From Luteibacter aegosomatis (GTDB lineage Bacteria; Pseudomonadota; Gammaproteobacteria; Xanthomonadales; Rhodanobacteraceae), in assembly GCF_023078455.1 (NCBI RefSeq), contig NZ_CP095740.1, positions 1,414,001 through 1,478,000 on the forward strand: DNA of 64,000 nt, read 5' to 3'. The notes under the pieces were generated by a model. It saw only the letters and a list, made by a program, of their open reading frames with translations, did no database searches and was not told the DNA's origin. Both the position numbers and the translations under genes were made by a program. Positions 1-64,000 of the stretch are shown one piece after another. The stretch's first letter is position 1. Every line of letters starts with the position of its first letter.

Positions 1-31
1 ATAGCGCATACAACCTCAGGAAGTACCTCCA

Positions 32-56
32 AAGCCCCGCCCTATGCGGGGCTTTT
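32..56 (+). terminator. Rho-independent terminator-like hairpin before the lysis operon
   Basis: AAGCCCCGC and GCGGGGCTT arms around a short CCTAT loop, followed by TTTGCTT. It probably closes the phage transcription unit to the left, which is outside the window, and separates it from the late promoter motif that starts at 61. Confidence 0.7.
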
Positions 57-60
57 GCTT

Positions 61-92
61 ACAAGGGCTTGAATATCAGCTCGCACGCGCGA
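61..92 (+). promoter_or_regulatory. Phage late promoter-like motif, copy 1 (lysis/packaging unit)
   Basis: ACAAGGGCTTGAATAT followed by a CGCACGCGCG tract. The same block recurs at 8522 and 20239, each time in a gap just before a new group of phage genes. It lies directly after a terminator hairpin and about 80 bp before the first lysis gene. GAATAT could serve as a weak -10, or CAAG-N2/3-CTTG as an activator site; neither is shown by sequence alone. Confidence 0.6.
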
Positions 93-141
93 TGAACGAA
101 TCTGACGGCACACGGGGTCATGTGACCTACGGGGAGCCGTC

Positions 142-486
142 ATGTCGCTTATGTCGCATATCCGCGATGCCGTTACCGCCTGGGTAGCAGCTCGCCTCAA
201 GTCGTTTGGTTTGACCGGGGTTACCCGCGTCTGGCGTTGGTGGGTAGCGGCACTGGTGCTGCTGGCCATCGTCACGGTCATCTCGCCCCAGGCCGCTGGC
301 GTGCTGACCCTGAAGTTCGGGCAGCAGATGCTCGCTGCCATCGTCGGGTATCACCTGGCGAAGATCACTCTGATTCACGCCGTACCCGAACGGCTGCGTG
401 AGGTCCCCATTATTTCAGCTGCGTTGACCCTCGGCCGGGCGCTGGTCATGGCCGGCGCGATGCTCGCCGTGGGGCTGGGCCTGTGA
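142..486 (+). CDS. Putative phage holin-like membrane protein
   Basis: A 114-residue protein with an amphipathic/basic N-terminus, a hydrophobic segment around residues 33-53 (WWVAALVLLAIVTVIS) and a second at the C-terminus (about 94-114). A GGGGAG Shine-Dalgarno sits about 5 bases before the ATG. It is the first gene of the lysis cluster and overlaps the transglycosylase (TGATG), which is the usual holin position in Mu-like phages. The holin role, forming inner-membrane holes that let the cell-wall enzyme act, is inferred from size, membrane segments and position. The sequence does not match a holin family I can name. Confidence 0.6.
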   Translation: MSLMSHIRDAVTAWVAARLKSFGLTGVTRVWRWWVAALVLLAIVTVISPQAAGVLTLKFGQQMLAAIVGYHLAKITLIHAVPERLREVPIISAALTLGRALVMAGAMLAVGLGL

Positions 487-1190
487 TGCACGCATATGTC
501 CTCCTAGTCATCGCGCTTCTCCTTGCCCGATGGCAAGGGCGCCTGGTTTCTCAAGGAAGCGTGATCCGCGCAATGTTGATGTGGCTTGTCGCCATCATCG
601 TGGGCATGGCGTCGTTGAACGCTGCGCACGCGGCCAGCGTTCCCTCGCCTGCGGCCAAGTCGTGGCAACGCACGGTGCAGCGTGAAGCGCACGCGGTGTG
701 GGGCATCACCGCACCGGTTTCCGCCTTCGGTGCGCAGATCGAACAGGAGAGCGCCTGGCGCCCGAATGCTCGCAGCCCCTATGCAGGCGGCCTTGCCCAG
801 TTCACTGCGGACACGGCCTCTGACATGGCGCGTTGGTATCCGGAGCTGGGACCGGCTGATCCGTACGATCCCCGCTGGGCCATTCGGGCGCTGGTTCGGT
901 ACGACTACCGCCTCTATAACGGCGTTTTAGGTGCGCGAAGCGAGTGTGACCACTGGGCCATGACGCTCTCGGCGTACAACGGCGGCGCCGGCTGGCTGAG
1001 TCGCGACCGCGCCCTTTGCTCGCGTGTGTCCGCATGTGACCCCTCGCGCTGGTGGGGTCATGTGGAGCGCCAAAGCCAGCGCGCCTCGTGGGCGTTGACC
1101 GAGAACCGCGCCTATCCATCACGCATCCTGTTGACTCTACAGGCTCCTTACGCTGCTGCTGGCTGGGCCGGTCAGGCGGTGTGCCCGTGA
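486..1190 (+). CDS. Phage lytic transglycosylase (SLT-like endolysin)
   Basis: A 234-residue muralytic enzyme that would cleave the glycan chain of peptidoglycan at lysis. Hydrophobic segments at about 3-15 and 31-50, the latter ending AHAA, act as a signal/anchor, so export may be Sec-dependent. The catalytic domain follows from about residue 60: the catalytic Glu is in QIEQESAW (about residue 88), then GLAQFT and LSAYNGG, the hallmark motifs of soluble lytic transglycosylases. The ATG at 486 overlaps the holin-like stop; a GTG at 483 in the same frame is the alternative. The spanin genes follow at once. Confidence 0.88.
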   Translation: MHAYVLLVIALLLARWQGRLVSQGSVIRAMLMWLVAIIVGMASLNAAHAASVPSPAAKSWQRTVQREAHAVWGITAPVSAFGAQIEQESAWRPNARSPYAGGLAQFTADTASDMARWYPELGPADPYDPRWAIRALVRYDYRLYNGVLGARSECDHWAMTLSAYNGGAGWLSRDRALCSRVSACDPSRWWGHVERQSQRASWALTENRAYPSRILLTLQAPYAAAGWAGQAVCP

Positions 1191-1222
1191 CCATCGCGAA
1201 CGAACTGACTGGAGTTCCTTTA

Positions 1223-1645
1223 ATGACGACGGCCAAGCGCCTGATCGGCTACTTGCTGGTACTCGCGCTCGTATTCATCAGTGGCTGGTTCAGTGGCGGC
1301 AGGTCGGCCAACGGCGACGTCCAGGCGAAATACATCGATACCGCCATCGACAGCGCGCTGTGGCAGAGCCAGGCGCAGATGGACGAAGCAGCCTTAGCCG
1401 AGGTGAAACAGCTTCTGGACAAGCAAAAAAATGATTTGGCGGCAGCGAAACGAACGGCCTCGGAAGCCATAGCTCAACGTACCGCCGTTCAAAAGCAGCT
1501 CAACGCCGAGCGCGATACGCGCAAGCAAGCCCTGGAGAAAACCGCGAATGAAAACCCCGACTGTGCTGCTCTGGCTGGCGTGCTTTGCCCTGCTGTCGCT
1601 CGCCGGCTGTTCGGCTCACCGGCAGGCCCGACCGACACCGAGTAA
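1223..1645 (+). CDS. Rz-like inner-membrane spanin (i-spanin)
   Basis: A 140-residue protein with one N-terminal membrane segment (about residues 7-24, LIGYLLVLALVFISGWF) followed by a long Ala/Lys/Gln/Glu-rich coiled-coil stretch (about 45-115) that would span the periplasm. This is the architecture of Rz-type i-spanins. GGAG lies 8 bases before the ATG at 1223; an upstream GTG at 1187 overlapping the preceding stop is a weaker option. Its 3' part contains the start of the Rz1-like gene in another frame, the classic nested spanin arrangement. Together the pair would fuse the inner and outer membranes in the last lysis step. Confidence 0.8.
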   Translation: MTTAKRLIGYLLVLALVFISGWFSGGRSANGDVQAKYIDTAIDSALWQSQAQMDEAALAEVKQLLDKQKNDLAAAKRTASEAIAQRTAVQKQLNAERDTRKQALEKTANENPDCAALAGVLCPAVARRLFGSPAGPTDTE

Positions 1646-1889
1646 GCCGACGGTCTTGTCCGTCGCAACCGTGACGTATGCGCCGATGCCGACCGAGCTG
1701 ACGGATGCCATCGCGGAGCCCGTACCGCCGCCCCAGCATTGCCGCACCGCCACTGGTGACCCGGGCTGGTGTCTCATCGATGCGCTCAGCTGGATCGAGG
1801 ACTGGCGTGGAACCCTCATGCGGTGCAATGCCGACCGTGCAACGACAGCTCGAATTGGTAACGCCGTGCAGAAGGCGGTGAAGCCGTGA
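1548..1889 (+). CDS. Rz1-like outer-membrane spanin lipoprotein (o-spanin)
   Basis: A 113-residue lipoprotein starting inside the Rz-like gene in a different frame (98-base overlap). The signal peptide ends in a lipobox LAGC with Cys21 and Ser at +2, compatible with outer-membrane sorting. The mature part is Pro-rich at its start, as in Rz1 proteins, but is longer than typical Rz1 (about 40 mature residues) and carries extra Cys residues (HC, WC, RC). It is expected to bind the Rz-like coiled coil across the periplasm. The long C-terminal part beyond the overlap is unexplained. Confidence 0.78.
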   Translation: MKTPTVLLWLACFALLSLAGCSAHRQARPTPSKPTVLSVATVTYAPMPTELTDAIAEPVPPPQHCRTATGDPGWCLIDALSWIEDWRGTLMRCNADRATTARIGNAVQKAVKP

Positions 1890-1925
1890 GCCAAGAAACT
1901 AACAACGGCTTGAAGGATGGTGCGC

Positions 1926-2186
1926 ATGGATGAGCTCGAAATCGCCTCGGCACAGGAATCCGCCGACCGGGAGGCACTGATCAACCTTCAGCTCCTACGT
2001 GGACGGGTAGCACGAGCTCCCGCCAAGCACGCTGCGGATGGTAGGCGCATCTGCGTGCATTGCGGGGAACCCATCGCCGAGAAGCGCCTCGCGGCCGTTC
2101 CACATGCAACCGCCTGCCGCGATTGCGAAACCATGGCCGAGCAGCACGCCGCCCATTACGTCAGGAGAAACGCATGGGCAGTGTGA
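1926..2186 (+). CDS. TraR/DksA-type C4 zinc finger protein
   Basis: An 86-residue protein with the TraR/DksA zinc finger: CVHCGEPI followed about 15 residues later by ACRDC, giving a CxxC-x17-CxxC-type site, and an acidic N-terminal helix (MDELEIASAQE) like the tip region of TraR. The ATG at 1926 is preferred because AAGG lies 9 bases upstream; an ATG at 1917 overlaps that site. TraR-like proteins bind the RNA polymerase secondary channel and mimic DksA with ppGpp. In this phage it could tune host transcription during late growth. BcepMu-type phages carry such a gene at the same place. Confidence 0.85.
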   Translation: MDELEIASAQESADREALINLQLLRGRVARAPAKHAADGRRICVHCGEPIAEKRLAAVPHATACRDCETMAEQHAAHYVRRNAWAV

Positions 2187-2557
2187 TTCAGTTGAGTACC
2201 CGCGAAGTGTTGATTCTCGTCAGCGCCTTCGCTGGCGTCGTGTTTACGTTCGGCAAGTTGCTTCTCGGCCAGTTCGAGCGTCGTATGCAGGAGCGCTTCG
2301 ACGGCATGGAAAAACTGCGGGCGGCCGAAAAGAGCGCCCTGCGCGACCAGTTCGAGACGCTCGAAAGCAACCTGGAAGACACGACCGGACGGGTCACCGC
2401 CGTTGTGCAGCGCGTCGAGCAACTGCGGGACGAGTTACCAAAGCAATACGTAACACGCGAAGACTGGATTCGCTTCGCGACCACACAGGACGCCAAGCTT
2501 GACCGACTGATGGAGCTGGTCCTCAGCATGAAATTCAACGGGGGAAATAAATCGTGA
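2174..2557 (+). CDS. DUF2730-like phage membrane/coiled-coil protein
   Basis: A 127-residue protein with one N-terminal membrane segment (about residues 11-28, EVLILVSAFAGVVFTFG) and a long charged coiled coil (about 30-85). This layout matches DUF2730 proteins found between the lysis and terminase genes of Mu-like phages (Mu gp25-like position). AGGAG lies 6 bases before the ATG. It overlaps the TraR-like gene by 13 bases and the next gene by GTGA. Function is unknown. Confidence 0.65.
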   Translation: MGSVIQLSTREVLILVSAFAGVVFTFGKLLLGQFERRMQERFDGMEKLRAAEKSALRDQFETLESNLEDTTGRVTAVVQRVEQLRDELPKQYVTREDWIRFATTQDAKLDRLMELVLSMKFNGGNKS

Positions 2558-2862
2558 GCGATATCGACCTTGGCAAGATTCAGCGAGAGTCCGCCCGGTG
2601 GCGCATTCTCCGCATCCTCGACGCCGGCCGGCCGTTGCCGGTGAGCGAGCACACGGTGCTGCTTGCTCTCAATGACGCAAAGCTGTCGTTGACGATGCAG
2701 GAACTGCGTAGGGAGCTCGACTATCTGGATGATCGCAAGCTGCTTCGGATTCTCGACATCAATACCGCGCACTGGTCCGCCGAGCTGACGCATTACGGCG
2801 TCGACCTGGTGGAGTACACCGTGGACTGCTTGCCGGGCATCGCCCGCCCGCCGAGATTCTGA
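2554..2862 (+). CDS. Mu gp26-like protein, possible winged helix
   Basis: A 102-residue helical protein with a GTG start overlapping the previous stop (GTGA). The pattern of short helices (RWRILRILDAG, HTVLLALNDA, MQELRRELDYLDDRKLLRI) followed by a strand-like end resembles winged-helix DNA-binding proteins. Position directly before the small terminase matches Mu gp26-type genes. It may act in packaging or late regulation; this is inference from fold impression and position. Confidence 0.6.
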   Translation: MSDIDLGKIQRESARWRILRILDAGRPLPVSEHTVLLALNDAKLSLTMQELRRELDYLDDRKLLRILDINTAHWSAELTHYGVDLVEYTVDCLPGIARPPRF

Positions 2863-3377
2863 TGGCACCGCGTAGCAAGGTCGCCAAACTGCCAGCCGCC
2901 GTAAAGGAATGGCTGGACGATCGTCTGGTCGAAGGGAACTTCAGCGGCTATGAAACCCTTTCGGCCGAGCTGGCCAAGCGTGGCTATACCATCAGCAAAA
3001 GCGCGTTGCACAACTACGGTCAGGAATTCGAGGACCGCTTGGCGGCGGTCAAGCTGAGTACCGAGCAGGCGCGCGCTGTGGTCGCCAGTTCGCCGGATGA
3101 CGAAGGCGCCGTCAACGATGCGTTGATGCGACTGGTGCAGGACCGCCTATTCACGGTCCTGGTCTCGGCTAACAGCGACCAGCTGGATCTACCCAAGTTT
3201 GCTCGGGCTATTGCCGATCTTGGCCGGACCACGATCAGCCAGAAGAAATACGCCGCCGAGGTGCGAGCGCAGCGCGAGAGCGCGGCCGCCGAAGTTGAAC
3301 AGATCGCCCGCAAGGGAGGTCTCACAGCGGACACGGCCAATGAAATCCGTCAGATGATCCTCGGAATCGGCCAATGA
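2862..3377 (+). CDS. Terminase small subunit-like (DUF3486, Mu gp27 type)
   Basis: A 171-residue protein with the N-terminal pattern of DUF3486: KLPAAVKEWLDDRL, then GYETLSAELAKRGYTISKSALHNYG, a predicted helix-turn-helix. A helical C-terminal half follows. In Mu-like phages this gene precedes the large terminase and is thought to be the DNA-recognition subunit of the packaging motor. It shares one base with the previous stop and overlaps terL by ATGA, which suggests tight translational coupling. Confidence 0.82.
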   Translation: MAPRSKVAKLPAAVKEWLDDRLVEGNFSGYETLSAELAKRGYTISKSALHNYGQEFEDRLAAVKLSTEQARAVVASSPDDEGAVNDALMRLVQDRLFTVLVSANSDQLDLPKFARAIADLGRTTISQKKYAAEVRAQRESAAAEVEQIARKGGLTADTANEIRQMILGIGQ

Positions 3378-4897
3378 GCTCCCTACCCAGCGTCAGCAGT
3401 GCGGTGCTGATGCCCTACCAGCAGCAGTGGATTGCCGACACGTCTCCGTTCAAGGTGGCGGAGAAGTCGCGCCGTACCGGCCTGACATGGGCTGAGGCAG
3501 CTGACGATGTACTGATCGCTGCATCCGCCAAGGCAGCAGGCGGTCAAAACGTCTATTACATTGCCTACAACCAGGACATGACCATCGAGTACATCGAGGC
3601 ATGCGCCATGTTCGCTCGGGCATTCAACTACGCCGCTGCCCAGATGGAGGAAGGAATCTGGGATGGCGAGAGCGAGGAAGACAAAAGCATCAAAACCTTC
3701 ACGATTCGGTTTCCCGACAGCGGTCACCGCATCGTTGCACTGACGTCTCGCCCGTCCAACCTTCGTGGCCGCCAGGGCGTGGTGGTGATCGACGAGGCCG
3801 CGTTCCATGATCAGCTCGATGAGCTACTCAAGGCGGCCATGGCGCTGCTGATCTGGGGCGGAAAGGTCCGCGTCATCAGTACCCATAACGGTCAGACGAA
3901 CGCTTTCAACGAGCTCATCACCGATATCCACGCAGGCAAGCGCTCCGGCTCAATTCACCGTATCGACTTTGCCACGGCAATCGCCAATGGCCTTTACCGC
4001 AGGGTCTGCGCCCGGATGGGCGTCGAGTGGACTCAGGCCGGCCAGGACGAGTGGGTCGCTGGCGTCTACAAGTTCTACGGCGACGGTGCCGCCGAGGAAT
4101 TGGACTGCGTCCCGTCCAATGGCACCAACGCGTACCTGTCCGGTGCCTTGATCGAAGCAAGGTCAATCGATGCCCCTGTGCTGCGCTGGTCACAGCCGGT
4201 GGCATTTGCCGCGCTTGATGATCACACCCGATGGGCCGCGTGCCAAGCGTGGCTGGATGGCGAGGTGCTGCCACTCCTGGAAGCTCTTGACCCGACACTG
4301 GAGCATGCCTTCGGCCAGGACTTTGGCCGCGACCATGACTTGACCGTCATTGCGCCGATTCAGACCCTACAGCAGTTGCGCCGACGCGTGCCCTTCGTGC
4401 TGGAACTGCGCGGCATCCCGTTTCGTCAGCAAGAGCAAATTCTGTTCTTCGTTGTGGACCGCCTCCCCCGATTCACCAAGGGTGTGCTCGACGCACGCGG
4501 CAACGGCCAATCGCTGGCCGAGTTCGCCTGGCAGAAGTATGGCGAGGAACACATCGAGCGACTGATGCTGAGCGAGACGTGGTACCGCGAGCAGATGCCT
4601 GCGTTCAAGACGGCCTTTGAAGACGGCGCTTTCGATATTCCAAGGGATGTGGACATCCGCAACGATCTGCGTGCGCTGAAGCTCATCAAGGGCGTGGGCC
4701 GTCTTCCCGACGGCTACAAGGGCAAGGGCCAGGACAACCAGCCACGCCACGCCGATGCCGCCATCGCCTTGGCTATAGCGCACTACGCCAGCCGACAGGA
4801 TGTCGTGGTGTACGCGATCCATCGTGTCAAACCCACTGCCGATCTGCCGCGCGCTATCAAGCGCGGCGGCGGATGGCGTACCGAGAAAGGTTTTTAA
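3374..4897 (+). CDS. Terminase large subunit (Mu gp28-like packaging ATPase/nuclease)
   Basis: A 507-residue packaging motor. N-terminal ATPase: PYQQQWI, then the variant Walker A KSRRTGLTW (about residues 31-39) and a Walker B-like VVVIDEAAFHD (about residues 136-146), followed by coupling motif STHNG. The C-terminal RNase H-like nuclease region begins near GQDFGRDHDLT with acidic residues. In Mu-like phages it packages headfuls from integrated copies, including flanking host DNA. It sits between the small terminase and the portal, as expected. Confidence 0.92.
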   Translation: MSSLPSVSSAVLMPYQQQWIADTSPFKVAEKSRRTGLTWAEAADDVLIAASAKAAGGQNVYYIAYNQDMTIEYIEACAMFARAFNYAAAQMEEGIWDGESEEDKSIKTFTIRFPDSGHRIVALTSRPSNLRGRQGVVVIDEAAFHDQLDELLKAAMALLIWGGKVRVISTHNGQTNAFNELITDIHAGKRSGSIHRIDFATAIANGLYRRVCARMGVEWTQAGQDEWVAGVYKFYGDGAAEELDCVPSNGTNAYLSGALIEARSIDAPVLRWSQPVAFAALDDHTRWAACQAWLDGEVLPLLEALDPTLEHAFGQDFGRDHDLTVIAPIQTLQQLRRRVPFVLELRGIPFRQQEQILFFVVDRLPRFTKGVLDARGNGQSLAEFAWQKYGEEHIERLMLSETWYREQMPAFKTAFEDGAFDIPRDVDIRNDLRALKLIKGVGRLPDGYKGKGQDNQPRHADAAIALAIAHYASRQDVVVYAIHRVKPTADLPRAIKRGGGWRTEKGF

Positions 4898-4900
4898 CCC

Positions 4901-6466
4901 ATGGTGCAGTCCACTATCCTCGACCAGTACGGCCGACCCATCGAATACGACCAGCTCACTGAGGAACTCTCCGCCCCTTCGCTCACGGGCATTCGTTCGA
5001 CCTGGTATCCGTCGACGTCTGGAAGCCTCTCGCCGGGGCGTCTGGCAGCGATGCTGGAAGCGGCCAACCAAGGCGATGCGGATGACTATCTGACGCTTGC
5101 GCTGGAGATGGAAGAGCGAGACCTGCACTACGCCAGTGTGCTGGGAACGCGCAAGCTCGCTGTATCCGGCCTCGATGTCACGGTAGAGGCGCTGACCGAC
5201 GATGCTGCCGACGTACGCATGGCCGATGCACTACGCGAGCTGGTCACCGCCCCGGAATTCGACGAGCTGCGCGCGGACCTGGTCAACGCCCTGGGCGCCG
5301 GCTATGCGGTCAGCGAGATCATGTGGGACAAGAGCGGCAGGACGTGGATGCCGTGCGACTACAAAGAGCGCGATCCCAGGCACTTCCGTTTCGACCGCGA
5401 TACGGGCCGAGAGCTTCGCCTGATCGACCCGCAGGATATGGCCAACGGCATTGCCCTGGCACCCTACAAATTCGTGGTGCATTACCCGCGCATCCGGCCT
5501 GGCCTTCCCATTCGTGGCGGCCTCGCACGGCTCGCGGCGGTGGCCTACATGTGCAAGGCCTGGGCGTGGAAGGATTGGATGTCGTTTGCCGACATCTATG
5601 GCCTGCCCATGCGTGTGGGCAAGTACGGTCCGGGCGCGAGCGCAGAAGACATCGCGAAGCTGATGTCAGCGGTTGCCAACCTGGGCAGCGACGCGGCGGC
5701 CGTGATGCCTTCTGGCATGTCCATCGACTTCCAGACCGCAGCGCAGACGGCGGGCGCCGGTGATTTCTTCCGGGGGCTGGCGGAGTGGTGGGATAAGCAG
5801 GTGAGCAAGGGCGTCATTGGTCAGACCATGACGACCGACGACGGGGCTAGCATGGCACAAGCCCAGGTGCATCAGCTCGTGCGCGAAGACCTGCTCACGG
5901 CGGACGCCAAGGCCCTGCAAAACACCCTTCAGCGCCAACTCGTGCGCGGCTTTATCGATCTGAACTTCGGGCCGGGCCGTTATCCGCGTTTGATCGTCAA
6001 CGTTCCCAAACCCGAAGACGTCGCCGCGCTGGTCAAAGCCTTGGGCATCCTGGTCCCGCTCGGCTTACAGGTCGAGCAGAGCGTGGTGCGAGACAAATTG
6101 GGGATTGCCGATCCTGCGCCTGGCGCCCTGTTGTTGCAGCCCGCTGCGCCCGTACCCGTCGCTGCCAACCGCGCGCTCAACGCCGAGGTGCGGCCAACGC
6201 CGGCTGATGCGGCCACGTCGGTTGATCGGGTCGACGCGATCGTTAGACAGCTCGACGCACAGCAAGGCGCGATAACGGAGCAGTGGTTGGATCAGATTCG
6301 TGCCGTTGTCGATCAAGCGGCGACACTGGACGACGTGCGCGATGGCTTATTCGCCCAGTTTGCCGAGCTGAGTCTGGATGGCTTCGCGCAAGGCATGCAG
6401 GACGCACTGGATGCCGCGCAGGCGGCGGGTCGCTATGACCTGATGCAGGAGGCGGCCAGTGGCTGA
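4901..6466 (+). CDS. Portal protein (DUF935, Mu gp29-like)
   Basis: A 521-residue protein of the DUF935 portal family. Recognisable stretches: SLSPGRLAAMLEAANQGD and YLTLALEMEERDLHY near the N-terminus, LAVSGLDVTVEA, and a central RGGLARLAAVAYMCKAWAWKDW block typical of this family. The portal forms the dodecameric ring at the head vertex through which DNA enters and leaves. It follows terL after 3 bases and overlaps the F-like gene by 8 bases, whose GTG start has AGGAGG upstream inside this gene. Confidence 0.92.
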   Translation: MVQSTILDQYGRPIEYDQLTEELSAPSLTGIRSTWYPSTSGSLSPGRLAAMLEAANQGDADDYLTLALEMEERDLHYASVLGTRKLAVSGLDVTVEALTDDAADVRMADALRELVTAPEFDELRADLVNALGAGYAVSEIMWDKSGRTWMPCDYKERDPRHFRFDRDTGRELRLIDPQDMANGIALAPYKFVVHYPRIRPGLPIRGGLARLAAVAYMCKAWAWKDWMSFADIYGLPMRVGKYGPGASAEDIAKLMSAVANLGSDAAAVMPSGMSIDFQTAAQTAGAGDFFRGLAEWWDKQVSKGVIGQTMTTDDGASMAQAQVHQLVREDLLTADAKALQNTLQRQLVRGFIDLNFGPGRYPRLIVNVPKPEDVAALVKALGILVPLGLQVEQSVVRDKLGIADPAPGALLLQPAAPVPVAANRALNAEVRPTPADAATSVDRVDAIVRQLDAQQGAITEQWLDQIRAVVDQAATLDDVRDGLFAQFAELSLDGFAQGMQDALDAAQAAGRYDLMQEAASG

Positions 6467-7754
6467 TTCGAAGCCGCGGCTTCGCCTTATCGACGGACGC
6501 TGGCAGGCCATTGGCTCGCCCGCCAGCGCCGGTGCTCCCGCAGCCACCAGCCTGCCTTTCAAGGAGCAGGCCGCGTTCTGGCGACGCAAGGTCAACGTCC
6601 CCACCGACACCTGGCGCGATGTGCAACGCGAGGATCATGCACAAGCCTTTATGGTCGCTGGTGCGGCACGCGTTGATCTGCTCGATGATCTACGCAAGGC
6701 GGTGGACAAGGCCGTGCTGAATGGTGGTTCCATCGAAAGCTTCCGCAAGGACTTCGATGCGGTCGTTGCACGGACCGGTTGGGAGTACAACGGCGGGCGC
6801 AACTGGCGTACCCGGATCATCTACACCACCAATGTACGCAGCAGCTACATGGCGGGGCGCTGGCAACAGATTCAGGCGATCAAGCATCGCCGTCCATACA
6901 TGGAATACGTGCATAACGATTCCGTACGCCACCCGCGCCCTCAGCACCAGGCATGGAACGGCACCATCCTGCTTGTCGATGATCCCTGGTGGAACACCCA
7001 CTATTGCCCTAACGGCTATGGCTGCCAGTGCACCACCCGGACGCTGGCGCAGCGCGACATGGATGCCCTGGGCAAGACGGGCCCTGATCAGGCACCGACA
7101 AGTGTGGACGACACAACGGGCATCGATCCCGGGTTTGACTACAACGTCGGCCAGGCGGCCGCATCCATGCCAGCGGCTGACCGCATCGGGCAAAAGATCA
7201 TGACCATGCCCAGGCCGTTTCGCGATGCTGCCCTGGCCGATGCACAACGCCGTCAGGCCGACATGTTCGCGGACTGGCCAGCGGCGGTTAGTCGTGCACA
7301 GAGCGCCGATGCCGGCGTGTCATCCATCCATCAGCCGGTAGGTTTCGTTCGACCCCGCGTGGCCGAGCTGCTGGACCGAGGCACATTGCCTGGGCGGGTC
7401 GATAAGCCCTTAGCCAGCGCCCTGCTGGCGGCAGATGACCATGCGCTCACCACCGCACTGGCCAGCACGACGGATGGCTCACCGTCTGCCTTGCAGCAAC
7501 TTGCCCAGGATCTGCCGCAGGTGCTGGCTGACGGGGACGTCCCCGTTTTGTGGGATACGCATATGCAGCAGCTCCTGTACGCGCATGCCCTCGCCGACGG
7601 CCGCTTTGCAGCCGCCTCGTTTTCCCTGGACGCCACCGGGCCACGAGGTCGAGGCCAGGGCGGCGCCATGGCCGGGCGCCTACAAACCCTCGCTCTGCTC
7701 GATGCAGCCCACCTGGCGACCGAGCGGTACCTGCTGCTGGATGGCGCCCTGTAA
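6459..7754 (+). CDS. Mu F-like minor head protein (phage head morphogenesis, gp30-like)
   Basis: A 431-residue minor head protein. The central block with YNGGRNWRTRIIYTTNVR, then HQAWNGTILLVDDPWW and HYCPNGYGCQC, is the conserved core of the Mu F / SPP1 gp7 head morphogenesis domain. The C-terminal third (from about 290) is divergent. A GTG start with a strong AGGAGG site is used. It lies between portal and gpG-like genes, as in Mu. Confidence 0.9.
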   Translation: MADSKPRLRLIDGRWQAIGSPASAGAPAATSLPFKEQAAFWRRKVNVPTDTWRDVQREDHAQAFMVAGAARVDLLDDLRKAVDKAVLNGGSIESFRKDFDAVVARTGWEYNGGRNWRTRIIYTTNVRSSYMAGRWQQIQAIKHRRPYMEYVHNDSVRHPRPQHQAWNGTILLVDDPWWNTHYCPNGYGCQCTTRTLAQRDMDALGKTGPDQAPTSVDDTTGIDPGFDYNVGQAAASMPAADRIGQKIMTMPRPFRDAALADAQRRQADMFADWPAAVSRAQSADAGVSSIHQPVGFVRPRVAELLDRGTLPGRVDKPLASALLAADDHALTTALASTTDGSPSALQQLAQDLPQVLADGDVPVLWDTHMQQLLYAHALADGRFAAASFSLDATGPRGRGQGGAMAGRLQTLALLDAAHLATERYLLLDGAL

Positions 7755-8347
7755 TGAGCGGCGCCAGCTACAGCATTGAGGTCAACGCCAAGGAAATCGC
7801 CGAGCGCCTGGCGCATCTCGCCAAGCGCATGGATCACGTGCAGGATGCCTTGGTCGAGATCGGCGAGGTACTCGTGCCGAGTACCCAGCAGCGGTTCGGC
7901 CAGGCCATCTCGCCGACGGGCGCTCCCTGGGCCCCGTTGTCGCCCCGCACGCTGGCCCAGAAGAAGGGCCCTGGCATCCTGCGGGAGAGCCTCGCGCTGC
8001 AAAGCTCAATCCACTACCAGGTGGAGGGTGACGAGGTACATGTCGGCACGGACCTCATCTATGCCGCGATTCACCAGTTCGGTGGCAAAGTGCACCACAC
8101 CGCCCGCAAGGCCACGGTGAACTTCCGACAGGACAAGCGCACCGGCGAGGTAGGGCCTCGCTTCGTCAAGGCCAAGCACGCCAACTTCGTGCAGGACGTC
8201 ACCATCGGTGCGCATGACACCGAGGTTCCAGCCCGTCCCTACCTCGGGCTGAGCGCCAAGGATGAGCGGGACATCCTCGATGCGCTGTGGGATTACATCC
8301 TGGAAGATTTCGGTGCCAGCGATTCGGGCGGCGGGGCCATCGCCTAA
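7754..8347 (+). CDS. Virion morphogenesis protein (Mu gpG-like)
   Basis: A 197-residue protein with ISPTGAPWAPLSPRT, LRESLALQSSIHYQVEGDEVHVGTD and YAAIHQFGG, the signature of the phage virion morphogenesis family (Mu gpG, P2 gpS). These proteins act in head completion or tail joining. The ATG overlaps the previous TAA (TAATG). It is the last gene of the first late unit; a gap of 223 bp with a hairpin and the second late promoter-like motif follows. Confidence 0.88.
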   Translation: MSGASYSIEVNAKEIAERLAHLAKRMDHVQDALVEIGEVLVPSTQQRFGQAISPTGAPWAPLSPRTLAQKKGPGILRESLALQSSIHYQVEGDEVHVGTDLIYAAIHQFGGKVHHTARKATVNFRQDKRTGEVGPRFVKAKHANFVQDVTIGAHDTEVPARPYLGLSAKDERDILDALWDYILEDFGASDSGGGAIA

Positions 8348-8492
8348 AACGCCCGTAGCGGCCCCCCAAGGGGGGTGGGGGGCGGCAGAGATACCGGGCG
8401 GGGGTGGCGTCGGGCTCTAAAACGGGTTTTAAATGCTTCGGGAGGGGGGCTTGCCCTTTCCCGGCGTCCCATCTGTCGGCTCCACGGGCAAA

Positions 8493-8512
8493 ACCCCTCC
8501 TGGCGAGGGGTC
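8493..8512 (+). terminator. Hairpin after the gpG-like gene, weak terminator candidate
   Basis: ACCCCTC and GAGGGGT arms around a CTGGC loop, without a strong T-run after it. It lies in the 223-bp gap between the gpG-like gene and the protease gene, just before the second late promoter-like motif. The rest of this gap is G-rich (several runs of five to six G) with no open frame that I can support. Confidence 0.4.
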
Positions 8513-8521
8513 ATGTTCATA

Positions 8522-8553
8522 ACAAGCCCTTGAATAACGAGACTGCGCGCGCG
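8522..8553 (+). promoter_or_regulatory. Phage late promoter-like motif, copy 2 (head/tail unit)
   Basis: ACAAGCCCTTGAATAA followed by GCGCGCGCG, matching the motifs at 61 and 20239. The distance from the A of ACAAG to the downstream ATG is 49 bases, identical to copy 3, and the downstream leader also shares an ACATGGCCCCATGG / ACCATGCCGCCATGG block. It opens the unit that starts with the head protease. Confidence 0.65.
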
Positions 8554-8570
8554 GGGCAGAACATGGCCCC

Positions 8571-9533
8571 ATGGCACACAAATCTCACCTCGCTCTGAAT
8601 GTCGAACTGGCCGCCGTCGATGGCGCCGCCCCCGAGTGGGTGGAGCTGATCCCGGCTGGCCCCAACGTCACCGGCCTCGATGGCCGCAGCTGGGTGTTCG
8701 ACCAGCTCGCCGCCAGCCAGGTGCTCGCCACCTTCGCCGAACGCGGTCTCGATGTCGTCATCGACTGGAACCACGCGACCCAGCTCCAGGCTCCCACGGG
8801 AGGCGATGCGCCGGCCGCCGCCTGGATCAAGCGCCTGGAGTCCCGCGACGGCGCGCTCTGGGGTCAGGTGGATTGGACGCCGCGCGGCGGCCAGCAGGTG
8901 CTCAACCGTGAATACAAGTACCTGAGCCCGGTCTTCGACTACGACCCGACCACCAAGCGCATCGCGCGCCTGGTCAGCGCAGCCATTCTCAACACCCCCA
9001 ACCTGCGCCTGACGGCGCTCAATAGCGAGGAAACACCTGTGGCCCTATCCGCAGCAATTGCGGGCGCGCTCGGCCTCACCACCGACGCAACCGACGAGGC
9101 GGCCCTTGCCGCCATCACCCAGCTGAAGACCGCGCGAGCGGCCAACAACGAGAACCCGAGCCTGGAACGCTTCGTGCCCCGCGCGGACTACGACACGCTG
9201 CACACCCGCGCCGTCAACGCCGAGCAGGCGCTGGCCGCCCGCGACGCCGCCGAACACACCGCAGCGGTGGATGCCGCGATCAGCAGCGCCCTGGCGGCCG
9301 GCAAGATCACCCCCGCGACCCAGGACTACCACCGTGCCAGCTGTTCCGACTCGGCCGGCCTGGCGCGCTTCAAGGAGTACGTCAACATCGCGGCCGTGAT
9401 CGCGCCGGACCAGAAGGACCTAGACAAGCGCGGTGATGGCAACGGAACCGCCCTCAACGCCGAAGAGCTGGCCGTGTGCCAGGCCACCGGCCTCGATCCC
9501 GCCGCCTTCCTCGCTTCCAAAGCCGACAAGTAA
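8571..9533 (+). CDS. Head maturation protease/scaffold (Mu I-like)
   Basis: A 320-residue Mu I-type protein. The N-terminal protease region has VIDWNHAT and AAWIKRLE, then NREYKYLSPVFDYD and NTPNLRLTALN, all typical of the phage I-like family. The C-terminal half (from about residue 150) is Ala/Asp/Glu-rich, consistent with the scaffold (gpZ-like) part that guides shell assembly and is later degraded. Conserved His66 and Ser candidates were not verified structurally. It starts the second late unit. Confidence 0.88.
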   Translation: MAHKSHLALNVELAAVDGAAPEWVELIPAGPNVTGLDGRSWVFDQLAASQVLATFAERGLDVVIDWNHATQLQAPTGGDAPAAAWIKRLESRDGALWGQVDWTPRGGQQVLNREYKYLSPVFDYDPTTKRIARLVSAAILNTPNLRLTALNSEETPVALSAAIAGALGLTTDATDEAALAAITQLKTARAANNENPSLERFVPRADYDTLHTRAVNAEQALAARDAAEHTAAVDAAISSALAAGKITPATQDYHRASCSDSAGLARFKEYVNIAAVIAPDQKDLDKRGDGNGTALNAEELAVCQATGLDPAAFLASKADK

Positions 9534-9545
9534 GGACTGATACCC

Positions 9546-9965
9546 ATGACCCAGCTCACCCAGGGCCGCCTTACGCCGCGTCGCAACGGCGACCAGGTCG
9601 GCCATGACGTTGCCGCCAACACGATCCTCTTCACCGGCGGCCTGGTCGCACTCAATGCAACGGGCTTCGCCGTACCGGCCACCAAGGCCGGCCGTAACGC
9701 CGTCGGCGTCAACGAGTGCGACGTGGACAACTCCAAGGGCGCCGACGGCGATTTGCAGGCCAGTGTGCGCCGCGACTGCTTCGCCTTCGACAACTCGCCG
9801 ACCAGTGCATGCACTCGTGTGGACATCGGTGCCGTTGCGTACGTCGAAGACGACAGCACCGTCGCTCGTACGGGCACCGCCATCGCTGGCGTCATCGTCG
9901 ACATCACCGACGAAGGCGTATGGGTCGACGTCGGCCGCTATCCCATCACCGTCGAAGCGGCTTAA
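9546..9965 (+). CDS. Head decoration-like protein (DUF2190-like)
   Basis: A 139-residue beta-rich, Gly/Ala/Thr-rich protein with no signal peptide. LTQGRLTPRRNGDQVGHDVAANTILFTGGLVALN and the repeated short strands ending in VDVGRYP suggest a capsid-stabilising or decoration protein. The position between the protease/scaffold and the major head gene fits. AAGGA lies 10 bases before the ATG. The exact family is uncertain. Confidence 0.65.
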   Translation: MTQLTQGRLTPRRNGDQVGHDVAANTILFTGGLVALNATGFAVPATKAGRNAVGVNECDVDNSKGADGDLQASVRRDCFAFDNSPTSACTRVDIGAVAYVEDDSTVARTGTAIAGVIVDITDEGVWVDVGRYPITVEAA

Positions 9966-9979
9966 GGAGCCTCGCACCC

Positions 9980-10876
9980 ATGATTGTCAACGCAGGCAAC
10001 CTCAAAACCCTGTTCATCGCCTTCAAAGCCGCCTTTGCGGGCGGCCTGGGCACGGCCCCGAGCCAGTACACCCAGATCGCCACCGTCGTGACCAGCACGA
10101 CGGGCGCCGAGGAATACGGCTGGCTCGGGAAATTCCCCAAGATGCGCGAGTGGATCGGCGACCGCGTGATCAACGGCATGCAGAGTCACGGCTACACGGT
10201 GAAGAACAAGCCGTTCGAGCTGACGGTAGGCGTGCCTCGCAACTCCATCGAAGATGATCAGTACGGCGTCTTCGCCCCAATGATGACCGAAATGGGACAA
10301 AGCGCGGGCGAGTTCCCCGACGAGCTCGTCTTCAATCTGCTCGCGGAGGGGCGTACCGAGAAGTGCTACGACGGCAAACCGTTCTTTGCTACCGACCATC
10401 CGGTGCTTAACGGCAAGGGCAAGCCGGTTGCGCAGAGCAACGTCGATGATATCGCCGACGGCGGCCCGGCCTGGTATGTGCTGGACACGCGCCGCGCACT
10501 CAAGCCGCTGATCTTCCAGGACCGCAAGAAGCCGAACTTCGTGGCGATGGTGTCGGAGACCGACGAAAACGTCTTCAGCCGCGCCGAATTCGTCTACGGC
10601 GTCGACGCGCGCGGCAATGCTGGCTTCGGCTTCTGGCAGCAAGCCTACTCGTCCAACAAGCCGCTGAACGCCGAAAACCTCGAAGCGGCCATTACGGCGA
10701 TGACGGGTCGACTCGGCGACAACGACCGCAAGTTGGGCATCAACCCCAGCGTCCTGGTCGTGCCGTCCACGATGGAGTTCGTGGCCTCCGCGCTTCTGAA
10801 GAGCGTGCTGGTCAACGGCGGTGAGACCAACCCGCTCGCGGGTCGCCTGACGATCCTGCTCAGCCCGTGGCTGTAA
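9980..10876 (+). CDS. Major head (capsid) protein, Mu gpT-like
   Basis: A 298-residue protein close in length to Mu gpT (about 305). It begins MIVNAGNLKTLFIAFKAAF, contains GWLGKFPKMREWIGDR and FFATDHPVLNG, all characteristic of the Mu T family, and ends LAGRLTILLSPWL. AAGGAG lies 10 bases before the ATG. It forms the icosahedral shell (HK97-like fold expected) after cleavage by the upstream protease. A hairpin with GAAGC/GCTTC outer arms (10886-10915) follows. Confidence 0.93.
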   Translation: MIVNAGNLKTLFIAFKAAFAGGLGTAPSQYTQIATVVTSTTGAEEYGWLGKFPKMREWIGDRVINGMQSHGYTVKNKPFELTVGVPRNSIEDDQYGVFAPMMTEMGQSAGEFPDELVFNLLAEGRTEKCYDGKPFFATDHPVLNGKGKPVAQSNVDDIADGGPAWYVLDTRRALKPLIFQDRKKPNFVAMVSETDENVFSRAEFVYGVDARGNAGFGFWQQAYSSNKPLNAENLEAAITAMTGRLGDNDRKLGINPSVLVVPSTMEFVASALLKSVLVNGGETNPLAGRLTILLSPWL

Positions 10877-10885
10877 GTACCGTCT

Positions 10886-10915
10886 GAAGCTCCGGCCGCC
10901 TCACGGCGTGGCTTC
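10886..10915 (+). terminator. Stem-loop after the major head gene
   Basis: GAAGC and GCTTC outer arms with a CGCC/GGCG inner pairing, 9 bases after the major head stop. No T-run follows, so it is more likely a partial attenuator or mRNA-stabilising hairpin for the highly expressed capsid transcript than a full terminator. The remaining gap to 11052 holds no supported gene. Confidence 0.4.
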
Positions 10916-11052
10916 TGCCTTGCGCGAATCGGATAGCGCTGGCCCCCAAAGGTCACGGGGAGAAGGGGACTCAACGTACACAGTCTTCAGTAGGCCTGAA
11001 AAGCGTGCGTGACAGCCGGAGAGACGGCAACCACCCCTACACAGTGAGTCCC

Positions 11053-11538
11053 ATGCAAATCACCGCAGCACAGCTTGTGACACGTTTTGGCGCCGAAGAG
11101 ATCGCCGCCATCGCCGTGCCCAAATGGCTGGACCCGCTGACCCCCGACCAGATGTCGGCGGCTGCGAACGGCGATGACCTATCGCAGTGGGCCGACGCGG
11201 CGAAGCTGTCGGCGCAAAGCGCGCTGAGCCGTATCGAAACCGTCAGCGGCCGTGCCGCCACCGAGCTTGCCTACTACCTGCGCTTCCGCGCGCCGACAGC
11301 CGACGCGCCGGTCTGGCTACCGGATGACACGCTGGAGCTGGCTCGATACCACCTCTACGACGCAGCCGGCAACGCCGATAGCACCGTGCGCCTGCGTTAT
11401 CAGGATGTGATCAAACGCCTGAAGGCGCTGATGGATGAGGACGCTGCCAATGGCGTATCCGAGGGGGATAAGGGCGGCGCGCCCGTCGTGATCAGCAATC
11501 CTCGGGTTTTCTCCCGCAACACCCTGAGGCGCTGGTGA
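11053..11538 (+). CDS. DUF1320 phage protein (Mu gp36-like)
   Basis: A 161-residue protein starting MQITAAQLVTRFGAEEIAAIA and containing ELAYYLRFRAP, LARYHLYDAAG and RYQDVIKRLKAL, which match DUF1320. In Mu-like phages it sits after the major head protein and is thought to be a head-tail connector or completion protein. The ATG at 11053 is chosen because homologues begin at this point; GTG at 11044 is an alternative. It overlaps the next gene by TGATG. Confidence 0.82.
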   Translation: MQITAAQLVTRFGAEEIAAIAVPKWLDPLTPDQMSAAANGDDLSQWADAAKLSAQSALSRIETVSGRAATELAYYLRFRAPTADAPVWLPDDTLELARYHLYDAAGNADSTVRLRYQDVIKRLKALMDEDAANGVSEGDKGGAPVVISNPRVFSRNTLRRW

Positions 11539-12116
11539 TGCTCGACCTCATCGAATCGGCCGTACTGGATCGCCTCCAGGCATTGAAAGAGATAGCGCCG
11601 CGCATCGATATCGCGGGATACGCAGGCGAACTTTCCGATGGCGACCTGCTGGCCAAGGTCGCCGCTGCCGGTATGGCGGTGCTTGTGCTGGTACCGAGCG
11701 GTAAGTTCACCAGGCGAAGCAACCGCCGTTTCAGCTTCGATGGCGTGGTGCGCTTGGTCATTTTCGTACGGCAGGCACGCGGCCAGTCGGAAACCCGCAT
11801 GGGTACGGCAGGCCAGCTGGGTAGCTACGCGCTTTGGGATAGTTGCGTACGCCTACTTACCGACTTCCATCCGAGCAACGAGGCGGCGGGCCTCTCGGCC
11901 GACGGGCTCGTGCCCACGACCTACAACAACCTGGTCAACGGAAAGGCCGAACGCGATTATCTGAGCGTCCTGGGCCAGAGCTTCGCCATCAAGGCGGACT
12001 GGACCGTCCCCGAGGATGCCGGCGAGCCCCTCCTGGGTATCGACCTCAACTACTACCTCAAGCCGGGCGACGATCTCATCGACGCGTCGGATCACGTCCC
12101 CCTGGAGAACACGTAA
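11538..12116 (+). CDS. DUF1834 phage protein (Mu gp37-like)
   Basis: A 192-residue protein with the order seen in DUF1834: N-terminal LDLIESAVLDRLQAL, a hydrophobic MAVLVLVPSG, and a C-terminal YLSVLGQSFAIKADWTVPEDAG. Such proteins are thought to be tail completion or head-tail joining components. ATG overlaps the previous stop (TGATG); a GTG three bases earlier is in frame. It overlaps the next gene by TAATG. Confidence 0.78.
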   Translation: MLDLIESAVLDRLQALKEIAPRIDIAGYAGELSDGDLLAKVAAAGMAVLVLVPSGKFTRRSNRRFSFDGVVRLVIFVRQARGQSETRMGTAGQLGSYALWDSCVRLLTDFHPSNEAAGLSADGLVPTTYNNLVNGKAERDYLSVLGQSFAIKADWTVPEDAGEPLLGIDLNYYLKPGDDLIDASDHVPLENT

Positions 12117-12346
12117 TGCTGCGAGTCATCGCCAATGAGGGCCTGAAGGTGCCCTTTGAAAAGCAGCGCGCGTTTATCGGCAGCGAGCCGGTCGACGTGC
12201 CTGATTCCCTCTACTACCGCCGACGGCTGGAGACGGGCGAGCTGGTGCATGTCACGGACGACGCTACCCGTAAGCCCTCCGCTTCCGCGCTCGTCGCTGA
12301 TTCCGATGCCGCCACCGACAAGAAATCTGGGAGCAATGCCAAATGA
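12116..12346 (+). CDS. DUF2635 phage protein (Mu gp38-like)
   Basis: A 76-residue protein whose first 45 residues (VIANEGLKVPFEK, VPDSLYYRRRLETGELV) match DUF2635, a short protein found just before the tail sheath gene in Mu-like phages. The C-terminal Ser/Ala/Asp-rich tail is variable. Function unknown, possibly a sheath-terminator adaptor. Start overlaps the gp37-like stop (TAATG). Confidence 0.78.
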   Translation: MLRVIANEGLKVPFEKQRAFIGSEPVDVPDSLYYRRRLETGELVHVTDDATRKPSASALVADSDAATDKKSGSNAK

Positions 12347-13443
12347 ACATCGCCCTGAACACGATCCCGGCCAGCACCCGCAAGCCCGGCACCTACTTCG
12401 AGTTCAATACCTCGCTGGCGGTCAACACACTGCCGAGCAACGCGCAGTCGCTTCTCCTGGTGGTGCCTCTGCTCGATGCCGGCACCATGCCGCCGCTGGT
12501 GGCCACCGTGGTCTATGACGCACCAAGCGCATTTGCGCTGACGGGAAGCACCGTCGCACAGGCGATGGTGGCTGCGGCAATCAAGGCCAACCGTTACCTG
12601 CAAATCTCCCTGGTCGGCATCAAGGTGGTCGGCGACGCCGAACCCGACATCACGCCGGCACTCGATGCCACCGCAACGGGCGATTACACCCAGGTCGTAT
12701 CCGCCTGGCAGAGCACTATCGCTCTCACCGCCATGCGGACGCACATCGAAGAGGTCACCAATTCCATCAACCAGAAGTCGCTTCTGGGCGTCGCCGCCGT
12801 GGTGGGCACGTTGACCGCGGCTACCACGCTCGCCTCCGCACTCAACAGCGCCCCGATCACGCTGGCACTGCTTCCCGGCACCGCCTATACGGCGGCCGAA
12901 CTGGCCGCAGCCTACGCCGCCGTGATCGCCAGCGAGAGCGACCCGGCGCGGCCACTGAACACCCTGGCACTGACCGGGGTGCCGGTGCCAGCCATTGCGA
13001 ATCGACTTTCCCGCAACGAACAGGAGACGGCGCTTCTCAATGGCGTGACGCCGCTCGAAGTCGGCCCGGGCGAGGTGGTGCAGATCGTCCGTGCCATCAG
13101 CACGTACACCAAGTCCGAAGCCGGCACGGCCGACGTGTCCATGCTGGACATCACCACCATGCGGACCCTGTACTACGTGCGACAGGCTTGCCGCGAGCGC
13201 GTCGCCTTGCGCTTCCCTCGGTCCAAGAACACGGCCCGCATCGCGGCATCCGTCCGTGGGGAGCTGCTCGACGTCCTGAAGAAATGCGAGGCGCTCGAAG
13301 TCGTGGAGAACGTCGACGCCAATGCCGACGGTCTCGTGGTCGAAAAGAGCGCGACCGATGCCAACTGGCTCGTCGCATCCATTCCTGCCGACGTGGTCAA
13401 CGGCCTGCATGTCTTCGCAGGCGTGATCAACCTCATCCTCTAA
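12343..13443 (+). CDS. Contractile tail sheath protein (Mu gpL-like, short)
   Basis: A 366-residue sheath protein. The N-terminus (NIALNTIPASTRKPGTYFEF and SLAVNTLP) and the C-terminal domain (DITTMRTLYYVRQACRERVALRFPR) match Mu-like sheaths. Mu gpL is about 495 residues, so one inserted outer domain is probably absent, leaving the N-terminal linker, the middle domain and the C-terminal handshake region. It is followed by the tail tube with a 12-base gap, the usual pairing of sheath and tube. Confidence 0.88.
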   Translation: MNIALNTIPASTRKPGTYFEFNTSLAVNTLPSNAQSLLLVVPLLDAGTMPPLVATVVYDAPSAFALTGSTVAQAMVAAAIKANRYLQISLVGIKVVGDAEPDITPALDATATGDYTQVVSAWQSTIALTAMRTHIEEVTNSINQKSLLGVAAVVGTLTAATTLASALNSAPITLALLPGTAYTAAELAAAYAAVIASESDPARPLNTLALTGVPVPAIANRLSRNEQETALLNGVTPLEVGPGEVVQIVRAISTYTKSEAGTADVSMLDITTMRTLYYVRQACRERVALRFPRSKNTARIAASVRGELLDVLKKCEALEVVENVDANADGLVVEKSATDANWLVASIPADVVNGLHVFAGVINLIL

Positions 13444-13454
13444 CGGAGAATCCC

Positions 13455-13826
13455 ATGGCAGATACCTATGTTGGGCTGATCGTCCTCGAGATCGACGGCA
13501 CCGAGTACGAAGTGGTCAGCCTCAGCACGACCGAGAACACGAATCGCAAGGTCGTGAAGACGATGAATTCCAGCGGTCGGCCGTTGGGGACGTCCAAAGG
13601 CGTTGCCGACTACTCGCTCACCGTGAACGTGGCCATCCCGAAGACCGGGGAGCCGAACTGGAGCACCCTGATCGACGGAAAGATCACCGCGTACCCCCAG
13701 GATGGCGGTGGTCTCCGCGAGACCTGGACGGGTGTGCACCTGGTCACGAAGGGCAGCACGTACAACCTGGACAACGAAGCCACCCGCGAGCTGCAACTGT
13801 CCGCCCTCAACTACTACACCGAATGA
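13455..13826 (+). CDS. Tail tube protein (Mu gpM-like)
   Basis: A 123-residue tail tube protein; GLIVLEIDGTEYEVVSLSTTENTNRKVVKTMNSSGR and the closing NLDNEATRELQLSALNYY fit the tube family of Mu-like contractile tails. GGAGAA lies 5 bases before the ATG. It forms the inner tube inside the sheath. Its stop overlaps the start of a small lipoprotein gene (ATGATGA). Confidence 0.83.
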   Translation: MADTYVGLIVLEIDGTEYEVVSLSTTENTNRKVVKTMNSSGRPLGTSKGVADYSLTVNVAIPKTGEPNWSTLIDGKITAYPQDGGGLRETWTGVHLVTKGSTYNLDNEATRELQLSALNYYTE

Positions 13827-14068
13827 TGCGCCGGCCATCGATCCGTCCTGTGGCATTCGTCATCGTACTTGCCAGCGTACTGCTGGCCGGCTGCGATATC
13901 CAAGAAACGCAACGCCAGCTGGTGTGCACCCGTGATGGCACGCTGCTCTATCAGAGCCCGCTCTCCGCCTTCATCACACCTCGCGCCAATACCGCCAGCT
14001 GGAATATCGACGGTGCGATATACACACCCGAGAGCAACAGCACCTGCGTCGTCAACGACGTGTACTGA
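13823..14068 (+). CDS. Phage lipoprotein with Asp at +2 (possible moron/exclusion factor)
   Basis: An 81-residue lipoprotein: a basic start (MMRRPSIRP), a hydrophobic core and lipobox LLAGC with Cys24, then Asp at +2. In enterobacteria Asp+2 keeps lipoproteins in the inner membrane. The mature 58 residues hold two further Cys (LVCTRDG, STCVVND) that could form a disulfide. It sits between tail tube and tail chaperone, where no structural role for a lipoprotein is known. A superinfection-exclusion or other lysogenic function is possible, but this is inference. Confidence 0.7.
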   Translation: MMRRPSIRPVAFVIVLASVLLAGCDIQETQRQLVCTRDGTLLYQSPLSAFITPRANTASWNIDGAIYTPESNSTCVVNDVY

Positions 14069-14232
14069 CTTTCAGCGATACGGCGTGCCGCGCACGACAC
14101 AAAGTCCGTAGGTAATCAGACCCCGTATTCACTGAGCCGGTATGAGCTGGACGGCCAAGACAAAAAGTAACTCGGGGACCCGGCCAGCCAACCTGGCTAT
14201 CGCTATCCAGAACAATCATTGCAAGGCTGATT

Positions 14233-14589
14233 ATGTCCACATCGAACACCAAGAACTGGGAAGGTCTGACTATCACGCGTGATTTGAAGGTCGGCGTGCT
14301 GTTCGCCGGCACTCGACACAAGAAGTTCACCCTTCGCGTGCCGATGGCTGGCGATCTGATCAACGCCCAGAAGGCATACCCCAGCGGACCGATCCGCCTA
14401 CAAGCATTGGAGTGCTATCGCCAACAGCTTCTCGAACTCGGGGATATTCCCGCCGAAAGCCTGACCATCGAACTGCTGAGCACGGAGCTGGCCGAGGTCG
14501 ACCTGGGGCTGTTGGAGGTGGCCGATGAAGAGCTGGGAAAGTCGCTGAACGATCCGCCCGAAAAAGCGGACTCCGAAACTGGTGGTTAA
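14233..14589 (+). CDS. Tail assembly chaperone, short form (Mu gp41-like)
   Basis: A 118-residue protein of the Mu gp41 tail-assembly family (LRVPMAGDLINAQKAYPSGPIRLQALECYRQQLLELGDIP). It corresponds to lambda gpG in role: a chaperone that coats the tape measure protein during tail assembly. A lambda-type slippery heptamer lies at 14535-14541 in the right phase to produce a longer form. Upstream, 14069-14232 is a gap without a supported gene. Confidence 0.82.
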   Translation: MSTSNTKNWEGLTITRDLKVGVLFAGTRHKKFTLRVPMAGDLINAQKAYPSGPIRLQALECYRQQLLELGDIPAESLTIELLSTELAEVDLGLLEVADEELGKSLNDPPEKADSETGG

Positions 14590-14744
14590 TTGAACACGTC
14601 CTAGTCAAGCACGGCTATCGCATTGACGAAATTGGACGAATGACCAAGCCTGAAATCGAGGCGCGACTGGACTTCATCAGTCGTCGCGGCAAGCCCGCCG
14701 CCACCAAGACCTACAAGAGCGCGAGGAATAAGGAAGCCCGATGA
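14233..14744 (+). CDS. Tail assembly chaperone, predicted -1 frameshift form (gpG-T-like)
   Basis: Reading shifts by -1 at G-GGA-AAG (14535-14541) after codon 103, joining the next frame, which is open from 14529 to the TGA at 14742-14744. The extension adds 67 residues rich in Arg/Lys (WLIEHVLVKHGYRIDEIG, MTKPEIEARLDFISRRG), giving a 170-residue product that ends four bases into the tape measure start (ATGA). An ATG at 14640 inside the extension could instead start a small separate protein. Lambda uses the identical heptamer for gpG/gpGT. Confidence 0.72.
14535..14541 (+). other. Slippery heptanucleotide GGGAAAG for programmed -1 frameshift
   Basis: In the gp41-like frame it reads CTG-GGA-AAG, fitting X-XXY-YYZ exactly. 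It is the only such heptamer I found within the 61-base window (14529-14589) in which a -1 shift can work, because an in-frame stop (TGA, 14526-14528) closes the -1 frame upstream. Confidence 0.75.
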
Positions 14745-17131
14745 GCGATATGCGCGTCAATCTCACCGTACGGGCGCGCAGCGAGGGCAGCGGTCCGGTC
14801 GACGCTCAAACGGCGGCCGTCGACAAGCTAGGCAAGACATCCACGACCACAGGCAACAAGGTCAAGCAGGCGCTGCGATGGCAGAACGGGCAATGGCAGG
14901 AGGTCAAGCAATCCACCTCCGAAGCGGGTGCCGAGGTCAAGAAGTTCGGCGGCACGATGGATCGTGTGGCCACGCAGGGACAGCGAGCCACCGACGCCAT
15001 TAAGCGCGGTCTGCAAGACGATGCGCGCGAGCTACGCCGTTCCACCACCGAGGCTGAGCGTGCTGGTCGTGGCATGGACCGGCTGCGCATGCTCGCCCTT
15101 CGCTCGACCAGCGCGTTGCGCACCATGGCCAGCGCTGCACGCCGTGAATTCGACGGCCTGCATAAGGTGCTGGGCGGCGTCGGCGGCCGCCTGGCCGCGC
15201 TCGGCATCGGTGCGGGCGCCGTGCAGACGCTGCGGTCCAGTGCGCAGTTGGACCGTACCAACATCCAGCTGCGTCAAACGGCCGACATGAGTGCAGCGGA
15301 TGTCGACGACTGGCGGCGCACCCGTTGGGCGATGGCTCGCGCCAATGGCAACAGCCCCGATGCGATTGATCGCGGCATGGGGCAGTTGGTGGCCGCCGGC
15401 TTGAATTATCAGCAGGCAAAGCCCGCAGCGAACGCCGCTGACGTCGCATCGACGATCAGTGGCGCCGATCAGGGCCAGCTGGCGGACTATCAGGTCACGG
15501 CGGCCGCCATCTTCAACGAGGACCTGGCCAAGGCTGGAACGAGCAACCGCCTGCTCGCGCAAGGGTTGGTGGGTGGCCGCCTCGGTCGCGCCGAGTTGCC
15601 GGACCTTCCCAACATCTTCCCTCGTGTCGGCGGTGCCGCGCAGCAAGCGGGGCTGAACTATCCGCAGACCATCGGCTACATCGAAGCGCTATCCAATATC
15701 GAGTCCCAACCCGAGCGCCTAGCAACACTGGCCGAGTCGGGACTTCGCATGTTCACCAACGGCAAGTACCGGGCGCAGGTCACCAAGACGACGGGCGTGA
15801 ACTTCTTCGATAAGAAGGGCGCGACACGCGATCCCTTTGCAGTTATGGAGGATTTGCGCAAGCGATACGAGAAGCTGAAGACGGATAGTCGGCGGTCGGC
15901 CTTCTTGCAAGCGGTGATTGGCGAGGCCGATCTCGACACGCAGCGCAACTTCCGCGCGTTTCTTCAACCCGGTCGCATCGAGCAGGCCCGTGACTACGGT
16001 AAGCAGATTAGCGCCGTGGCAGACTTCGACCCAGCCCAGCTCGATGAAAACCGCAAGAGTGCCACCGCCACGGCAGGACGCGTCAAAGCCACGGTGGGTG
16101 AGGCCCTGGACAAGGCCGCGATCCCGGTGAACAAGGCGCTGGCCAGCGCGGCGCAATACCTGCTGGACGACAAGGGGCTGAGCGGTAGCCAGCTCCTGGG
16201 CGGCGCTGCGGCTTTGGGCGTAGGGGGCTACTACGGCGGTCGCCTGGCGAAGTGGGGCGGCAGCAAGGCCTTGGGTAAGCTGACCGACCTGCTCGGTGGC
16301 AGTGTCGATACGGTGAAAAACATCGTGGTCGGCCATGCCCTGCAAGAAAGCACCGGCGTCACACCCGTGTTTGTCACCAACTGGAGCGGCGCACCGTCGG
16401 GTATCGGCAGCGCGGCATCCAGCGCCGCCGAGGTAGCCGCCGAGGCGGCCACCGGTGGTCGCGCTGCTACCGCCGCCACGGGCGCCGCTCGGGTCGCAGC
16501 TGGTGCACGCGGCTTTGTCATGGCTGATCTACTGCCGGCATTTGCTCTGGGCGCTGGTGTGGCGGCCGTGAACGATGCCTTGAAGCCTATTGCGGATGCG
16601 CAAGATGCGCAGTTGGTAGCTGACCAGCGGGAGCGGGACAAGAAGCGCTTCGGCATCAACGATGCACAGCTGGATCGCCGCAATCAGATCGAAACGAGCG
16701 AAATGCCGTATGGACGCTGGGTCGATAGCGCATACGCCGCGCCGGGGAAGAAGCGCGTTGAGGACTACGAGGCCTGGGTGACAAGCCAGATTCCAGCGGA
16801 GCAGGTCGATGCCGGCGATGCCGCCAGGGCGGCTGGGCTCATCGGCAATGTCGCCCGCTCTCCCGCCGCACGCTGGCTCTCGCCCCGGCTTTCGGATTCG
16901 GTCAGCTCGTGGGCAGAACAGACCGCCTCGCGGCTGGACCCGGCAGCTATTGGCGATACCAGCGCGGCGGCCGCCAGCCAGATGCAGGACGCTGCTCGCG
17001 TATTCAACGACGCAGCGCGCCTGCTCGAACCACTCCTGGGCAAGCCACTCCAGATCCAGGTCACATCGGATACCGACGAACTACACGCCAAGGTCGTTGA
17101 TCGACAAGTGCGTGACGCGAGGCGCGGATGA
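14741..17131 (+). CDS. Tail tape measure protein (Mu gp42-like)
   Basis: A 796-residue protein directly after the tail chaperone. A charged, Ala-rich helical N-terminal region (residues 1-150) is followed by the TP901-type core: LRMLALRSTSALRTMA, GVGGRLAALGIGAGAV, and the QTADMSAADVDDWRR and IGYIEALSN stretches. Hydrophobic Gly/Ala-rich segments lie at about 490-510 and 590-620 and may insert into the host membrane at ejection. Length sets tail length. It overlaps the next gene by ATGA. Confidence 0.88.
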   Translation: MSDMRVNLTVRARSEGSGPVDAQTAAVDKLGKTSTTTGNKVKQALRWQNGQWQEVKQSTSEAGAEVKKFGGTMDRVATQGQRATDAIKRGLQDDARELRRSTTEAERAGRGMDRLRMLALRSTSALRTMASAARREFDGLHKVLGGVGGRLAALGIGAGAVQTLRSSAQLDRTNIQLRQTADMSAADVDDWRRTRWAMARANGNSPDAIDRGMGQLVAAGLNYQQAKPAANAADVASTISGADQGQLADYQVTAAAIFNEDLAKAGTSNRLLAQGLVGGRLGRAELPDLPNIFPRVGGAAQQAGLNYPQTIGYIEALSNIESQPERLATLAESGLRMFTNGKYRAQVTKTTGVNFFDKKGATRDPFAVMEDLRKRYEKLKTDSRRSAFLQAVIGEADLDTQRNFRAFLQPGRIEQARDYGKQISAVADFDPAQLDENRKSATATAGRVKATVGEALDKAAIPVNKALASAAQYLLDDKGLSGSQLLGGAAALGVGGYYGGRLAKWGGSKALGKLTDLLGGSVDTVKNIVVGHALQESTGVTPVFVTNWSGAPSGIGSAASSAAEVAAEAATGGRAATAATGAARVAAGARGFVMADLLPAFALGAGVAAVNDALKPIADAQDAQLVADQRERDKKRFGINDAQLDRRNQIETSEMPYGRWVDSAYAAPGKKRVEDYEAWVTSQIPAEQVDAGDAARAAGLIGNVARSPAARWLSPRLSDSVSSWAEQTASRLDPAAIGDTSAAAASQMQDAARVFNDAARLLEPLLGKPLQIQVTSDTDELHAKVVDRQVRDARRG

Positions 17132-18570
17132 GCTGGAAAGACAATCTCCTACCGGCGAGCTTTCGCTCGATAGCTATCGACGTGGTTGGCACGGAGCTGG
17201 ACGTGAGTCGCTCGCTCGCCTTGCATGGCGTGCCATACCGTGACGGCGAATCCGTCGAGGATCTCGGCCGGGATGCCCGGCGCTTCGAAGTCCAAGTGGT
17301 GTGCTGGGGAGACAACTACGAAACGACGCTGCAAGAGCTGATCGTTGCGCTGGACTCGTCCGATGATGCCGCCTTTGTGCACCCGGTCTACGGCAACATC
17401 ACCGTACACGTCGAGCGCTACCGTATTCGGGACGATGCGGAAACCCCGGACCGGGCCGAGATATCACTTACCCTGATTGAGTCTGGCGATGATCCGCAGT
17501 TCTTTCAGCGAACGTTCGTCACTACCGCCGATGCCGTGGCTAGCACGCAGCAGCTCAGCGGCCTGGCGTCCGCTATTGCCTCCGGCAAGGCGGTCTTGGG
17601 CCAGGTTCGCTCGTATGCTTCGGCGGTACGCGGCGTGCTGGCTCAGGTTGTCGGTATCGTATCCACCGTCCGAAATGCCACGGATGGTGGGTGGACCGGG
17701 CTCATGGAAAACGTGATCGGTCAACCTGGGATCACTCTTCAGTTCGCCCAGCTGCGCAGCCAGATACTCGGAACCCTCAGCGGACTTGCCGCACTGGCCG
17801 ACGGCGTCACACCGACGTTCGACCCTGTCGTGGGCGAAGGATCGAAACGCGTCCTGCCGGAGGCTCGCGACGATATCGAATTCACCATGCCGACCAGTGC
17901 CACCAGGCTGCTGGCCGGCGACGCACTGCCGCAGACCGTGCCAGGGCAGGACAACCTCCCGGCCATGGCCGTTCGCGCGTGGCAGGTCGCCCTCGTGTGC
18001 GCTCGCCAAGGCGTCATGCCGACCCTCTATGCCGGTGCCCTGGACACCAATTCAGGCGCGAATGGCGGCGCCGCCAGCGGGACCGCCATTGAGCTGCCGG
18101 ATGGCCTCCCGGCGGACGCCGTCAACGCTGTGGGCCTCACGTTGGTCGCCTACCTGATTACTGAGCAGGCGATGATCCTTGCTGACGCCGTGTGCAGCGT
18201 ATTTGATGCCGAGCTCGATAGTCCGAGCCTCTCGCCCAACGATGTGGACGCACTGACCGCCCAGGTGCGCTCGCTCCTACAGTCGGCGATCATCATGCAT
18301 CGCGAGCTGTTCGACGTGGAAGCGGCGCTGACGGTCATCGAGCCACTCCGGCAGCTCGCCCAGGTTGTCCAGGTGTCTGCTAACGCGGTCATCAATATCA
18401 AACCGCCCATCGTGCAGCGCGTGGTTCCATCGATGCAGTGTCTACGTCGCCTGGCGTTCCTCTGGTATGGCGACAACACGCGAGCGAACGAGCTGCTTCG
18501 ATTGAATCCGAACCTCGTTACGCCTTACAGCATCAGCGCAGGCCAGGTACTGAACGCATATGCCAACTAG
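17128..18570 (+). CDS. DNA circularisation/tail protein (Mu gpN, gp43-like)
   Basis: A 480-residue protein with the N-terminal DNA-circularisation-family domain: SWKDNLLPASFRSI, then HGVPYRDGESVEDLGRDARRF and VHPVYGNITVHVERY. In Mu this is gpN, a baseplate/tail component also needed for DNA circularisation after injection. The C-terminal helical half ends with FLWYGDNTRANELLRLNPNL, like LysM-adjacent tail proteins. It overlaps the next gene by 11 bases. Confidence 0.85.
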   Translation: MSWKDNLLPASFRSIAIDVVGTELDVSRSLALHGVPYRDGESVEDLGRDARRFEVQVVCWGDNYETTLQELIVALDSSDDAAFVHPVYGNITVHVERYRIRDDAETPDRAEISLTLIESGDDPQFFQRTFVTTADAVASTQQLSGLASAIASGKAVLGQVRSYASAVRGVLAQVVGIVSTVRNATDGGWTGLMENVIGQPGITLQFAQLRSQILGTLSGLAALADGVTPTFDPVVGEGSKRVLPEARDDIEFTMPTSATRLLAGDALPQTVPGQDNLPAMAVRAWQVALVCARQGVMPTLYAGALDTNSGANGGAASGTAIELPDGLPADAVNAVGLTLVAYLITEQAMILADAVCSVFDAELDSPSLSPNDVDALTAQVRSLLQSAIIMHRELFDVEAALTVIEPLRQLAQVVQVSANAVINIKPPIVQRVVPSMQCLRRLAFLWYGDNTRANELLRLNPNLVTPYSISAGQVLNAYAN

Positions 18571-19657
18571 CCCGAACATACGGTTGTCGGTCGGCGGTGT
18601 CGTTAATGACACCTGGACGGGCTGGTCGGTCGATAGTGACCTGTTGACGCCCGCCGATGGTTTCGAGCTCGAACTTTTTACGCGTAACGGCATCACCTTG
18701 CCGGCAACGGTGGTCGAAGGCGCACCCTGCACATTGGATCTGGACGGCGATGCCGTCTTGACCGGCGCACTGGATGAGGTTGAGCAACAGGTGGGGCGCC
18801 GTGGCCATGCTGTGCGCATCACCGGTCGTGACAAAGCCGGAACCCTGGTGGACTGCTCCAGTCCGTTTGTTTCGATGCGGGAAGCCACCTTGCAGCAGAT
18901 CATCGACCAGGTGGTGAAGCCCATGGGCATCAGCAAGGTCCGCCTGGATAGCGATATCGCCAAGCTGCGCAAGCAGGTACAGGTCAGCCCAGGGCAAACA
19001 GCGTGGGAAGCGCTCCTGCTCACGGCCGAAGCTAATGGGCTGTGGCCCTGGGTCGATCCCGATGGCACGCTGGTCGTCGGTGGCCCTGATTACACCGCCG
19101 CAACGGTGGGTGACTTGGTCCTGCGTCATGGAGATAGCGACGACAACAACATCGAGGATATGAGCGTGCGTCGGTCGATTGCAGATCGCTACAGCCAGAT
19201 CACGGTGTTGGGCCAGCATGGTGCATACCAAGGCAGCGGCTGGGACGAGGACCGCACCACGTTGACGGCCAAGGTAAGCGATAGCGCGCTGACGGCGCGC
19301 GGCATCTTCCGGCCCCGTGTGGTCATCGACAGTGGATGTGATACCAGCGACCTCGCCACGGATCGCGCAAACAAGCTGCTTTCGGATAGTCAGCTCGATG
19401 CCTTCGAGGCCCGAATAAGGGTCAAAGGGTGGCGCGCCAGTGGCGGCGCCGTGTGGACGCCTGGCCAGCGCGCCAACCTGATCAGCGAACCGCACGGCAT
19501 CAATGGCACGTACTTTCTCATGGCACGCACACTGCGCTTGACGCGCCGAGAGGGAGCCATCACAGAACTACGCTTCCGTGAGGATAAGACGTGGGTGGTT
19601 AACGCTCACCAGAAAAAGCAAAAGAAGCAAAAGACCACGGAATTTTTTGGCCTATGA
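18560..19657 (+). CDS. Baseplate hub protein (Mu gpP, gp44-like)
   Basis: A 365-residue baseplate hub protein related to phage late control gpD/gp27. Seen: LSVGGVVNDTWTGWSVDSDLL, HAVRITGRDKAGTLVDCSSP, VSPGQTAWEALLLTAEANGLWPW and RTLRLTRREGAITEL near the end, all typical of Mu gpP. The last residues are Lys/Gln-rich (HQKKQKKQKTTEFFGL). It overlaps the following spike gene by ATGA. Confidence 0.88.
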   Translation: MPTSPNIRLSVGGVVNDTWTGWSVDSDLLTPADGFELELFTRNGITLPATVVEGAPCTLDLDGDAVLTGALDEVEQQVGRRGHAVRITGRDKAGTLVDCSSPFVSMREATLQQIIDQVVKPMGISKVRLDSDIAKLRKQVQVSPGQTAWEALLLTAEANGLWPWVDPDGTLVVGGPDYTAATVGDLVLRHGDSDDNNIEDMSVRRSIADRYSQITVLGQHGAYQGSGWDEDRTTLTAKVSDSALTARGIFRPRVVIDSGCDTSDLATDRANKLLSDSQLDAFEARIRVKGWRASGGAVWTPGQRANLISEPHGINGTYFLMARTLRLTRREGAITELRFREDKTWVVNAHQKKQKKQKTTEFFGL

Positions 19658-20229
19658 AGCGCCTGACCCAAGTCATGCGGCAAACCGCAGAGCGAGCCGG
19701 GCAGCGCATGCGCGCGGCGTTTAGGGGCAAGCTCAGTCGCCTGGATGCTACGGCTGTGTTGCCCGCCGCCCAGGTTGAAGGTTTGGCTGGTGAAGCCGTT
19801 GCAGCTGAGCTCATGCAGCACTACGGCTTGGCCAGCGCGCCCCTCGCGGGTGCCGAGGTCATCCTGCTTCCCGTTGGGGGCGACAGCGGGCATAGCGTGA
19901 TCATCGCGAGCATTGACGGCCGTTACCGCATTCAGCTTCAGCCAGGCGAAGTCGCGATCCACACGGACGAGGGGGATCACGTCCACATGCAACGCGGCCG
20001 TGTCATCGAGCTCGTCACAGAAACTCTGCTCGTGAAAGCTGGCACCAAGGTTCGCTTCGAAACGCCTGTCGTGGAAATGAGTAAGGATCTGCACGTCGAG
20101 AACAACGCACATGCCGATGGCGATGTCAGTGATGGCACGCGTTCCATGGCAGATGACCGTCAGATCTATGATGGTCACACCCACCCGGTTGCCGGAAGCT
20201 CGACGCTTCCACCCAATCAGAAACAGTGA
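19654..20229 (+). CDS. Baseplate assembly/tail spike protein (Mu gp45-like)
   Basis: A 191-residue protein of the Mu gp45 family. An OB-fold-like N-terminal half (QVEGLAGEAVAAELMQHYGLASAPLAGAEV) is followed by a region with short repeated strands that forms the trimeric beta-helix. YDGHTHPV near the C-terminus supplies the HxH histidines that bind iron at the tip of gp45/gpV-type membrane-piercing spikes. It closes the second late unit; a 58-bp gap with the third late promoter-like motif follows. Confidence 0.9.
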   Translation: MKRLTQVMRQTAERAGQRMRAAFRGKLSRLDATAVLPAAQVEGLAGEAVAAELMQHYGLASAPLAGAEVILLPVGGDSGHSVIIASIDGRYRIQLQPGEVAIHTDEGDHVHMQRGRVIELVTETLLVKAGTKVRFETPVVEMSKDLHVENNAHADGDVSDGTRSMADDRQIYDGHTHPVAGSSTLPPNQKQ

Positions 20230-20238
20230 CCGCTTCTA

Positions 20239-20270
20239 ACAAGCGCTTGAATATGCGACCCGCGCGTGCG
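20239..20270 (+). promoter_or_regulatory. Phage late promoter-like motif, copy 3 (baseplate/fibre unit)
   Basis: ACAAGCGCTTGAATAT followed by CGCGCGTGCGCG. CAAGCGCTTG is a perfect 10-base palindrome in this copy. The A of ACAAG is 49 bases before the gp46-like ATG, exactly as copy 2 is to its gene. Confidence 0.65.
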
Positions 20271-20287
20271 CGACGCACCATGCCGCC

Positions 20288-20638
20288 ATGGATGCAGGCA
20301 TTGACCCCAGAACAGGCGATCTAAGCGGACAGCGCATCACGACGCTGGCCAATGCCGTGTATCTACGTCTCGTCGTCCCACTTGGCAGCTGGTGGGCTGC
20401 ACCCACCCTTGGCAGTCGCCTGCATGAACTTCAGCGCGAGAAGGATGTATCTCGCGTTCGCATTCTGGCCCGGGACTACGCCTTGGATGCTTTGAAAGGC
20501 CTCCTGTCCGATGGCCGTGCGAGCGCCATTGACGTTTCGGTGTCTTCGTCGTCGATTGGATGGCTACAGCTCGATATCGACGTGACTGAAGCCGGTGGCC
20601 AGCAACAGACCTTCAATCACTGGGTCCGCGTGATCTAA
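20288..20638 (+). CDS. Baseplate wedge protein (gp46-like, gpW/gp25 family)
   Basis: A 116-residue protein with the gpW/gp25 pattern: VYLRLVVPLGSWWAAPTLGSRLHEL followed by helices and the LQLDIDVTEAGG strand. It is a baseplate wedge component that nucleates sheath assembly. Start at ATG 20288; a second ATG four bases later is out of frame. It abuts the baseplate J-like gene with no gap. Confidence 0.85.
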   Translation: MDAGIDPRTGDLSGQRITTLANAVYLRLVVPLGSWWAAPTLGSRLHELQREKDVSRVRILARDYALDALKGLLSDGRASAIDVSVSSSSIGWLQLDIDVTEAGGQQQTFNHWVRVI

Positions 20639-21706
20639 ATGCCCTTTCCCACGCAAAGCCTTGAGACCATTCGTGACCGCATCCTGCGCGACATCAGCAG
20701 CCAGGATAACGACGCAGATATCAGCACCGATAGCGATAACTACGTGCGCGCGACGGCCGATGCCGCCGCCATCGAGGGGCTCTATCAGTTCCAGGCATGG
20801 CTATACAGGCAGATATTCCCTGACACGGCCGATCTTGCCGAGCTGGTCAAGTATGCCGCCGAGCGAGGCCTGAGCCGGAAGCCGGCTAGGGCCGCGACAG
20901 GCAAGTTGAGCGTTACGGGTATCTACGGAACGACGTTGCCTGCGGGTAGTAGCGTCCGCCACGTCAACGGCACCATGCTGGTGACCACGCTGGATACGCC
21001 CGTCGGCGCAGACGGTACGGCCGTCGTGGCTGTCGCAGCGGCGGTGGCGGGAGCGGTAGCCAACGGCATCGTCGGTAATGCGACGATTACCAGTCCGCCC
21101 CTGGGAATCGATGCGGCAGCGGTGGTGTCCACAGCGCTGGCTAACGGCTCGGATATCGAATCCCAGGCTAGCCTGCTCGATCGCTACCTGACCCTTCTCC
21201 GACGCCCCCCAGCGGGCGGTAATCACTACGACTACAAGCGTTGGGCGGAATCCATACCGGGCGTCGCGTCGGCTTACGTGTATCCGCTACGACGTGGTTT
21301 GGGAACAGTCGATATCGTGATCGTGGGGCCGGACGGCCTGCCTAGTGATGAGCTGATCGCACAGGTCCAGACCTACATCGATGACCAACGACCGGTTACC
21401 GCGTGGAATTGCCTGGTCTTCGCACCCACGATCATCAATGTAGATCACGACGCCAAGGTTAAACTCACCGACGGATATCAGCTTGCGGATGCACTCACCG
21501 ACGCAAAGGCACAGCTCGCAGCGCTATTCGCGAACTTGGCTCCTGGAGATACGTACTATCGATCGCGCGGTGAGGCGGCATTGTCCGGTATCTCGGGGGT
21601 GATCGATCGCGAGCTGATCGCACCGGCAGCGAACGTCGAGGCGACGGTCGACGCCAGCCAGGTTCAGTGGCTGCGCCTGGGCGCTGTGACGTTGGAGTTG
21701 ATGTGA
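20639..21706 (+). CDS. Baseplate J-like protein (Mu gp47-like)
   Basis: A 355-residue baseplate wedge protein. Typical J features: SLETIRDRILRDISSQ at the N-terminus, DNYVRATADAAAIEGLYQFQAWL, LPAGSSVRHVNG, and YKRWAESIPGVASAYVYPLRRGLGTVDIVIVGPDG in the second half. It joins the gp46-like and gp48-like proteins in the wedge. The stop overlaps the next GTG start. Confidence 0.92.
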   Translation: MPFPTQSLETIRDRILRDISSQDNDADISTDSDNYVRATADAAAIEGLYQFQAWLYRQIFPDTADLAELVKYAAERGLSRKPARAATGKLSVTGIYGTTLPAGSSVRHVNGTMLVTTLDTPVGADGTAVVAVAAAVAGAVANGIVGNATITSPPLGIDAAAVVSTALANGSDIESQASLLDRYLTLLRRPPAGGNHYDYKRWAESIPGVASAYVYPLRRGLGTVDIVIVGPDGLPSDELIAQVQTYIDDQRPVTAWNCLVFAPTIINVDHDAKVKLTDGYQLADALTDAKAQLAALFANLAPGDTYYRSRGEAALSGISGVIDRELIAPAANVEATVDASQVQWLRLGAVTLELM

Positions 21707-22215
21707 ACGTCTTCGCCGAACTGCTGCGGTCGCTTCTCCCGCCTGTCGCTTACGACCCCAATGGCCCGCGGCTGTCCGCCTGGATCGACGCCGAAGCGGC
21801 GGCGCTTCAGGACGCGCGGTATGGCGGCGACGCGCTATTGGCGCGCATGCATCCCGCAAGTGCGGGTGCCGACGTCGCCAGCTGGGAACGTTTGTACGCC
21901 CTTACACCGGCGCCAAGCGACAGCCTGGCCAAGCGCATTCAAGTGGTGCTAGCCAAGATGGGCGAGCTTGGGGGCATATCCCGAGCCTACTTCGTGCGCC
22001 TGGCTGCAAGCCAAGGCTACGGCATCACGATCAGCGAGCCACGAGCATTCCGTTGCGGCATCAGCCGTTGCGGAGAACGCCTCTATGGTGAAGACGTGAT
22101 CTTCGTCTGGGACGTCACAATCAACACACGCCCGGTGGGCGGCGATGATGCCGCTTTAAAGGCACTTTTTAACGATCTCAAGCCTGCGCACACGCAGTGC
22201 GATTTCGTGGAGTAA
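21703..22215 (+). CDS. DUF2313 tail/baseplate protein (Mu gp48, YmfQ-like)
   Basis: A 170-residue protein of the DUF2313 family (LLRSLLPPVAYDP, then SWERLYALTP and RIQVVLAKMGELGGISRAYFVRLAASQGYGITISE). It starts with GTG overlapping the previous stop (GTGA). It is the baseplate piece linking to the tail fibre, analogous to P2 gpI. Confidence 0.85.
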   Translation: MNVFAELLRSLLPPVAYDPNGPRLSAWIDAEAAALQDARYGGDALLARMHPASAGADVASWERLYALTPAPSDSLAKRIQVVLAKMGELGGISRAYFVRLAASQGYGITISEPRAFRCGISRCGERLYGEDVIFVWDVTINTRPVGGDDAALKALFNDLKPAHTQCDFVE

Positions 22216-22218
22216 GGC

Positions 22219-23829
22219 ATGCGGCGCATCAACACACCTGACGGGCTCTACCATAACGCCGACGTGCTAGCTGGTGTCCAGGGCACAGTGGTCGACGCCG
22301 ACGCCCTTAACGCTATTCAAGAAGAGATCATTGCCGTCATCACCGACGCCGGCATGGAGCTGGACCCATCGTCGAAAACGCAGTTGCGGGATGCTATTGC
22401 AGCCATTACGGGCGCCGGTGTCGAGTGGGGCGCGATCAAGCACAAGCCAGAGGAATTTCCCTCGACGATTCCGCTGGTCGACGGCCTATCGGACGCTCTT
22501 GGTCTTCTTGCGCCCAAGAGCTCTCCCGTCCTTACCGGAACGCCGAAAGCACCAACAGCTCAGCCTGGGACCAGCACCGACCAGATTGCAAGCACTGCCT
22601 TCGTCTCTGCTGGGTTGGCCAATAAAGCCGATGAAGACCATCACCATGAGATTGGCGACGTAGATGGCTTGCAGGATGCCCTCGATGCGAAAGCTAGTAC
22701 GTTAGATCTCAATGGGAAGGTGTCTAAAGCCGGCGATACGATGACGGGGAAGCTCACCGTCAAATCGGGCCGGCCAGCCGTTGAGCTCAATAAGTTAGCA
22801 TCCGGTGGGGAGGCGTATATCGCTGGCTTCACCAACGGCGCGGCGCGGTGGTCGGCGATCTTTGGTGACTCGGGAGCCGAGTCCGGCGCCGACGCTGGCT
22901 CGGATTTTCAGTTGCAGAGCTACAACGACGCTGGAGCCCTGAAAGGCGCGGTGTTGAAGTTCTCGCGAAAAACCGGCGACGCCATTTTCTCCGCGTCGAT
23001 TCTTTGCAACGGCTTCATTGGATCTAATCAGGCTGCCACGGTTGTCTATGCGAACGCTGGCACGGTCTACCTGCGGCCCTCTGGTGGCAATTCGACAGCT
23101 GGCCAGTGGACAGCGGATGCGGGCGGGCTCCTAAGCGGAGGGTCACCGGGCACTGCCGTTCGAGGATTTCAGAAGTACGGCATCTCGACCTTCTCGGCAA
23201 CCTCGAACTCGAATACCGATCCTGGGATTGGTGGCTCCTACTCCGCATGGGCCGGTGATCGCACCCCAGCCCTTCAGGTGGATGCGCAGAACACGAGCAG
23301 CGCCTACATGGTGTGGCGTGTCACGAAGTGGGGTGAGCGCCATCTCGCCGCAATGGACGTCTACTATAACGGCGGAAACATGCGTGTCGACCTGCATTGC
23401 GGCGTGCAGCAGACGCACTGGTGGGAGTCCAACGGCAATTTTACCGCCACCGGCAAGGTGATCGCGATTGGAGGTTTCGATACCTCCGACATCCACGAGA
23501 AAAGGGATGTTCGCGCCGCTCAAGTCACCCGAGGCCTATCCCTGCGCTGCGCAAAGGCCTTCAAGCAGTGGTTTTGGAAGGCCAACGGTGAATCCGATAG
23601 GGGCTTGATCGCACAGTGGCTTCGGCGTCATGCGCCTCACCTGGTAGTGGAGTACGTGAAGGCCGGCACCGGTAAGCGCGGCGACCGAAAGGTTAAACGC
23701 CTCGCCATCAACAAGAGCGCCCTTGCCCTCGAATGCTCCATGGACAACGCCCTGGCAATCGAGGAACTGATCAATAGCAACCGTGCCCTACAGCGGCGCA
23801 TCGACCGATTGGAGCAAAAGACGAAATGA
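22219..23829 (+). CDS. Tail fibre protein with C-terminal S74-like autoprocessing chaperone
   Basis: A 536-residue fibre. The N-terminal part (MRRINTPDGLYHNADVLAG, VDADALNAIQEEIIAVI) attaches to the baseplate. A collagen/phage-fibre-like repeat zone (SPVLTGTPKAPTAQPGTS, TAFVSAGLANKAD) follows, then a beta-rich receptor-binding part. From about residue 423 SDIHEKRDV resembles the Ser-Asp site of intramolecular-chaperone (peptidase S74) domains, and the protein ends with a coiled coil (ALAIEELINSNRALQRRIDRLEQK). Trimerisation and self-cleavage are expected. Confidence 0.85.
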   Translation: MRRINTPDGLYHNADVLAGVQGTVVDADALNAIQEEIIAVITDAGMELDPSSKTQLRDAIAAITGAGVEWGAIKHKPEEFPSTIPLVDGLSDALGLLAPKSSPVLTGTPKAPTAQPGTSTDQIASTAFVSAGLANKADEDHHHEIGDVDGLQDALDAKASTLDLNGKVSKAGDTMTGKLTVKSGRPAVELNKLASGGEAYIAGFTNGAARWSAIFGDSGAESGADAGSDFQLQSYNDAGALKGAVLKFSRKTGDAIFSASILCNGFIGSNQAATVVYANAGTVYLRPSGGNSTAGQWTADAGGLLSGGSPGTAVRGFQKYGISTFSATSNSNTDPGIGGSYSAWAGDRTPALQVDAQNTSSAYMVWRVTKWGERHLAAMDVYYNGGNMRVDLHCGVQQTHWWESNGNFTATGKVIAIGGFDTSDIHEKRDVRAAQVTRGLSLRCAKAFKQWFWKANGESDRGLIAQWLRRHAPHLVVEYVKAGTGKRGDRKVKRLAINKSALALECSMDNALAIEELINSNRALQRRIDRLEQKTK

Positions 23830-24212
23830 ACCCGCGCATCCAAGTCATCGCCCAGGGCGTGACCAGCGAGGTCATCTCGCTCATGACCACGCTGATTTAC
23901 GACCCTTCAAGCGGAGGCGTCCAGGTCGTATTCGGGGCTCGCCCATGCGTCTACGCGGGTGATGTCTACCAGGGGCCGGGAGGCGATCAGCAGCCGCTCG
24001 TCGTCGCACTGGATGACATTGCCGGTCGCTGCCTCGGCGAAGGCGTGGACCCGGTTACCGGAGCTAACCTCTCTGAGATTTCTAGCGCCGGGGCGGTTCT
24101 CATCATCAAGTCCGCGTTCGCGAAGCTCTACGACGAGCGCGTCGAGGCATTGAGCGCCGCACCGGCGATCAATGAGACAAATTCCTCGGTTCCGGGCCAG
24201 GTCGAGGTCTGA
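23826..24212 (+). CDS. Hypothetical phage protein downstream of the tail fibre
   Basis: A 128-residue protein that I do not recognise. It has a central beta-like part (VQVVFGARPCVYAGDVYQG) and a helical segment (AGAVLIIKSAFAKLYDERVEAL). It overlaps the fibre stop by ATGA, so it is translationally coupled and may be a fibre assembly chaperone or part of the distal tail. No signal peptide or membrane segment. Confidence 0.6.
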   Translation: MNPRIQVIAQGVTSEVISLMTTLIYDPSSGGVQVVFGARPCVYAGDVYQGPGGDQQPLVVALDDIAGRCLGEGVDPVTGANLSEISSAGAVLIIKSAFAKLYDERVEALSAAPAINETNSSVPGQVEV

Positions 24213-24215
24213 TTC

Positions 24216-24863
24216 GTGTCGCTTCTCAAGTCCCTTGGCGTGGATTTCGATGACATGTATGACCCCGACGTCATCGGGGACGGGCCGTCTTTCGCGCAAC
24301 TGGCGGATAAGGGCGTGCCGCGACGGTATGCGCATATCCAATACGGATCGCGGCAGCGAGATTCTGGCTACCGAATCAACGGCTCGGACACTTCCAACTT
24401 CTGGGCGGCGAAGGGGACGGCCGTGTACGCCTTGGCCATCAATGGCAGGAGCTACACCGCGAACAACCAGAGTCGTGGTGGCGCCGGCGTGCGGCTACAG
24501 ATCCTCGGCAACGGCACATACCAGGTGCTCGTGCAAGACCAGAACGGTACGTCCGGCTACCACGCCGTCGACTCCGGTACCTGGCTTCCCGCTGGCGACT
24601 CGGCCTCGAACTGGACCGTGGTCATGGGAGCCAATGAGAACTCTCACGACTGGATCGGAAACGGAGCGACGAGCGATGTGGAAAACACGGCACCCAGCCA
24701 AACTGCCGTCTCATCGAATCCGTACTGTGGCGGCAAGTGCTCCGCCACGTTCACTGGTAGCAATTCGCAAAGCCGTGGCGGCCTGACCGTCCGCCTATAT
24801 CGACTCGGCGCCCTCCGAAGCACTACCACGATTTCGTACTTCTGCAACGTCAACGGCAACTGA
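24216..24863 (+). CDS. Phage tail-tip/fibre-associated protein, function unknown
   Basis: A 215-residue protein with GTG start and GAGG 9 bases upstream. The N-terminal 60 residues (SLLKSLGVDFDDMYDPDVIGDGP, YAHIQYGSRQRDSGYRINGSD) look like a module found after fibre genes in Xanthomonadales prophages as far as I recall. An internal repeat follows: NQSRGGAGVRLQILG and NSQSRGGLTVRLYRLG about 100 residues apart. Cys pair in YCGGKCS. The repeat and composition suggest two beta domains, perhaps sugar binding; this is inference. Confidence 0.55.
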   Translation: MSLLKSLGVDFDDMYDPDVIGDGPSFAQLADKGVPRRYAHIQYGSRQRDSGYRINGSDTSNFWAAKGTAVYALAINGRSYTANNQSRGGAGVRLQILGNGTYQVLVQDQNGTSGYHAVDSGTWLPAGDSASNWTVVMGANENSHDWIGNGATSDVENTAPSQTAVSSNPYCGGKCSATFTGSNSQSRGGLTVRLYRLGALRSTTTISYFCNVNGN

Positions 24864-24902
24864 TTCAGCCCACACGTCACGAGCAAGTCAATGTGCGGTG
24901 GC

Positions 24903-25066
24903 GACGCTCCAATGAATATATCGACGGTGTCCACCGCGATGGGAGCGTCAAGTTAGTCGGGGGCCAGGCTGCGCCAACAGCCTGACCCTCACCACGATGA
25001 GGCGTGGATCAGATGAGCCCCCTTCCGCACGTGCGGCAAGGGAAAGGTAGCCCCACCTGATCTCAC
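24903..25066 (+). repeat. Cluster of inverted repeats between tail genes and DNA methylase
   Basis: Three stem-loops in a 216-bp gap without a gene: GACGCTCC/GGAGCGTC (24903-24910, 24942-24949); CAGGCTG/CAGCCTG (24965-24971, 24978-24984, 6-base loop); and GATCAG/CTGATC (25007-25012, 25057-25062) enclosing the perfect palindrome CCGCACGTGCGG. No T-run follows, so simple termination is unlikely. They may be terminators, operators or an RNA leader controlling the methylase. Confidence 0.5.
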
Positions 25067-25079
25067 AAATGGAGACTAG

Positions 25080-25868
25080 ATGTCGTCCCCTATCATTCCT
25101 TGGCTTGGCGGAAAGCGCCGGTTAGCCGATAGGATTTTTGCGTTCTTTCCCAACCACACATGCTATGTAGAGCCGTTTGCAGGCGGTGCTGCGCTATTTT
25201 TCCTCAAGCCGCCAGCCGAGGTCGAGGTACTCAACGACATCAATGGCGACCTGGTCAACCTATATCGCGTCGTACAACACCACCTCGAAGAGTTTGTTCG
25301 CCAGTTCAAATGGGCGCTGTCCAGTCGTCGCGTCTTCGAATGGCTCAAGGTCACGCGGCCGGAAACCCTGACGGATATCCAGCGCGCGGCCAGGTTCTAT
25401 TACCTCCAGCAGTCGGCCTTCGGGGGGAAGGTGCAGAGCCAGACCTACGGCACCGCCACCACCGCGCCGCCCGGCCTGAATTTGCTGCGGCTGGAGGAAA
25501 CCCTGTCTGCCGCCCACCTACGACTGGCCAATGCCTACGTCGAGCATCTGCCCTGGGAGGCCGTGGTGGCCAAGTACGACCGGCCTCACACGCTGTTCTT
25601 CATCGATCCGCCGTACTGGGAGACCGAGGGCTACGGCGTCGAATTTGGGTGGGAGCAATACGAGGCGCTGGAGCAGTGCCTGGGGAATATCCAGGGGAAG
25701 GCCATTGTGACCCTGAATGACCACCCGGCCATACGGCAGCTCTTCTGTCGCTTCCACATCGAGCGGGCCGACCACCGCTATACCGTTGGCGGTGGAAGGG
25801 GTAAGGAAGTGGGGGAGGTCCTGATATTCAGTTGGGACCTGGCGGCGGAGCCCGCAGGCCTGTTCTAG
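25080..25868 (+). CDS. DNA adenine methylase, D12 class (Dam-like)
   Basis: A 262-residue N6-adenine DNA methyltransferase. PWLGGKRRLADRI at the start and FAGGAALFF (motif I, SAM binding, about residues 34-42) are followed by DPPYW (motif IV, about 177-181) and a late VGGGRGKEVGEVLIFSW. The class is alpha-type D12 like Dam and T4 Dam. It starts 12 bases after a hairpin cluster, with GGAG 8 bases before the ATG. Mu carries its own modification gene (mom) at the same end of the genome. Protection of phage DNA from host restriction is the likely role. The target sequence cannot be told from the sequence. Confidence 0.9.
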   Translation: MSSPIIPWLGGKRRLADRIFAFFPNHTCYVEPFAGGAALFFLKPPAEVEVLNDINGDLVNLYRVVQHHLEEFVRQFKWALSSRRVFEWLKVTRPETLTDIQRAARFYYLQQSAFGGKVQSQTYGTATTAPPGLNLLRLEETLSAAHLRLANAYVEHLPWEAVVAKYDRPHTLFFIDPPYWETEGYGVEFGWEQYEALEQCLGNIQGKAIVTLNDHPAIRQLFCRFHIERADHRYTVGGGRGKEVGEVLIFSWDLAAEPAGLF

Positions 25869-26125
25869 CTCACGTAGGAGGCGGCGAGATGGCCTGGCGG
25901 GATGCCGGGCCCGGCTGCCTCGGGGCTCTGGGTTCGCCTCCCTGCGCCGGGAAATGCGTGTAGTGACAGGCCCTCACCCAGGCCTAGAGCCGATCTATGG
26001 GCCTGGCGGCCGGCCTGGATGGAGGGGGCTTTAAGGCCCGTTCCAGGTAGATTTAGGCGTTTTCAAACCATGTGGCGCGTTCGCTCAGACCATTCGCCGC
26101 CCTACATCGTCAGTGGAAGCATAAA
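25869..26125. other. Prophage right-end/host junction region, no gene
   Basis: A 257-bp GC-rich stretch between the methylase and the host terminator, with no supported gene. GCCGGGCCCGGC (25904-25915) is a perfect palindrome. The right end of the Mu-like element must lie here. TTTTCA at 26060-26065 is one candidate; the left end outside the window and a 5-6 bp target duplication would be needed to confirm it. Confidence 0.5.
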
Positions 26126-26155
26126 AAAAGAGCCGCCCGAAAGGGCGGCTCTTTT
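26126..26155 (-). terminator. Bidirectional Rho-independent terminator of the TonB receptor gene
   Basis: Arms AAAAGAGCCGCCC and GGGCGGCTCTTTT around a GAAA tetraloop, flanked by A-runs and T-runs. On the minus strand it follows the TonB receptor stop by 20 bases and ends in a run of T. It also would stop rightward transcription leaving the prophage. Confidence 0.88.
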
Positions 26156-26175
26156 CACGACCGACAGCCGAATCC

Positions 26176-29100
26176 TTACAGGCTGAAGTCGTACTGCACC
26201 ATCAGACGGAAGTAGCGCGGCGTCTGGTAGTAGGTCGGCACGCGGTACGTGGTGGCGTACAACGTCTGGTTCGCGCGCTCGCCGATTTCGCTGACGGCGA
26301 TCGGCTTGCTGTTGTTCAGCACGTTGATCGCGTCGAGCTGCACCGTGAGGCCCTTCACGTACGACGGGGTGTAGACCACGTTCGGGCTCAGCGACCAGTT
26401 CCACGGCAGGCGCTTGCCGTGGCCGCGCTGGTCCACTTCGCCTTCGCAGTAGAAGTAGGACGACGAGTAGCCCGGGATGCCGTAAGGCACGCCGGAACCG
26501 CCGCCGAAGCAGCTGGTCGGACGACCCGACTCGAGCAGGCCGTTCACGCCCACCGACCACTCGGGGGTGATCTTGTAGCCGCCGTAGACCTTGAAGCTAT
26601 GACGACGGTCGTTCGGCAGCCAGCCGTTCGAACCGTTCATCAGCTCCGGATAGTCGAATGCGCTGGTGGTACCGGTATCGGTCTGTGCGTTGTCCGACTT
26701 CACCAGGCCCTCGGTGTTGCCGTAGTTCTTCGCCCAGGTGTACGACGCGTTGACGTACCAGTCGCCGCTGGCCTTTTCGGCGGTGAGCACCACGGCCTGG
26801 TAGCTGCGCTTGGCCTTCGGGCCCAGCTTGTTACCCGGAATGGTGACCTCACGCAACTGGCCGCTGCCGTCGAGGTCGAGGTTGAGGGTGAGTTCGCTGC
26901 CCGGGTTGAAGATGTAGCAACCCGGCATGTTCGCCGGCGGGGTGAACGGATCGTTGCCGACGTTCAGGCCCAGCGACTGGCCGTAGGCATAGAACGGACG
27001 CCAGTCGCAGGTGTCGTCGATGGCGTTGTTGAGCCTGCGGTAGATCGCCTTGGCGCCGACCACCCAGTCGTTGAGGAAGTCGTTGTCGCTGGTGATGCGG
27101 TGCTGGATGCCCAGGATGTATTCATCCTGCGAGTACGGCTTCAGGTCGCGGTCCGCCACCGAACGCGGGTCGGGCGTGCTGCCGTTCTCGCCGTTGACGA
27201 TCTGCACCGGGGCGAGGGCTTCGCCGAGCTGCGGGATGCCGCGGCCGTCGACGTTGCCGTATGCGAAGTCCTGCATCGTGTAATACGACGCGGTGGCGGC
27301 GCGCAGGGCGACGTTGGCGGCGATCGGCAGCGAGTAGCGGCCGGCCGTGCCGTAGATCTTCGTGGTGGAGTCGCCGAACAGATCCCACGAGAAGCCCAGG
27401 CGCGGCTGCCAGATGTTGCCCTGGCGCACGAAGTTCTCACCGGCGCCGTTCTTGTTGGTGAACGAGTCGTTGCGCACGCCGATGTAGGCGAGGACGTTGT
27501 CGGTGACCTGCCAGTTGTCCTGCAGGAACCACGACTTCTGGTCGACGGTGACCGATCCGCCGGTGCGGTAGTTCTGCACCTGCACGAAATCCTGGCCCGG
27601 CGTGCCGTGCAGCGAGCCGTCGCTGTCGGTCTGGTAGTAGTAGAGCACGCCGCCGGCGTAGCTCTGGCCGTTCTCGGAACGCCACTTCTCGCGGCTGAAG
27701 CCACCGGCGATGTCGTGGTCGCCGATCTTCCAGTCGAGGTCGACGCGCCACGCGGTGCGCTGGTCTTCACCGTTGAAGATGTCGGTGGTGGACGCGAGGT
27801 AGCACGAGGCGTACGGCGAGGTGAGGCCGCTGGTGGTGCTGTCGCGGGCATCGATCACGTACGGGCAGCCCGTGCGCGGACCGTTGATGTTGCCGTCGTA
27901 GCGGGTGTGCGTGCCGTCCGGGCTGATGTAATCGGACGAGTTCTTGCTCTTCATCTTGCCCCACTGCGCGCTGGCAGTGAAGTCGTCGGTGATGTAGCTG
28001 GTGTACTTGAACACGTTGACGTCGCCACCGGTCTTCACGCGGCGCTGGCCACGGTAGTCGGTCGTCGACGGCGTGCCGTCCTCGGCGTAGTTGGCCGTGA
28101 AGTAGTTGCTCGTCTGGTGTTTGGTGTTGTTCATCCCCGTGTACTCGAGGATGTTGCTGTCGTTGATGTTCCAGTCGAGCTTGATCAGGTAGAACGGATC
28201 GCTGTTCTTCGTGCGGGTGGCCGCGGTGGTGGAGTTGCCCGTGCCCGAACCCGGCGCGATCGGGTAGAGCGTGGAGCTTTCCTTGTGCGACTGGAAGATG
28301 CCGTAGAAGAAGAGCTTGTCCTTGACCAGCGCGCCGCCGAGCCACGCCGAGTAGACGTTGTCGTTATCGGAGTTGCGGTCGTAGTTGCGGTACAGCGTGC
28401 CGTTCTTGCGATAGGTCTTGTCTTCGTTCTCGCGGGCGAAGGCGGGCTGGTAGACCCAGTTGGCGCCACCCTTCCACTCGTTGGTGCCGCGCTTGGTGAT
28501 CACCGAGGTGACGCCGCCGGTGGAGAATCCGTACTGCGCGCCGTAGCCGCCGGTCTGCACGTCGAGCTGCTCGATGGCGTTGAACGGCACTTCGGAGAAC
28601 GACAGGTTGTTGTACAGGTTGGTGACGTTGAAGCCGTTGACGTAGTAGCTGTTTTCCGCCACCGACGCGCCGCCGAAGGAGGGCAGGTTGCCGAAGCGCG
28701 AGTCGCCCTTGGTGGTGCCCGGGGTGAGGGCCGCCACGTCGACCACGTTGCGCGGCACCGGCAGCTTCTCGAGCTGGTCGGCGGTGAAGCTGGTGCGCGA
28801 TTCCACGGTGGCGACGTCGATCTGCGCCAGCGCGTTGGCCGACACGGTGACGGTGTCGAGCGCCTGCGCGGCGGAATCGCCCGCGGCGGCGAAGTTCACC
28901 TGCGCGGACTGGCCGGCGACGACGTTGATGTCGCGCGTGGACACGGTCTGGCCGTTCTGCTGAACGTTGATGCGGTAGCTGCCGATCGGCAGCGACGACA
29001 CGCGGTAGTGGCCGTCGTCGCCCACGGTCACGGCGCGCGTGGCGCCCGAGCCGAGGTTCTGGACCTGGATGGTCTGCGAGGCCGTGGCGGTGCCGTAGAT

Positions 29101-29199
29101 GTCGCCGACGGTGCTCTGCGCGTAGGCGGAACCGGCGAGCAGGCAGGCGCCCAGCGCCGACACGAGCGCGGTGCGCTTGAGCAGGGTGCGGTTTGTCAT
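26176..29199 (-). CDS. Oar-like TonB-dependent outer-membrane receptor
   Basis: A 1007-residue outer-membrane transporter. Signal peptide ends at SAYAQ (about residue 28). A carboxypeptidase-regulatory-like beta-sandwich follows (VGDIYGTATASQTIQVQNLGSG, residues 30-110), then the plug (LEKLPVPRNVVDVAALTPGTTKGDSRFGNLPSFGGASVAENSYYVNGFN) and a large barrel ending in the C-terminal Phe-containing strand YFRLMVQYDFSL. Start ATG 29199 is set by AGGGAGA 9 bases upstream and by the signal peptide. Such Oar-like receptors import large or peptidic substrates. A secreted peptidase lies two genes away. A promoter with an overlapping palindrome sits upstream. Confidence 0.92.
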   Translation of the reverse strand: MTNRTLLKRTALVSALGACLLAGSAYAQSTVGDIYGTATASQTIQVQNLGSGATRAVTVGDDGHYRVSSLPIGSYRINVQQNGQTVSTRDINVVAGQSAQVNFAAAGDSAAQALDTVTVSANALAQIDVATVESRTSFTADQLEKLPVPRNVVDVAALTPGTTKGDSRFGNLPSFGGASVAENSYYVNGFNVTNLYNNLSFSEVPFNAIEQLDVQTGGYGAQYGFSTGGVTSVITKRGTNEWKGGANWVYQPAFARENEDKTYRKNGTLYRNYDRNSDNDNVYSAWLGGALVKDKLFFYGIFQSHKESSTLYPIAPGSGTGNSTTAATRTKNSDPFYLIKLDWNINDSNILEYTGMNNTKHQTSNYFTANYAEDGTPSTTDYRGQRRVKTGGDVNVFKYTSYITDDFTASAQWGKMKSKNSSDYISPDGTHTRYDGNINGPRTGCPYVIDARDSTTSGLTSPYASCYLASTTDIFNGEDQRTAWRVDLDWKIGDHDIAGGFSREKWRSENGQSYAGGVLYYYQTDSDGSLHGTPGQDFVQVQNYRTGGSVTVDQKSWFLQDNWQVTDNVLAYIGVRNDSFTNKNGAGENFVRQGNIWQPRLGFSWDLFGDSTTKIYGTAGRYSLPIAANVALRAATASYYTMQDFAYGNVDGRGIPQLGEALAPVQIVNGENGSTPDPRSVADRDLKPYSQDEYILGIQHRITSDNDFLNDWVVGAKAIYRRLNNAIDDTCDWRPFYAYGQSLGLNVGNDPFTPPANMPGCYIFNPGSELTLNLDLDGSGQLREVTIPGNKLGPKAKRSYQAVVLTAEKASGDWYVNASYTWAKNYGNTEGLVKSDNAQTDTGTTSAFDYPELMNGSNGWLPNDRRHSFKVYGGYKITPEWSVGVNGLLESGRPTSCFGGGSGVPYGIPGYSSSYFYCEGEVDQRGHGKRLPWNWSLSPNVVYTPSYVKGLTVQLDAINVLNNSKPIAVSEIGERANQTLYATTYRVPTYYQTPRYFRLMVQYDFSL

Positions 29200-29341
29200 G
29201 GTCAAAGTCTCCCTGGCCCTGCTTGGTCGGCAAGGCTGAACAGCTTGTAGTAGCGCCGCGTGCGGCACTCGTTTGTGGGTAACGAAAGGGTTTGGGTGTG
29301 GGGACACCCGCGTCGCGCCAACCCCTGGGCGCATGGCGACG

Positions 29342-29377
29342 TCACACGAACATAACGTGTGAGTCACGGGTTCGCAA
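29342..29377 (-). promoter_or_regulatory. Promoter with overlapping palindromic operator for the TonB receptor
   Basis: On the minus strand TTGCGA (29377-29372), 17 bases, TATGTT (29354-29349). The -10 lies inside an inverted repeat TCACACG / CGTGTGA (29342-29348, 29356-29362, 7-base spacer AACATAA). A repressor bound there would block open-complex formation. The leader to the ATG would be about 140 bases. The rest of the 322-bp gap holds only a short REP fragment. Confidence 0.55.
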
Positions 29378-29486
29378 GAGTTTGCGCGTAATTCATCCAA
29401 GGCTCGGATGAAACCGGCCTGTTGCCTTATTTGTCGTCAGAAAGTTGCGATTGACGATAAGGGCCGGTATTTACCTACGCTGCCAT

Positions 29487-29508
29487 CGCGGACCCTGTCC
29501 GCGATTCA
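29487..29508. repeat. Solo REP core fragment
   Basis: ATCGCGGAC-CCT-GTCCGCGAT, a perfect 9-base inverted repeat. It shares the ATCGCGGAC and GTCCGCGAT cores of the paired REP elements at 38785, 41181, 47478 and 54287, but lacks the GTGGGAG part. It lies just after the end of the second TonB receptor. Confidence 0.6.
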
Positions 29509-29521
29509 GGCAAAACGATGC

Positions 29522-32443
29522 CTAGAACTTCTGTTGGTAACCGACGTAGAAATACCGATTGATGTCGAAGGCCGGGTTGTACGGCGCGCTACCCTGGCCT
29601 GCGCTCGATGCCGCGTAATACAGCGGTCCCTTGCGCCCGAAAATGTTGTTCACGCCCACGCGGAAGCTACCGTTCCACGGTGCCTGCCAACGCAACTGCA
29701 TATCGTGGAAGGCGACCGAGCCCTTGCGGCTCACGCCGCTGGCACCCGTGAGCGCGTCGGTCTCGTCGGGTCGGTTGCATTCCTCCGTAACCGACCAGCA
29801 CGCGTCCTTCAGGCCTGAGAAATAACGCACGGTCCAGGTGGCGCCGAAGCGTTTCCAGTTCCAGTCGAGCGAAAGATTGGACCGTACCCGGTAGAGGCCT
29901 TGCAGGTTGTTCATGTAGCCGGCGAGCTGGCGCGGCGCCGCACCCGCGCTGGATGCCTGGGAGAAATCCTTCAGGTAGCTGCTGTCGGACAGGAGGGTGA
30001 ATTCGCCGTAGCGCGTGCTCGGCAGCCGGTAGTGCAGGCCGAGGTCGTAGCCTTCGGTGCGCAGCGAGCCGAGGTTGGCGAGGCTCTCGTCGAGCGCCGT
30101 GATGTGGCCGTCGGCCGCGCGCGTGAAGCGTCCGCAATACGTCGGGTCGTTGCGCACGTAGCAGAAGTTGAGGATGTCGCCGGCGAGGATCGGGGTGATG
30201 ACGTCGCGGATGTCGACCTTGTAATAGTCGAGCGTGACGTCGAGCCCGTCGAGGTATCCCGGGCTGTACACCAGGCCCGCGGTGCGCGTGATCGACGATT
30301 CGGGTTTGAGCGAGGGATTCGCGCCCGTGCGGAACGCCACGGGATTCTGCCCCCCCGTGGACGAATTCACCGCGGCACCGCTGGGATCGATCTGCCGGTA
30401 GTTGGCCGGTACGCCGGCCGCCGCGCAACGTCCGCGCACGCCCGCGTCGCTGGCGGCCGCGCCGAACGCGCTGTCGCAAGGATCGAGGAAGCTCTCGAAG
30501 CTTTCGGCGCTGCCCGCGTAGAGGTCGGCCACCGTCGGCGCACGGAAGCCTTCGGCGTAAGTGCCGCGTAGCAGCAGGTCGTCGAAGGGTTTCCAGCGGA
30601 AACTGTATTTGTTGCGCGTGCCGCCACCGAAGGCGCTGTAGTGCGAATAGCGCGATGAGGCGTTGACCGCCAGTTCGCGCGCCAGCGGCAGGTCGGACAG
30701 CAACGGCGCATCGAGCTCGAGATAGGCCTCGTTGACGATGTAGCCGCCGTGGGTCGGGTCGCTGGCCAACTGCGTGGTGAGCCCCTCGGAGGCGGCGGCG
30801 TCGGGATCGTAGCGGCCGTTTTCCTGGCGGTGCTCCACGCCGCCGGCCAGGCGCAGCGTGCCGGCGGGAAGGTCGGCCACGCCACCGGTGAGGTTGGCGA
30901 TGATGTCGTTGGTACGGGTGACCTGGCGCGCGTTGCCCGTGGCGGACACGTATCGCCAGACCGAATCGGGCGTGCCGCCCGGACCGGCGAGGATGTTCCA
31001 GGGCACGCAGCCCGCCGCGCGATCGGCCTCTTCGGCGCAGGCGGCCTGGCCGCCGATCGTCGTCGTGGGTCCCAGGGCCTTGCGTGCGTTCGCCAGATCG
31101 ACGTTGCCGCCGGTGGTGAGGCTGGCGCGGGTTTCCGAGTACGCGTAGGTGGCATCCCAAGCCCACGTGCGTTCGCCCCACTGGAACGTGCCTTCCGCGC
31201 CGACGTCCGCATGCAGCGTCTTGCTCTTGGCCCACGTGATGCGAGGCACTTCCGTAAGGCGCCGGAAGAACGGCGTCTGATAACCGGGGAAGGGGTTGTA
31301 GGCGTTGTCCGGGTCGATGAACAGGCCATCGGCGCGTCCCGAACCGCTTTGCAGCGGATAGCCGGCGGCGCGCCATTGCGAGTCGCGCACGCCGTAGCTC
31401 GCCATGCCGCGCAGGGCGACGTCGTCGGTGAGGTTGTAGCGGCCGGTACCGAACAGGTTGCGCAGCTTGCTGCCCGCCCGGAACGTGGTGTCGCGCGCCG
31501 TGGAATATTTGTCGGCGTTGCTGTTCGCGTCGTAGGGATGATAGTTGGCGATGTCGGCGGTGTCGGCCACGGCGCCGCCCGGGTGATCGACCACGTAGCG
31601 GTTCGGCACCCACGTGCCGTTGGCACCGTAGGCGCCGGCGCCGGGCGTGCCGGGGGCGCGCGGATCGACCACGCCGCCGTACGGCCCCATGCCGAATCCG
31701 CTGTCGGGATGCCTTGGGCCGTCGGCGTAGCGCGTGAGCGAGCGCTTGTCGTCGAGCAGTTCGTCGGCATCCTCGTAGGTGGCGCCGAGGATGATCGAGG
31801 CGCGCTCGGTGCTCTTGCCCCAGGTGAAGTTGCCGTTTTTCCGGGTGCCGTCGCCCTTGCCGTTCACGCCGTAGAGGACATCGGCCGACGCGCCTTCGAA
31901 GCGGTCGGTGGTGATGATGTTGACCACGCCGCCGATGGCGTCGGAGCCGTAGATCGACGAGGCCCCGTCCTTGAGCACCTCGATGCGCTCGACGATCGAC
32001 ACCGGGATGGTGGACAGGTCGGTCAGGCCGCCGAGGCTGCTCGTCCAGCGCCGGCCGTTGACCAGCACGAGCGTGCGCACCGCGCCGAGGTTGCGCAGGC
32101 TCGCGTAGCGGCCGCCGGCGTCGTTGCTGGAGGAAAGCGAATCCTGCGGCGTGATTTCGGGCGTGGAGGCCGAAGGCATGCGCGCGATGATGTCGCCCAG
32201 GTCGGTGAGTCCCGTGGCCTTGATCGCCTCGCGGTTCATGGTGAACACCGGCTGCGCGGTTTCCACGTCGATGCCGCGGATGCGCGAACCGGTAACGGTC
32301 ACATTGACTGGCGCGAGCATCGCGGCCGGCGACTCGTCCTGGGCCTTCGCAGGCCCGCCGAGCAGGCACGCCGCGAGTGCCAGCACCAGCGCCGACCGTC
32401 GGCCCCCGCCGAGGTGGCGCTTGTGCCCGGAACTGACGTACAT
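29522..32443 (-). CDS. TonB-dependent receptor with N-terminal plug
   Basis: A 973-residue outer-membrane transporter. Signal peptide ends PAKAQ (about residue 34). The TonB box-like VNVTVTGSRI is followed by a plug with DIIARMPSASTPEI, LRNLGAVRTLVLVNGRRW and VERIEVLKDGASSIYGSDAIGGVVNIIT, then a barrel ending YFYVGYQQKF, whose terminal Phe is the usual outer-membrane signal. ATG 32443 has GGGAGG about 11 bases upstream; the preceding gene lies 101 bases away on the same strand. Substrate unknown; plant-sugar or peptide uptake are both possible. Confidence 0.92.
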   Translation of the reverse strand: MYVSSGHKRHLGGGRRSALVLALAACLLGGPAKAQDESPAAMLAPVNVTVTGSRIRGIDVETAQPVFTMNREAIKATGLTDLGDIIARMPSASTPEITPQDSLSSSNDAGGRYASLRNLGAVRTLVLVNGRRWTSSLGGLTDLSTIPVSIVERIEVLKDGASSIYGSDAIGGVVNIITTDRFEGASADVLYGVNGKGDGTRKNGNFTWGKSTERASIILGATYEDADELLDDKRSLTRYADGPRHPDSGFGMGPYGGVVDPRAPGTPGAGAYGANGTWVPNRYVVDHPGGAVADTADIANYHPYDANSNADKYSTARDTTFRAGSKLRNLFGTGRYNLTDDVALRGMASYGVRDSQWRAAGYPLQSGSGRADGLFIDPDNAYNPFPGYQTPFFRRLTEVPRITWAKSKTLHADVGAEGTFQWGERTWAWDATYAYSETRASLTTGGNVDLANARKALGPTTTIGGQAACAEEADRAAGCVPWNILAGPGGTPDSVWRYVSATGNARQVTRTNDIIANLTGGVADLPAGTLRLAGGVEHRQENGRYDPDAAASEGLTTQLASDPTHGGYIVNEAYLELDAPLLSDLPLARELAVNASSRYSHYSAFGGGTRNKYSFRWKPFDDLLLRGTYAEGFRAPTVADLYAGSAESFESFLDPCDSAFGAAASDAGVRGRCAAAGVPANYRQIDPSGAAVNSSTGGQNPVAFRTGANPSLKPESSITRTAGLVYSPGYLDGLDVTLDYYKVDIRDVITPILAGDILNFCYVRNDPTYCGRFTRAADGHITALDESLANLGSLRTEGYDLGLHYRLPSTRYGEFTLLSDSSYLKDFSQASSAGAAPRQLAGYMNNLQGLYRVRSNLSLDWNWKRFGATWTVRYFSGLKDACWSVTEECNRPDETDALTGASGVSRKGSVAFHDMQLRWQAPWNGSFRVGVNNIFGRKGPLYYAASSAGQGSAPYNPAFDINRYFYVGYQQKF

Positions 32444-32544
32444 AACCCCGAAAACCTCCCGATCCCCCGCCTGCCCGCATCCGGGCTTGCGATCCACGCA
32501 AAATACCGCCTGCGGCGGGGGTCGGGCAACTGTCCTGTCGGGGG

Positions 32545-34524
32545 TTACGGTGCCGCCCCGGATGTGGCAGGGGCACCATCGCCGATGTTGCGGTCGAGAA
32601 ACGCCTGAAGTTTCGTATAGAACTCTTCCACGTTCTCCGGCTTGACGAAGCCGTGCCGCTCGCCCGGTTTGGTCAGGGTTTCGTAAGGCTTGTGGGCGGC
32701 GTCGAGGGCGGCCTTCATGGCCTTGAACTGGGCGAAGGGCGCGCGCTGGTCGTCTTCGCCGTGCACCAGCAGCACGGGCACGGTGATCTTGTCGGCCAGG
32801 TGCACGGGCGAATTGGCCGCGAGGTCGGCCTCATCGCGGCCGATCACGTGGGTGAGGTAGCTGAGCCCTACCTGGCGATCCTTGATGTCGCCCTTGTTGT
32901 ACATCATGTCGAGGTCGTAGATGCCTGCGTAACCCACGGCGCATTTGAACAGGCCGGGAGCACGGGTCGCGGTCATCATGGCCGAATAGCCGCCGAAGCT
33001 GCCGCCGTAGACGCAGACCCGGCCGGCGTCGGCGTAGTGTTGGTCGACGGCCCATTTCACGCCGTCGATCAGGTCGTCCTGGATGCGCGTGCCCCAGTTG
33101 AGCCAGCCGGCGTGTTCGAACGCGCTGCCTCGGTTTCCCGAGCCGCGGTAGTTCACCTGCAACACGAGGTAGCCGCGACTGGCGAGGAACTGCGCGTCCC
33201 TGTCGTAGAACCACGTGTCGGAAACACCGAGCGGGCCCCCATGAGGCAACAGCACCATGGGCAGGCCGTTTTCGGGTTTGCCCTTGGGGAAGGTGAGGAT
33301 CGCTTCCAGTTCCATGCCGTCGCTGGCCTTGAAGCGCATCGGGCGGCGTTCGCTCATCTTCGCGGGGTCCAGCCATGGCGAGATGGCGAACAGGCTGCGC
33401 ACCTTGTAGGTGTGGGTGTCGATCAGCATGTAGCGGCCCGGGTCGCGGTCGCTGTCCACTTCGAACATCAGCTGCGACCCGTCCTCGCTGAAATCGACGA
33501 AGCTGACGAGTTCGCCCGGAAACTTGGCGGACAATGCGCGATGCAGCTTGGATATCGTTTCGTTCGGGTCGAAATAGGTGACGCTGGGAATGCCGGTCGT
33601 GGCCCTCGTCCCGAACGGGTGCAGCGGTGCGGCCGTCCAGAGGCCGTCCGTGGTCAGGGTGCTGAATTCGTCGCGTGCCAGGCTCTTGCGATTGCCGCCG
33701 TCCTCGTCCTGCTCGACCAGTTCGCCGCCCCGGCCATGCGGGCTGTACATCGCATAGATGCGCTGGCTGCCGTCGACCTGGGCGAAGGGCAGGAACTGCT
33801 GGCGGGCGATGTCGTCGCCGAGCCGGGTCCAGCCGTCGCCGCTGCGGTGGAAGATCACGTACTTGTAGTCGTTGTCGACGCCGTAGGCGAAGCGCGCCAC
33901 GCCATCGGCGCCGATCACGAAGCTCATCTCGCCCAGGCCGATGTCCGCCATCTGGTGACGAACGCCGCTGGTGGCGTCCACGTCGTACAGCGTGCTGCGG
34001 TCGCGATCCGTCCACGAGGTGGCGCGCATGTAGAAGTGGCCGTTGGCCTTGGGAGGCGTGCCGTCGATGTAGCCCCAGCCGCGGTCGGTGGAGCGCGTGG
34101 CGGCACGCTTGCCGTAGTTTTCGTAACCGAAGAGGTAGTCGGGATTCTTGCCGTCGATGTCCACGGCCATGAGTTCGCCGGTGTACCTGACCAGGCCGAT
34201 GGATCCGTCCTGTATGCCCCGCGCCACCACGAGACGATGGGCGCTCACCCATGTCATGCGCGCGGGAACGTCGTAGGGGGGCAGTCGAATCAGGGCCGTG
34301 GGACGTTGCAGGTCGTCGATGGCATAGATGGCGATCGCGTGGGTGAAGCCGTCTTCGTTGTTGTAGACCACGGAAAAGTGCTTGCCGTCGGGCGATAGCC
34401 TTGGCGAGGTCATCGGCTGGTGGCGGGCGAAATCCGCCACAGGGATCGTATCGGCGATAGCCGCGACGGCGGGCAAGGCGAGACAGAGCGCGGCCAGCAG
34501 CGGCCGCACGAAACGGTGCGTCAT
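32545..34524 (-). CDS. Secreted S9 family prolyl oligopeptidase-like peptidase
   Basis: A 659-residue serine peptidase with a signal peptide (RFVRPLLAALCLALPAVAAIA). N-terminal beta-propeller with PRLSPDGKHFSVVYNN and EDGSQLMFEVDSD repeats. C-terminal alpha/beta-hydrolase: GGSFGGYSA nucleophile Ser, LLVHGEDDQRAPF with the catalytic Asp, and GERHGF with the catalytic His. Related to dipeptidyl/acylaminoacyl peptidases. It is co-oriented with two TonB receptors, so degradation of peptides outside the cytoplasm followed by uptake is a reasonable inference. Upstream, the lgt gene is divergent. Confidence 0.92.
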   Translation of the reverse strand: MTHRFVRPLLAALCLALPAVAAIADTIPVADFARHQPMTSPRLSPDGKHFSVVYNNEDGFTHAIAIYAIDDLQRPTALIRLPPYDVPARMTWVSAHRLVVARGIQDGSIGLVRYTGELMAVDIDGKNPDYLFGYENYGKRAATRSTDRGWGYIDGTPPKANGHFYMRATSWTDRDRSTLYDVDATSGVRHQMADIGLGEMSFVIGADGVARFAYGVDNDYKYVIFHRSGDGWTRLGDDIARQQFLPFAQVDGSQRIYAMYSPHGRGGELVEQDEDGGNRKSLARDEFSTLTTDGLWTAAPLHPFGTRATTGIPSVTYFDPNETISKLHRALSAKFPGELVSFVDFSEDGSQLMFEVDSDRDPGRYMLIDTHTYKVRSLFAISPWLDPAKMSERRPMRFKASDGMELEAILTFPKGKPENGLPMVLLPHGGPLGVSDTWFYDRDAQFLASRGYLVLQVNYRGSGNRGSAFEHAGWLNWGTRIQDDLIDGVKWAVDQHYADAGRVCVYGGSFGGYSAMMTATRAPGLFKCAVGYAGIYDLDMMYNKGDIKDRQVGLSYLTHVIGRDEADLAANSPVHLADKITVPVLLVHGEDDQRAPFAQFKAMKAALDAAHKPYETLTKPGERHGFVKPENVEEFYTKLQAFLDRNIGDGAPATSGAAP

Positions 34525-34652
34525 AGATCCGGTTTCCCCTGGTTTGCGTCCATGGCGTAGCCTCCCCGGCGGCGCCTGACCGCCGATATAGCCGAATCCC
34601 CCGGTCCCGGCAAGATCGCTACACTGTGCGCCTGCTTCGACCAGGTTCATCC

Positions 34653-35471
34653 ATGACCGCTCCTTTCGTTGTCGACATCGATCCCGTCGCCTTTTCGCTC
34701 GGCCCCGTCCAGGTCCACTGGTATGGCCTGATGTACCTGGGCGGCTTCCTCGGCGGCTGGGCACTGGGCGAGTACCGCCGCCGCCAGGGCCGCCTGCCGG
34801 TCAACGCCGACCGCTTCGGCGATCTCATGTTCTACGCGATGATGGGCGTGGTGGTTGGCGGCCGCGTGGGCTACATGCTGTTCTACACGGCCATCGACTG
34901 GATATGGACCGATCCGCTGGCCATCTTCCGCGTGTGGGACGGCGGCATGTCCTTCCACGGTGGCCTGCTCGGCGTGCTGGCCGCGGGCCTATGGTGGTCG
35001 CGCCGTAACGGCGTAAAATTCTTCGATGCGGTGGATTTCGTGGCGCCGCTCGTGCCGCTCGGCCTGGGTCTGGGCCGCCTGGGCAATTTCATCAACGGCG
35101 AGCTGTGGGGCAAACCCACGGATCTGCCCATCGGCATGATCTTCCCGCATGCGCCGGACGCGCTGCCGCGCCATCCCAATCCCCTTTACGAATTCGCGCT
35201 CGAGGGCGTGGTGATGTTCACGGTGCTGTGGATCTTCTCCATGAAGCCGCGCCGCCGGTATGCCGTGTCGGGCCTGTTCGCGTTGCTCTACGGCGTGTTC
35301 CGCTTCACCATCGAATTCGTCCGCGTGCCCGACGCGCAGCTGGGCTACCTCGCCTTCGGCTGGGTCACCATGGGCCAGATCCTCTCGCTGCCGCTCATCG
35401 CGGTGGGCATCCTCCTCCTGCTCATGTCGCGACGGGCGCCCTATGCGCCGACGGCGCCGGCAGCCCACTGA
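34653..35471 (+). CDS. lgt: Prolipoprotein diacylglyceryl transferase
   Basis: A 272-residue multipass inner-membrane enzyme that moves diacylglycerol from phosphatidylglycerol to the lipobox cysteine of prolipoproteins. Seen: [40 protein letters not shown] and the signature [16 protein letters not shown], followed by [14 protein letters not shown] and [12 protein letters not shown]. These include the conserved His, Arg and Glu residues. The thyA gene follows after 19 bases, an order common in gammaproteobacteria (lgt-thyA). Confidence 0.97.
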
Positions 35472-35490
35472 TACGTTCGCGAGGCCCTCG

Positions 35491-36387
35491 ATGCGCCATC
35501 CGGAGTTCCAATACCTCGACCTCATGTCCCGAGTCCTGGAGGAGGGCGATCGCCGCATCGATCGCACCGGCGTCGGCACGTTGTCCGTCTTCGGTGCCTT
35601 TGCCCGGTTCAACGTGGGCAGGGGTGAGTTTCCGATCCTCACCACCAAGAAAGTCCACTGGAAACTGGCCGTCAAGGAAATGCTCTGGTTCCTGAGCGGC
35701 GAGACGAACATTCGTCCGCTGCTGCAGGCGGGCGTCCGCATCTGGACCGACTGGCCCCTCGCGAGATTCCGCAAGGAGACGGGCGAACCGATCTCCCAGG
35801 AAGACTTCGAAGAACGCATCGTCCATGACGAGGCCTTCGCCCGGACATGGGGCGACCTCGGCCCGGTGTACGGAAAGCAGTGGCGCAGGTGGCGGGGTAC
35901 CGACGGCGTCGAGCACGATCAGGTCCAGGGCCTGATCGAGACGCTGCGGGAAAACCCATACAGCCGGCGCATGCTGTTCCACGCATGGAACGTCGCGGAG
36001 ATCCAGGACATGGCGCTTCCGCCCTGTCACATGGTCTACCAGTTCCACGTCGATACGTCCGGCAAGCTGAGCCTGCTGCTGTTCCAGCGCAGCTGCGATC
36101 TGCTGCTGGGCGCGCCGTTCAACTGGGTCGGCGCCGTGGCGCTGCTGCTTATGGTCGCGCAGCAGGCGCGGCTCGAACCGGGCGAACTGATCTGGGTCGG
36201 TGGCGACGTGCATTTGTATCTGAACCACCTTGAACAGGCGAAACTGCAGCTCTCGCGTGAGCCCAGGGACATGCCGACGCTTACGCTCCACTCCAGGGCC
36301 TCGTCGATCGACGACTACCGGATCGAGGATTTCGAACTGTCGGGTTATGCACCGCATCCGTCCATCAAGGCGGACGTCGCCGTCTGA
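35491..36387 (+). CDS. thyA: Thymidylate synthase
   Basis: A 298-residue ThyA that methylates dUMP to dTMP with methylenetetrahydrofolate; the E. coli enzyme is 264, with the extra length in the ETGEPISQEDFEERIVHDEAFARTW loop. Seen: DRTGVGTLSVFG (with Arg21-like), LPPCHMVYQFHV with the nucleophile Cys, RSCDLLLGAPFN with the dUMP-binding Arg/Asp/Asn, and GDVHLYLNH. It works in a cycle with folA, about 1 kb downstream. The ATG at 35491 is the first in frame after the lgt stop. Confidence 0.97.
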   Translation: MRHPEFQYLDLMSRVLEEGDRRIDRTGVGTLSVFGAFARFNVGRGEFPILTTKKVHWKLAVKEMLWFLSGETNIRPLLQAGVRIWTDWPLARFRKETGEPISQEDFEERIVHDEAFARTWGDLGPVYGKQWRRWRGTDGVEHDQVQGLIETLRENPYSRRMLFHAWNVAEIQDMALPPCHMVYQFHVDTSGKLSLLLFQRSCDLLLGAPFNWVGAVALLLMVAQQARLEPGELIWVGGDVHLYLNHLEQAKLQLSREPRDMPTLTLHSRASSIDDYRIEDFELSGYAPHPSIKADVAV

Positions 36388-36497
36388 GGCGACATCGCCG
36401 GCGTGCGTCACGTGCATGAGCCGGTGTATGGCCACTGACAGGCGGCCAACTTGTGTATCGAGTAGTATGAAAGCCTGATCGACTTAGGGAGGCATGC

Positions 36498-37130
36498 ATG
36501 GCCGTGATGGGTCGACCGCGAGGGTTCGATCGCGACAAGGCGATCGACGAAGCCTTGGACCTCTTCTGGCAGAACGGATTCGAAGCGACGTCGCTGAGCC
36601 AGTTGAAGGCTGCCATCGGCGGCGGGATTTCCGCGCCCAGCTTCTATGCGGCGTTCGGCTCCAAGGAGGCGTTGTTCCAGGAGTGCGCCCGGCGCTATCT
36701 GGACACGTACGCGCGGGTCACCGAATGCCTGTGGGACGAAACCATGGCGCCGCGCGACGCCGTCGAGACGGCTTTGCGACGATCCGCGAAAATGCAGTAC
36801 GAGCGACATCACCCCAAGGGCTGCATGGTGGGTCTGGGCGTCATGAGCGCACCGTCGGAGGAGCATGCGTCGGTCAGCGATTCGCTGACGCGCTCGCGTT
36901 CGCGCACCCGTGCGGGATTCGCCGCGTGCGTCCAGCGTGGCATCGACGCCGGCGAACTGGCCGCCGACACCCATCCTCGCGCGTTGGCGGCGGTCTTCGA
37001 CGCCTTCCTGCTGGGGGTATCCGTGCTCGCGCGGGACGGCGTCGGCCTGAGCGCCGTGGAGGGGGGCATCACGCGGGTCATGGCCGCGTGGGACGCCGCA
37101 TCGGTCGGGCCCAAGCGCCGCGCGCGATGA
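36498..37130 (+). CDS. TetR/AcrR family transcriptional regulator
   Basis: A 210-residue repressor-type protein. N-terminal helix-turn-helix: GRPRGFDRDKAIDEALDLFWQNGFEATSLSQLKAAIGGGISAPSFYAAFGSKEALF (residues 5-60), typical of the TetR family. The C-terminal domain carries CMVGLGVMSAPSE and LAAVFDAFLLGVSVLARDG, as in AefR/YdeS-type regulators. AGGGAGG lies 8 bases before the ATG. It stands alone between thyA and folA; its ligand and targets are unknown and no obvious target gene is adjacent. Confidence 0.9.
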   Translation: MAVMGRPRGFDRDKAIDEALDLFWQNGFEATSLSQLKAAIGGGISAPSFYAAFGSKEALFQECARRYLDTYARVTECLWDETMAPRDAVETALRRSAKMQYERHHPKGCMVGLGVMSAPSEEHASVSDSLTRSRSRTRAGFAACVQRGIDAGELAADTHPRALAAVFDAFLLGVSVLARDGVGLSAVEGGITRVMAAWDAASVGPKRRAR

Positions 37131-37311
37131 CGTCGACCGGGTGGCCCGCCGTTCCCGCGGCGTGGCCGGTAACGGCGTACCGGGGCTCGATGACGCAAAA
37201 ACCTTCGATAAATCGCAGGTTTGACGGAATGTAGGACGGCTCGACGAGAGGATGTCGCTCCTCCCGGGCGGCGGCTGTTTCACCCGAGGCCGTAGGGGAC
37301 TACCATCCGCA

Positions 37312-37336
37312 ACGCGCCGTTCGCATGTCGGCGCGT
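37312..37336 (+). promoter_or_regulatory. Stem-loop in the folA leader
   Basis: ACGCGCCG and CGGCGCGT form a perfect 8-bp stem with a 9-base loop, ending 30 bases before the folA ATG. The 236-bp gap before folA holds no supported gene. A role in translation control or in ending readthrough from the TetR gene is possible; there is no T-run. Confidence 0.4.
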
Positions 37337-37366
37337 ATCTTATCGCTTTCACGCAAAGGAAGTTCC

Positions 37367-37851
37367 ATGGCTGTTCACCTGGTTGCCGCGCTCGACGAAA
37401 ACTTTGCCATCGGCAAGCAGGGGGGGCTGCCCTGGCACCTGCCTGACGACCTGAAGTACTTCAAGGAACTGACGGTGGGCAGGGCGGTGCTCATGGGACG
37501 CAAGACCGCCGAGTCGATCGGCCGTGCCCTGCCGGATCGCGTCAACTACGTGCTTTCGCGCAAGGGCGAGGCGCCGTTTCCCGGCCAGATCACCGTGCGC
37601 TCGGTGACCGAAGCGCAGGCCAGCTGCGGTCATACGGGGCTGATGGTCATCGGTGGCGGCGAAGTCTTCCGCGAGGCGCTGCCTTATGCGAAAGAGCTGT
37701 ACCTGACCTGGGTGGACGGCAAGTTCGAGGGTGCCGACGTGTTCTTCCCGGGCATCGATTTCAAGCATTGGACCGAGGTGTCGCGCATCCATCACCAGAA
37801 GGACAAGGACCACGCGCACGCCTTCGACATGGTCAAGTACGTCTACAACGG

Positions 37852-37855
<4 letters not shown>
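37367..37855 (+). CDS. folA: Dihydrofolate reductase
   Basis: A 162-residue DHFR that reduces dihydrofolate with NADPH and regenerates the cofactor consumed by ThyA. Seen: LVAALDENFAIGKQGGLPWHLPDDLKYFKELT (substrate and Met20-loop region with the catalytic Asp), VLMGRKTAESIG (NADPH binding), and IGGGEVFREALPYA. AAGGAAG is 6 bases before the ATG. Its stop overlaps the next start (ATGATG). Confidence 0.96.
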
Positions 37856-38820
<965 letters not shown>

Positions 38821-38866
38821 CAACCTTCCTGCCGAAGGGTGGGAGCGGAGCCTGTCCGCGATGCGT

Positions 38867-39625
38867 CTACCTTGGTGCCTTGAGGCGTGCGACGAGCGCC
38901 TTCAGCACGGACTGCGTTTCCTCGCCGAAGAAGTCGTCGATGAAGCCGGGGTCGAGCAGCCCCGACGTATCGCCCCACATTGCCACGAGATCGGCCCGTG
39001 CGATGGCGCGGGTGCGAAGCATGGCCTTGGGCGGCAGCTTCAGCATGTCGCCGAGCCAGAGCACGGCGCGCATGACCACCTGCTCCACCGCCGCCAGCTC
39101 GTCGACGAGGCCGATGGCGTGGGCCTGCTCGGCATCCACCATCGCCCCGGCCACGAGGAGGCGCTCGGCACGATAGGCGCCGACGATGCGGCGCATGGCG
39201 TACTGGATGGGTTCGGGCACCGAAATGCCGACCTGCACCTCGTTGAGGCCGATCTTGTATACACCGTGCGCCATGATGCGGTAATCGCAGAACAGCGACA
39301 GCACGGCGCCGCCGGCCGGGCTGTGACCGGTGATGGCGGCGACCGTCGGTATCGGTGAAGCAGCCACCGCACCGCACATGGCGAAGAACGCGTTCCAGAA
39401 CTCGGCCACTCCGGCCCGGTCGCGCTGGATCAGGGCGGGTACGTCCACGCCGGCCGAGAACATGCCCTGCGCACCGGAAATCACGATGCCCCGTGCGCCG
39501 TTGGCGGGCGCGTTTTCCACGGCCTCGCGCAATGCGGTCACCAGGGCCATGTCCATGGCGTTCACCGGGGCGCGGGCCAGGCGGATTTCGTGGATGTCGC
39601 CGTCGTGGAGAAGGATGTCGAGCAT
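38867..39625 (-). CDS. Enoyl-CoA hydratase/isomerase (crotonase) family protein
   Basis: A 252-residue crotonase-fold protein. Oxyanion-hole motifs are FSAGVDVPAL (about 56-65) and GHSPAGGAVLSLFCDYR (about 99-115). NEVQVGISVPEP supplies a Glu often used by delta3-delta2-enoyl-CoA isomerases; the second hydratase Glu is absent at the SPAGG position. It probably works in fatty acid or related acyl-CoA breakdown. The REP pair at its 3' end separates it from the convergent Nudix gene. It is co-oriented with the downstream DUF4139 gene but a promoter was not identified. Confidence 0.85.
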   Translation of the reverse strand: MLDILLHDGDIHEIRLARAPVNAMDMALVTALREAVENAPANGARGIVISGAQGMFSAGVDVPALIQRDRAGVAEFWNAFFAMCGAVAASPIPTVAAITGHSPAGGAVLSLFCDYRIMAHGVYKIGLNEVQVGISVPEPIQYAMRRIVGAYRAERLLVAGAMVDAEQAHAIGLVDELAAVEQVVMRAVLWLGDMLKLPPKAMLRTRAIARADLVAMWGDTSGLLDPGFIDDFFGEETQSVLKALVARLKAPR

Positions 39626-39657
39626 GGGCGTGTCCCGGATGGTGAAGGTGAGGCCGC

Positions 39658-41109
39658 TTACTGCGGAAGATCGGTGGCGGCCCAGGTATAGCGTACGGCG
39701 TAATCGAGCGTGGCCGTGCCGTGGGCGGGCACATCGATCTTGAACTCCAGTCCGTCGGGCGTGTTCTTCGTCGGCTTGACCGACGACGAGGTGAGCGTCC
39801 AGGCGCGCCAGCGGTTCGGATGCTCACGCACCGTGACGGTGCGGCTCGCGTCGCTCGCGTTGTTGAGCGTGATGCGCGTGCCCTCGTCGATCCGATGGTC
39901 GGCGACGCTCGCCGCGAACGACGTCTGCTCGCGCGTGGCGGTGAGGTCGAACGCGTTACCGAGCGTGACGGTGGCTTCCTTGTTCTTCGGCATATCGTCG
40001 AGTCGGCCCTCGCCGAGCAGTTCGGCGTTGCCGTCGCGGTCGGCGGTGAGTACGCGCACGTAACCCGCGGGCAGGCTGTCGAAGGCCTTGAAGCGCACCG
40101 TGGACACGATGGGCGTGCTGGGCGGCATGCCGATGTCGCGCTCGAGGCGGGGTGGCGAGTTGTAGTAACGCATCTGCGTGTCGTACACCGCTTCGCGCTC
40201 GCAATCGATGGTGCGGCGATCGTACAGCGGGGTCTGGGTGACGCTCCCGTCCGGAAGGTCCACCGCGGCGGGCAGGGTGTAGGTGCGCAGGTCACCGAGC
40301 GTGGCCTGCTCGGGCATGGCGTCCATGTTCGCGGCCATCGGCGCGGCGGCGACCATGCCCTTGAACATGCGTGGCTGCGGCGCGGATTTCGCCCGGTTGG
40401 CGTCCCCGGCGATGAGCTTCAGGGACACGTCCTTCCAGTCACGGCCGCTACGATTGGCGATGCTGGCCGAGGCATCGAAATCCATGCGGCAGGTGTTGCC
40501 CGGCGCGATCGTCGCCACGTAGGCGCCGCGCCACCCGAGGCCGGAGGTGGGGTAGTCGAGCTGTGCGGTGGTGCGGCCGGCCGACGCGCCCGCGACGCGA
40601 ACCTGCAGCGTCGAGCCGCGTGCGATGTCGGCGGAACCGGACAGGCGCAGGGCGGCGTAGTCCTTCACCAGGCTCGTGGCGCCGCCGGCGTCGCGGATCA
40701 CGAGCGGATCGCCGCCGTGCACCAGCGTACCGCTGGCGATGGGCTGGCCGGTCGTGCCGACCACGGTCACGTCTTTCCCGGTGAGGCCGGAAATGGCCGC
40801 ATCGAAACCCTGGCCCAGCATCAGGCGCTGCGACACCACGCGCGCGCCCTTGCCGGGAAAGCGCAGGCTCAGCGCCTCGCTGTCGAGCGCGGAGGGAAGG
40901 CCGTCGATGGAGAGGTCCTGCGTGCCGCCCTTGAGGTCGAACGCGCGGCGCTCGTGGACCACGGCATAACCGTCACCGGATACGGCCCGGCCGTCGGTGG
41001 CGAAGAGCTGGTCGTTGTCGGCACGATAGAGGGTGAGCGTGCTGCGCTCATCGGCGGCGACGGGAAGGGCGATGCCGAGGGCGATCGCCAGTGCGAGGGT
41101 GCGACGCAT
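39658..41109 (-). CDS. Periplasmic DUF4139-type protein
   Basis: A 483-residue exported protein with a signal peptide (RRTLALAIALGIALPVAADE). Features of the DUF4139/mucoidy-inhibitor-like family: FDLKGGTQDLSIDGLPSALDSEALSLRF, YPTSGLGWRGAYVATI, a region with TQMRYYNSPPRLERD, and a C-terminal beta-sandwich (VTVREHPNRWRAWTLTSSS, PAHGTATLDYAVRYTW). Only the DUF family resemblance is claimed. The start is the first ATG with a signal peptide. Confidence 0.75.
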   Translation of the reverse strand: MRRTLALAIALGIALPVAADERSTLTLYRADNDQLFATDGRAVSGDGYAVVHERRAFDLKGGTQDLSIDGLPSALDSEALSLRFPGKGARVVSQRLMLGQGFDAAISGLTGKDVTVVGTTGQPIASGTLVHGGDPLVIRDAGGATSLVKDYAALRLSGSADIARGSTLQVRVAGASAGRTTAQLDYPTSGLGWRGAYVATIAPGNTCRMDFDASASIANRSGRDWKDVSLKLIAGDANRAKSAPQPRMFKGMVAAAPMAANMDAMPEQATLGDLRTYTLPAAVDLPDGSVTQTPLYDRRTIDCEREAVYDTQMRYYNSPPRLERDIGMPPSTPIVSTVRFKAFDSLPAGYVRVLTADRDGNAELLGEGRLDDMPKNKEATVTLGNAFDLTATREQTSFAASVADHRIDEGTRITLNNASDASRTVTVREHPNRWRAWTLTSSSVKPTKNTPDGLEFKIDVPAHGTATLDYAVRYTWAATDLPQ

Positions 41110-41180
41110 GTAAGTCTCTCCTTGTATGCCCGTGCGGGGATCATACCGGGGAGACATGAATGGAGGATTGTCGCGAGTCC

Positions 41181-41258
41181 CATCGCGGACAGGGTCCGCT
41201 CCCACCCGTCGGTAGTAACCATCCTACCGGCGGGCGGGTGCGGACCCTGCCCGCGCAC
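41181..41258. repeat. Paired REP element, copy B
   Basis: Left unit CATCGCGGACAGGGTCCGCTCCCACC, inner CGGTAG/CTACCG, right unit GGGCGGGTGCGGACCCTGCCCGCG. The right unit is more degenerate. It lies between the start of the DUF4139 gene and the end of the thioesterase gene. Confidence 0.75.
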
Positions 41259-41288
41259 GCTACGCAGCGGTGAACCAAGCAGGCTTTA

Positions 41289-41725
41289 TCAGCCCTTTTC
41301 CGCTTCCGCCACGGCATCGCGAATCACCTGCGGCACCGGCACCGGCCGCCCGCTCTTGGTGTCGATCCACACCATCGTGACGCTGCCGTCGGCATGCACG
41401 CGGGTGGCGTCGTTCGAATCGACGATCCGGTGGCCGACCGTCATCGAGCTGGTGCCCAGGCGATTCACGTAGAGCTCCACCTGCACGTCGGCGGGCCATT
41501 CGATGGGCAGGCGATAGTTGATCTCGCTATGCGCCATCACCGGCGCGGCGGCCGGGCTGTACCACTGCTCGGGAAGCTGCATCAGCCACTTGAGGCGCGC
41601 TTCCTGGAGGTAGACCAGGTAGTTCGCGTTGTTGACATGGTTGTAGGCGTCGAGATCCTGCCAGCGCACGTCCATCGGCGTGATGAAGACGGGGATCGGT
41701 GCGGGCGTGGTCGAGGCTTCGGTGC

Positions 41726-41729
<4 letters not shown>
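41289..41729 (-). CDS. Acyl-CoA thioesterase (hot-dog fold, YbgC/FadM-like)
   Basis: A 146-residue hot-dog thioesterase. [28 protein letters not shown] carries the catalytic Asp/His region characteristic of 4-hydroxybenzoyl-CoA thioesterase-like proteins; [23 protein letters not shown] follows. It would hydrolyse acyl-CoA thioesters. The start overlaps the uvrA stop (ATGA), so the two are co-transcribed and coupled although unrelated in function. Confidence 0.88.
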
Positions 41730-44644
<2,915 letters not shown>

Positions 44645-44838
44645 GTGCCGACGTATGTTGGGGAAGACGACGACTATACCAAGGGTGTAAAGCCCCCCCG
44701 TCACCTCGGCTTTTGCCCGGTCTTCACAAGTTCTTTGCCGAGGGCGCCGATCTGGCCGGGGATTACCCCTGGATGTCCGCCCCCGCTACCATGGCGGCGC
44801 CCCGGGGAGGGGCACCATTCCACTACGAGGATATATCC

Positions 44839-45336
44839 ATGCGTAAACGGACAGCGGTTGCGGCAGGCCTCCTGCTGGCGGTGTGCACGGGACAGGCCAT
44901 GGCGGCGCAGCCGAGCGAGCAGCAGGTGCGCAAGCTGATGGAAGTCGTGGGCATGGGACGGATGCTGAGCCAGATGAACAGCCAGATGGCGGGCGTGATG
45001 CAGACGGCGCTGCCCTGCGTGCCGGCCAGCTACTGGCAGGGCTTCGTCGACCAGAACGCCACCAACCAGCTGATCGGGCGCATGGTGCCGGTTTACCAGA
45101 AGCACTTCACCGACAAGGAAATCGACGAACTGCTCAAGTTCTACAGCACTCCCACCGGCCAGAAGGTGATCCGCGAGATGCCGGCGACCATGGCCGAGGG
45201 CATGCAGATCGGCAAGACCTGGGGCCAGGAGCGCGGGCAGCAGATGATCAAGCAGTTGCAGGGGCAGGGCACGCTGAACGCCCAGGGCCAGTGCCCGGCC
45301 ACGGGCGGCACGGCCAAGCCGGCGCCCGGCAAGTAA
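44839..45336 (+). CDS. Secreted DUF2059 domain protein
   Basis: A 165-residue protein with a signal peptide (KRTAVAAGLLLAVCTGQAMAAQ). The central DUF2059 region has PVYQKHFTDKEIDELLKFYSTPTGQKVIREMPATMAEGMQIG. The C-terminal Gly/Pro-rich tail contains an isolated Cys. Periplasmic; function unknown. GAGG lies about 8 bases before the ATG. It lies divergently from uvrA and is followed by a strong hairpin. Confidence 0.85.
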   Translation: MRKRTAVAAGLLLAVCTGQAMAAQPSEQQVRKLMEVVGMGRMLSQMNSQMAGVMQTALPCVPASYWQGFVDQNATNQLIGRMVPVYQKHFTDKEIDELLKFYSTPTGQKVIREMPATMAEGMQIGKTWGQERGQQMIKQLQGQGTLNAQGQCPATGGTAKPAPGK

Positions 45337-45356
45337 CGGCACCCCTCGGGCGCCTC

Positions 45357-45384
45357 GCAGGCACCGGCGCACGCCGGTGCCTGC
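45357..45384 (+). terminator. Strong stem-loop after the DUF2059 gene
   Basis: GCAGGCACCGGC and GCCGGTGCCTGC form a perfect 12-bp stem with a 4-base GCAC loop, 20 bases after the stop. No T-run follows, so it is a terminator-like or mRNA-stabilising hairpin. Confidence 0.6.
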
Positions 45385-45496
45385 GGCCGGACGTCCGCCC
45401 TCGCGTGAGCGTCGTCGTGGTGTCGCGTTCGTAAGTGGTTGATTTGATTGGTCCATGTGATCCGGGTCATCTTGTAGTCGACCCTTAACCACCTGA

Positions 45497-45526
45497 TTGA
45501 CCTCACCTTTCCCCTCCCGCTATAAT
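45497..45526 (+). promoter_or_regulatory. Sigma70 promoter for rplU-rpmA-obgE
   Basis: TTGACC, 18-base spacer, TATAAT: a near-consensus sigma70 promoter, giving a leader of about 50 bases to the rplU ATG. This fits the high expression expected for ribosomal protein genes. Confidence 0.85.
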
Positions 45527-45582
45527 TCGCGGTTCGTAACACCCGCAACACCCAAGAAGAACTACATAATCAGGAAACCACC

Positions 45583-45897
45583 ATGAGCTACGCAGTCATC
45601 AAGACCGGTGGCAAGCAGTACCGCGTGATGCAGGGCGAAGTCCTGCGCGTCGAGCTGCTCCCCGCCGAAGTCGATGCCACCTTCACGTTCGATGAGGTCC
45701 TCCTCGTCGGCGAAGGCGAGTCGATCACCGTCGGCGCCCCGCTGGTCGCCGGTGCCACCGTCAGCGCGAAGATCCGCGCCCACGGCCGCGCCGACAAGAT
45801 CCGCATCGTCAAGTTCCGTCGTCGCAAGCACTACAAGCGCACGCAGGGACATCGTCAGCACTACACCGAAATCGAGATCACGGGCATCAACGCCTGA
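45583..45897 (+). CDS. rplU: 50S ribosomal protein L21
   Basis: A 104-residue L21 that binds 23S rRNA in the large subunit. It starts [29 protein letters not shown] and ends [14 protein letters not shown], with the basic [16 protein letters not shown] core. A near-consensus promoter lies upstream, and rpmA follows after 20 bases, the usual rplU-rpmA-obgE order. Confidence 0.98.
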
Positions 45898-45917
45898 GTC
45901 GCCGGAGGATATGAGTC

Positions 45918-46175
45918 ATGGCACATAAAAAAGGCGTAGGTTCCAGCCGCAACGGTCGCGATTCGAACCCGAAGTACCTCGGCGTGAAGATCTACGGCGG
46001 TCAGGCTGTCGAAGCCGGTAACATCATCGTTCGTCAGCGTGGCACCAAGTTCCACGCTGGCGTGGGCGTCGGCCTCGGCCGCGACCACACCCTGTTCGCC
46101 CTGGTCGACGGCACCGTGTCGTTCAAGACCCGCGGCGAGAAGGGCCGCAAGTTCGTCGACGTCGTCCAGGCGTAA
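45918..46175 (+). CDS. rpmA: 50S ribosomal protein L27
   Basis: An 85-residue L27. It starts [31 protein letters not shown], whose N-terminal arm reaches the peptidyl transferase centre. It is in the typical operon position; a strong terminator follows within about 25 bases, so obgE may have its own promoter or depend on readthrough. Confidence 0.98.
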
Positions 46176-46199
46176 GCCTCCCCCGACGCGATAGCGAAG

Positions 46200-46230
46200 G
46201 CCCCGCCCCATGGCGGGGCTTTTCGTTTTT
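46200..46230 (+). terminator. Rho-independent terminator after rpmA
   Basis: GCCCCGCC and GGCGGGGC form an 8-bp stem with a CCAT loop, followed by TTTTCGTTTTT. It separates rplU-rpmA from obgE. Confidence 0.9.
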
Positions 46231-46233
46231 GCA

Positions 46234-47459
<1,226 letters not shown>

Positions 47460-47477
47460 TGGGCTTGCCGCAAGGCC

Positions 47478-47591
47478 TATCGCGGACAGGGTCCGCTCCC
47501 ACCCTCCGGTAGCACCTGCTCTGCCGGGAAAGGCCCGGGCAGTTCTCTCAGTGTTCCTACCGAAGGGTGGGAGCGGACCCTGTCCGCGATT
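47478..47591. repeat. Paired REP element, copy C (expanded spacer)
   Basis: Left unit TATCGCGGACAGGGTCCGCTCCCACC, right unit GGGTGGGAGCGGACCCTGTCCGCGAT. The middle holds GCCGGG/CCCGGC as an extra hairpin between the CGGTAG and CTACCG flanks, so it is about 35 bases longer than the others. It lies between convergent obgE and rpsT. Confidence 0.78.
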
Positions 47592-47617
47592 CCTGCGAAG
47601 CGGCGACTTCAGGCAAC

Positions 47618-47645
47618 AAAAAAGCCGGCTTGCGCCGGCTTTTTT
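47618..47645. terminator. Bidirectional terminator between obgE and rpsT
   Basis: AAAAAAGCCGGC-TTGC-GCCGGCTTTTTT: a 6-bp GC stem flanked by A and T runs on both sides, so it can serve both convergent genes. It ends 25 bases from the rpsT stop. Confidence 0.9.
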
Positions 47646-47669
47646 GCTTCAGCGATGTCGCGCAGGCGA

Positions 47670-47933
47670 TCAGGCCAGGTCGCGGATCTTCGCGTTCAGG
47701 CGGCTCTTGTGGCGAGCGGCCTTGTTCTTGTGGATCAGGCCGCGGGCGGCGTAGCGGTCCATGACCGGCACGGCGACGGCATAGGCCGTGACGGCCGCTG
47801 CCTTATCCTTGGCGTCGATCGCCTTGACGACCTTCTTCAGTGCGGAACGCACCATGGAACGCGCGCTGACGTTGCGCAGCCGGCGCTGCTCCGACTGACG
47901 CGCACGCTTCTTCGCGGACTTGATGTTGGCCAA
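47670..47933 (-). CDS. rpsT: 30S ribosomal protein S20
   Basis: An 87-residue S20. Homologues begin [16 protein letters not shown], and here the matching codon is TTG at 47933, with GGAG 7 bases upstream. A longer in-frame ATG extension exists but has no good ribosome site and no similarity. E. coli rpsT also starts with UUG, which is used in autoregulation of S20. Basic helices ([37 protein letters not shown]) bind 16S rRNA. Confidence 0.96.
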
Positions 47934-47974
47934 GGTAAAGCTCCAGTGTTCGGTGGGTTTTAAAAAAGACACCC

Positions 47975-48003
47975 ATTGTGGAGCCAAAACGAGGCTGCGT
48001 CAA
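47975..48003 (-). promoter_or_regulatory. rpsT promoter candidate
   Basis: On the minus strand TTGACG (48003-47998), 17 bases, CACAAT (47980-47975). The predicted leader to the TTG start is about 35 bases. The 200-bp gap to murJ must also hold the murJ promoter, which I did not identify. Confidence 0.6.
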
Positions 48004-48134
48004 TAGGTTAGGGGCCGCGTGAACGACCCCTCGGGTGGAGGGCGCGACGCGCCCCGAAAAAACCAGAGGCGAGACTGTCCGCTGCCAGCCCGGCTTTGTC
48101 AAACTAGCGGTTTACCCCGGTACCCACGGCACGG

Positions 48135-49742
48135 ATGAAAACCCCCAGCCTCCTTCGCGGCATGCTGTCCTTCAGCGGCATGACCATGGTCTCCCGCGTG
48201 CTCGGCCTGGTCCGCGACATGGCGATCAATGCCTCGTTCGGTGCCAATGCCGCCACCGACGCCTTCTGGGTCGCCTTCCGCATTCCCAATTTCATGCGCC
48301 GATTGTTCGCGGAGGGTTCGTTCTCCACGGCCTTCGTGCCCGTGTTCACCGAGGTGAAGGAGACGCGCCCCCATGGCGACCTCAAGGCGCTGATGGCCCG
48401 TACCTCGGGAACCCTGGGCGGTGTGCTGCTGCTGGTCGTGGCGATCGGCATCCTTTTCGCACCCCAGGTCACCGCGTTGTTCTCCCCGGGCGCGGTGGAT
48501 ACGCCGGAGAAATTCGACCTCACGGTCAACCTCCTGCGCCTGACCTTTCCCTTCCTGCTCTTCGTGTCGCTCACCGCCCTGTGCGGTGGCGCGCTGAACA
48601 GCTTCCACCGATTCGGCCTGCCGGCGCTGACGCCGGTGATCCTCAACCTGTGCATGATCGCCGGCGCGCTGTGGCTGGCGCCGAAGCTGCATACGCCGAT
48701 CATGGCGATGGGCTGGGCGATCCTCGTCGCGGGCGTGCTGCAGTTGCTCTTCCAGCTTCCGGCGCTGCGCCAGCTCGACCTGCTGGCCCTCCCGCGCTGG
48801 GGCTGGAGCTCCCCCGACGTGCGCCGGATCATGGGCCTGATGGTGCCGACGCTGTTCGGCTCGTCGGTGGCGCAGATCAACCTGCTGCTCGACACCATCA
48901 TCGCCTCGCTGCTGATCGCCGGTTCGCAGAGCTGGCTGTCGCAGGCCGACCGCTTCCTCGAGTTGCCGCTGGGCGTGTTCGGCGTGGCCCTCGGCACGGT
49001 GATCCTGCCCTCGCTGTCGCGCCACCACGTGGCCACCGACAAGGACGGCTTCTCCAGGGCGCTCGACTGGGGCCTGCGCACCACGCTGCTGATCGCCGTG
49101 CCGGCGATGTTCGCGCTGATGATCCTCTCCGTGCCGCTGGTGGCGACGATCTTCCAGCATGGGCGCTTCACGGCCTTCGACACGAAGATGGCGTCGATGT
49201 CGATCTCGGCGTTGAGCTTCGGATTGCCGGCCTTCGCCCTGGTGAAGGTGGTGCTGCCCGCCTTCTACGCCCGCAAGGATACGAAGACGCCGGTGCGCGC
49301 GGGCGTCGCCTCGCTGGTGTTCAACATGGTCTTCAACGTGATCTTCCTGGCCTTGCTGTTTTTCCTCTGGGCCTCCCCCGAGCAGAAGGCCGGTTCGTGG
49401 TTCGAGGCCCTTTCCGCCATCCCTGGCCTGCACATGGCGCTGGGCATGGCCAGCGCACTGGCCAGCTACCTCAATCTCGCGCTGCTCTGGCGCTGGCTGG
49501 GCAAGGCGGGGGTCTACACCCCCCAGCCGGGCTGGAGCCGCCACCTGGTCCGCCTCGGCGCGGCCTGCGCCGCCATGGTGATCGTGCTCCTCGCGGGCCT
49601 GCACGTGTGGCCGGAATGGAGCGACGTCGAGAAGTGGGAGCGGGTCTGGCGCCTGGCCGTGCTGGTCGGCGCCGGCGGCGGGGCCTACCTGGCGGCGCTG
49701 TTCGCCATGGGGTTCCGGCTGCGCGACCTGCGCGCGCGATGA
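48135..49742 (+). CDS. murJ: Lipid II flippase MurJ (MviN)
   Basis: A 535-residue multipass membrane protein of the MOP superfamily that moves lipid II across the inner membrane for peptidoglycan synthesis. It starts LRGMLSFSGMTMVSRVLGLVRDMAINASFG and contains FWVAFRIPNFMRRLFAEGSFSTAFVPVF, the family signature, plus many hydrophobic segments (14 expected). The order murJ-ribF-ileS-lspA-ispH is conserved in gammaproteobacteria. Confidence 0.97.
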   Translation: MKTPSLLRGMLSFSGMTMVSRVLGLVRDMAINASFGANAATDAFWVAFRIPNFMRRLFAEGSFSTAFVPVFTEVKETRPHGDLKALMARTSGTLGGVLLLVVAIGILFAPQVTALFSPGAVDTPEKFDLTVNLLRLTFPFLLFVSLTALCGGALNSFHRFGLPALTPVILNLCMIAGALWLAPKLHTPIMAMGWAILVAGVLQLLFQLPALRQLDLLALPRWGWSSPDVRRIMGLMVPTLFGSSVAQINLLLDTIIASLLIAGSQSWLSQADRFLELPLGVFGVALGTVILPSLSRHHVATDKDGFSRALDWGLRTTLLIAVPAMFALMILSVPLVATIFQHGRFTAFDTKMASMSISALSFGLPAFALVKVVLPAFYARKDTKTPVRAGVASLVFNMVFNVIFLALLFFLWASPEQKAGSWFEALSAIPGLHMALGMASALASYLNLALLWRWLGKAGVYTPQPGWSRHLVRLGAACAAMVIVLLAGLHVWPEWSDVEKWERVWRLAVLVGAGGGAYLAALFAMGFRLRDLRAR

Positions 49743-49769
49743 GCCCGCGATGACGGCACGTACGCCGCA

Positions 49770-49797
49770 TTGTGCGGCGCAATGGGGCCGCTATACT
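49770..49797 (+). promoter_or_regulatory. Promoter candidate for ribF-ileS
   Basis: TTGTGC, 16-base spacer, TATACT, in the gap between murJ and ribF. It would give a leader of about 40 bases to the ribF ATG. Confidence 0.55.
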
Positions 49798-49841
49798 GGC
49801 CCGATGGCTTTTATTCCGCATCGATCCCAGGACGCCCGCGC

Positions 49842-50798
49842 ATGACCCTGCGACTCCATCGCGACGTCGACGGCCCCTGCCTCGCGCCCGAAGGCAGCAT
49901 CGTCGCGATCGGCGCGTTCGACGGGCTTCACCTGGGGCACCAGGCGATCCTCGCCGAGGTGCGCCGTCGGGCCGGGGAGCGTGGCCTCGCGCCCGCCGTG
50001 ATCACCTTCGAGCCGTTGCCGCGCGCCTATTTCTCCGCCGAGCCGGTGCCCCGCCTTTCGGGCATGCGCGAAAAGGCCGAGGGCATGGGCGCGGCGGGCA
50101 TCCGCGAACTGCTCTCCCTGCGCTTCGACAAGGCGCTGACCGAGATGGGGGCCGAGGATTTCGTCCGCCGCGTGATCGTCGGCCGAATGGCCGCCCGCGA
50201 GGTGTGGGTGGGCGAGGATTTCCGCTTCGGCCATCGCCGCGGCGGCGATTTCGCGCTGCTGGCGCGCATGGGTACCGAGCTGGGCTTTACCGCTCATGCG
50301 GTCGCGCCCGTGGTCGTGGACGGCGAGCGCGTGTCCTCGTCGCGAGTGCGCGCGTTGCTCGCGGAAAGCCGCTTCGCCGACGCCGCCACGCTCCTGGGGC
50401 GCCCCTTCGTGATCGACGGGCACGTCGAGCACGGCCAGCAGCTCGGCCGCACGCTGGGCTACCCCACGGCCAACGTGCACCTTCGCGAGCGGGTGAGCCC
50501 CATCCAGGGCATTTTCGCCGTACGCATCGGTATCGGCGACGGTCCATGCAGTTGGCCCGGCGTGGCCAGCCTCGGGTTCCGGCCCACGGTGAACGAAGTG
50601 CGCGAACCCTTGCTCGAAGCCCACCTGTTCGATTTCTCCGGCGATCTCTACGGCCAGCGCATCGGCGTGGAATTCGTGCGGAAGCTCAGGGACGAAGCGA
50701 AGTTCGACGATCTCGACGCCCTCACGGTGCAGATGCGCCAGGACGAGATCGACGCGCGGCAGGCCCTTGGGATGAACCCCATTCTTGTCAATGCATGA
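49842..50798 (+). CDS. ribF: Bifunctional riboflavin kinase/FAD synthetase
   Basis: A 318-residue enzyme that makes FMN and FAD. N-terminal FAD synthetase nucleotidyltransferase: [15 protein letters not shown], then [14 protein letters not shown] and [11 protein letters not shown]-terminal riboflavin kinase: [26 protein letters not shown] and the [13 protein letters not shown] end. It precedes ileS by 40 bases. Confidence 0.96.
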
Positions 50799-50838
50799 GG
50801 CGCCTCGCGCCTTTTCGAGAAACCCACGGTTGCCAGCG

Positions 50839-53700
50839 ATGACCCAGGACTACAAGCACACCATCAATCTGCCGCAGACCGCGTTCCCCATGCGCGGCGA
50901 CCTGCCCAAGCGCGAGCCGGAATGGCTGGCCGGGTGGGAGCGCGTGGGCCGCTATGCGCAGATCCAGGAGAAGACCGCCGGCCGCGACAAGGTGTTCGTG
51001 CTGCACGACGGCCCCCCGTACGCCAACGGCGTCATCCACCTCGGCCACGCGGTCAACAAGGTGCTGAAGGACGTCGTGGTCAAGTCCAAGCTGATGGCCG
51101 GCTACCGCGCGCCCTACGTGCCGGGCTGGGACTGCCACGGCCTGCCCATCGAAATCGCCATCGAGAAGAAGTTCGGCAAGGCGGGCGACAAGCTCGATGC
51201 CGCCGCGTTCCGGCAGAAGTGCCGCGAATACGCGCTGGCGCAGATCGACCTGCAGCGCACCGACTTCAAGCGCCTGGGCGTGCTCGGCGACTGGGAAAAG
51301 CCGTATCGCACCCTCGATTTCACCTATGAGGCAGACATGATCCGCGCGCTCGCGCGCATCGTGGCCAACGGTCACGTGGTGCGCGGCGCCAAGCCGGTCT
51401 ACTGGTGCTTCGATTGCGGTTCGGCGCTGGCCGAGGCCGAGATCGAATACGCCGAGCGCACCTCGCCGGCCGTCGACGTGGCTTACGACGCCGTCTATCC
51501 GAAGGACATCGGCGTCGACTTCGGGGTGGACGTCGGCGACGCCATCGTGGCCGTGCCCATCTGGACCACCACGCCGTGGACGTTGCCCTCCAGCCAGGCC
51601 GTGTCGCTCGGCGGCGACATCGAGTACGCGCTGGTCGAAGGGCCGTCGCGCGACGGCCGTCGCGTGCTGCTGGTGATCGCTTCGGCGCTCGCCGAGAAGG
51701 CGCTCGCCCGTTATGGCGTCGAGTCGGTGAACGTGCTCGGCCGCGTGCAGGGTGCCGTGCTCGAGAACAAGCCGCTGCGCCACCCCTTCTACGACAAGCA
51801 GGTGCCGTTGATCCTCGGCGACCACGTGTCGGCCGACGACGGCACCGGTGCCGTGCACACGTCGCCCGATCATGGCGCGGAAGACTTCGCCGTGGGCCTC
51901 CATTACGGTATCGGCACGCTCAACTACGTGGACGGCCGCGGCGTCTACCGTCCCGAGGTGCCGTTCGTGGCGCCGGATACCGCGCTCGCCGGACAGCACA
52001 TCTGGAAGGCCAACGACGTCATCGTCGATCTGCTGCGCTCGCGCGGCGTGCTGCTGGCCTTCGCCAAGCTCACCCACAGCTACCCGCATTGCTGGCGCCA
52101 CAAGACCCCGGTCATCTACCGCGCCACGCCGCAATGGTTCATCGGCATGGAACAGGCCGACCTGCGCCGCACCGCGCTCAGCTCGATCAAGAGCGTGCGC
52201 TGGGTGCCGGGTTGGGGCGAAGAGCGCATCGCGGGCATGGTCGACGGGCGTCCCGACTGGTGCATCTCGCGCCAGCGCACCTGGGGCGTGCCCATCACGC
52301 TGTTCGTCGACAAGGTCACCCACGAGCCGCATCCGGACTCCGTCGCGCTGATGGAGAAGGTGGCGCAGAAGGTGGCGCACGAGGGCATCGATGCGTGGTT
52401 CGCGCTCGATGCGCGCGAGCTGATCGGCGACGACGCCGATCGCTACGAAAAGGTGACCGACGTGCTCGACGTCTGGTTCGACTCCGGCGTGAGCCACTTC
52501 GCCGTGATCGGCGCGCGTCCCGAATTGCAAGCCGGCGACGCCTCCGAATACAAGGTGATGTACCTGGAGGGTTCCGACCAGCATCGCGGCTGGTTCCAGT
52601 CGTCGCTGCTCACCTCGGCCGCTATCCACGGACGTGCGCCGTACGACCACGTGCTCACCCACGGTTTCACCGTGGACGCGCAGGGCCGCAAGATGTCCAA
52701 GTCGCTGGGCAACGGCATCGAGCCCCAGGAAATCATGAAAACCCTGGGCGCCGACATCCTGCGCCTGTGGATCTGCTCGACCGACTATCGCAACGAGATG
52801 GCGCTGTCGGACGAGATCCTGAAGCGCGTGACGGACACCTATCGCCGCGTGCGCAACACGGCGCGCTTCCTGCTGGGCAACCTCGACGGGTTCGACCCCG
52901 ACAAGCACCTGCTCGCCACCGAGGCTTGCGTCGAACTCGACCGCTGGGCCGTGCAGCAGGCGGCCGACGTGCAGGCGGCGATCGTCGCGGCCTACGAGCG
53001 CTACGACTTCCCCGAGATCGTGCAGCGCGTGCAGAACTTCTGCACCAACGAACTGGGCGCGCTGTATCTCGACGTCACGAAGGATCGCCTCTACACGATG
53101 CCGACCGACAGCCGCGGTCGCCGCAGCGCGCAGAGCGCGATGTATCGCATCGTGGAGGCGATGGTGCGCTGGATCGCGCCGATCATGAGCTTTACGGCCG
53201 AGGAGATCTGGCAGCAGTTGCCCGGGACGCGCGGTGAATCGGTGCTGTTCGAGACCTTCTACGAAGGGCTCGACGTACGCCAGGATGCGGACGCCCGCGC
53301 CTGGTGGAGCAACCTGCTGGCGATTCGCGATACCGCGTCCCGCGTGCTCGAGGGCATGCGCAAGGCCGGCCAGATCGGCGCGTCGCTCGACGCCACGCTG
53401 ACCGTCCATGCGGATCTCCCCACGCAGACGGCGCTGGCCGAGTCGGCGAGCGAGTTGCGGTTCTTCTTCATCACTTCCGACGTGGTACTGGCCCCGCTCG
53501 ACGGCCGCCCGGCGTCGGCGGAGCGCGTGGAGGTCGACGGTGCCGAGGTTTACGTCTCGGCCAGCGTCAACGAGGACGCCAAGTGCGTCCGTTGCTGGCA
53601 CCACCGCCCGGATGTCGGCGTCGATCCCGCCCATCCGGAGATCTGTGGCCGCTGCGTCGAGAACGTGGTGGGGCAGGGCGAAGACCGCCGCTGGTTCTGA
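50839..53700 (+). CDS. ileS: Isoleucyl-tRNA synthetase
   Basis: A 953-residue class I synthetase. The HIGH-type motif is [13 protein letters not shown] (about residue 68), KMSKS is [11 protein letters not shown] (about residue 618), and the editing CP1 domain has [13 protein letters not shown]. The C-terminal zinc finger CVRCWHH...CGRCVENV is complete, as in bacterial-type IleRS. It is followed by lspA after 72 bases. Confidence 0.98.
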
Positions 53701-53772
53701 TCGGCGACGACCACCCGTGGCCCGTGCCGCCCGAGCGGCGCGGGCCGACTCCACCTTCGATGGCCTGACCGA

Positions 53773-54273
53773 ATGACCGTACGCCCCAAACCCAATGCAT
53801 TGTCCTGGCTATGGCTCGCCGCCGCCATGATCGTGCTCGACCAGCTCACCAAGTGGTGGGCGCTGACGGCCCTGCAGCCCCCCGAAACCCCGCATCCGGT
53901 GATCCCGGGCCTGCTCAACTGGACGCTCACCTTCAATACCGGTGCCGCGTTCAGCTTCCTGGCCGACAGTGCCGGTTGGCAGCGTTGGTTCTTCGCGCTG
54001 CTGGCGGTGGGCATCAGCGCCACGCTCAGCGTCTGGCTCGCCCGTACCCCGCGAGGCGACTGGCGCACGGCCTTGCCGCTGGCCCTCATCGTCGGTGGTG
54101 CCCTGGGCAATCTCATCGATCGCCTGCACGCGGCCAAGGTGACCGATTTCATCCAGGTGTTCATCGGCAGCTACCCGTTTCCCGTCTTCAACGTGGCCGA
54201 TTCGGCCATCAGCGTGGGGGCGGTGGCGCTGATCGTGTTCAGCCTGTTTTCCGGTTCGCAGAAGTCGCCCTGA
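53773..54273 (+). CDS. lspA: Lipoprotein signal peptidase (signal peptidase II)
   Basis: A 166-residue inner-membrane aspartic protease that removes signal peptides from diacylated lipoproteins, acting after Lgt. Seen: VLDQLTKWWAL, FNTGAAFSFLAD, GGALGNLIDRLHAAKVTDFI with one catalytic Asp, and FPVFNVADSAISVG with the other. Four transmembrane segments. It lies between ileS and ispH. Confidence 0.97.
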   Translation: MTVRPKPNALSWLWLAAAMIVLDQLTKWWALTALQPPETPHPVIPGLLNWTLTFNTGAAFSFLADSAGWQRWFFALLAVGISATLSVWLARTPRGDWRTALPLALIVGGALGNLIDRLHAAKVTDFIQVFIGSYPFPVFNVADSAISVGAVALIVFSLFSGSQKSP

Positions 54274-54286
54274 TGGCTCCGTAGCG

Positions 54287-54363
54287 ATCGCGGACAGGGG
54301 GCCGCTCCCACCCTTCGGTAGGAACGCTGCTACCGGAGGGTGGGAGCGGAACCTGTCCGCGAT
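54287..54363. repeat. Paired REP element, copy D
   Basis: Left unit GATCGCGGACAGGGGGCCGCTCCCACC, inner CGGTAG...CTACCG, right unit GGTGGGAGCGGAACCTGTCCGCGATG. Arms are nearly perfect inverted repeats with a short centre. It starts 13 bases after the lspA stop, ahead of ispH on the same strand. Confidence 0.8.
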
Positions 54364-54455
54364 GGGCCTTGCGGCACCCGGCAGGCGTTGCCCAACCATG
54401 CGATAATCGTGCGGCAACCCATCTAGCGGCCCCGCGAGGCCGCCACGAGGCTTCC

Positions 54456-55397
54456 TTGGACATCCTCCTCGCCAATCCCCGCGGCTTCTGTGCCGGTGTC
54501 GACCGCGCCATCGCCATCGTCGATCGCGCGCTCGAGTCGTACGGCGCGCCGATCTACGTGCGCCATGAGGTCGTGCACAACCGCTACGTGGTCGAGCGCC
54601 TGCGCGCCGACGGTGCCGTGTTCGTCGAGGAACTCGACGAGGTACCCGACGGCTCCACGGTGATCTTCAGCGCCCACGGCGTGCCCAAGTCCGTGCGCGA
54701 GGAGGCCGACCGGCGCCGTCTCAACGTGTTCGATGCCACGTGTCCCCTGGTCACCAAGGTGCATATGGAGGTGGCCCGCCTGGGCCGCGCCGGTTACGAC
54801 GTGATCCTGATCGGCCACGACGGCCATCCCGAGGTGGAAGGCACCATGGGGCAGTGGAATCCCGCCAATCCGGGCAACATCTACCTCGTCGAATCGGTGG
54901 AAGACGTCGCCGCGTTGACGCCCTCGCAGCCGGGCAAGCTCGCCTTCGTCACCCAGACCACGCTGTCGGTGGACGACACCATCGCCATCATCAAGGCGCT
55001 GCGCACGAAATTCGACGCCATCGAAGGGCCGCGCAAGGACGACATCTGCTACGCCACGCAGAACCGCCAGGACGCCGTGCGCCGTCTCGCCGAAGCGGTG
55101 GATTTGGTGCTCGTGGTCGGCTCCGTCAACAGTTCCAACTCCAACCGCCTGCGCGAACTGGCCGAGAAGCAGGGCGTCACCGCCCATCTCATCGACGGCG
55201 CCGAGCACATCGAAAAGGCCTGGATCGACGGCAAGGCCCGTATCGGCGTCACCGCCGGCGCCTCCGCGCCCGAGAAGCTCGTGCAGGAGGTCATCGCCCG
55301 CCTGCAGTCCTGGGGCGCCGGCACGGTACGCGAGCTGGACGGCGAAGCCGAGAACATCACCTTCGCCCTCCCCAAGGAGCTGCGCCTGGCGAGCTGA
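54456..55397 (+). CDS. ispH: 4-hydroxy-3-methylbut-2-enyl diphosphate reductase
   Basis: A 313-residue iron-sulfur enzyme, last step of the MEP isoprenoid pathway. The three cluster cysteines are in [17 protein letters not shown] and [22 protein letters not shown] and [14 protein letters not shown] are family motifs. The start is TTG at 54456 with GAGG 5 bases upstream, because homologues begin (M)[14 protein letters not shown]; no ATG is near and the upstream in-frame ATG would add 29 unrelated residues. Confidence 0.95.
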
Positions 55398-55440
55398 AGG
55401 CTTGCGCCCGGGCTCCGGCTTACCTACAATTCCGCCTCTC

Positions 55441-55516
55441 GCCGGAATAGCTCAGTTGGTAGAGCGCGTCATTCGTAATGATGAGGTCGTAGGTTCGATT
55501 CCTATTTCCGGCACCA
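55441..55516 (+). tRNA. tRNA-Thr(CGT)
   Basis: A 76-nt cloverleaf: acceptor GCCGGAA/TTCCGGC, D arm with GCTCAGTTGGTAGAGC, anticodon stem CGTCA/TGATG with loop TTCGTAA (anticodon CGT, reading ACG), T arm GTAGG-TTCGATT-CCTAT, and encoded ACCA. It lies after ispH with a terminator 45 bases downstream. Confidence 0.97.
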
Positions 55517-55561
55517 GATACCCCGTCGAGGGCCGTCCACACGAGCCCATGAGATGCATCC

Positions 55562-55587
55562 AAACCCGCTGAAAAGCGGGTTTTTTT
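55562..55587 (+). terminator. Terminator of tRNA-Thr
   Basis: AAACCCGCT-GAAA-AGCGGGTTT with a following T-run. Beyond it, up to 55817, I see no gene. Confidence 0.92.
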
Positions 55588-55817
55588 GTGCCCGCGCATC
55601 CATGCCCGTCCACAGGCATCCATCGCGATGCGCGATGACGGCCGCGCGTGGCCGCCGCCGTTCGCATGCCGCGCCGAGGGCGCAGGGCCCGCCGCTCACG
55701 CGCGGTGCCTTGTGCTACCCGCTGCGTCCCTGTCACAAAAGCGGGCCGTGGATCGTCAAGGTTGGGGTCGGTCGGCATGCGGCCGGACGACGGCTCTCTT
55801 TGAACAGGACCTGGAAG

Positions 55818-56273
55818 ATGAATCGCGCTAACTGGTTTACCGTTTCCCCCGACGGTGCTAAGGCATTGGGTGGGCTGCATCACTTCGTGACCACGGGCAC
55901 GGCGCTGCCGCCCAAGCTGATCCACCTGGTGTTTCTCCGCGTATCGCAGATCAATGGATGCGCGCACTGCATCGACATCCACACCCGGGACCTCATCAAG
56001 GCGGGTATGTCGATGGAAACCGTTGTGCTCGTTCCCGTCTGGCACGAGGCCGCCTATCTGTTCACGGATCGGGAGCGCGCGGCGCTGGCGTGGGCCGAAG
56101 AGGTGACGCGCGTCGGGGAAACGCATGCTTCCGACGCGGCTTACGCCGCAGCGGCGGAAGCCTTCTCCGAGAAGGACCTGGTTGACCTGACCCTGACCGT
56201 CGCGGCGATGAACGCCATCAACCGCATGGGCGTCAGCTTCCGCCTGAAACCCCGCGCCAAAGCAGACAACTGA
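55818..56273 (+). CDS. Carboxymuconolactone decarboxylase family protein (AhpD-like)
   Basis: A 151-residue all-helical protein. LVFLRVSQINGCAHCIDIHTRDLIKAGMS holds the CxxC-x3-H motif of AhpD-like peroxidase partners. HEAAYLFTDRERAALAWAEEVTRV follows. It likely works as an alkylhydroperoxide reductase-like thiol oxidoreductase. ATG 55818 has GGAAG 5 bases upstream. It is flanked by the 300-bp gap after the tRNA and by a convergent gene. Confidence 0.92.
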   Translation: MNRANWFTVSPDGAKALGGLHHFVTTGTALPPKLIHLVFLRVSQINGCAHCIDIHTRDLIKAGMSMETVVLVPVWHEAAYLFTDRERAALAWAEEVTRVGETHASDAAYAAAAEAFSEKDLVDLTLTVAAMNAINRMGVSFRLKPRAKADN

Positions 56274-56336
56274 TCGTCCAGGTTCAGCTCGCTCGCCTTG
56301 CGGGTGGGGGCCGGGAACATGGGCTTGGCCGTCGAC

Positions 56337-56780
56337 TTACGCTGCCAGCCGGGCATTCGCGCCGAGGTAGCGCAAGCCGATCGAGAGGGCCATGTCGTAA
56401 CCCGCCATGGCGTTGCCTGGCACCACGACGCTGACCAGCGACGGATGTCCGGGAACCAGTGTCGACGCATCCGACTGGTCGCTGCCGTCGTGGATTTCGA
56501 TATAGGGCACGTCGAGCGAGGCGAGTGCGTGGCGCAGTGGCGCCACGTCGCTTTCGGGAATCTCGGCGGCGTCGACGTCCAGAAGCACGAGGTCCGCGCG
56601 GTCGACCGGCGAGCGATCGAGATGGCCGGTCAATTCCACGAAATCCTGGCAGGGCCGCCAGAGCAGGTCGACACCGGCGGCCTGAGCCCTTTCCCACAGT
56701 TTCCACATGGCATCGTCGGCGAGCGGGGTGGTGGAGGAAGTGGCGTCGTGACGCGGACCGGTGATGACGACGATCGACAT
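56337..56780 (-). CDS. Degenerate type II 3-dehydroquinate dehydratase-like protein
   Basis: A 147-residue flavodoxin-like fold protein. Start SIVVITGPRHDATSS, middle DRADLVLLDVDAAEIPESDVAPLRHALASLDVPYIEIHDG and end SVVVPGNAMAGYDMALSIGLRYL follow the layout of type II dehydroquinases (LNGPNLNLLG; EVHLSN; GYxxAL). The catalytic elements are missing: no REPxxYG, no AHTS-like His, no NPGA/SN pair and no RE-F-R after the HLSN position. It may be a non-enzymatic paralogue or bind a different ligand. The true aroQ is not in the window. Confidence 0.5.
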   Translation of the reverse strand: MSIVVITGPRHDATSSTTPLADDAMWKLWERAQAAGVDLLWRPCQDFVELTGHLDRSPVDRADLVLLDVDAAEIPESDVAPLRHALASLDVPYIEIHDGSDQSDASTLVPGHPSLVSVVVPGNAMAGYDMALSIGLRYLGANARLAA

Positions 56781-56937
56781 CGCAGCAACTCGTGGGGAAG
56801 GGACGCCAGTATCCCGGAGGCTCCCGTAAAAAAGCTGCACGCCCCGGGCGCTTTTCGGGTAACGACGGCGTAAACATTCGCGAGCGTGTGCAGCGGTGTC
56901 CGGTGGTGCTAATTTGCCCGCTTTCCAAGGAGGTCAC

Positions 56938-57501
56938 ATGGAGCCGCAAGACACCACCATCACCACGACCCGGCTTCGCCTGGATCGTCTCGTCCCCGCC
57001 GATGCCGCCCAGCTGTTTGCCTACCGTGGCGACGATGCCGTGGCCCGCTACCAAGGATGGCGTCCGGTGGACGAGGCCGAGGCCGTGCGTTTCATCGACG
57101 ACCAATCCAAGCTGGTGTTCCACACCCCGGATAGCTGGGCGCAGCTGGCGATCCGCGATCGTTCGACCGGGGAGCTGCTGGGCGACCTCGGCGTGCATTT
57201 CCCGGCGGACAAGCAGTCGCCCATCGAATTCGGGATATCGCTTCGCCCGGATCGCCAAGGGAAGGGTTATGCCCGCGAGGCCATGGGCGCCTTGCTCGAC
57301 CTGGCGTTCAAGGACTGGGGGTATCGCCGCACCGTCGGCTCGGTGGATCCACGCAACGTGGCGAGCATCGCCTTGCTGGAGTCACTGGGTTATCGCCGTG
57401 AAGCGCATCACGTGGAAGCCTATTTTTTCCGTGGCGAGTGGGTGGACGACGTGATCTACGCAATGCTCGATCGGGAGTGGCGTTCCACCGCAACGCGGTG
57501 A
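56938..57501 (+). CDS. GNAT family N-acetyltransferase (RimJ/RimL-like)
   Basis: A 187-residue acetyltransferase. TTTRLRLDRLVPADAAQLFAYRGDDAVARYQGW starts the RimJ-type fold, and the acetyl-CoA site is RPDRQGKGYAREAMGALLDLAF (R/QxxGxG/A). VDPRNVASIALLESLGYRREAHHVEAYF follows. AAGGAGG lies 6 bases before the ATG. Its substrate is unknown; protein N-termini, antibiotics or small amines are possible. Confidence 0.93.
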   Translation: MEPQDTTITTTRLRLDRLVPADAAQLFAYRGDDAVARYQGWRPVDEAEAVRFIDDQSKLVFHTPDSWAQLAIRDRSTGELLGDLGVHFPADKQSPIEFGISLRPDRQGKGYAREAMGALLDLAFKDWGYRRTVGSVDPRNVASIALLESLGYRREAHHVEAYFFRGEWVDDVIYAMLDREWRSTATR

Positions 57502-57615
57502 GGCGATCTTCGCGACGTGCCTGGAGTGCGTCGATTCGGCAGTCGGCCACGGTTTGCACGTCGCCTTCATCGCGGGGGTGCCACATATGCCGGTCGGCCC
57601 CTGCGACGGTGAGCG

Positions 57616-57834
57616 ATGAGCGAGCGCTACCTGAAAATCTACGTCGTGCATCCACCCGAACCCGGCGCGGAGTGGGCCGTGCGCGTCGATGCCGAGAAGC
57701 CGGTCCGCTTTGCCGCCGAAAATCAGGCGCTGGCCTATGCCTTGAAACAGGCTCGGGCCAGGCACCGGCCGGGGCTGACGGTGGATCTGAGGGTGGAAGA
57801 CGACCACGGCCGCTGGCGGTCGATGACTCTTTGA
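57616..57834 (+). CDS. Small hypothetical protein, DUF2188-like
   Basis: A 72-residue protein of alternating strands and one helix: YLKIYVVHPPEPGAEWAVRVDAEKPVRFA, then ENQALAYALKQARARH. This layout resembles DUF2188-type small beta-alpha-beta proteins. No signal peptide. GTGAGCG precedes the ATG, so the ribosome site is weak. Function unknown. Confidence 0.5.
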   Translation: MSERYLKIYVVHPPEPGAEWAVRVDAEKPVRFAAENQALAYALKQARARHRPGLTVDLRVEDDHGRWRSMTL

Positions 57835-57860
57835 CGGGAGGGATGCATGTACTCGCGGAC

Positions 57861-58121
57861 TCAGGCTGCCGCGGCCAAGCGCGCCAGGGCACCCGCCTTG
57901 GGCGGCGAAAGATGGCCCAGGGGAGCGTCGGGAATGAAGCGCCAGTCGCCGAGGCGCCGGGGAACCCAGTGCGGCGTGGACTCACGCAGCCCGCGGATCG
58001 CGTCTTCCGGCGTCTCGTAACGGCCTACTTCCTGCGCACCTTGCAGGGCGCGCCAGCGGTGGCCGTGGCGAACGATTCGGAACGGAACTTCGGCGGCGGT
58101 ATAAACGTATTGCGCGATCAC
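57861..58121 (-). CDS. Small hypothetical protein
   Basis: An 86-residue protein I do not recognise. It contains VPFRIVRHGHRWRALQGAQEVGRYETPEDAIRGLRE, which resembles a compact strand-strand-helix unit, and a Pro/Ala-rich tail. GAAAGGAGAG lies just before the ATG on the minus strand, a good ribosome site. It converges on the 72-residue gene with a 26-base gap. Confidence 0.55.
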   Translation of the reverse strand: MIAQYVYTAAEVPFRIVRHGHRWRALQGAQEVGRYETPEDAIRGLRESTPHWVPRRLGDWRFIPDAPLGHLSPPKAGALARLAAAA

Positions 58122-58236
58122 GGTACGACTCTCCTTTCAAGCCCGGGAATTCTGGCCGGGACTCCGTGACCGCTGTGTTATCCCGGCACTACCCTGGCGT
58201 GTCGGCGTTCAGCGTCGTGTACGGGGCGACAAAACT

Positions 58237-58258
58237 GACGAGCGCCTAGCCGCTCGTC
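58237..58258 (+). promoter_or_regulatory. Hairpin in the pilV upstream region
   Basis: GACGAGCG-CCTAGC-CGCTCGTC: perfect 8-bp stem, 6-base loop. A second small CCGAC/GTCGG repeat follows at 58269-58283. The 229-bp gap before pilV should also hold the operon promoter, but no convincing -24/-12 or -35/-10 pair was found. Confidence 0.4.
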
Positions 58259-58350
58259 GGAATAATCCGACCGTATGTCGGCCGTGGCTCCGCCGCGGTC
58301 CCGCGCTCGGTTAAATTCCAGCCTGTAGGACCATAGGCGGGGGAATCAGG

Positions 58351-58899
58351 GTGAATTGCATGTCATCGCCGCGCGCGCAGCGGGGCGTATCGCTCATCGA
58401 AGTGCTCATGGCCGTGCTGATCTTCACGATCGGCCTGATCGGCCTGGGTGGCCTTCTGATCACTGCTACGCGGGCCAACACCACGGCCTACGTGCGCACG
58501 CAGGTGACCTTCCTCGCCAACAGCATGGCCGACCGCATGCGGGCCAATCCCATGGGGCTGTGGAAAAACAGCTACGACAGCGATAACTATCCCATCTCCG
58601 GCACGGCGCCGGCCTGCGACGCGGCGACCGGCTGCGCCCCCGGCGACGTCGCCCTTCGCGACCAGATCCTGTGGAGCCAGCAATTGCAGGCGACGCTGCC
58701 TGCCCTGGGCAAGACATCGATCAAGTGTGTCAAGGCATCCGGCTTCGACCCGACGGCGCAATATGGGCTCCGTCCGCCATATAGCGGTACCTGCACGATG
58801 TCGATCACCTGGGCCGAGCGCGGCGTGGCCATCGGTGGGGGCGACGACAACACCGGCTCCAACAACCTTCAGTCCTTTACCTGGGTATTCGAGCCATGA
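58351..58899 (+). CDS. pilV: Type IV pilus minor pilin PilV
   Basis: A 182-residue prepilin. The type III signal ends in RG, with cleavage before VSLIEVLMAVLIF and Glu5 present, followed by the hydrophobic helix that packs in the pilus. The globular part has Cys residues (PACDAATGCAP, IKCVKA, GTCTMS), likely disulfides. Minor pilins prime pilus assembly and help display PilY1. GTG 58351 or ATG 58360 could start it. It overlaps pilW by ATGA. Confidence 0.9.
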   Translation: MNCMSSPRAQRGVSLIEVLMAVLIFTIGLIGLGGLLITATRANTTAYVRTQVTFLANSMADRMRANPMGLWKNSYDSDNYPISGTAPACDAATGCAPGDVALRDQILWSQQLQATLPALGKTSIKCVKASGFDPTAQYGLRPPYSGTCTMSITWAERGVAIGGGDDNTGSNNLQSFTWVFEP

Positions 58900-60218
58900 G
58901 CCAGCCACGCATTGTCCATCGCCAGCGTGGCGTCACCCTGGTCGAACTGATGGTGGCGATGGTACTTGGACTCATCGTAGCCGGCGGAATCGTCACGCTG
59001 TTCCTGTCGACCTCCTCGAGCAACCGGGCGCAGACCCAGATGGCCCGCTTGCAGGAAGAAGGGCGCTACGCCATCACCCGCATCAGCGCCGATCTGAAGA
59101 TGGCTGGGGCTCAGTACTGCAACAGCACCGGAGGCATCGCCACCGCCGGCTCGTCCGGCGTCTCGCTGGACGGGCTGCGCGCGCCTCGCGTGCTGGCCAA
59201 TAACCTGACCTTCCCCCAGAACACGACGCCGTGGGGCGGCTCATATCCGGCCAAGCCCACGGCCAGCTATTACCTGCCGTCGTTCTTCTTCATGCGAGGG
59301 TTCCAGTGCACCAAGACGGCGTGCACGCCGAGCAGTCCGCCGACGGCGGCGAACGGGGTTCCCGCGATGGGTACGGCGGTCGGTTCGCGAGTCGTCGGTG
59401 CGGCCGTCCTGCAGTTGCGTTACATCGATTCCGGTCGTGGCTGGGCCATTGGCGGCGCCAGCCAGATCGTCGCGAACAATGACGGAACGATCGCCAATAT
59501 CGCCATATCCAAGCGACCGGAAGAGCCCGATCTCACGGGCATCAATTCCGCCGGCGAAATGATGATGCTGGCCGATTGCTCCTCCTCGCAGATATTCCAG
59601 ACCACGGGCAATCCGACCTTCGTCCCCGCTGGCAGCACGGTGAACTTCGAGCAGCCGAAAGCCCTGAAACCGCAATCGGCACCGAAGCTGTTTCGCGTGA
59701 GCACCGACTTCCGCACCGTCACCTACTTCCTGCAGGTGGTCAGCGACGACGGTACCGCCACGGGAACCAAGACAGGTGCGTTGATGCGTTGCGACAGCAC
59801 CGTCGGCAGCACGTGCCAGGAACTGGTCCGTGGTGTGGAGCGGCTGGACTTCAACTACGGCGTGGAGGACCAGAACGGTTTCCTGCACTACCTTTCGGCA
59901 GCCGACGTCGATTCCCGTGCGGGCTCCACCATTCCCTGCCCGGCGGGCGCGAAGGATTCCACGTCCACCGACATGGGCTGCCTATGGCGTGCCCTGAAAA
60001 CGGTGGAGGTGAACATCCTGATGGATGGGCAGGCGCCACTTTATACGTTGCAGGCCCCCGACCTGGTCTACGCCTATTCGCCTGAGGGCAACTCGACGCC
60101 GAAGGCGCCGGACGCACGCGGTGCGAATGGCATTTCGCCGTCCGACCAGGGTTTCGCCTTGCCGATGCTTCGCCGCCAGTTCAGCACGGTGGTGATGATG
60201 CGTAACTACAACCCGTAA
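58896..60218 (+). CDS. pilW: Type IV pilus minor pilin PilW
   Basis: A 440-residue PilW-type prepilin. N-terminus: RQRGVTLVELMVAMVLGLIVAGGIVTLFL (cleavage after Gly, Glu5 in VTLVE). The large C-terminal part has the PilW features FMRGFQCTKTACTP, VLQLRYIDSGRGWAIGG and ADVDSRAGSTIPCP. The long globular region is typical of PilW. It forms the tip complex with PilV, PilX and PilY1. Confidence 0.92.
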   Translation: MSQPRIVHRQRGVTLVELMVAMVLGLIVAGGIVTLFLSTSSSNRAQTQMARLQEEGRYAITRISADLKMAGAQYCNSTGGIATAGSSGVSLDGLRAPRVLANNLTFPQNTTPWGGSYPAKPTASYYLPSFFFMRGFQCTKTACTPSSPPTAANGVPAMGTAVGSRVVGAAVLQLRYIDSGRGWAIGGASQIVANNDGTIANIAISKRPEEPDLTGINSAGEMMMLADCSSSQIFQTTGNPTFVPAGSTVNFEQPKALKPQSAPKLFRVSTDFRTVTYFLQVVSDDGTATGTKTGALMRCDSTVGSTCQELVRGVERLDFNYGVEDQNGFLHYLSAADVDSRAGSTIPCPAGAKDSTSTDMGCLWRALKTVEVNILMDGQAPLYTLQAPDLVYAYSPEGNSTPKAPDARGANGISPSDQGFALPMLRRQFSTVVMMRNYNP

Positions 60219-60234
60219 CGCGGGAGACGATGCC

Positions 60235-60858
60235 ATGAACCGAAATCCTCCTCTCCTTCGATATGTCCAAGCCAAGACGCAGCGTGGCGTGGTCCTCGTC
60301 ACCGCTTTGATTTTTCTGCTGTTGATTACGATCCTCGCGGTCAGCGCATCGGGTACCTCGCTGCTCCAGCAGAAATTGGCGGGCGGCCTGCGCAACGCGC
60401 AGCTGGCCGAATGGAGCGCGGAATCGGCCCTGCGCGGCGCGGAATGGCGCCTTTGGACGGCCAGCTCGGATACTTCCACGCGCATGATCTGCGGCACGAG
60501 CAGCCTTGCCACGTGCTACCCGTATTCGCCGGACCCCGTCGCCGCGGTGAAGAATTTCCGTAACTCGTCGGGCTGGGTCGTCGAAGGCGCCGTCGAGTAC
60601 AAGCCGGTCAACTTCAAGGACGTTTCCTCCGACAAGACGTTCGCGCTGAAGAACAACCCCTACTACATCATCGAAGACATGGGTATCGAGACGCCGCAGG
60701 GGGCGGGGCAGCAGGCGGAATCGGGGGCTACCGGCGCCAGGGGTGCGGGATACACCGCCGTCGTCCGGCATATCTACCGGATCACCGCCCGTGGCATGGG
60801 CAACAACGACAACGCGATTCGCGTCTTCGAAACCACTTTTGCGGCCAAGGCCAACTGA
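60235..60858 (+). CDS. pilX: Type IV pilus assembly protein PilX
   Basis: A 207-residue PilX-type protein. The N-terminal segment QRGVVLVTALIFLLLITILAVSASGTSLLQQKLAGGLRNAQLAEWSAESALRGAEWRLW is the PilX_N pattern, which like many PilX proteins lacks the conserved Glu5. A Cys pair (MICGTSSLATCYP) follows. GGGAGA lies 8 bases before the ATG. It is translated with pilW and pilY1. Confidence 0.92.
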   Translation: MNRNPPLLRYVQAKTQRGVVLVTALIFLLLITILAVSASGTSLLQQKLAGGLRNAQLAEWSAESALRGAEWRLWTASSDTSTRMICGTSSLATCYPYSPDPVAAVKNFRNSSGWVVEGAVEYKPVNFKDVSSDKTFALKNNPYYIIEDMGIETPQGAGQQAESGATGARGAGYTAVVRHIYRITARGMGNNDNAIRVFETTFAAKAN

Positions 60859-60861
60859 ACC

Positions 60862-63800
60862 ATGAAAGTCCTTTCCACCTATTCACGGATCGGTACCGGC
60901 CTCGTGGCGATGGTGTTGTGCCTGGTCGGCGGCTCGTCCGTCCCCACGCAGGCTCAGACCGCCTCCAAGTACTACACGGTGGATCTCAGCACCGCAACGC
61001 CGGATCTCACCGTGGCGGTTTCGCCGAACATCGCCGTCACGTTCGACGATTCGGGATCGATGGGTTCCACCGCGTTGCCGGACACGCTCGATAATACGCA
61101 GGGTTCGCGCTACTACTATTCGTCGACGACGAACTCGCAGTACTTCAATCCGTCGATCACCTACACGCCGCCCCTGACGGCCGACGGCACCTCGCGCTTT
61201 CCCGATGCCTCATACACCAACGCCTGGCGCGACGGCATCTGCGCCAACACCACGGCGACCAATTGCAGTGGCACCAAGGACCTGTCGCAGGACTTCAACG
61301 ACGATTTCGGCAACAACACCTCGTCGGGCCGGGCAGCTTCCAGCGGAGCGCAGTTTTCCATCCCCAACTACGCCAACGGGGGCGTGAATCCCAGCAGGGG
61401 CAACAACGGCTCCGTGGGTACGAGCGGCGGGTTCTATTGGACTTGCCCCACGGTGAATTCCGACAACGGGTGCACGATCACCGTCATCAATAATGCCGAC
61501 GCGGCGACCAAGAAGAACTTCGCCAACTGGTATTCCTACTACCGCACGCGCAACCTGATGACGCGATCGGCGATAGCCAACGTCTTCGGCGGGCTGGGAA
61601 GCAGCATCCGCGTCGTGTTCCAGAACCTGAACGACAATAATTACAAGTTGCCCGCGACGACGACGTTCAGCGCATTTACCGGCACGGCCCGATCGTCGTT
61701 CTTCACATGGCTATACCAGGTGAGCAACAGCGGCGGTACCCCGACCCGCGTAGCCATCGACAGGGTGGGCAAGATATTCATGTCCGGCAAGGGAGTGAAG
61801 AATTCCACCAATCCTTATTGGGAACCGAACGTCGGTCCGGATTCGGCCGGGTTGGAATTGAGCTGCCGCCTGAACTACAGCCTGCTTGTGACCGACGGTT
61901 ATTGGAACGGGGATGATCCCGGCATCAAGACGCCGACCACGCGTAGCGCGGTGACGCTGCCGGACGGCGTTTCCTACACGGGAACCAACAGCGACAAGAC
62001 CACGGTCATCTACTCCAACGTGCCCACCGCCAGTTATTCCTCCTTATCCGACCTGGCGTTTTACTACTGGGCGACCAACCTGCGTCCAGATTTCACCGCC
62101 AACGGCAAGGCGAAGCTGGACGTGCCGCCTTCCTACGTCGACTACACCGACCAGAACAATCAGCCGGTCAACTGGGACGGCACGGGGACGGCGCCGCGGT
62201 CGCTCTACTTCAATCCGAAGAACGATCCGGCCACGTGGCCGCACGTGGTCCAATACATGATCGCCCTGGGCATCAATGGCTCGCTGGCGTTTCCTGGCGA
62301 CTACAACGACCTGCGCAGCGGCGTCAAGTCATGGCCCATGCCGACGGGCACGGGTAACGGTGACCTGACCGACATCGACGACACCTGGCATGCCGCGATC
62401 AACAGTCGTGGTCAGTACTTCAGCGCGCGCGATCCCGCGGCGCTTTCCAGTGCGCTCAACCAGTTGCTCAGCCGCATCATCGCGCGGACCACGTCGACCG
62501 TGGCGGGCGCCTTGAGCAGTACGGTATTGACGGGAAACGGCGTGACGTACCAGACCGGTTTCGATAGTTCGAACTACAGCGGCTCGTTGGTGGCAAACGT
62601 GGTCGACACGCTCGGCAATATCGGCAGGCAGTTGTGGAGTGCGGGTGAGTTGTTGACCGCGCGCGCGAAAGTCGGCGATACCCGTGTCATCATCACCAGT
62701 TCCGCGCCTGCGGCGGGTCAGGGAACGGCATTCCGTTGGGCGAACATCGGTAGTGCGCTGAAGGCGGCCACCACGGCGACGGACGGTACGACCCCGTTCG
62801 ACGACAGCAACAAGAGCACGCTCGGGCCGGACAAGCTGGCTTACCTTCGTGGCGATTCGAGCAAGGAGGGCACCAATTTCCGTCGCCGTACGTCGACCCT
62901 GGGTGCGATCATCAATTCGCAGTCGGTCTACGTGTCATTCCCCGCCAGCGGCTACAGCGACAGTTTCCCGACGGGCGCGCCCGAGGCCGAGCTCGGCAAC
63001 GACGGTACGCTCAAGTACAGCTACGAAAAGTTCGTGACGGATCATGCCAACCGTGCGCCGACGATCTACGTGGGTGCCAACGACGGCATGCTGCATGCGT
63101 TCGACGCCACGACGAGTTCGACCCCTGCGGGCTCGGTGGACGTGACCCCGTCCCCCGGAGCGGAGCGTTGGGCTTATGTTCCCTATACGGTGTTCGACAA
63201 GCTCGACTACCTGACGCCGAAGTCGGATTTCACATTCATCCCCACGGTGGATGCCACGCCCGTGTACCGCGATGTCTTCTTCAGCTCGGGTACGAAGGGC
63301 TGGCACAGCATCCTCGTGGGAGGCCTTCGCCTGGGCGGCCGCGGCGTTTACGCGCTCGACATCACTGACGCTTCGGCCAGTGAGGCCAACGCGGGAAGCA
63401 AGGTGCTATGGGAGTTCAACAACAAGACCACGCAGGGCGGCAATGCGGTAGGAGCGAACCTCGGCTACACGTATGGTCGCCCCAACATCGGTCGCCTGGC
63501 GAATGGGAAGTGGGTGGTACTGGTGCCCTCGGGTTACTTCCCGAGCAACACTTCCAGCGCACCGTATAACAAGTACGACAAGGATGCGGCATCCCAGCGC
63601 ACGCAGAGCTCGCTGTTCGTGCTCGATGCGCAGACGGGGGCGGTACTGAAGGAACTCGTCACCCCCAAGACGGTGTCGGGCATCAGCGGCAACGTGGTGA
63701 GCTACGGGCTGACCTCGCCGGTGCTTGGCGACTACAACAGCGACCAGATCGACGACGTGGCATTCGCTGGCGACCTGAACGGAAATCTCTGGCGATTCGA

Positions 63801-64000
63801 TCTATCCGACGCGGATCCCAACAAGTGGTCGGTGTCGCTTGCGTTCTATTCGTCCAGCCAGGGAACGCGGCCCATCACGGTCATGCCCCGCCTGTTCGCG
63901 GATCCGACGTCCCAGTTCTTCATGGTGGTGTTCGGCACGGGCAAGTACTTGGGCGGTTCGGACAATACGGCCGACAATTCGTCGGGAGTGCAGTATGTTT
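60862..64000 (+). CDS. pilY1: Type IV pilus tip adhesin/assembly factor PilY1 (3' end outside window)
   Basis: At least 1046 codons, cut by the window edge. A signal peptide ends TQAQT. A von Willebrand A-like MIDAS (DDSGSMGS, about residue 65) and a large central region follow, then the C-terminal PilY1 beta-propeller, including AYLRGDSSKEGTNFRRR, IYVGANDGMLHAFDA, WEFNN and the calcium-site-like DYNSDQIDDVAFAGDLNGNLWRFD. It regulates pilus extension, twitching and surface sensing. It starts 3 bases after the pilX stop. Confidence 0.93.
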   Translation, partial: MKVLSTYSRIGTGLVAMVLCLVGGSSVPTQAQTASKYYTVDLSTATPDLTVAVSPNIAVTFDDSGSMGSTALPDTLDNTQGSRYYYSSTTNSQYFNPSITYTPPLTADGTSRFPDASYTNAWRDGICANTTATNCSGTKDLSQDFNDDFGNNTSSGRAASSGAQFSIPNYANGGVNPSRGNNGSVGTSGGFYWTCPTVNSDNGCTITVINNADAATKKNFANWYSYYRTRNLMTRSAIANVFGGLGSSIRVVFQNLNDNNYKLPATTTFSAFTGTARSSFFTWLYQVSNSGGTPTRVAIDRVGKIFMSGKGVKNSTNPYWEPNVGPDSAGLELSCRLNYSLLVTDGYWNGDDPGIKTPTTRSAVTLPDGVSYTGTNSDKTTVIYSNVPTASYSSLSDLAFYYWATNLRPDFTANGKAKLDVPPSYVDYTDQNNQPVNWDGTGTAPRSLYFNPKNDPATWPHVVQYMIALGINGSLAFPGDYNDLRSGVKSWPMPTGTGNGDLTDIDDTWHAAINSRGQYFSARDPAALSSALNQLLSRIIARTTSTVAGALSSTVLTGNGVTYQTGFDSSNYSGSLVANVVDTLGNIGRQLWSAGELLTARAKVGDTRVIITSSAPAAGQGTAFRWANIGSALKAATTATDGTTPFDDSNKSTLGPDKLAYLRGDSSKEGTNFRRRTSTLGAIINSQSVYVSFPASGYSDSFPTGAPEAELGNDGTLKYSYEKFVTDHANRAPTIYVGANDGMLHAFDATTSSTPAGSVDVTPSPGAERWAYVPYTVFDKLDYLTPKSDFTFIPTVDATPVYRDVFFSSGTKGWHSILVGGLRLGGRGVYALDITDASASEANAGSKVLWEFNNKTTQGGNAVGANLGYTYGRPNIGRLANGKWVVLVPSGYFPSNTSSAPYNKYDKDAASQRTQSSLFVLDAQTGAVLKELVTPKTVSGISGNVVSYGLTSPVLGDYNSDQIDDVAFAGDLNGNLWRFDLSDADPNKWSVSLAFYSSSQGTRPITVMPRLFADPTSQFFMVVFGTGKYLGGSDNTADNSSGVQYV

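Follow-up and report, generated by a model that had tools for sequence, protein, structure and literature searches.

The closest described counterparts of the locus reported here are the activator-dependent promoters of phage Mu and its relatives. According to excerpts of two reports (PMC4390567, PMC4287176), a Mor dimer at Mu Pm occupies a 16-bp element at -51 to -36, centered at -43.5, which replaces the -35 element; the Mor site consists of two 5-bp repeats separated by a 6-bp spacer rich in GC, and the promoter has a -10 element and no -35 element. The C-dependent late promoters of Mu serve, among others, the lysis genes, protease gene I, and the baseplate genes (excerpt of PMC4461284). 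Strand-specific RNA-seq of phage Fc02 resolved three late clusters, i.e., one of holin/packaging genes, one of structural genes that extends up to a terminator, and a third one (PMC9936078, section 3.2), and the putative promoters p3 to p5 of PaMx73/H70, which is D3112-like, are placed at conserved positions resembling those of Mu in the part of PMC4378225 considered here.

The DNA analyzed in this study is a stretch of 64,000 nucleotides from Luteibacter aegosomatis (contig NZ_CP095740.1; referred to as the window), which starts inside a Mu-like prophage. As the initial annotation had reported, the motif ACAAGNSCTTGAATA occurs exactly three times on the plus strand, at 61-75, 8522-8536, and 20239-20253. 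These copies are the only exact matches in the whole genome of 4,757,936 bases, where about 0.07 chance matches are expected by arithmetic and the motif read backwards gives none. When up to three mismatches are allowed, the window contains 8 matches compared with 2.4 expected, and the five inexact matches, all with three mismatches, resemble background. Each copy precedes a different gene block, and we likewise regard the three sites as likely late promoters of these blocks. The distance to the ATG at 8571 (copy 2) and to that at 20288 (copy 3) is 49 bases in both cases, and an alternating CG stretch follows every copy. A scan of viral contigs for the motif alone returned at least 120 stretches, which is estimated to be near the chance level for 14 fixed bases; among the matches listed, the sole stretch tied to this phage is IMGVR_UViG_3300036781_000839. 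Searching genome contigs with TerL confirmed no close relatives, and 12 stretches of seven Mor-carrying genomes, scanned with up to three mismatches, contained no exact match and some matches with two or three mismatches; geometry was therefore compared instead of letters.

The activator that had been suspected to the left of the window has a candidate in the early region (L004). The early genes comprise a repressor-like HTH gene on the minus strand, a Ner-like HTH gene, homologues of transposases A and B, DUF3164, GemA, and, in the last position, a gene of the Mor family. Its open reading frame (ORF) scores 51.1 bits against PF08765 (cut-off, 24.9), and the sequence relatives of its product are Mu C (9l0x, E = 3e-7), Mor (1rr7, E = 3e-6), and 9vw8. 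It is the only Mor/C-family match at E ≤ 1e-3 in the 46 kb formed by L004 and window positions 1-26000, so that this protein would act directly on the late operons.

Table 1. Features of the three sites, the gene blocks behind them, and the candidate activator gene (window positions except for the activator gene)
Feature	Position	Strand	Remarks
Mor-family gene	G000:C1:1413096-1413542		PF08765; ends ~460 bp before window base 1
Terminator-like GC hairpin and T run	31..57	+	just upstream of copy 1; read from sequence
Copy 1 activator element, TTACA-AGGGCT-TGAAT, 16 bp	59..74	+	proposed -51..-36; 15-bp motif identical in G149
Copy 1 proposed -10, GAATCT	98..103	+	unchanged in G149; role inferred
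Copy 1 predicted transcription start	base 110	+	from spacing to element
Block 1, behind copy 1	142-8347		holin, endolysin, spanin, terminase, portal, MuF, neck genes
Holin, first block 1 gene	142..486	+	PHROG 1528; GGGGAG before ATG (leadered)
Hairpin ACCCCTC/GAGGGGT	8490..8517	+	just upstream of copy 2; read from sequence; letters differ in G149
Copy 2 element, TAACA-AGCCCT-TGAAT, 16 bp	8520..8535	+	-51..-36 from ATG 8571
Inverted repeat GGGGCA/GGCCCC around copy 2 -10	8553..8570	+	5/6 pairs; abuts ATG
Copy 2 proposed -10, GAACAT	8559..8564	+	unchanged in G149
Block 2, behind copy 2	8571-20229		head protease, capsid, sheath, tape measure, further tail genes
Head maturation protease, Mu gene I homologue	8571..9533	+	PHROG 328; ATG = predicted transcription start (leaderless)
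Copy 3 element, TAACA-AGCGCT-TGAAT, 16 bp	20237..20252	+	-51..-36 from ATG 20288
Copy 3 proposed -10, CACCAT	20276..20281	+	CAACAT in G149
Block 3, behind copy 3	20288-23829		baseplate and fibre genes
Baseplate wedge gene	20288..20638	+	PHROG 180; ATG = predicted transcription start (leaderless)

As listed in Table 1, the motif is best interpreted as belonging to a Mor-type site of 16 bp, TWACA-N6-TGAAT, which lies at -51 to -36 relative to the predicted start at all three sites. The initial annotation held that the CG tract made a normal -10 element after the motif impossible; on the contrary, a -10-like hexamer is possible downstream of the tract at each site. The hexamers of copies 2 and 3 occupy -12 to -7 from the A of the ATG, i.e., they end 6 bp before it, and the mRNA should therefore start on the start codon. 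The shared ACATGGCCCCATGG/ACCATGCCGCCATGG block is composed of the end of the -10-like hexamer, 6 bp, and the start codon, and we propose that the exact 49 bases and this block are shared because the -10 element, 6 bp, and a start codon serving as +1 follow each other. Both copies have the sequence characteristics of a leaderless start, i.e., a hexamer ending at -7 and no Shine-Dalgarno sequence, none having been found before the protease ATG at 8571. The hexamer of copy 1 lies at the same distance from its element, which gives a predicted start 32 bases upstream of the holin ATG, and GGGGAG lies between the two. The symmetry of the sites is modest, with four of eight pairs at -43.5 in copy 2; a crude dyad score does not rank -43.5 among the best centers in copies 2 and 3, or as the best one in G016. 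The symmetric core of the three copies is CAAG-N2-CTTG, compared with the 5-6-5 arms of Mu.

Two relatives show how these parts vary. The Mor protein and the protease encoded by viral contig G149 are 92% identical to those of the present phage, and all three motif copies are retained. The alignment also retains the -10 hexamers of copies 1 and 2, whereas that of copy 3 is changed and the bases directly before copy 2 diverge; the hairpin upstream of copy 1 keeps its stem with an altered loop. In the more distant G023 (Mor approximately 40% identical, late proteins 27-71% identical), TTACA-N6-TGAAA precedes the holin and the protease and fits two 5-bp inverted repeats with a 6-bp spacer with one mismatch; no element and no gap were found before its baseplate gene, the ATG of which is preceded by AGGAG. 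The expectation that related prophages would carry the motif is thus borne out for its letters at the three G149 sites and not in G023 and others, in many of which the geometry is kept where the letters change. The CG tract, which is largely kept in G149 and not seen in G023, is not treated here as a signal. Setting the three copies against G023 gives the 16-bp consensus TWACA-N6-TGAAW. With one mismatch, this consensus is also matched at two places other than late-operon starts in 44.5 kb of the present phage and at two such places in G023; hence, the letters alone are insufficient.

The geometry was surveyed at the head-protease starts of Mu-like phages. A total of 99 loci entered: 79 of the 80 best among at least 587 loci that were confirmed (L261, a partial match, was left out), the present genome and six others from a set of seven genomes, 10 of the 19 rows of another set (the duplicate of the present locus, L176, and eight weak, fragmentary, or stop-interrupted rows were omitted), and three of 211 phage records (MT835710, B23, and D3112). 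L188, L200, and L269 (D3112) were dropped because their upstream sequence or start was not usable, which left 96 loci, or 74 after dereplication at 70% identity; D3112 and Fc02 were considered separately, outside the 74. The most upstream in-frame ATG was taken as the start. Since most loci come from the best 80 of at least 587, the survey leans toward nearer relatives, and the sample shares ancestry.

The pair A(-11) and T(-7) is found in 43 of the 74 starts, whereas 64 other offsets give a mean of 3.2 and a maximum of 11. With 33 different sequences among them, the 43 hexamers are not simply one inherited stretch, though the phages share ancestry. As -10 elements the hexamers would be weak, the mean match to TATAAT over the 74 starts being 2.3 of six positions (other positions: mean 1.35, maximum 1.95). 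Dyad symmetry of at least six of eight pairs peaks at -44.5 from the ATG (14/74) and is found at -43.5 or -44.5 in 17 of the 74, whereas letter shuffles give a mean of 0.7 and a maximum of 4. A Shine-Dalgarno sequence precedes 15 of the 74 protease starts, i.e., two of the 43 with the hexamer versus 13 of the 31 without it, and in 7 of these 31 the A/T pair sits one base further upstream. Control genes of the same phages rarely have A(-11)/T(-7): portal 1/36, capsid 4/58, TerL 0/27, p1731 0/39, TerS 0/16, g17128 1/12, GemA 0/12, sheath 0/9, adaptor 0/9, spanin 0/8, and p436 0/8. Shine-Dalgarno-like words are frequent before portal (29/36), capsid (49/58), and p1731 (34/39) and rarer before TerL (15/27) and TerS (6/16). 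The hexamer feature is common among the sampled protease starts and not universal.

The element also recurs within single phages. Of the 42 loci that extend far enough upstream and whose start lacks a Shine-Dalgarno sequence, 17 carry the 18-mer that spans the dyad a second time on the lysis side, 6-13 kb upstream and with three mismatches or fewer (scrambled elements: mean 0.05, maximum 1); in two loci, a copy lies closer than 6 kb. The hexamers at the lysis-side and third sites of relatives were read by eye; so read, the lysis-side copies of L216, L227, L235, L256, and L268 are also followed by NANNNT, 6 bp, and ATG. At the same threshold, another copy is located 8.0-11.7 kb downstream in the present phage, L225, L250, and L267. 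A downstream copy in L256 lies at 5.3 kb. D3112 has two element copies, each followed by a GGCGGC-ATG block, and Fc02 has its own element before the holin and protease genes, with a third copy, identified by eye, ahead of the tape-measure gene. The Fc02 transcript clusters, the 5' ends of which are not given to the base, agree with these sites.

Taken together, the Mor-family protein probably binds the 16-bp site and switches on the three late operons, with leaderless mRNAs predicted from copies 2 and 3, an explanation that we hold with considerable confidence. The Mor binding, the RNA start sites, and the leaderless translation are what we infer from these data. The protein, whose gene ends the early region, would bind the site containing the motif, replace the -35 element at -51 to -36, and recruit a host RNA polymerase of the sigma-70 type to the weak -10 element (NANNNT), which would activate the lysis/packaging, head/tail, and baseplate/fibre operons. 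The mRNAs from copies 2 and 3 would be translated as leaderless messages, and that from copy 1 would have a leader of 32 bases with a Shine-Dalgarno sequence. It seems rather likely, with less assurance, that the head mRNAs of many Mu-like phages, and sometimes the lysis and baseplate mRNAs, are leaderless, with the activator site fixing the AUG start and, in some of them, an inverted repeat silencing the AUG in read-through RNA. Activator spacing and start codon would then be locked together, and the inverted repeat around the -10 element would confine head gene expression to the times at which the activator fires.

The inverted repeat admits another explanation, which we consider unlikely, in which transcription starts upstream, the GCCGCC-loop-GGCGGC-ATG repeat is a translational hairpin, and A(-11)/T(-7) are bases of its loop. 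An inverted repeat of at least five of six pairs around -12 to -7 occurs in 12 of the 43 starts with the hexamer and in none of the 31 without it, its arms co-vary (GCCGCT/AGCGGC, GTCGCC/GGCGAC, and GGGGCG/CGCCCC), and the count of same-gap repeats at other places is at most 2, except in the dyad region (5, 2, 10). On the other hand, 31 of the 43 starts with the hexamer have no repeat at that level, and the leadered copy 1 of the present phage, as read from its sequence, has an equal dyad-to-hexamer spacing and no repeat. A promoter and a guard hairpin in read-through RNA could both be true. That the promoters function as proposed with the dyad read by another phage or host factor instead of Mor is quite improbable: the protein known to read this position at Mu Pm is Mor, and 28 of the 99 survey loci, many of which are too short to include the gene, have a Mor-family ORF on the plus strand (downstream of the protease in L262). 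Its binding is predicted here, however, and the co-variation of site and Mor sequence in a Mantel test is weak (n = 19), the value being reached by 50 of 2000 permutations and, after correction for protease distance, by 127 of 2000; L212, L226, and L252 have a Mor gene together with a Shine-Dalgarno start. A -10 element inside the motif (GAATAT/GAATAA), with an activator bound upstream of it, is hardly credible, as copy 2 reads GAATAA where the initial annotation proposed GAATAT, G023 has TGAAAC in place of the GAATA that is constant in the three copies and G149, G149 diverges directly before copy 2, and it is the hexamer at -12 to -7 that recurs across phages.

Should Mor-directed leaderless transcription prove true, phages of a broad group would express the capsid operon from mRNA that has no leader. 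The fixed geometry (a dyad near -43.5/-44.5, NANNNT, 6 bp, and ATG) would make it possible to find late promoters, to correct start codons, and to pair activators with their sites in genomes that have had no transcription study.

Compared with Mu Pm, as far as the excerpts describe it, the present sites share the activator family, the element at -51 to -36 (from predicted starts), the GC-rich spacer, and a proposed -10 element without a -35 element. They differ in their arm letters and symmetry and in two starts predicted on the ATG, and the three late operons would be direct targets of one Mor-family protein. Their places correspond to those of Mu Plys, PI, and PP, i.e., the lysis block, head protease I, and the baseplate region (excerpt of PMC4461284), whereas the third site is at a gp46-like gene compared with P in Mu. 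The two-step cascade of Mu, in which C is turned on by Mor, has two genes in series, and one match was found in the 46 kb of the present phage. Mu I has a leader of approximately 20-25 bases with AGGA before the ATG, as estimated from the Mu sequence and the oligonucleotide design in the excerpt of PMC4461284. Phage Fc02, a B3-like Pseudomonas phage, is similar in its three late clusters after induction and the mor homologue in its early operon (PMC9936078, in part); the terms "late promoter" and "leader" are absent from the main text of that paper. It also has a repeated element, with CAGAGT-GGCGCC-ATG at the protease, and differs in the element letters (TTTTCGCYCCTTCCAAAA) and in the place of the third copy. 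The p3-p5 promoters of PaMx73/H70 were obtained with general promoter programs, and the part of PMC4378225 considered here mentions no dyad, Mor site, or leaderless start. Among the titles and abstract openings of the literature matches listed, neither leaderless late mRNAs in Mu-like phages nor this geometry was found, and the widespread leaderless late mRNA predicted here appears to be the new part. Leaderless phage mRNAs that begin at the AUG, e.g., that of lambda cI, are known. In contrast to mRNAs of that type, those predicted in this study belong to late structural operons and are tied to the fixed spacing of an activator. The initial annotation had suggested an undescribed late-transcription system; as position and geometry match the Mor/C promoters of Mu, the system is, judged by its sequence, a variant of that of Mu and not a new one.

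An inverted repeat flanks the proposed -10 hexamer on both sides at the start of the head-protease gene of the prophage and directly adjoins the ATG. Repeats of the same kind occur in six loci of other Mu-like phages (L173, L190, L203, L208, L235, and L256), as exemplified by GCCGCC-AACAAT-GGCGGC-ATG, and their arms co-vary among loci. At least five of the six possible pairs are formed at 12 of the 43 hexamer-bearing protease starts, whereas none of the 31 hexamer-less starts reaches this number.

In the related loci L263 to L266, an ORF of the Mor activator family directly precedes the head protease (approximately 550 bp upstream) and not, as elsewhere, the lysis block. In G173, a Mor-family frame that opens near position 19073 of the joined stretch is followed closely by a protease match, whose ATG is at 19727 and whose start is of the Shine-Dalgarno type. 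Few further late genes were matched in that region, which is therefore perhaps a rearranged remnant.

To the right of the fibre genes, five ORFs among the subset tried between 26176 and 64000 gave Pfam matches, and this part of the window probably consists of host genes.

Features of the window
Feature	Position	Remark
Inverted repeat	8553-8570	head-protease start
D12-class N6-adenine methyltransferase	25080-25868	close to fibre genes, on their right
TonB-receptor plug protein	within 26176-64000	
UvrA domains	within 26176-64000	
MurJ	within 26176-64000	
Class I tRNA ligase	within 26176-64000	IleRS-type zinc finger
PilW	within 26176-64000	
tRNA-Thr	55441	

In Pseudomonas phage D3112 (L269:11981-12106), the protease start as annotated looks too far downstream; upstream of it lies an ATG with the promoter geometry (dyad, hexamer, 6 bp, ATG), in a different reading frame in the deposited record.
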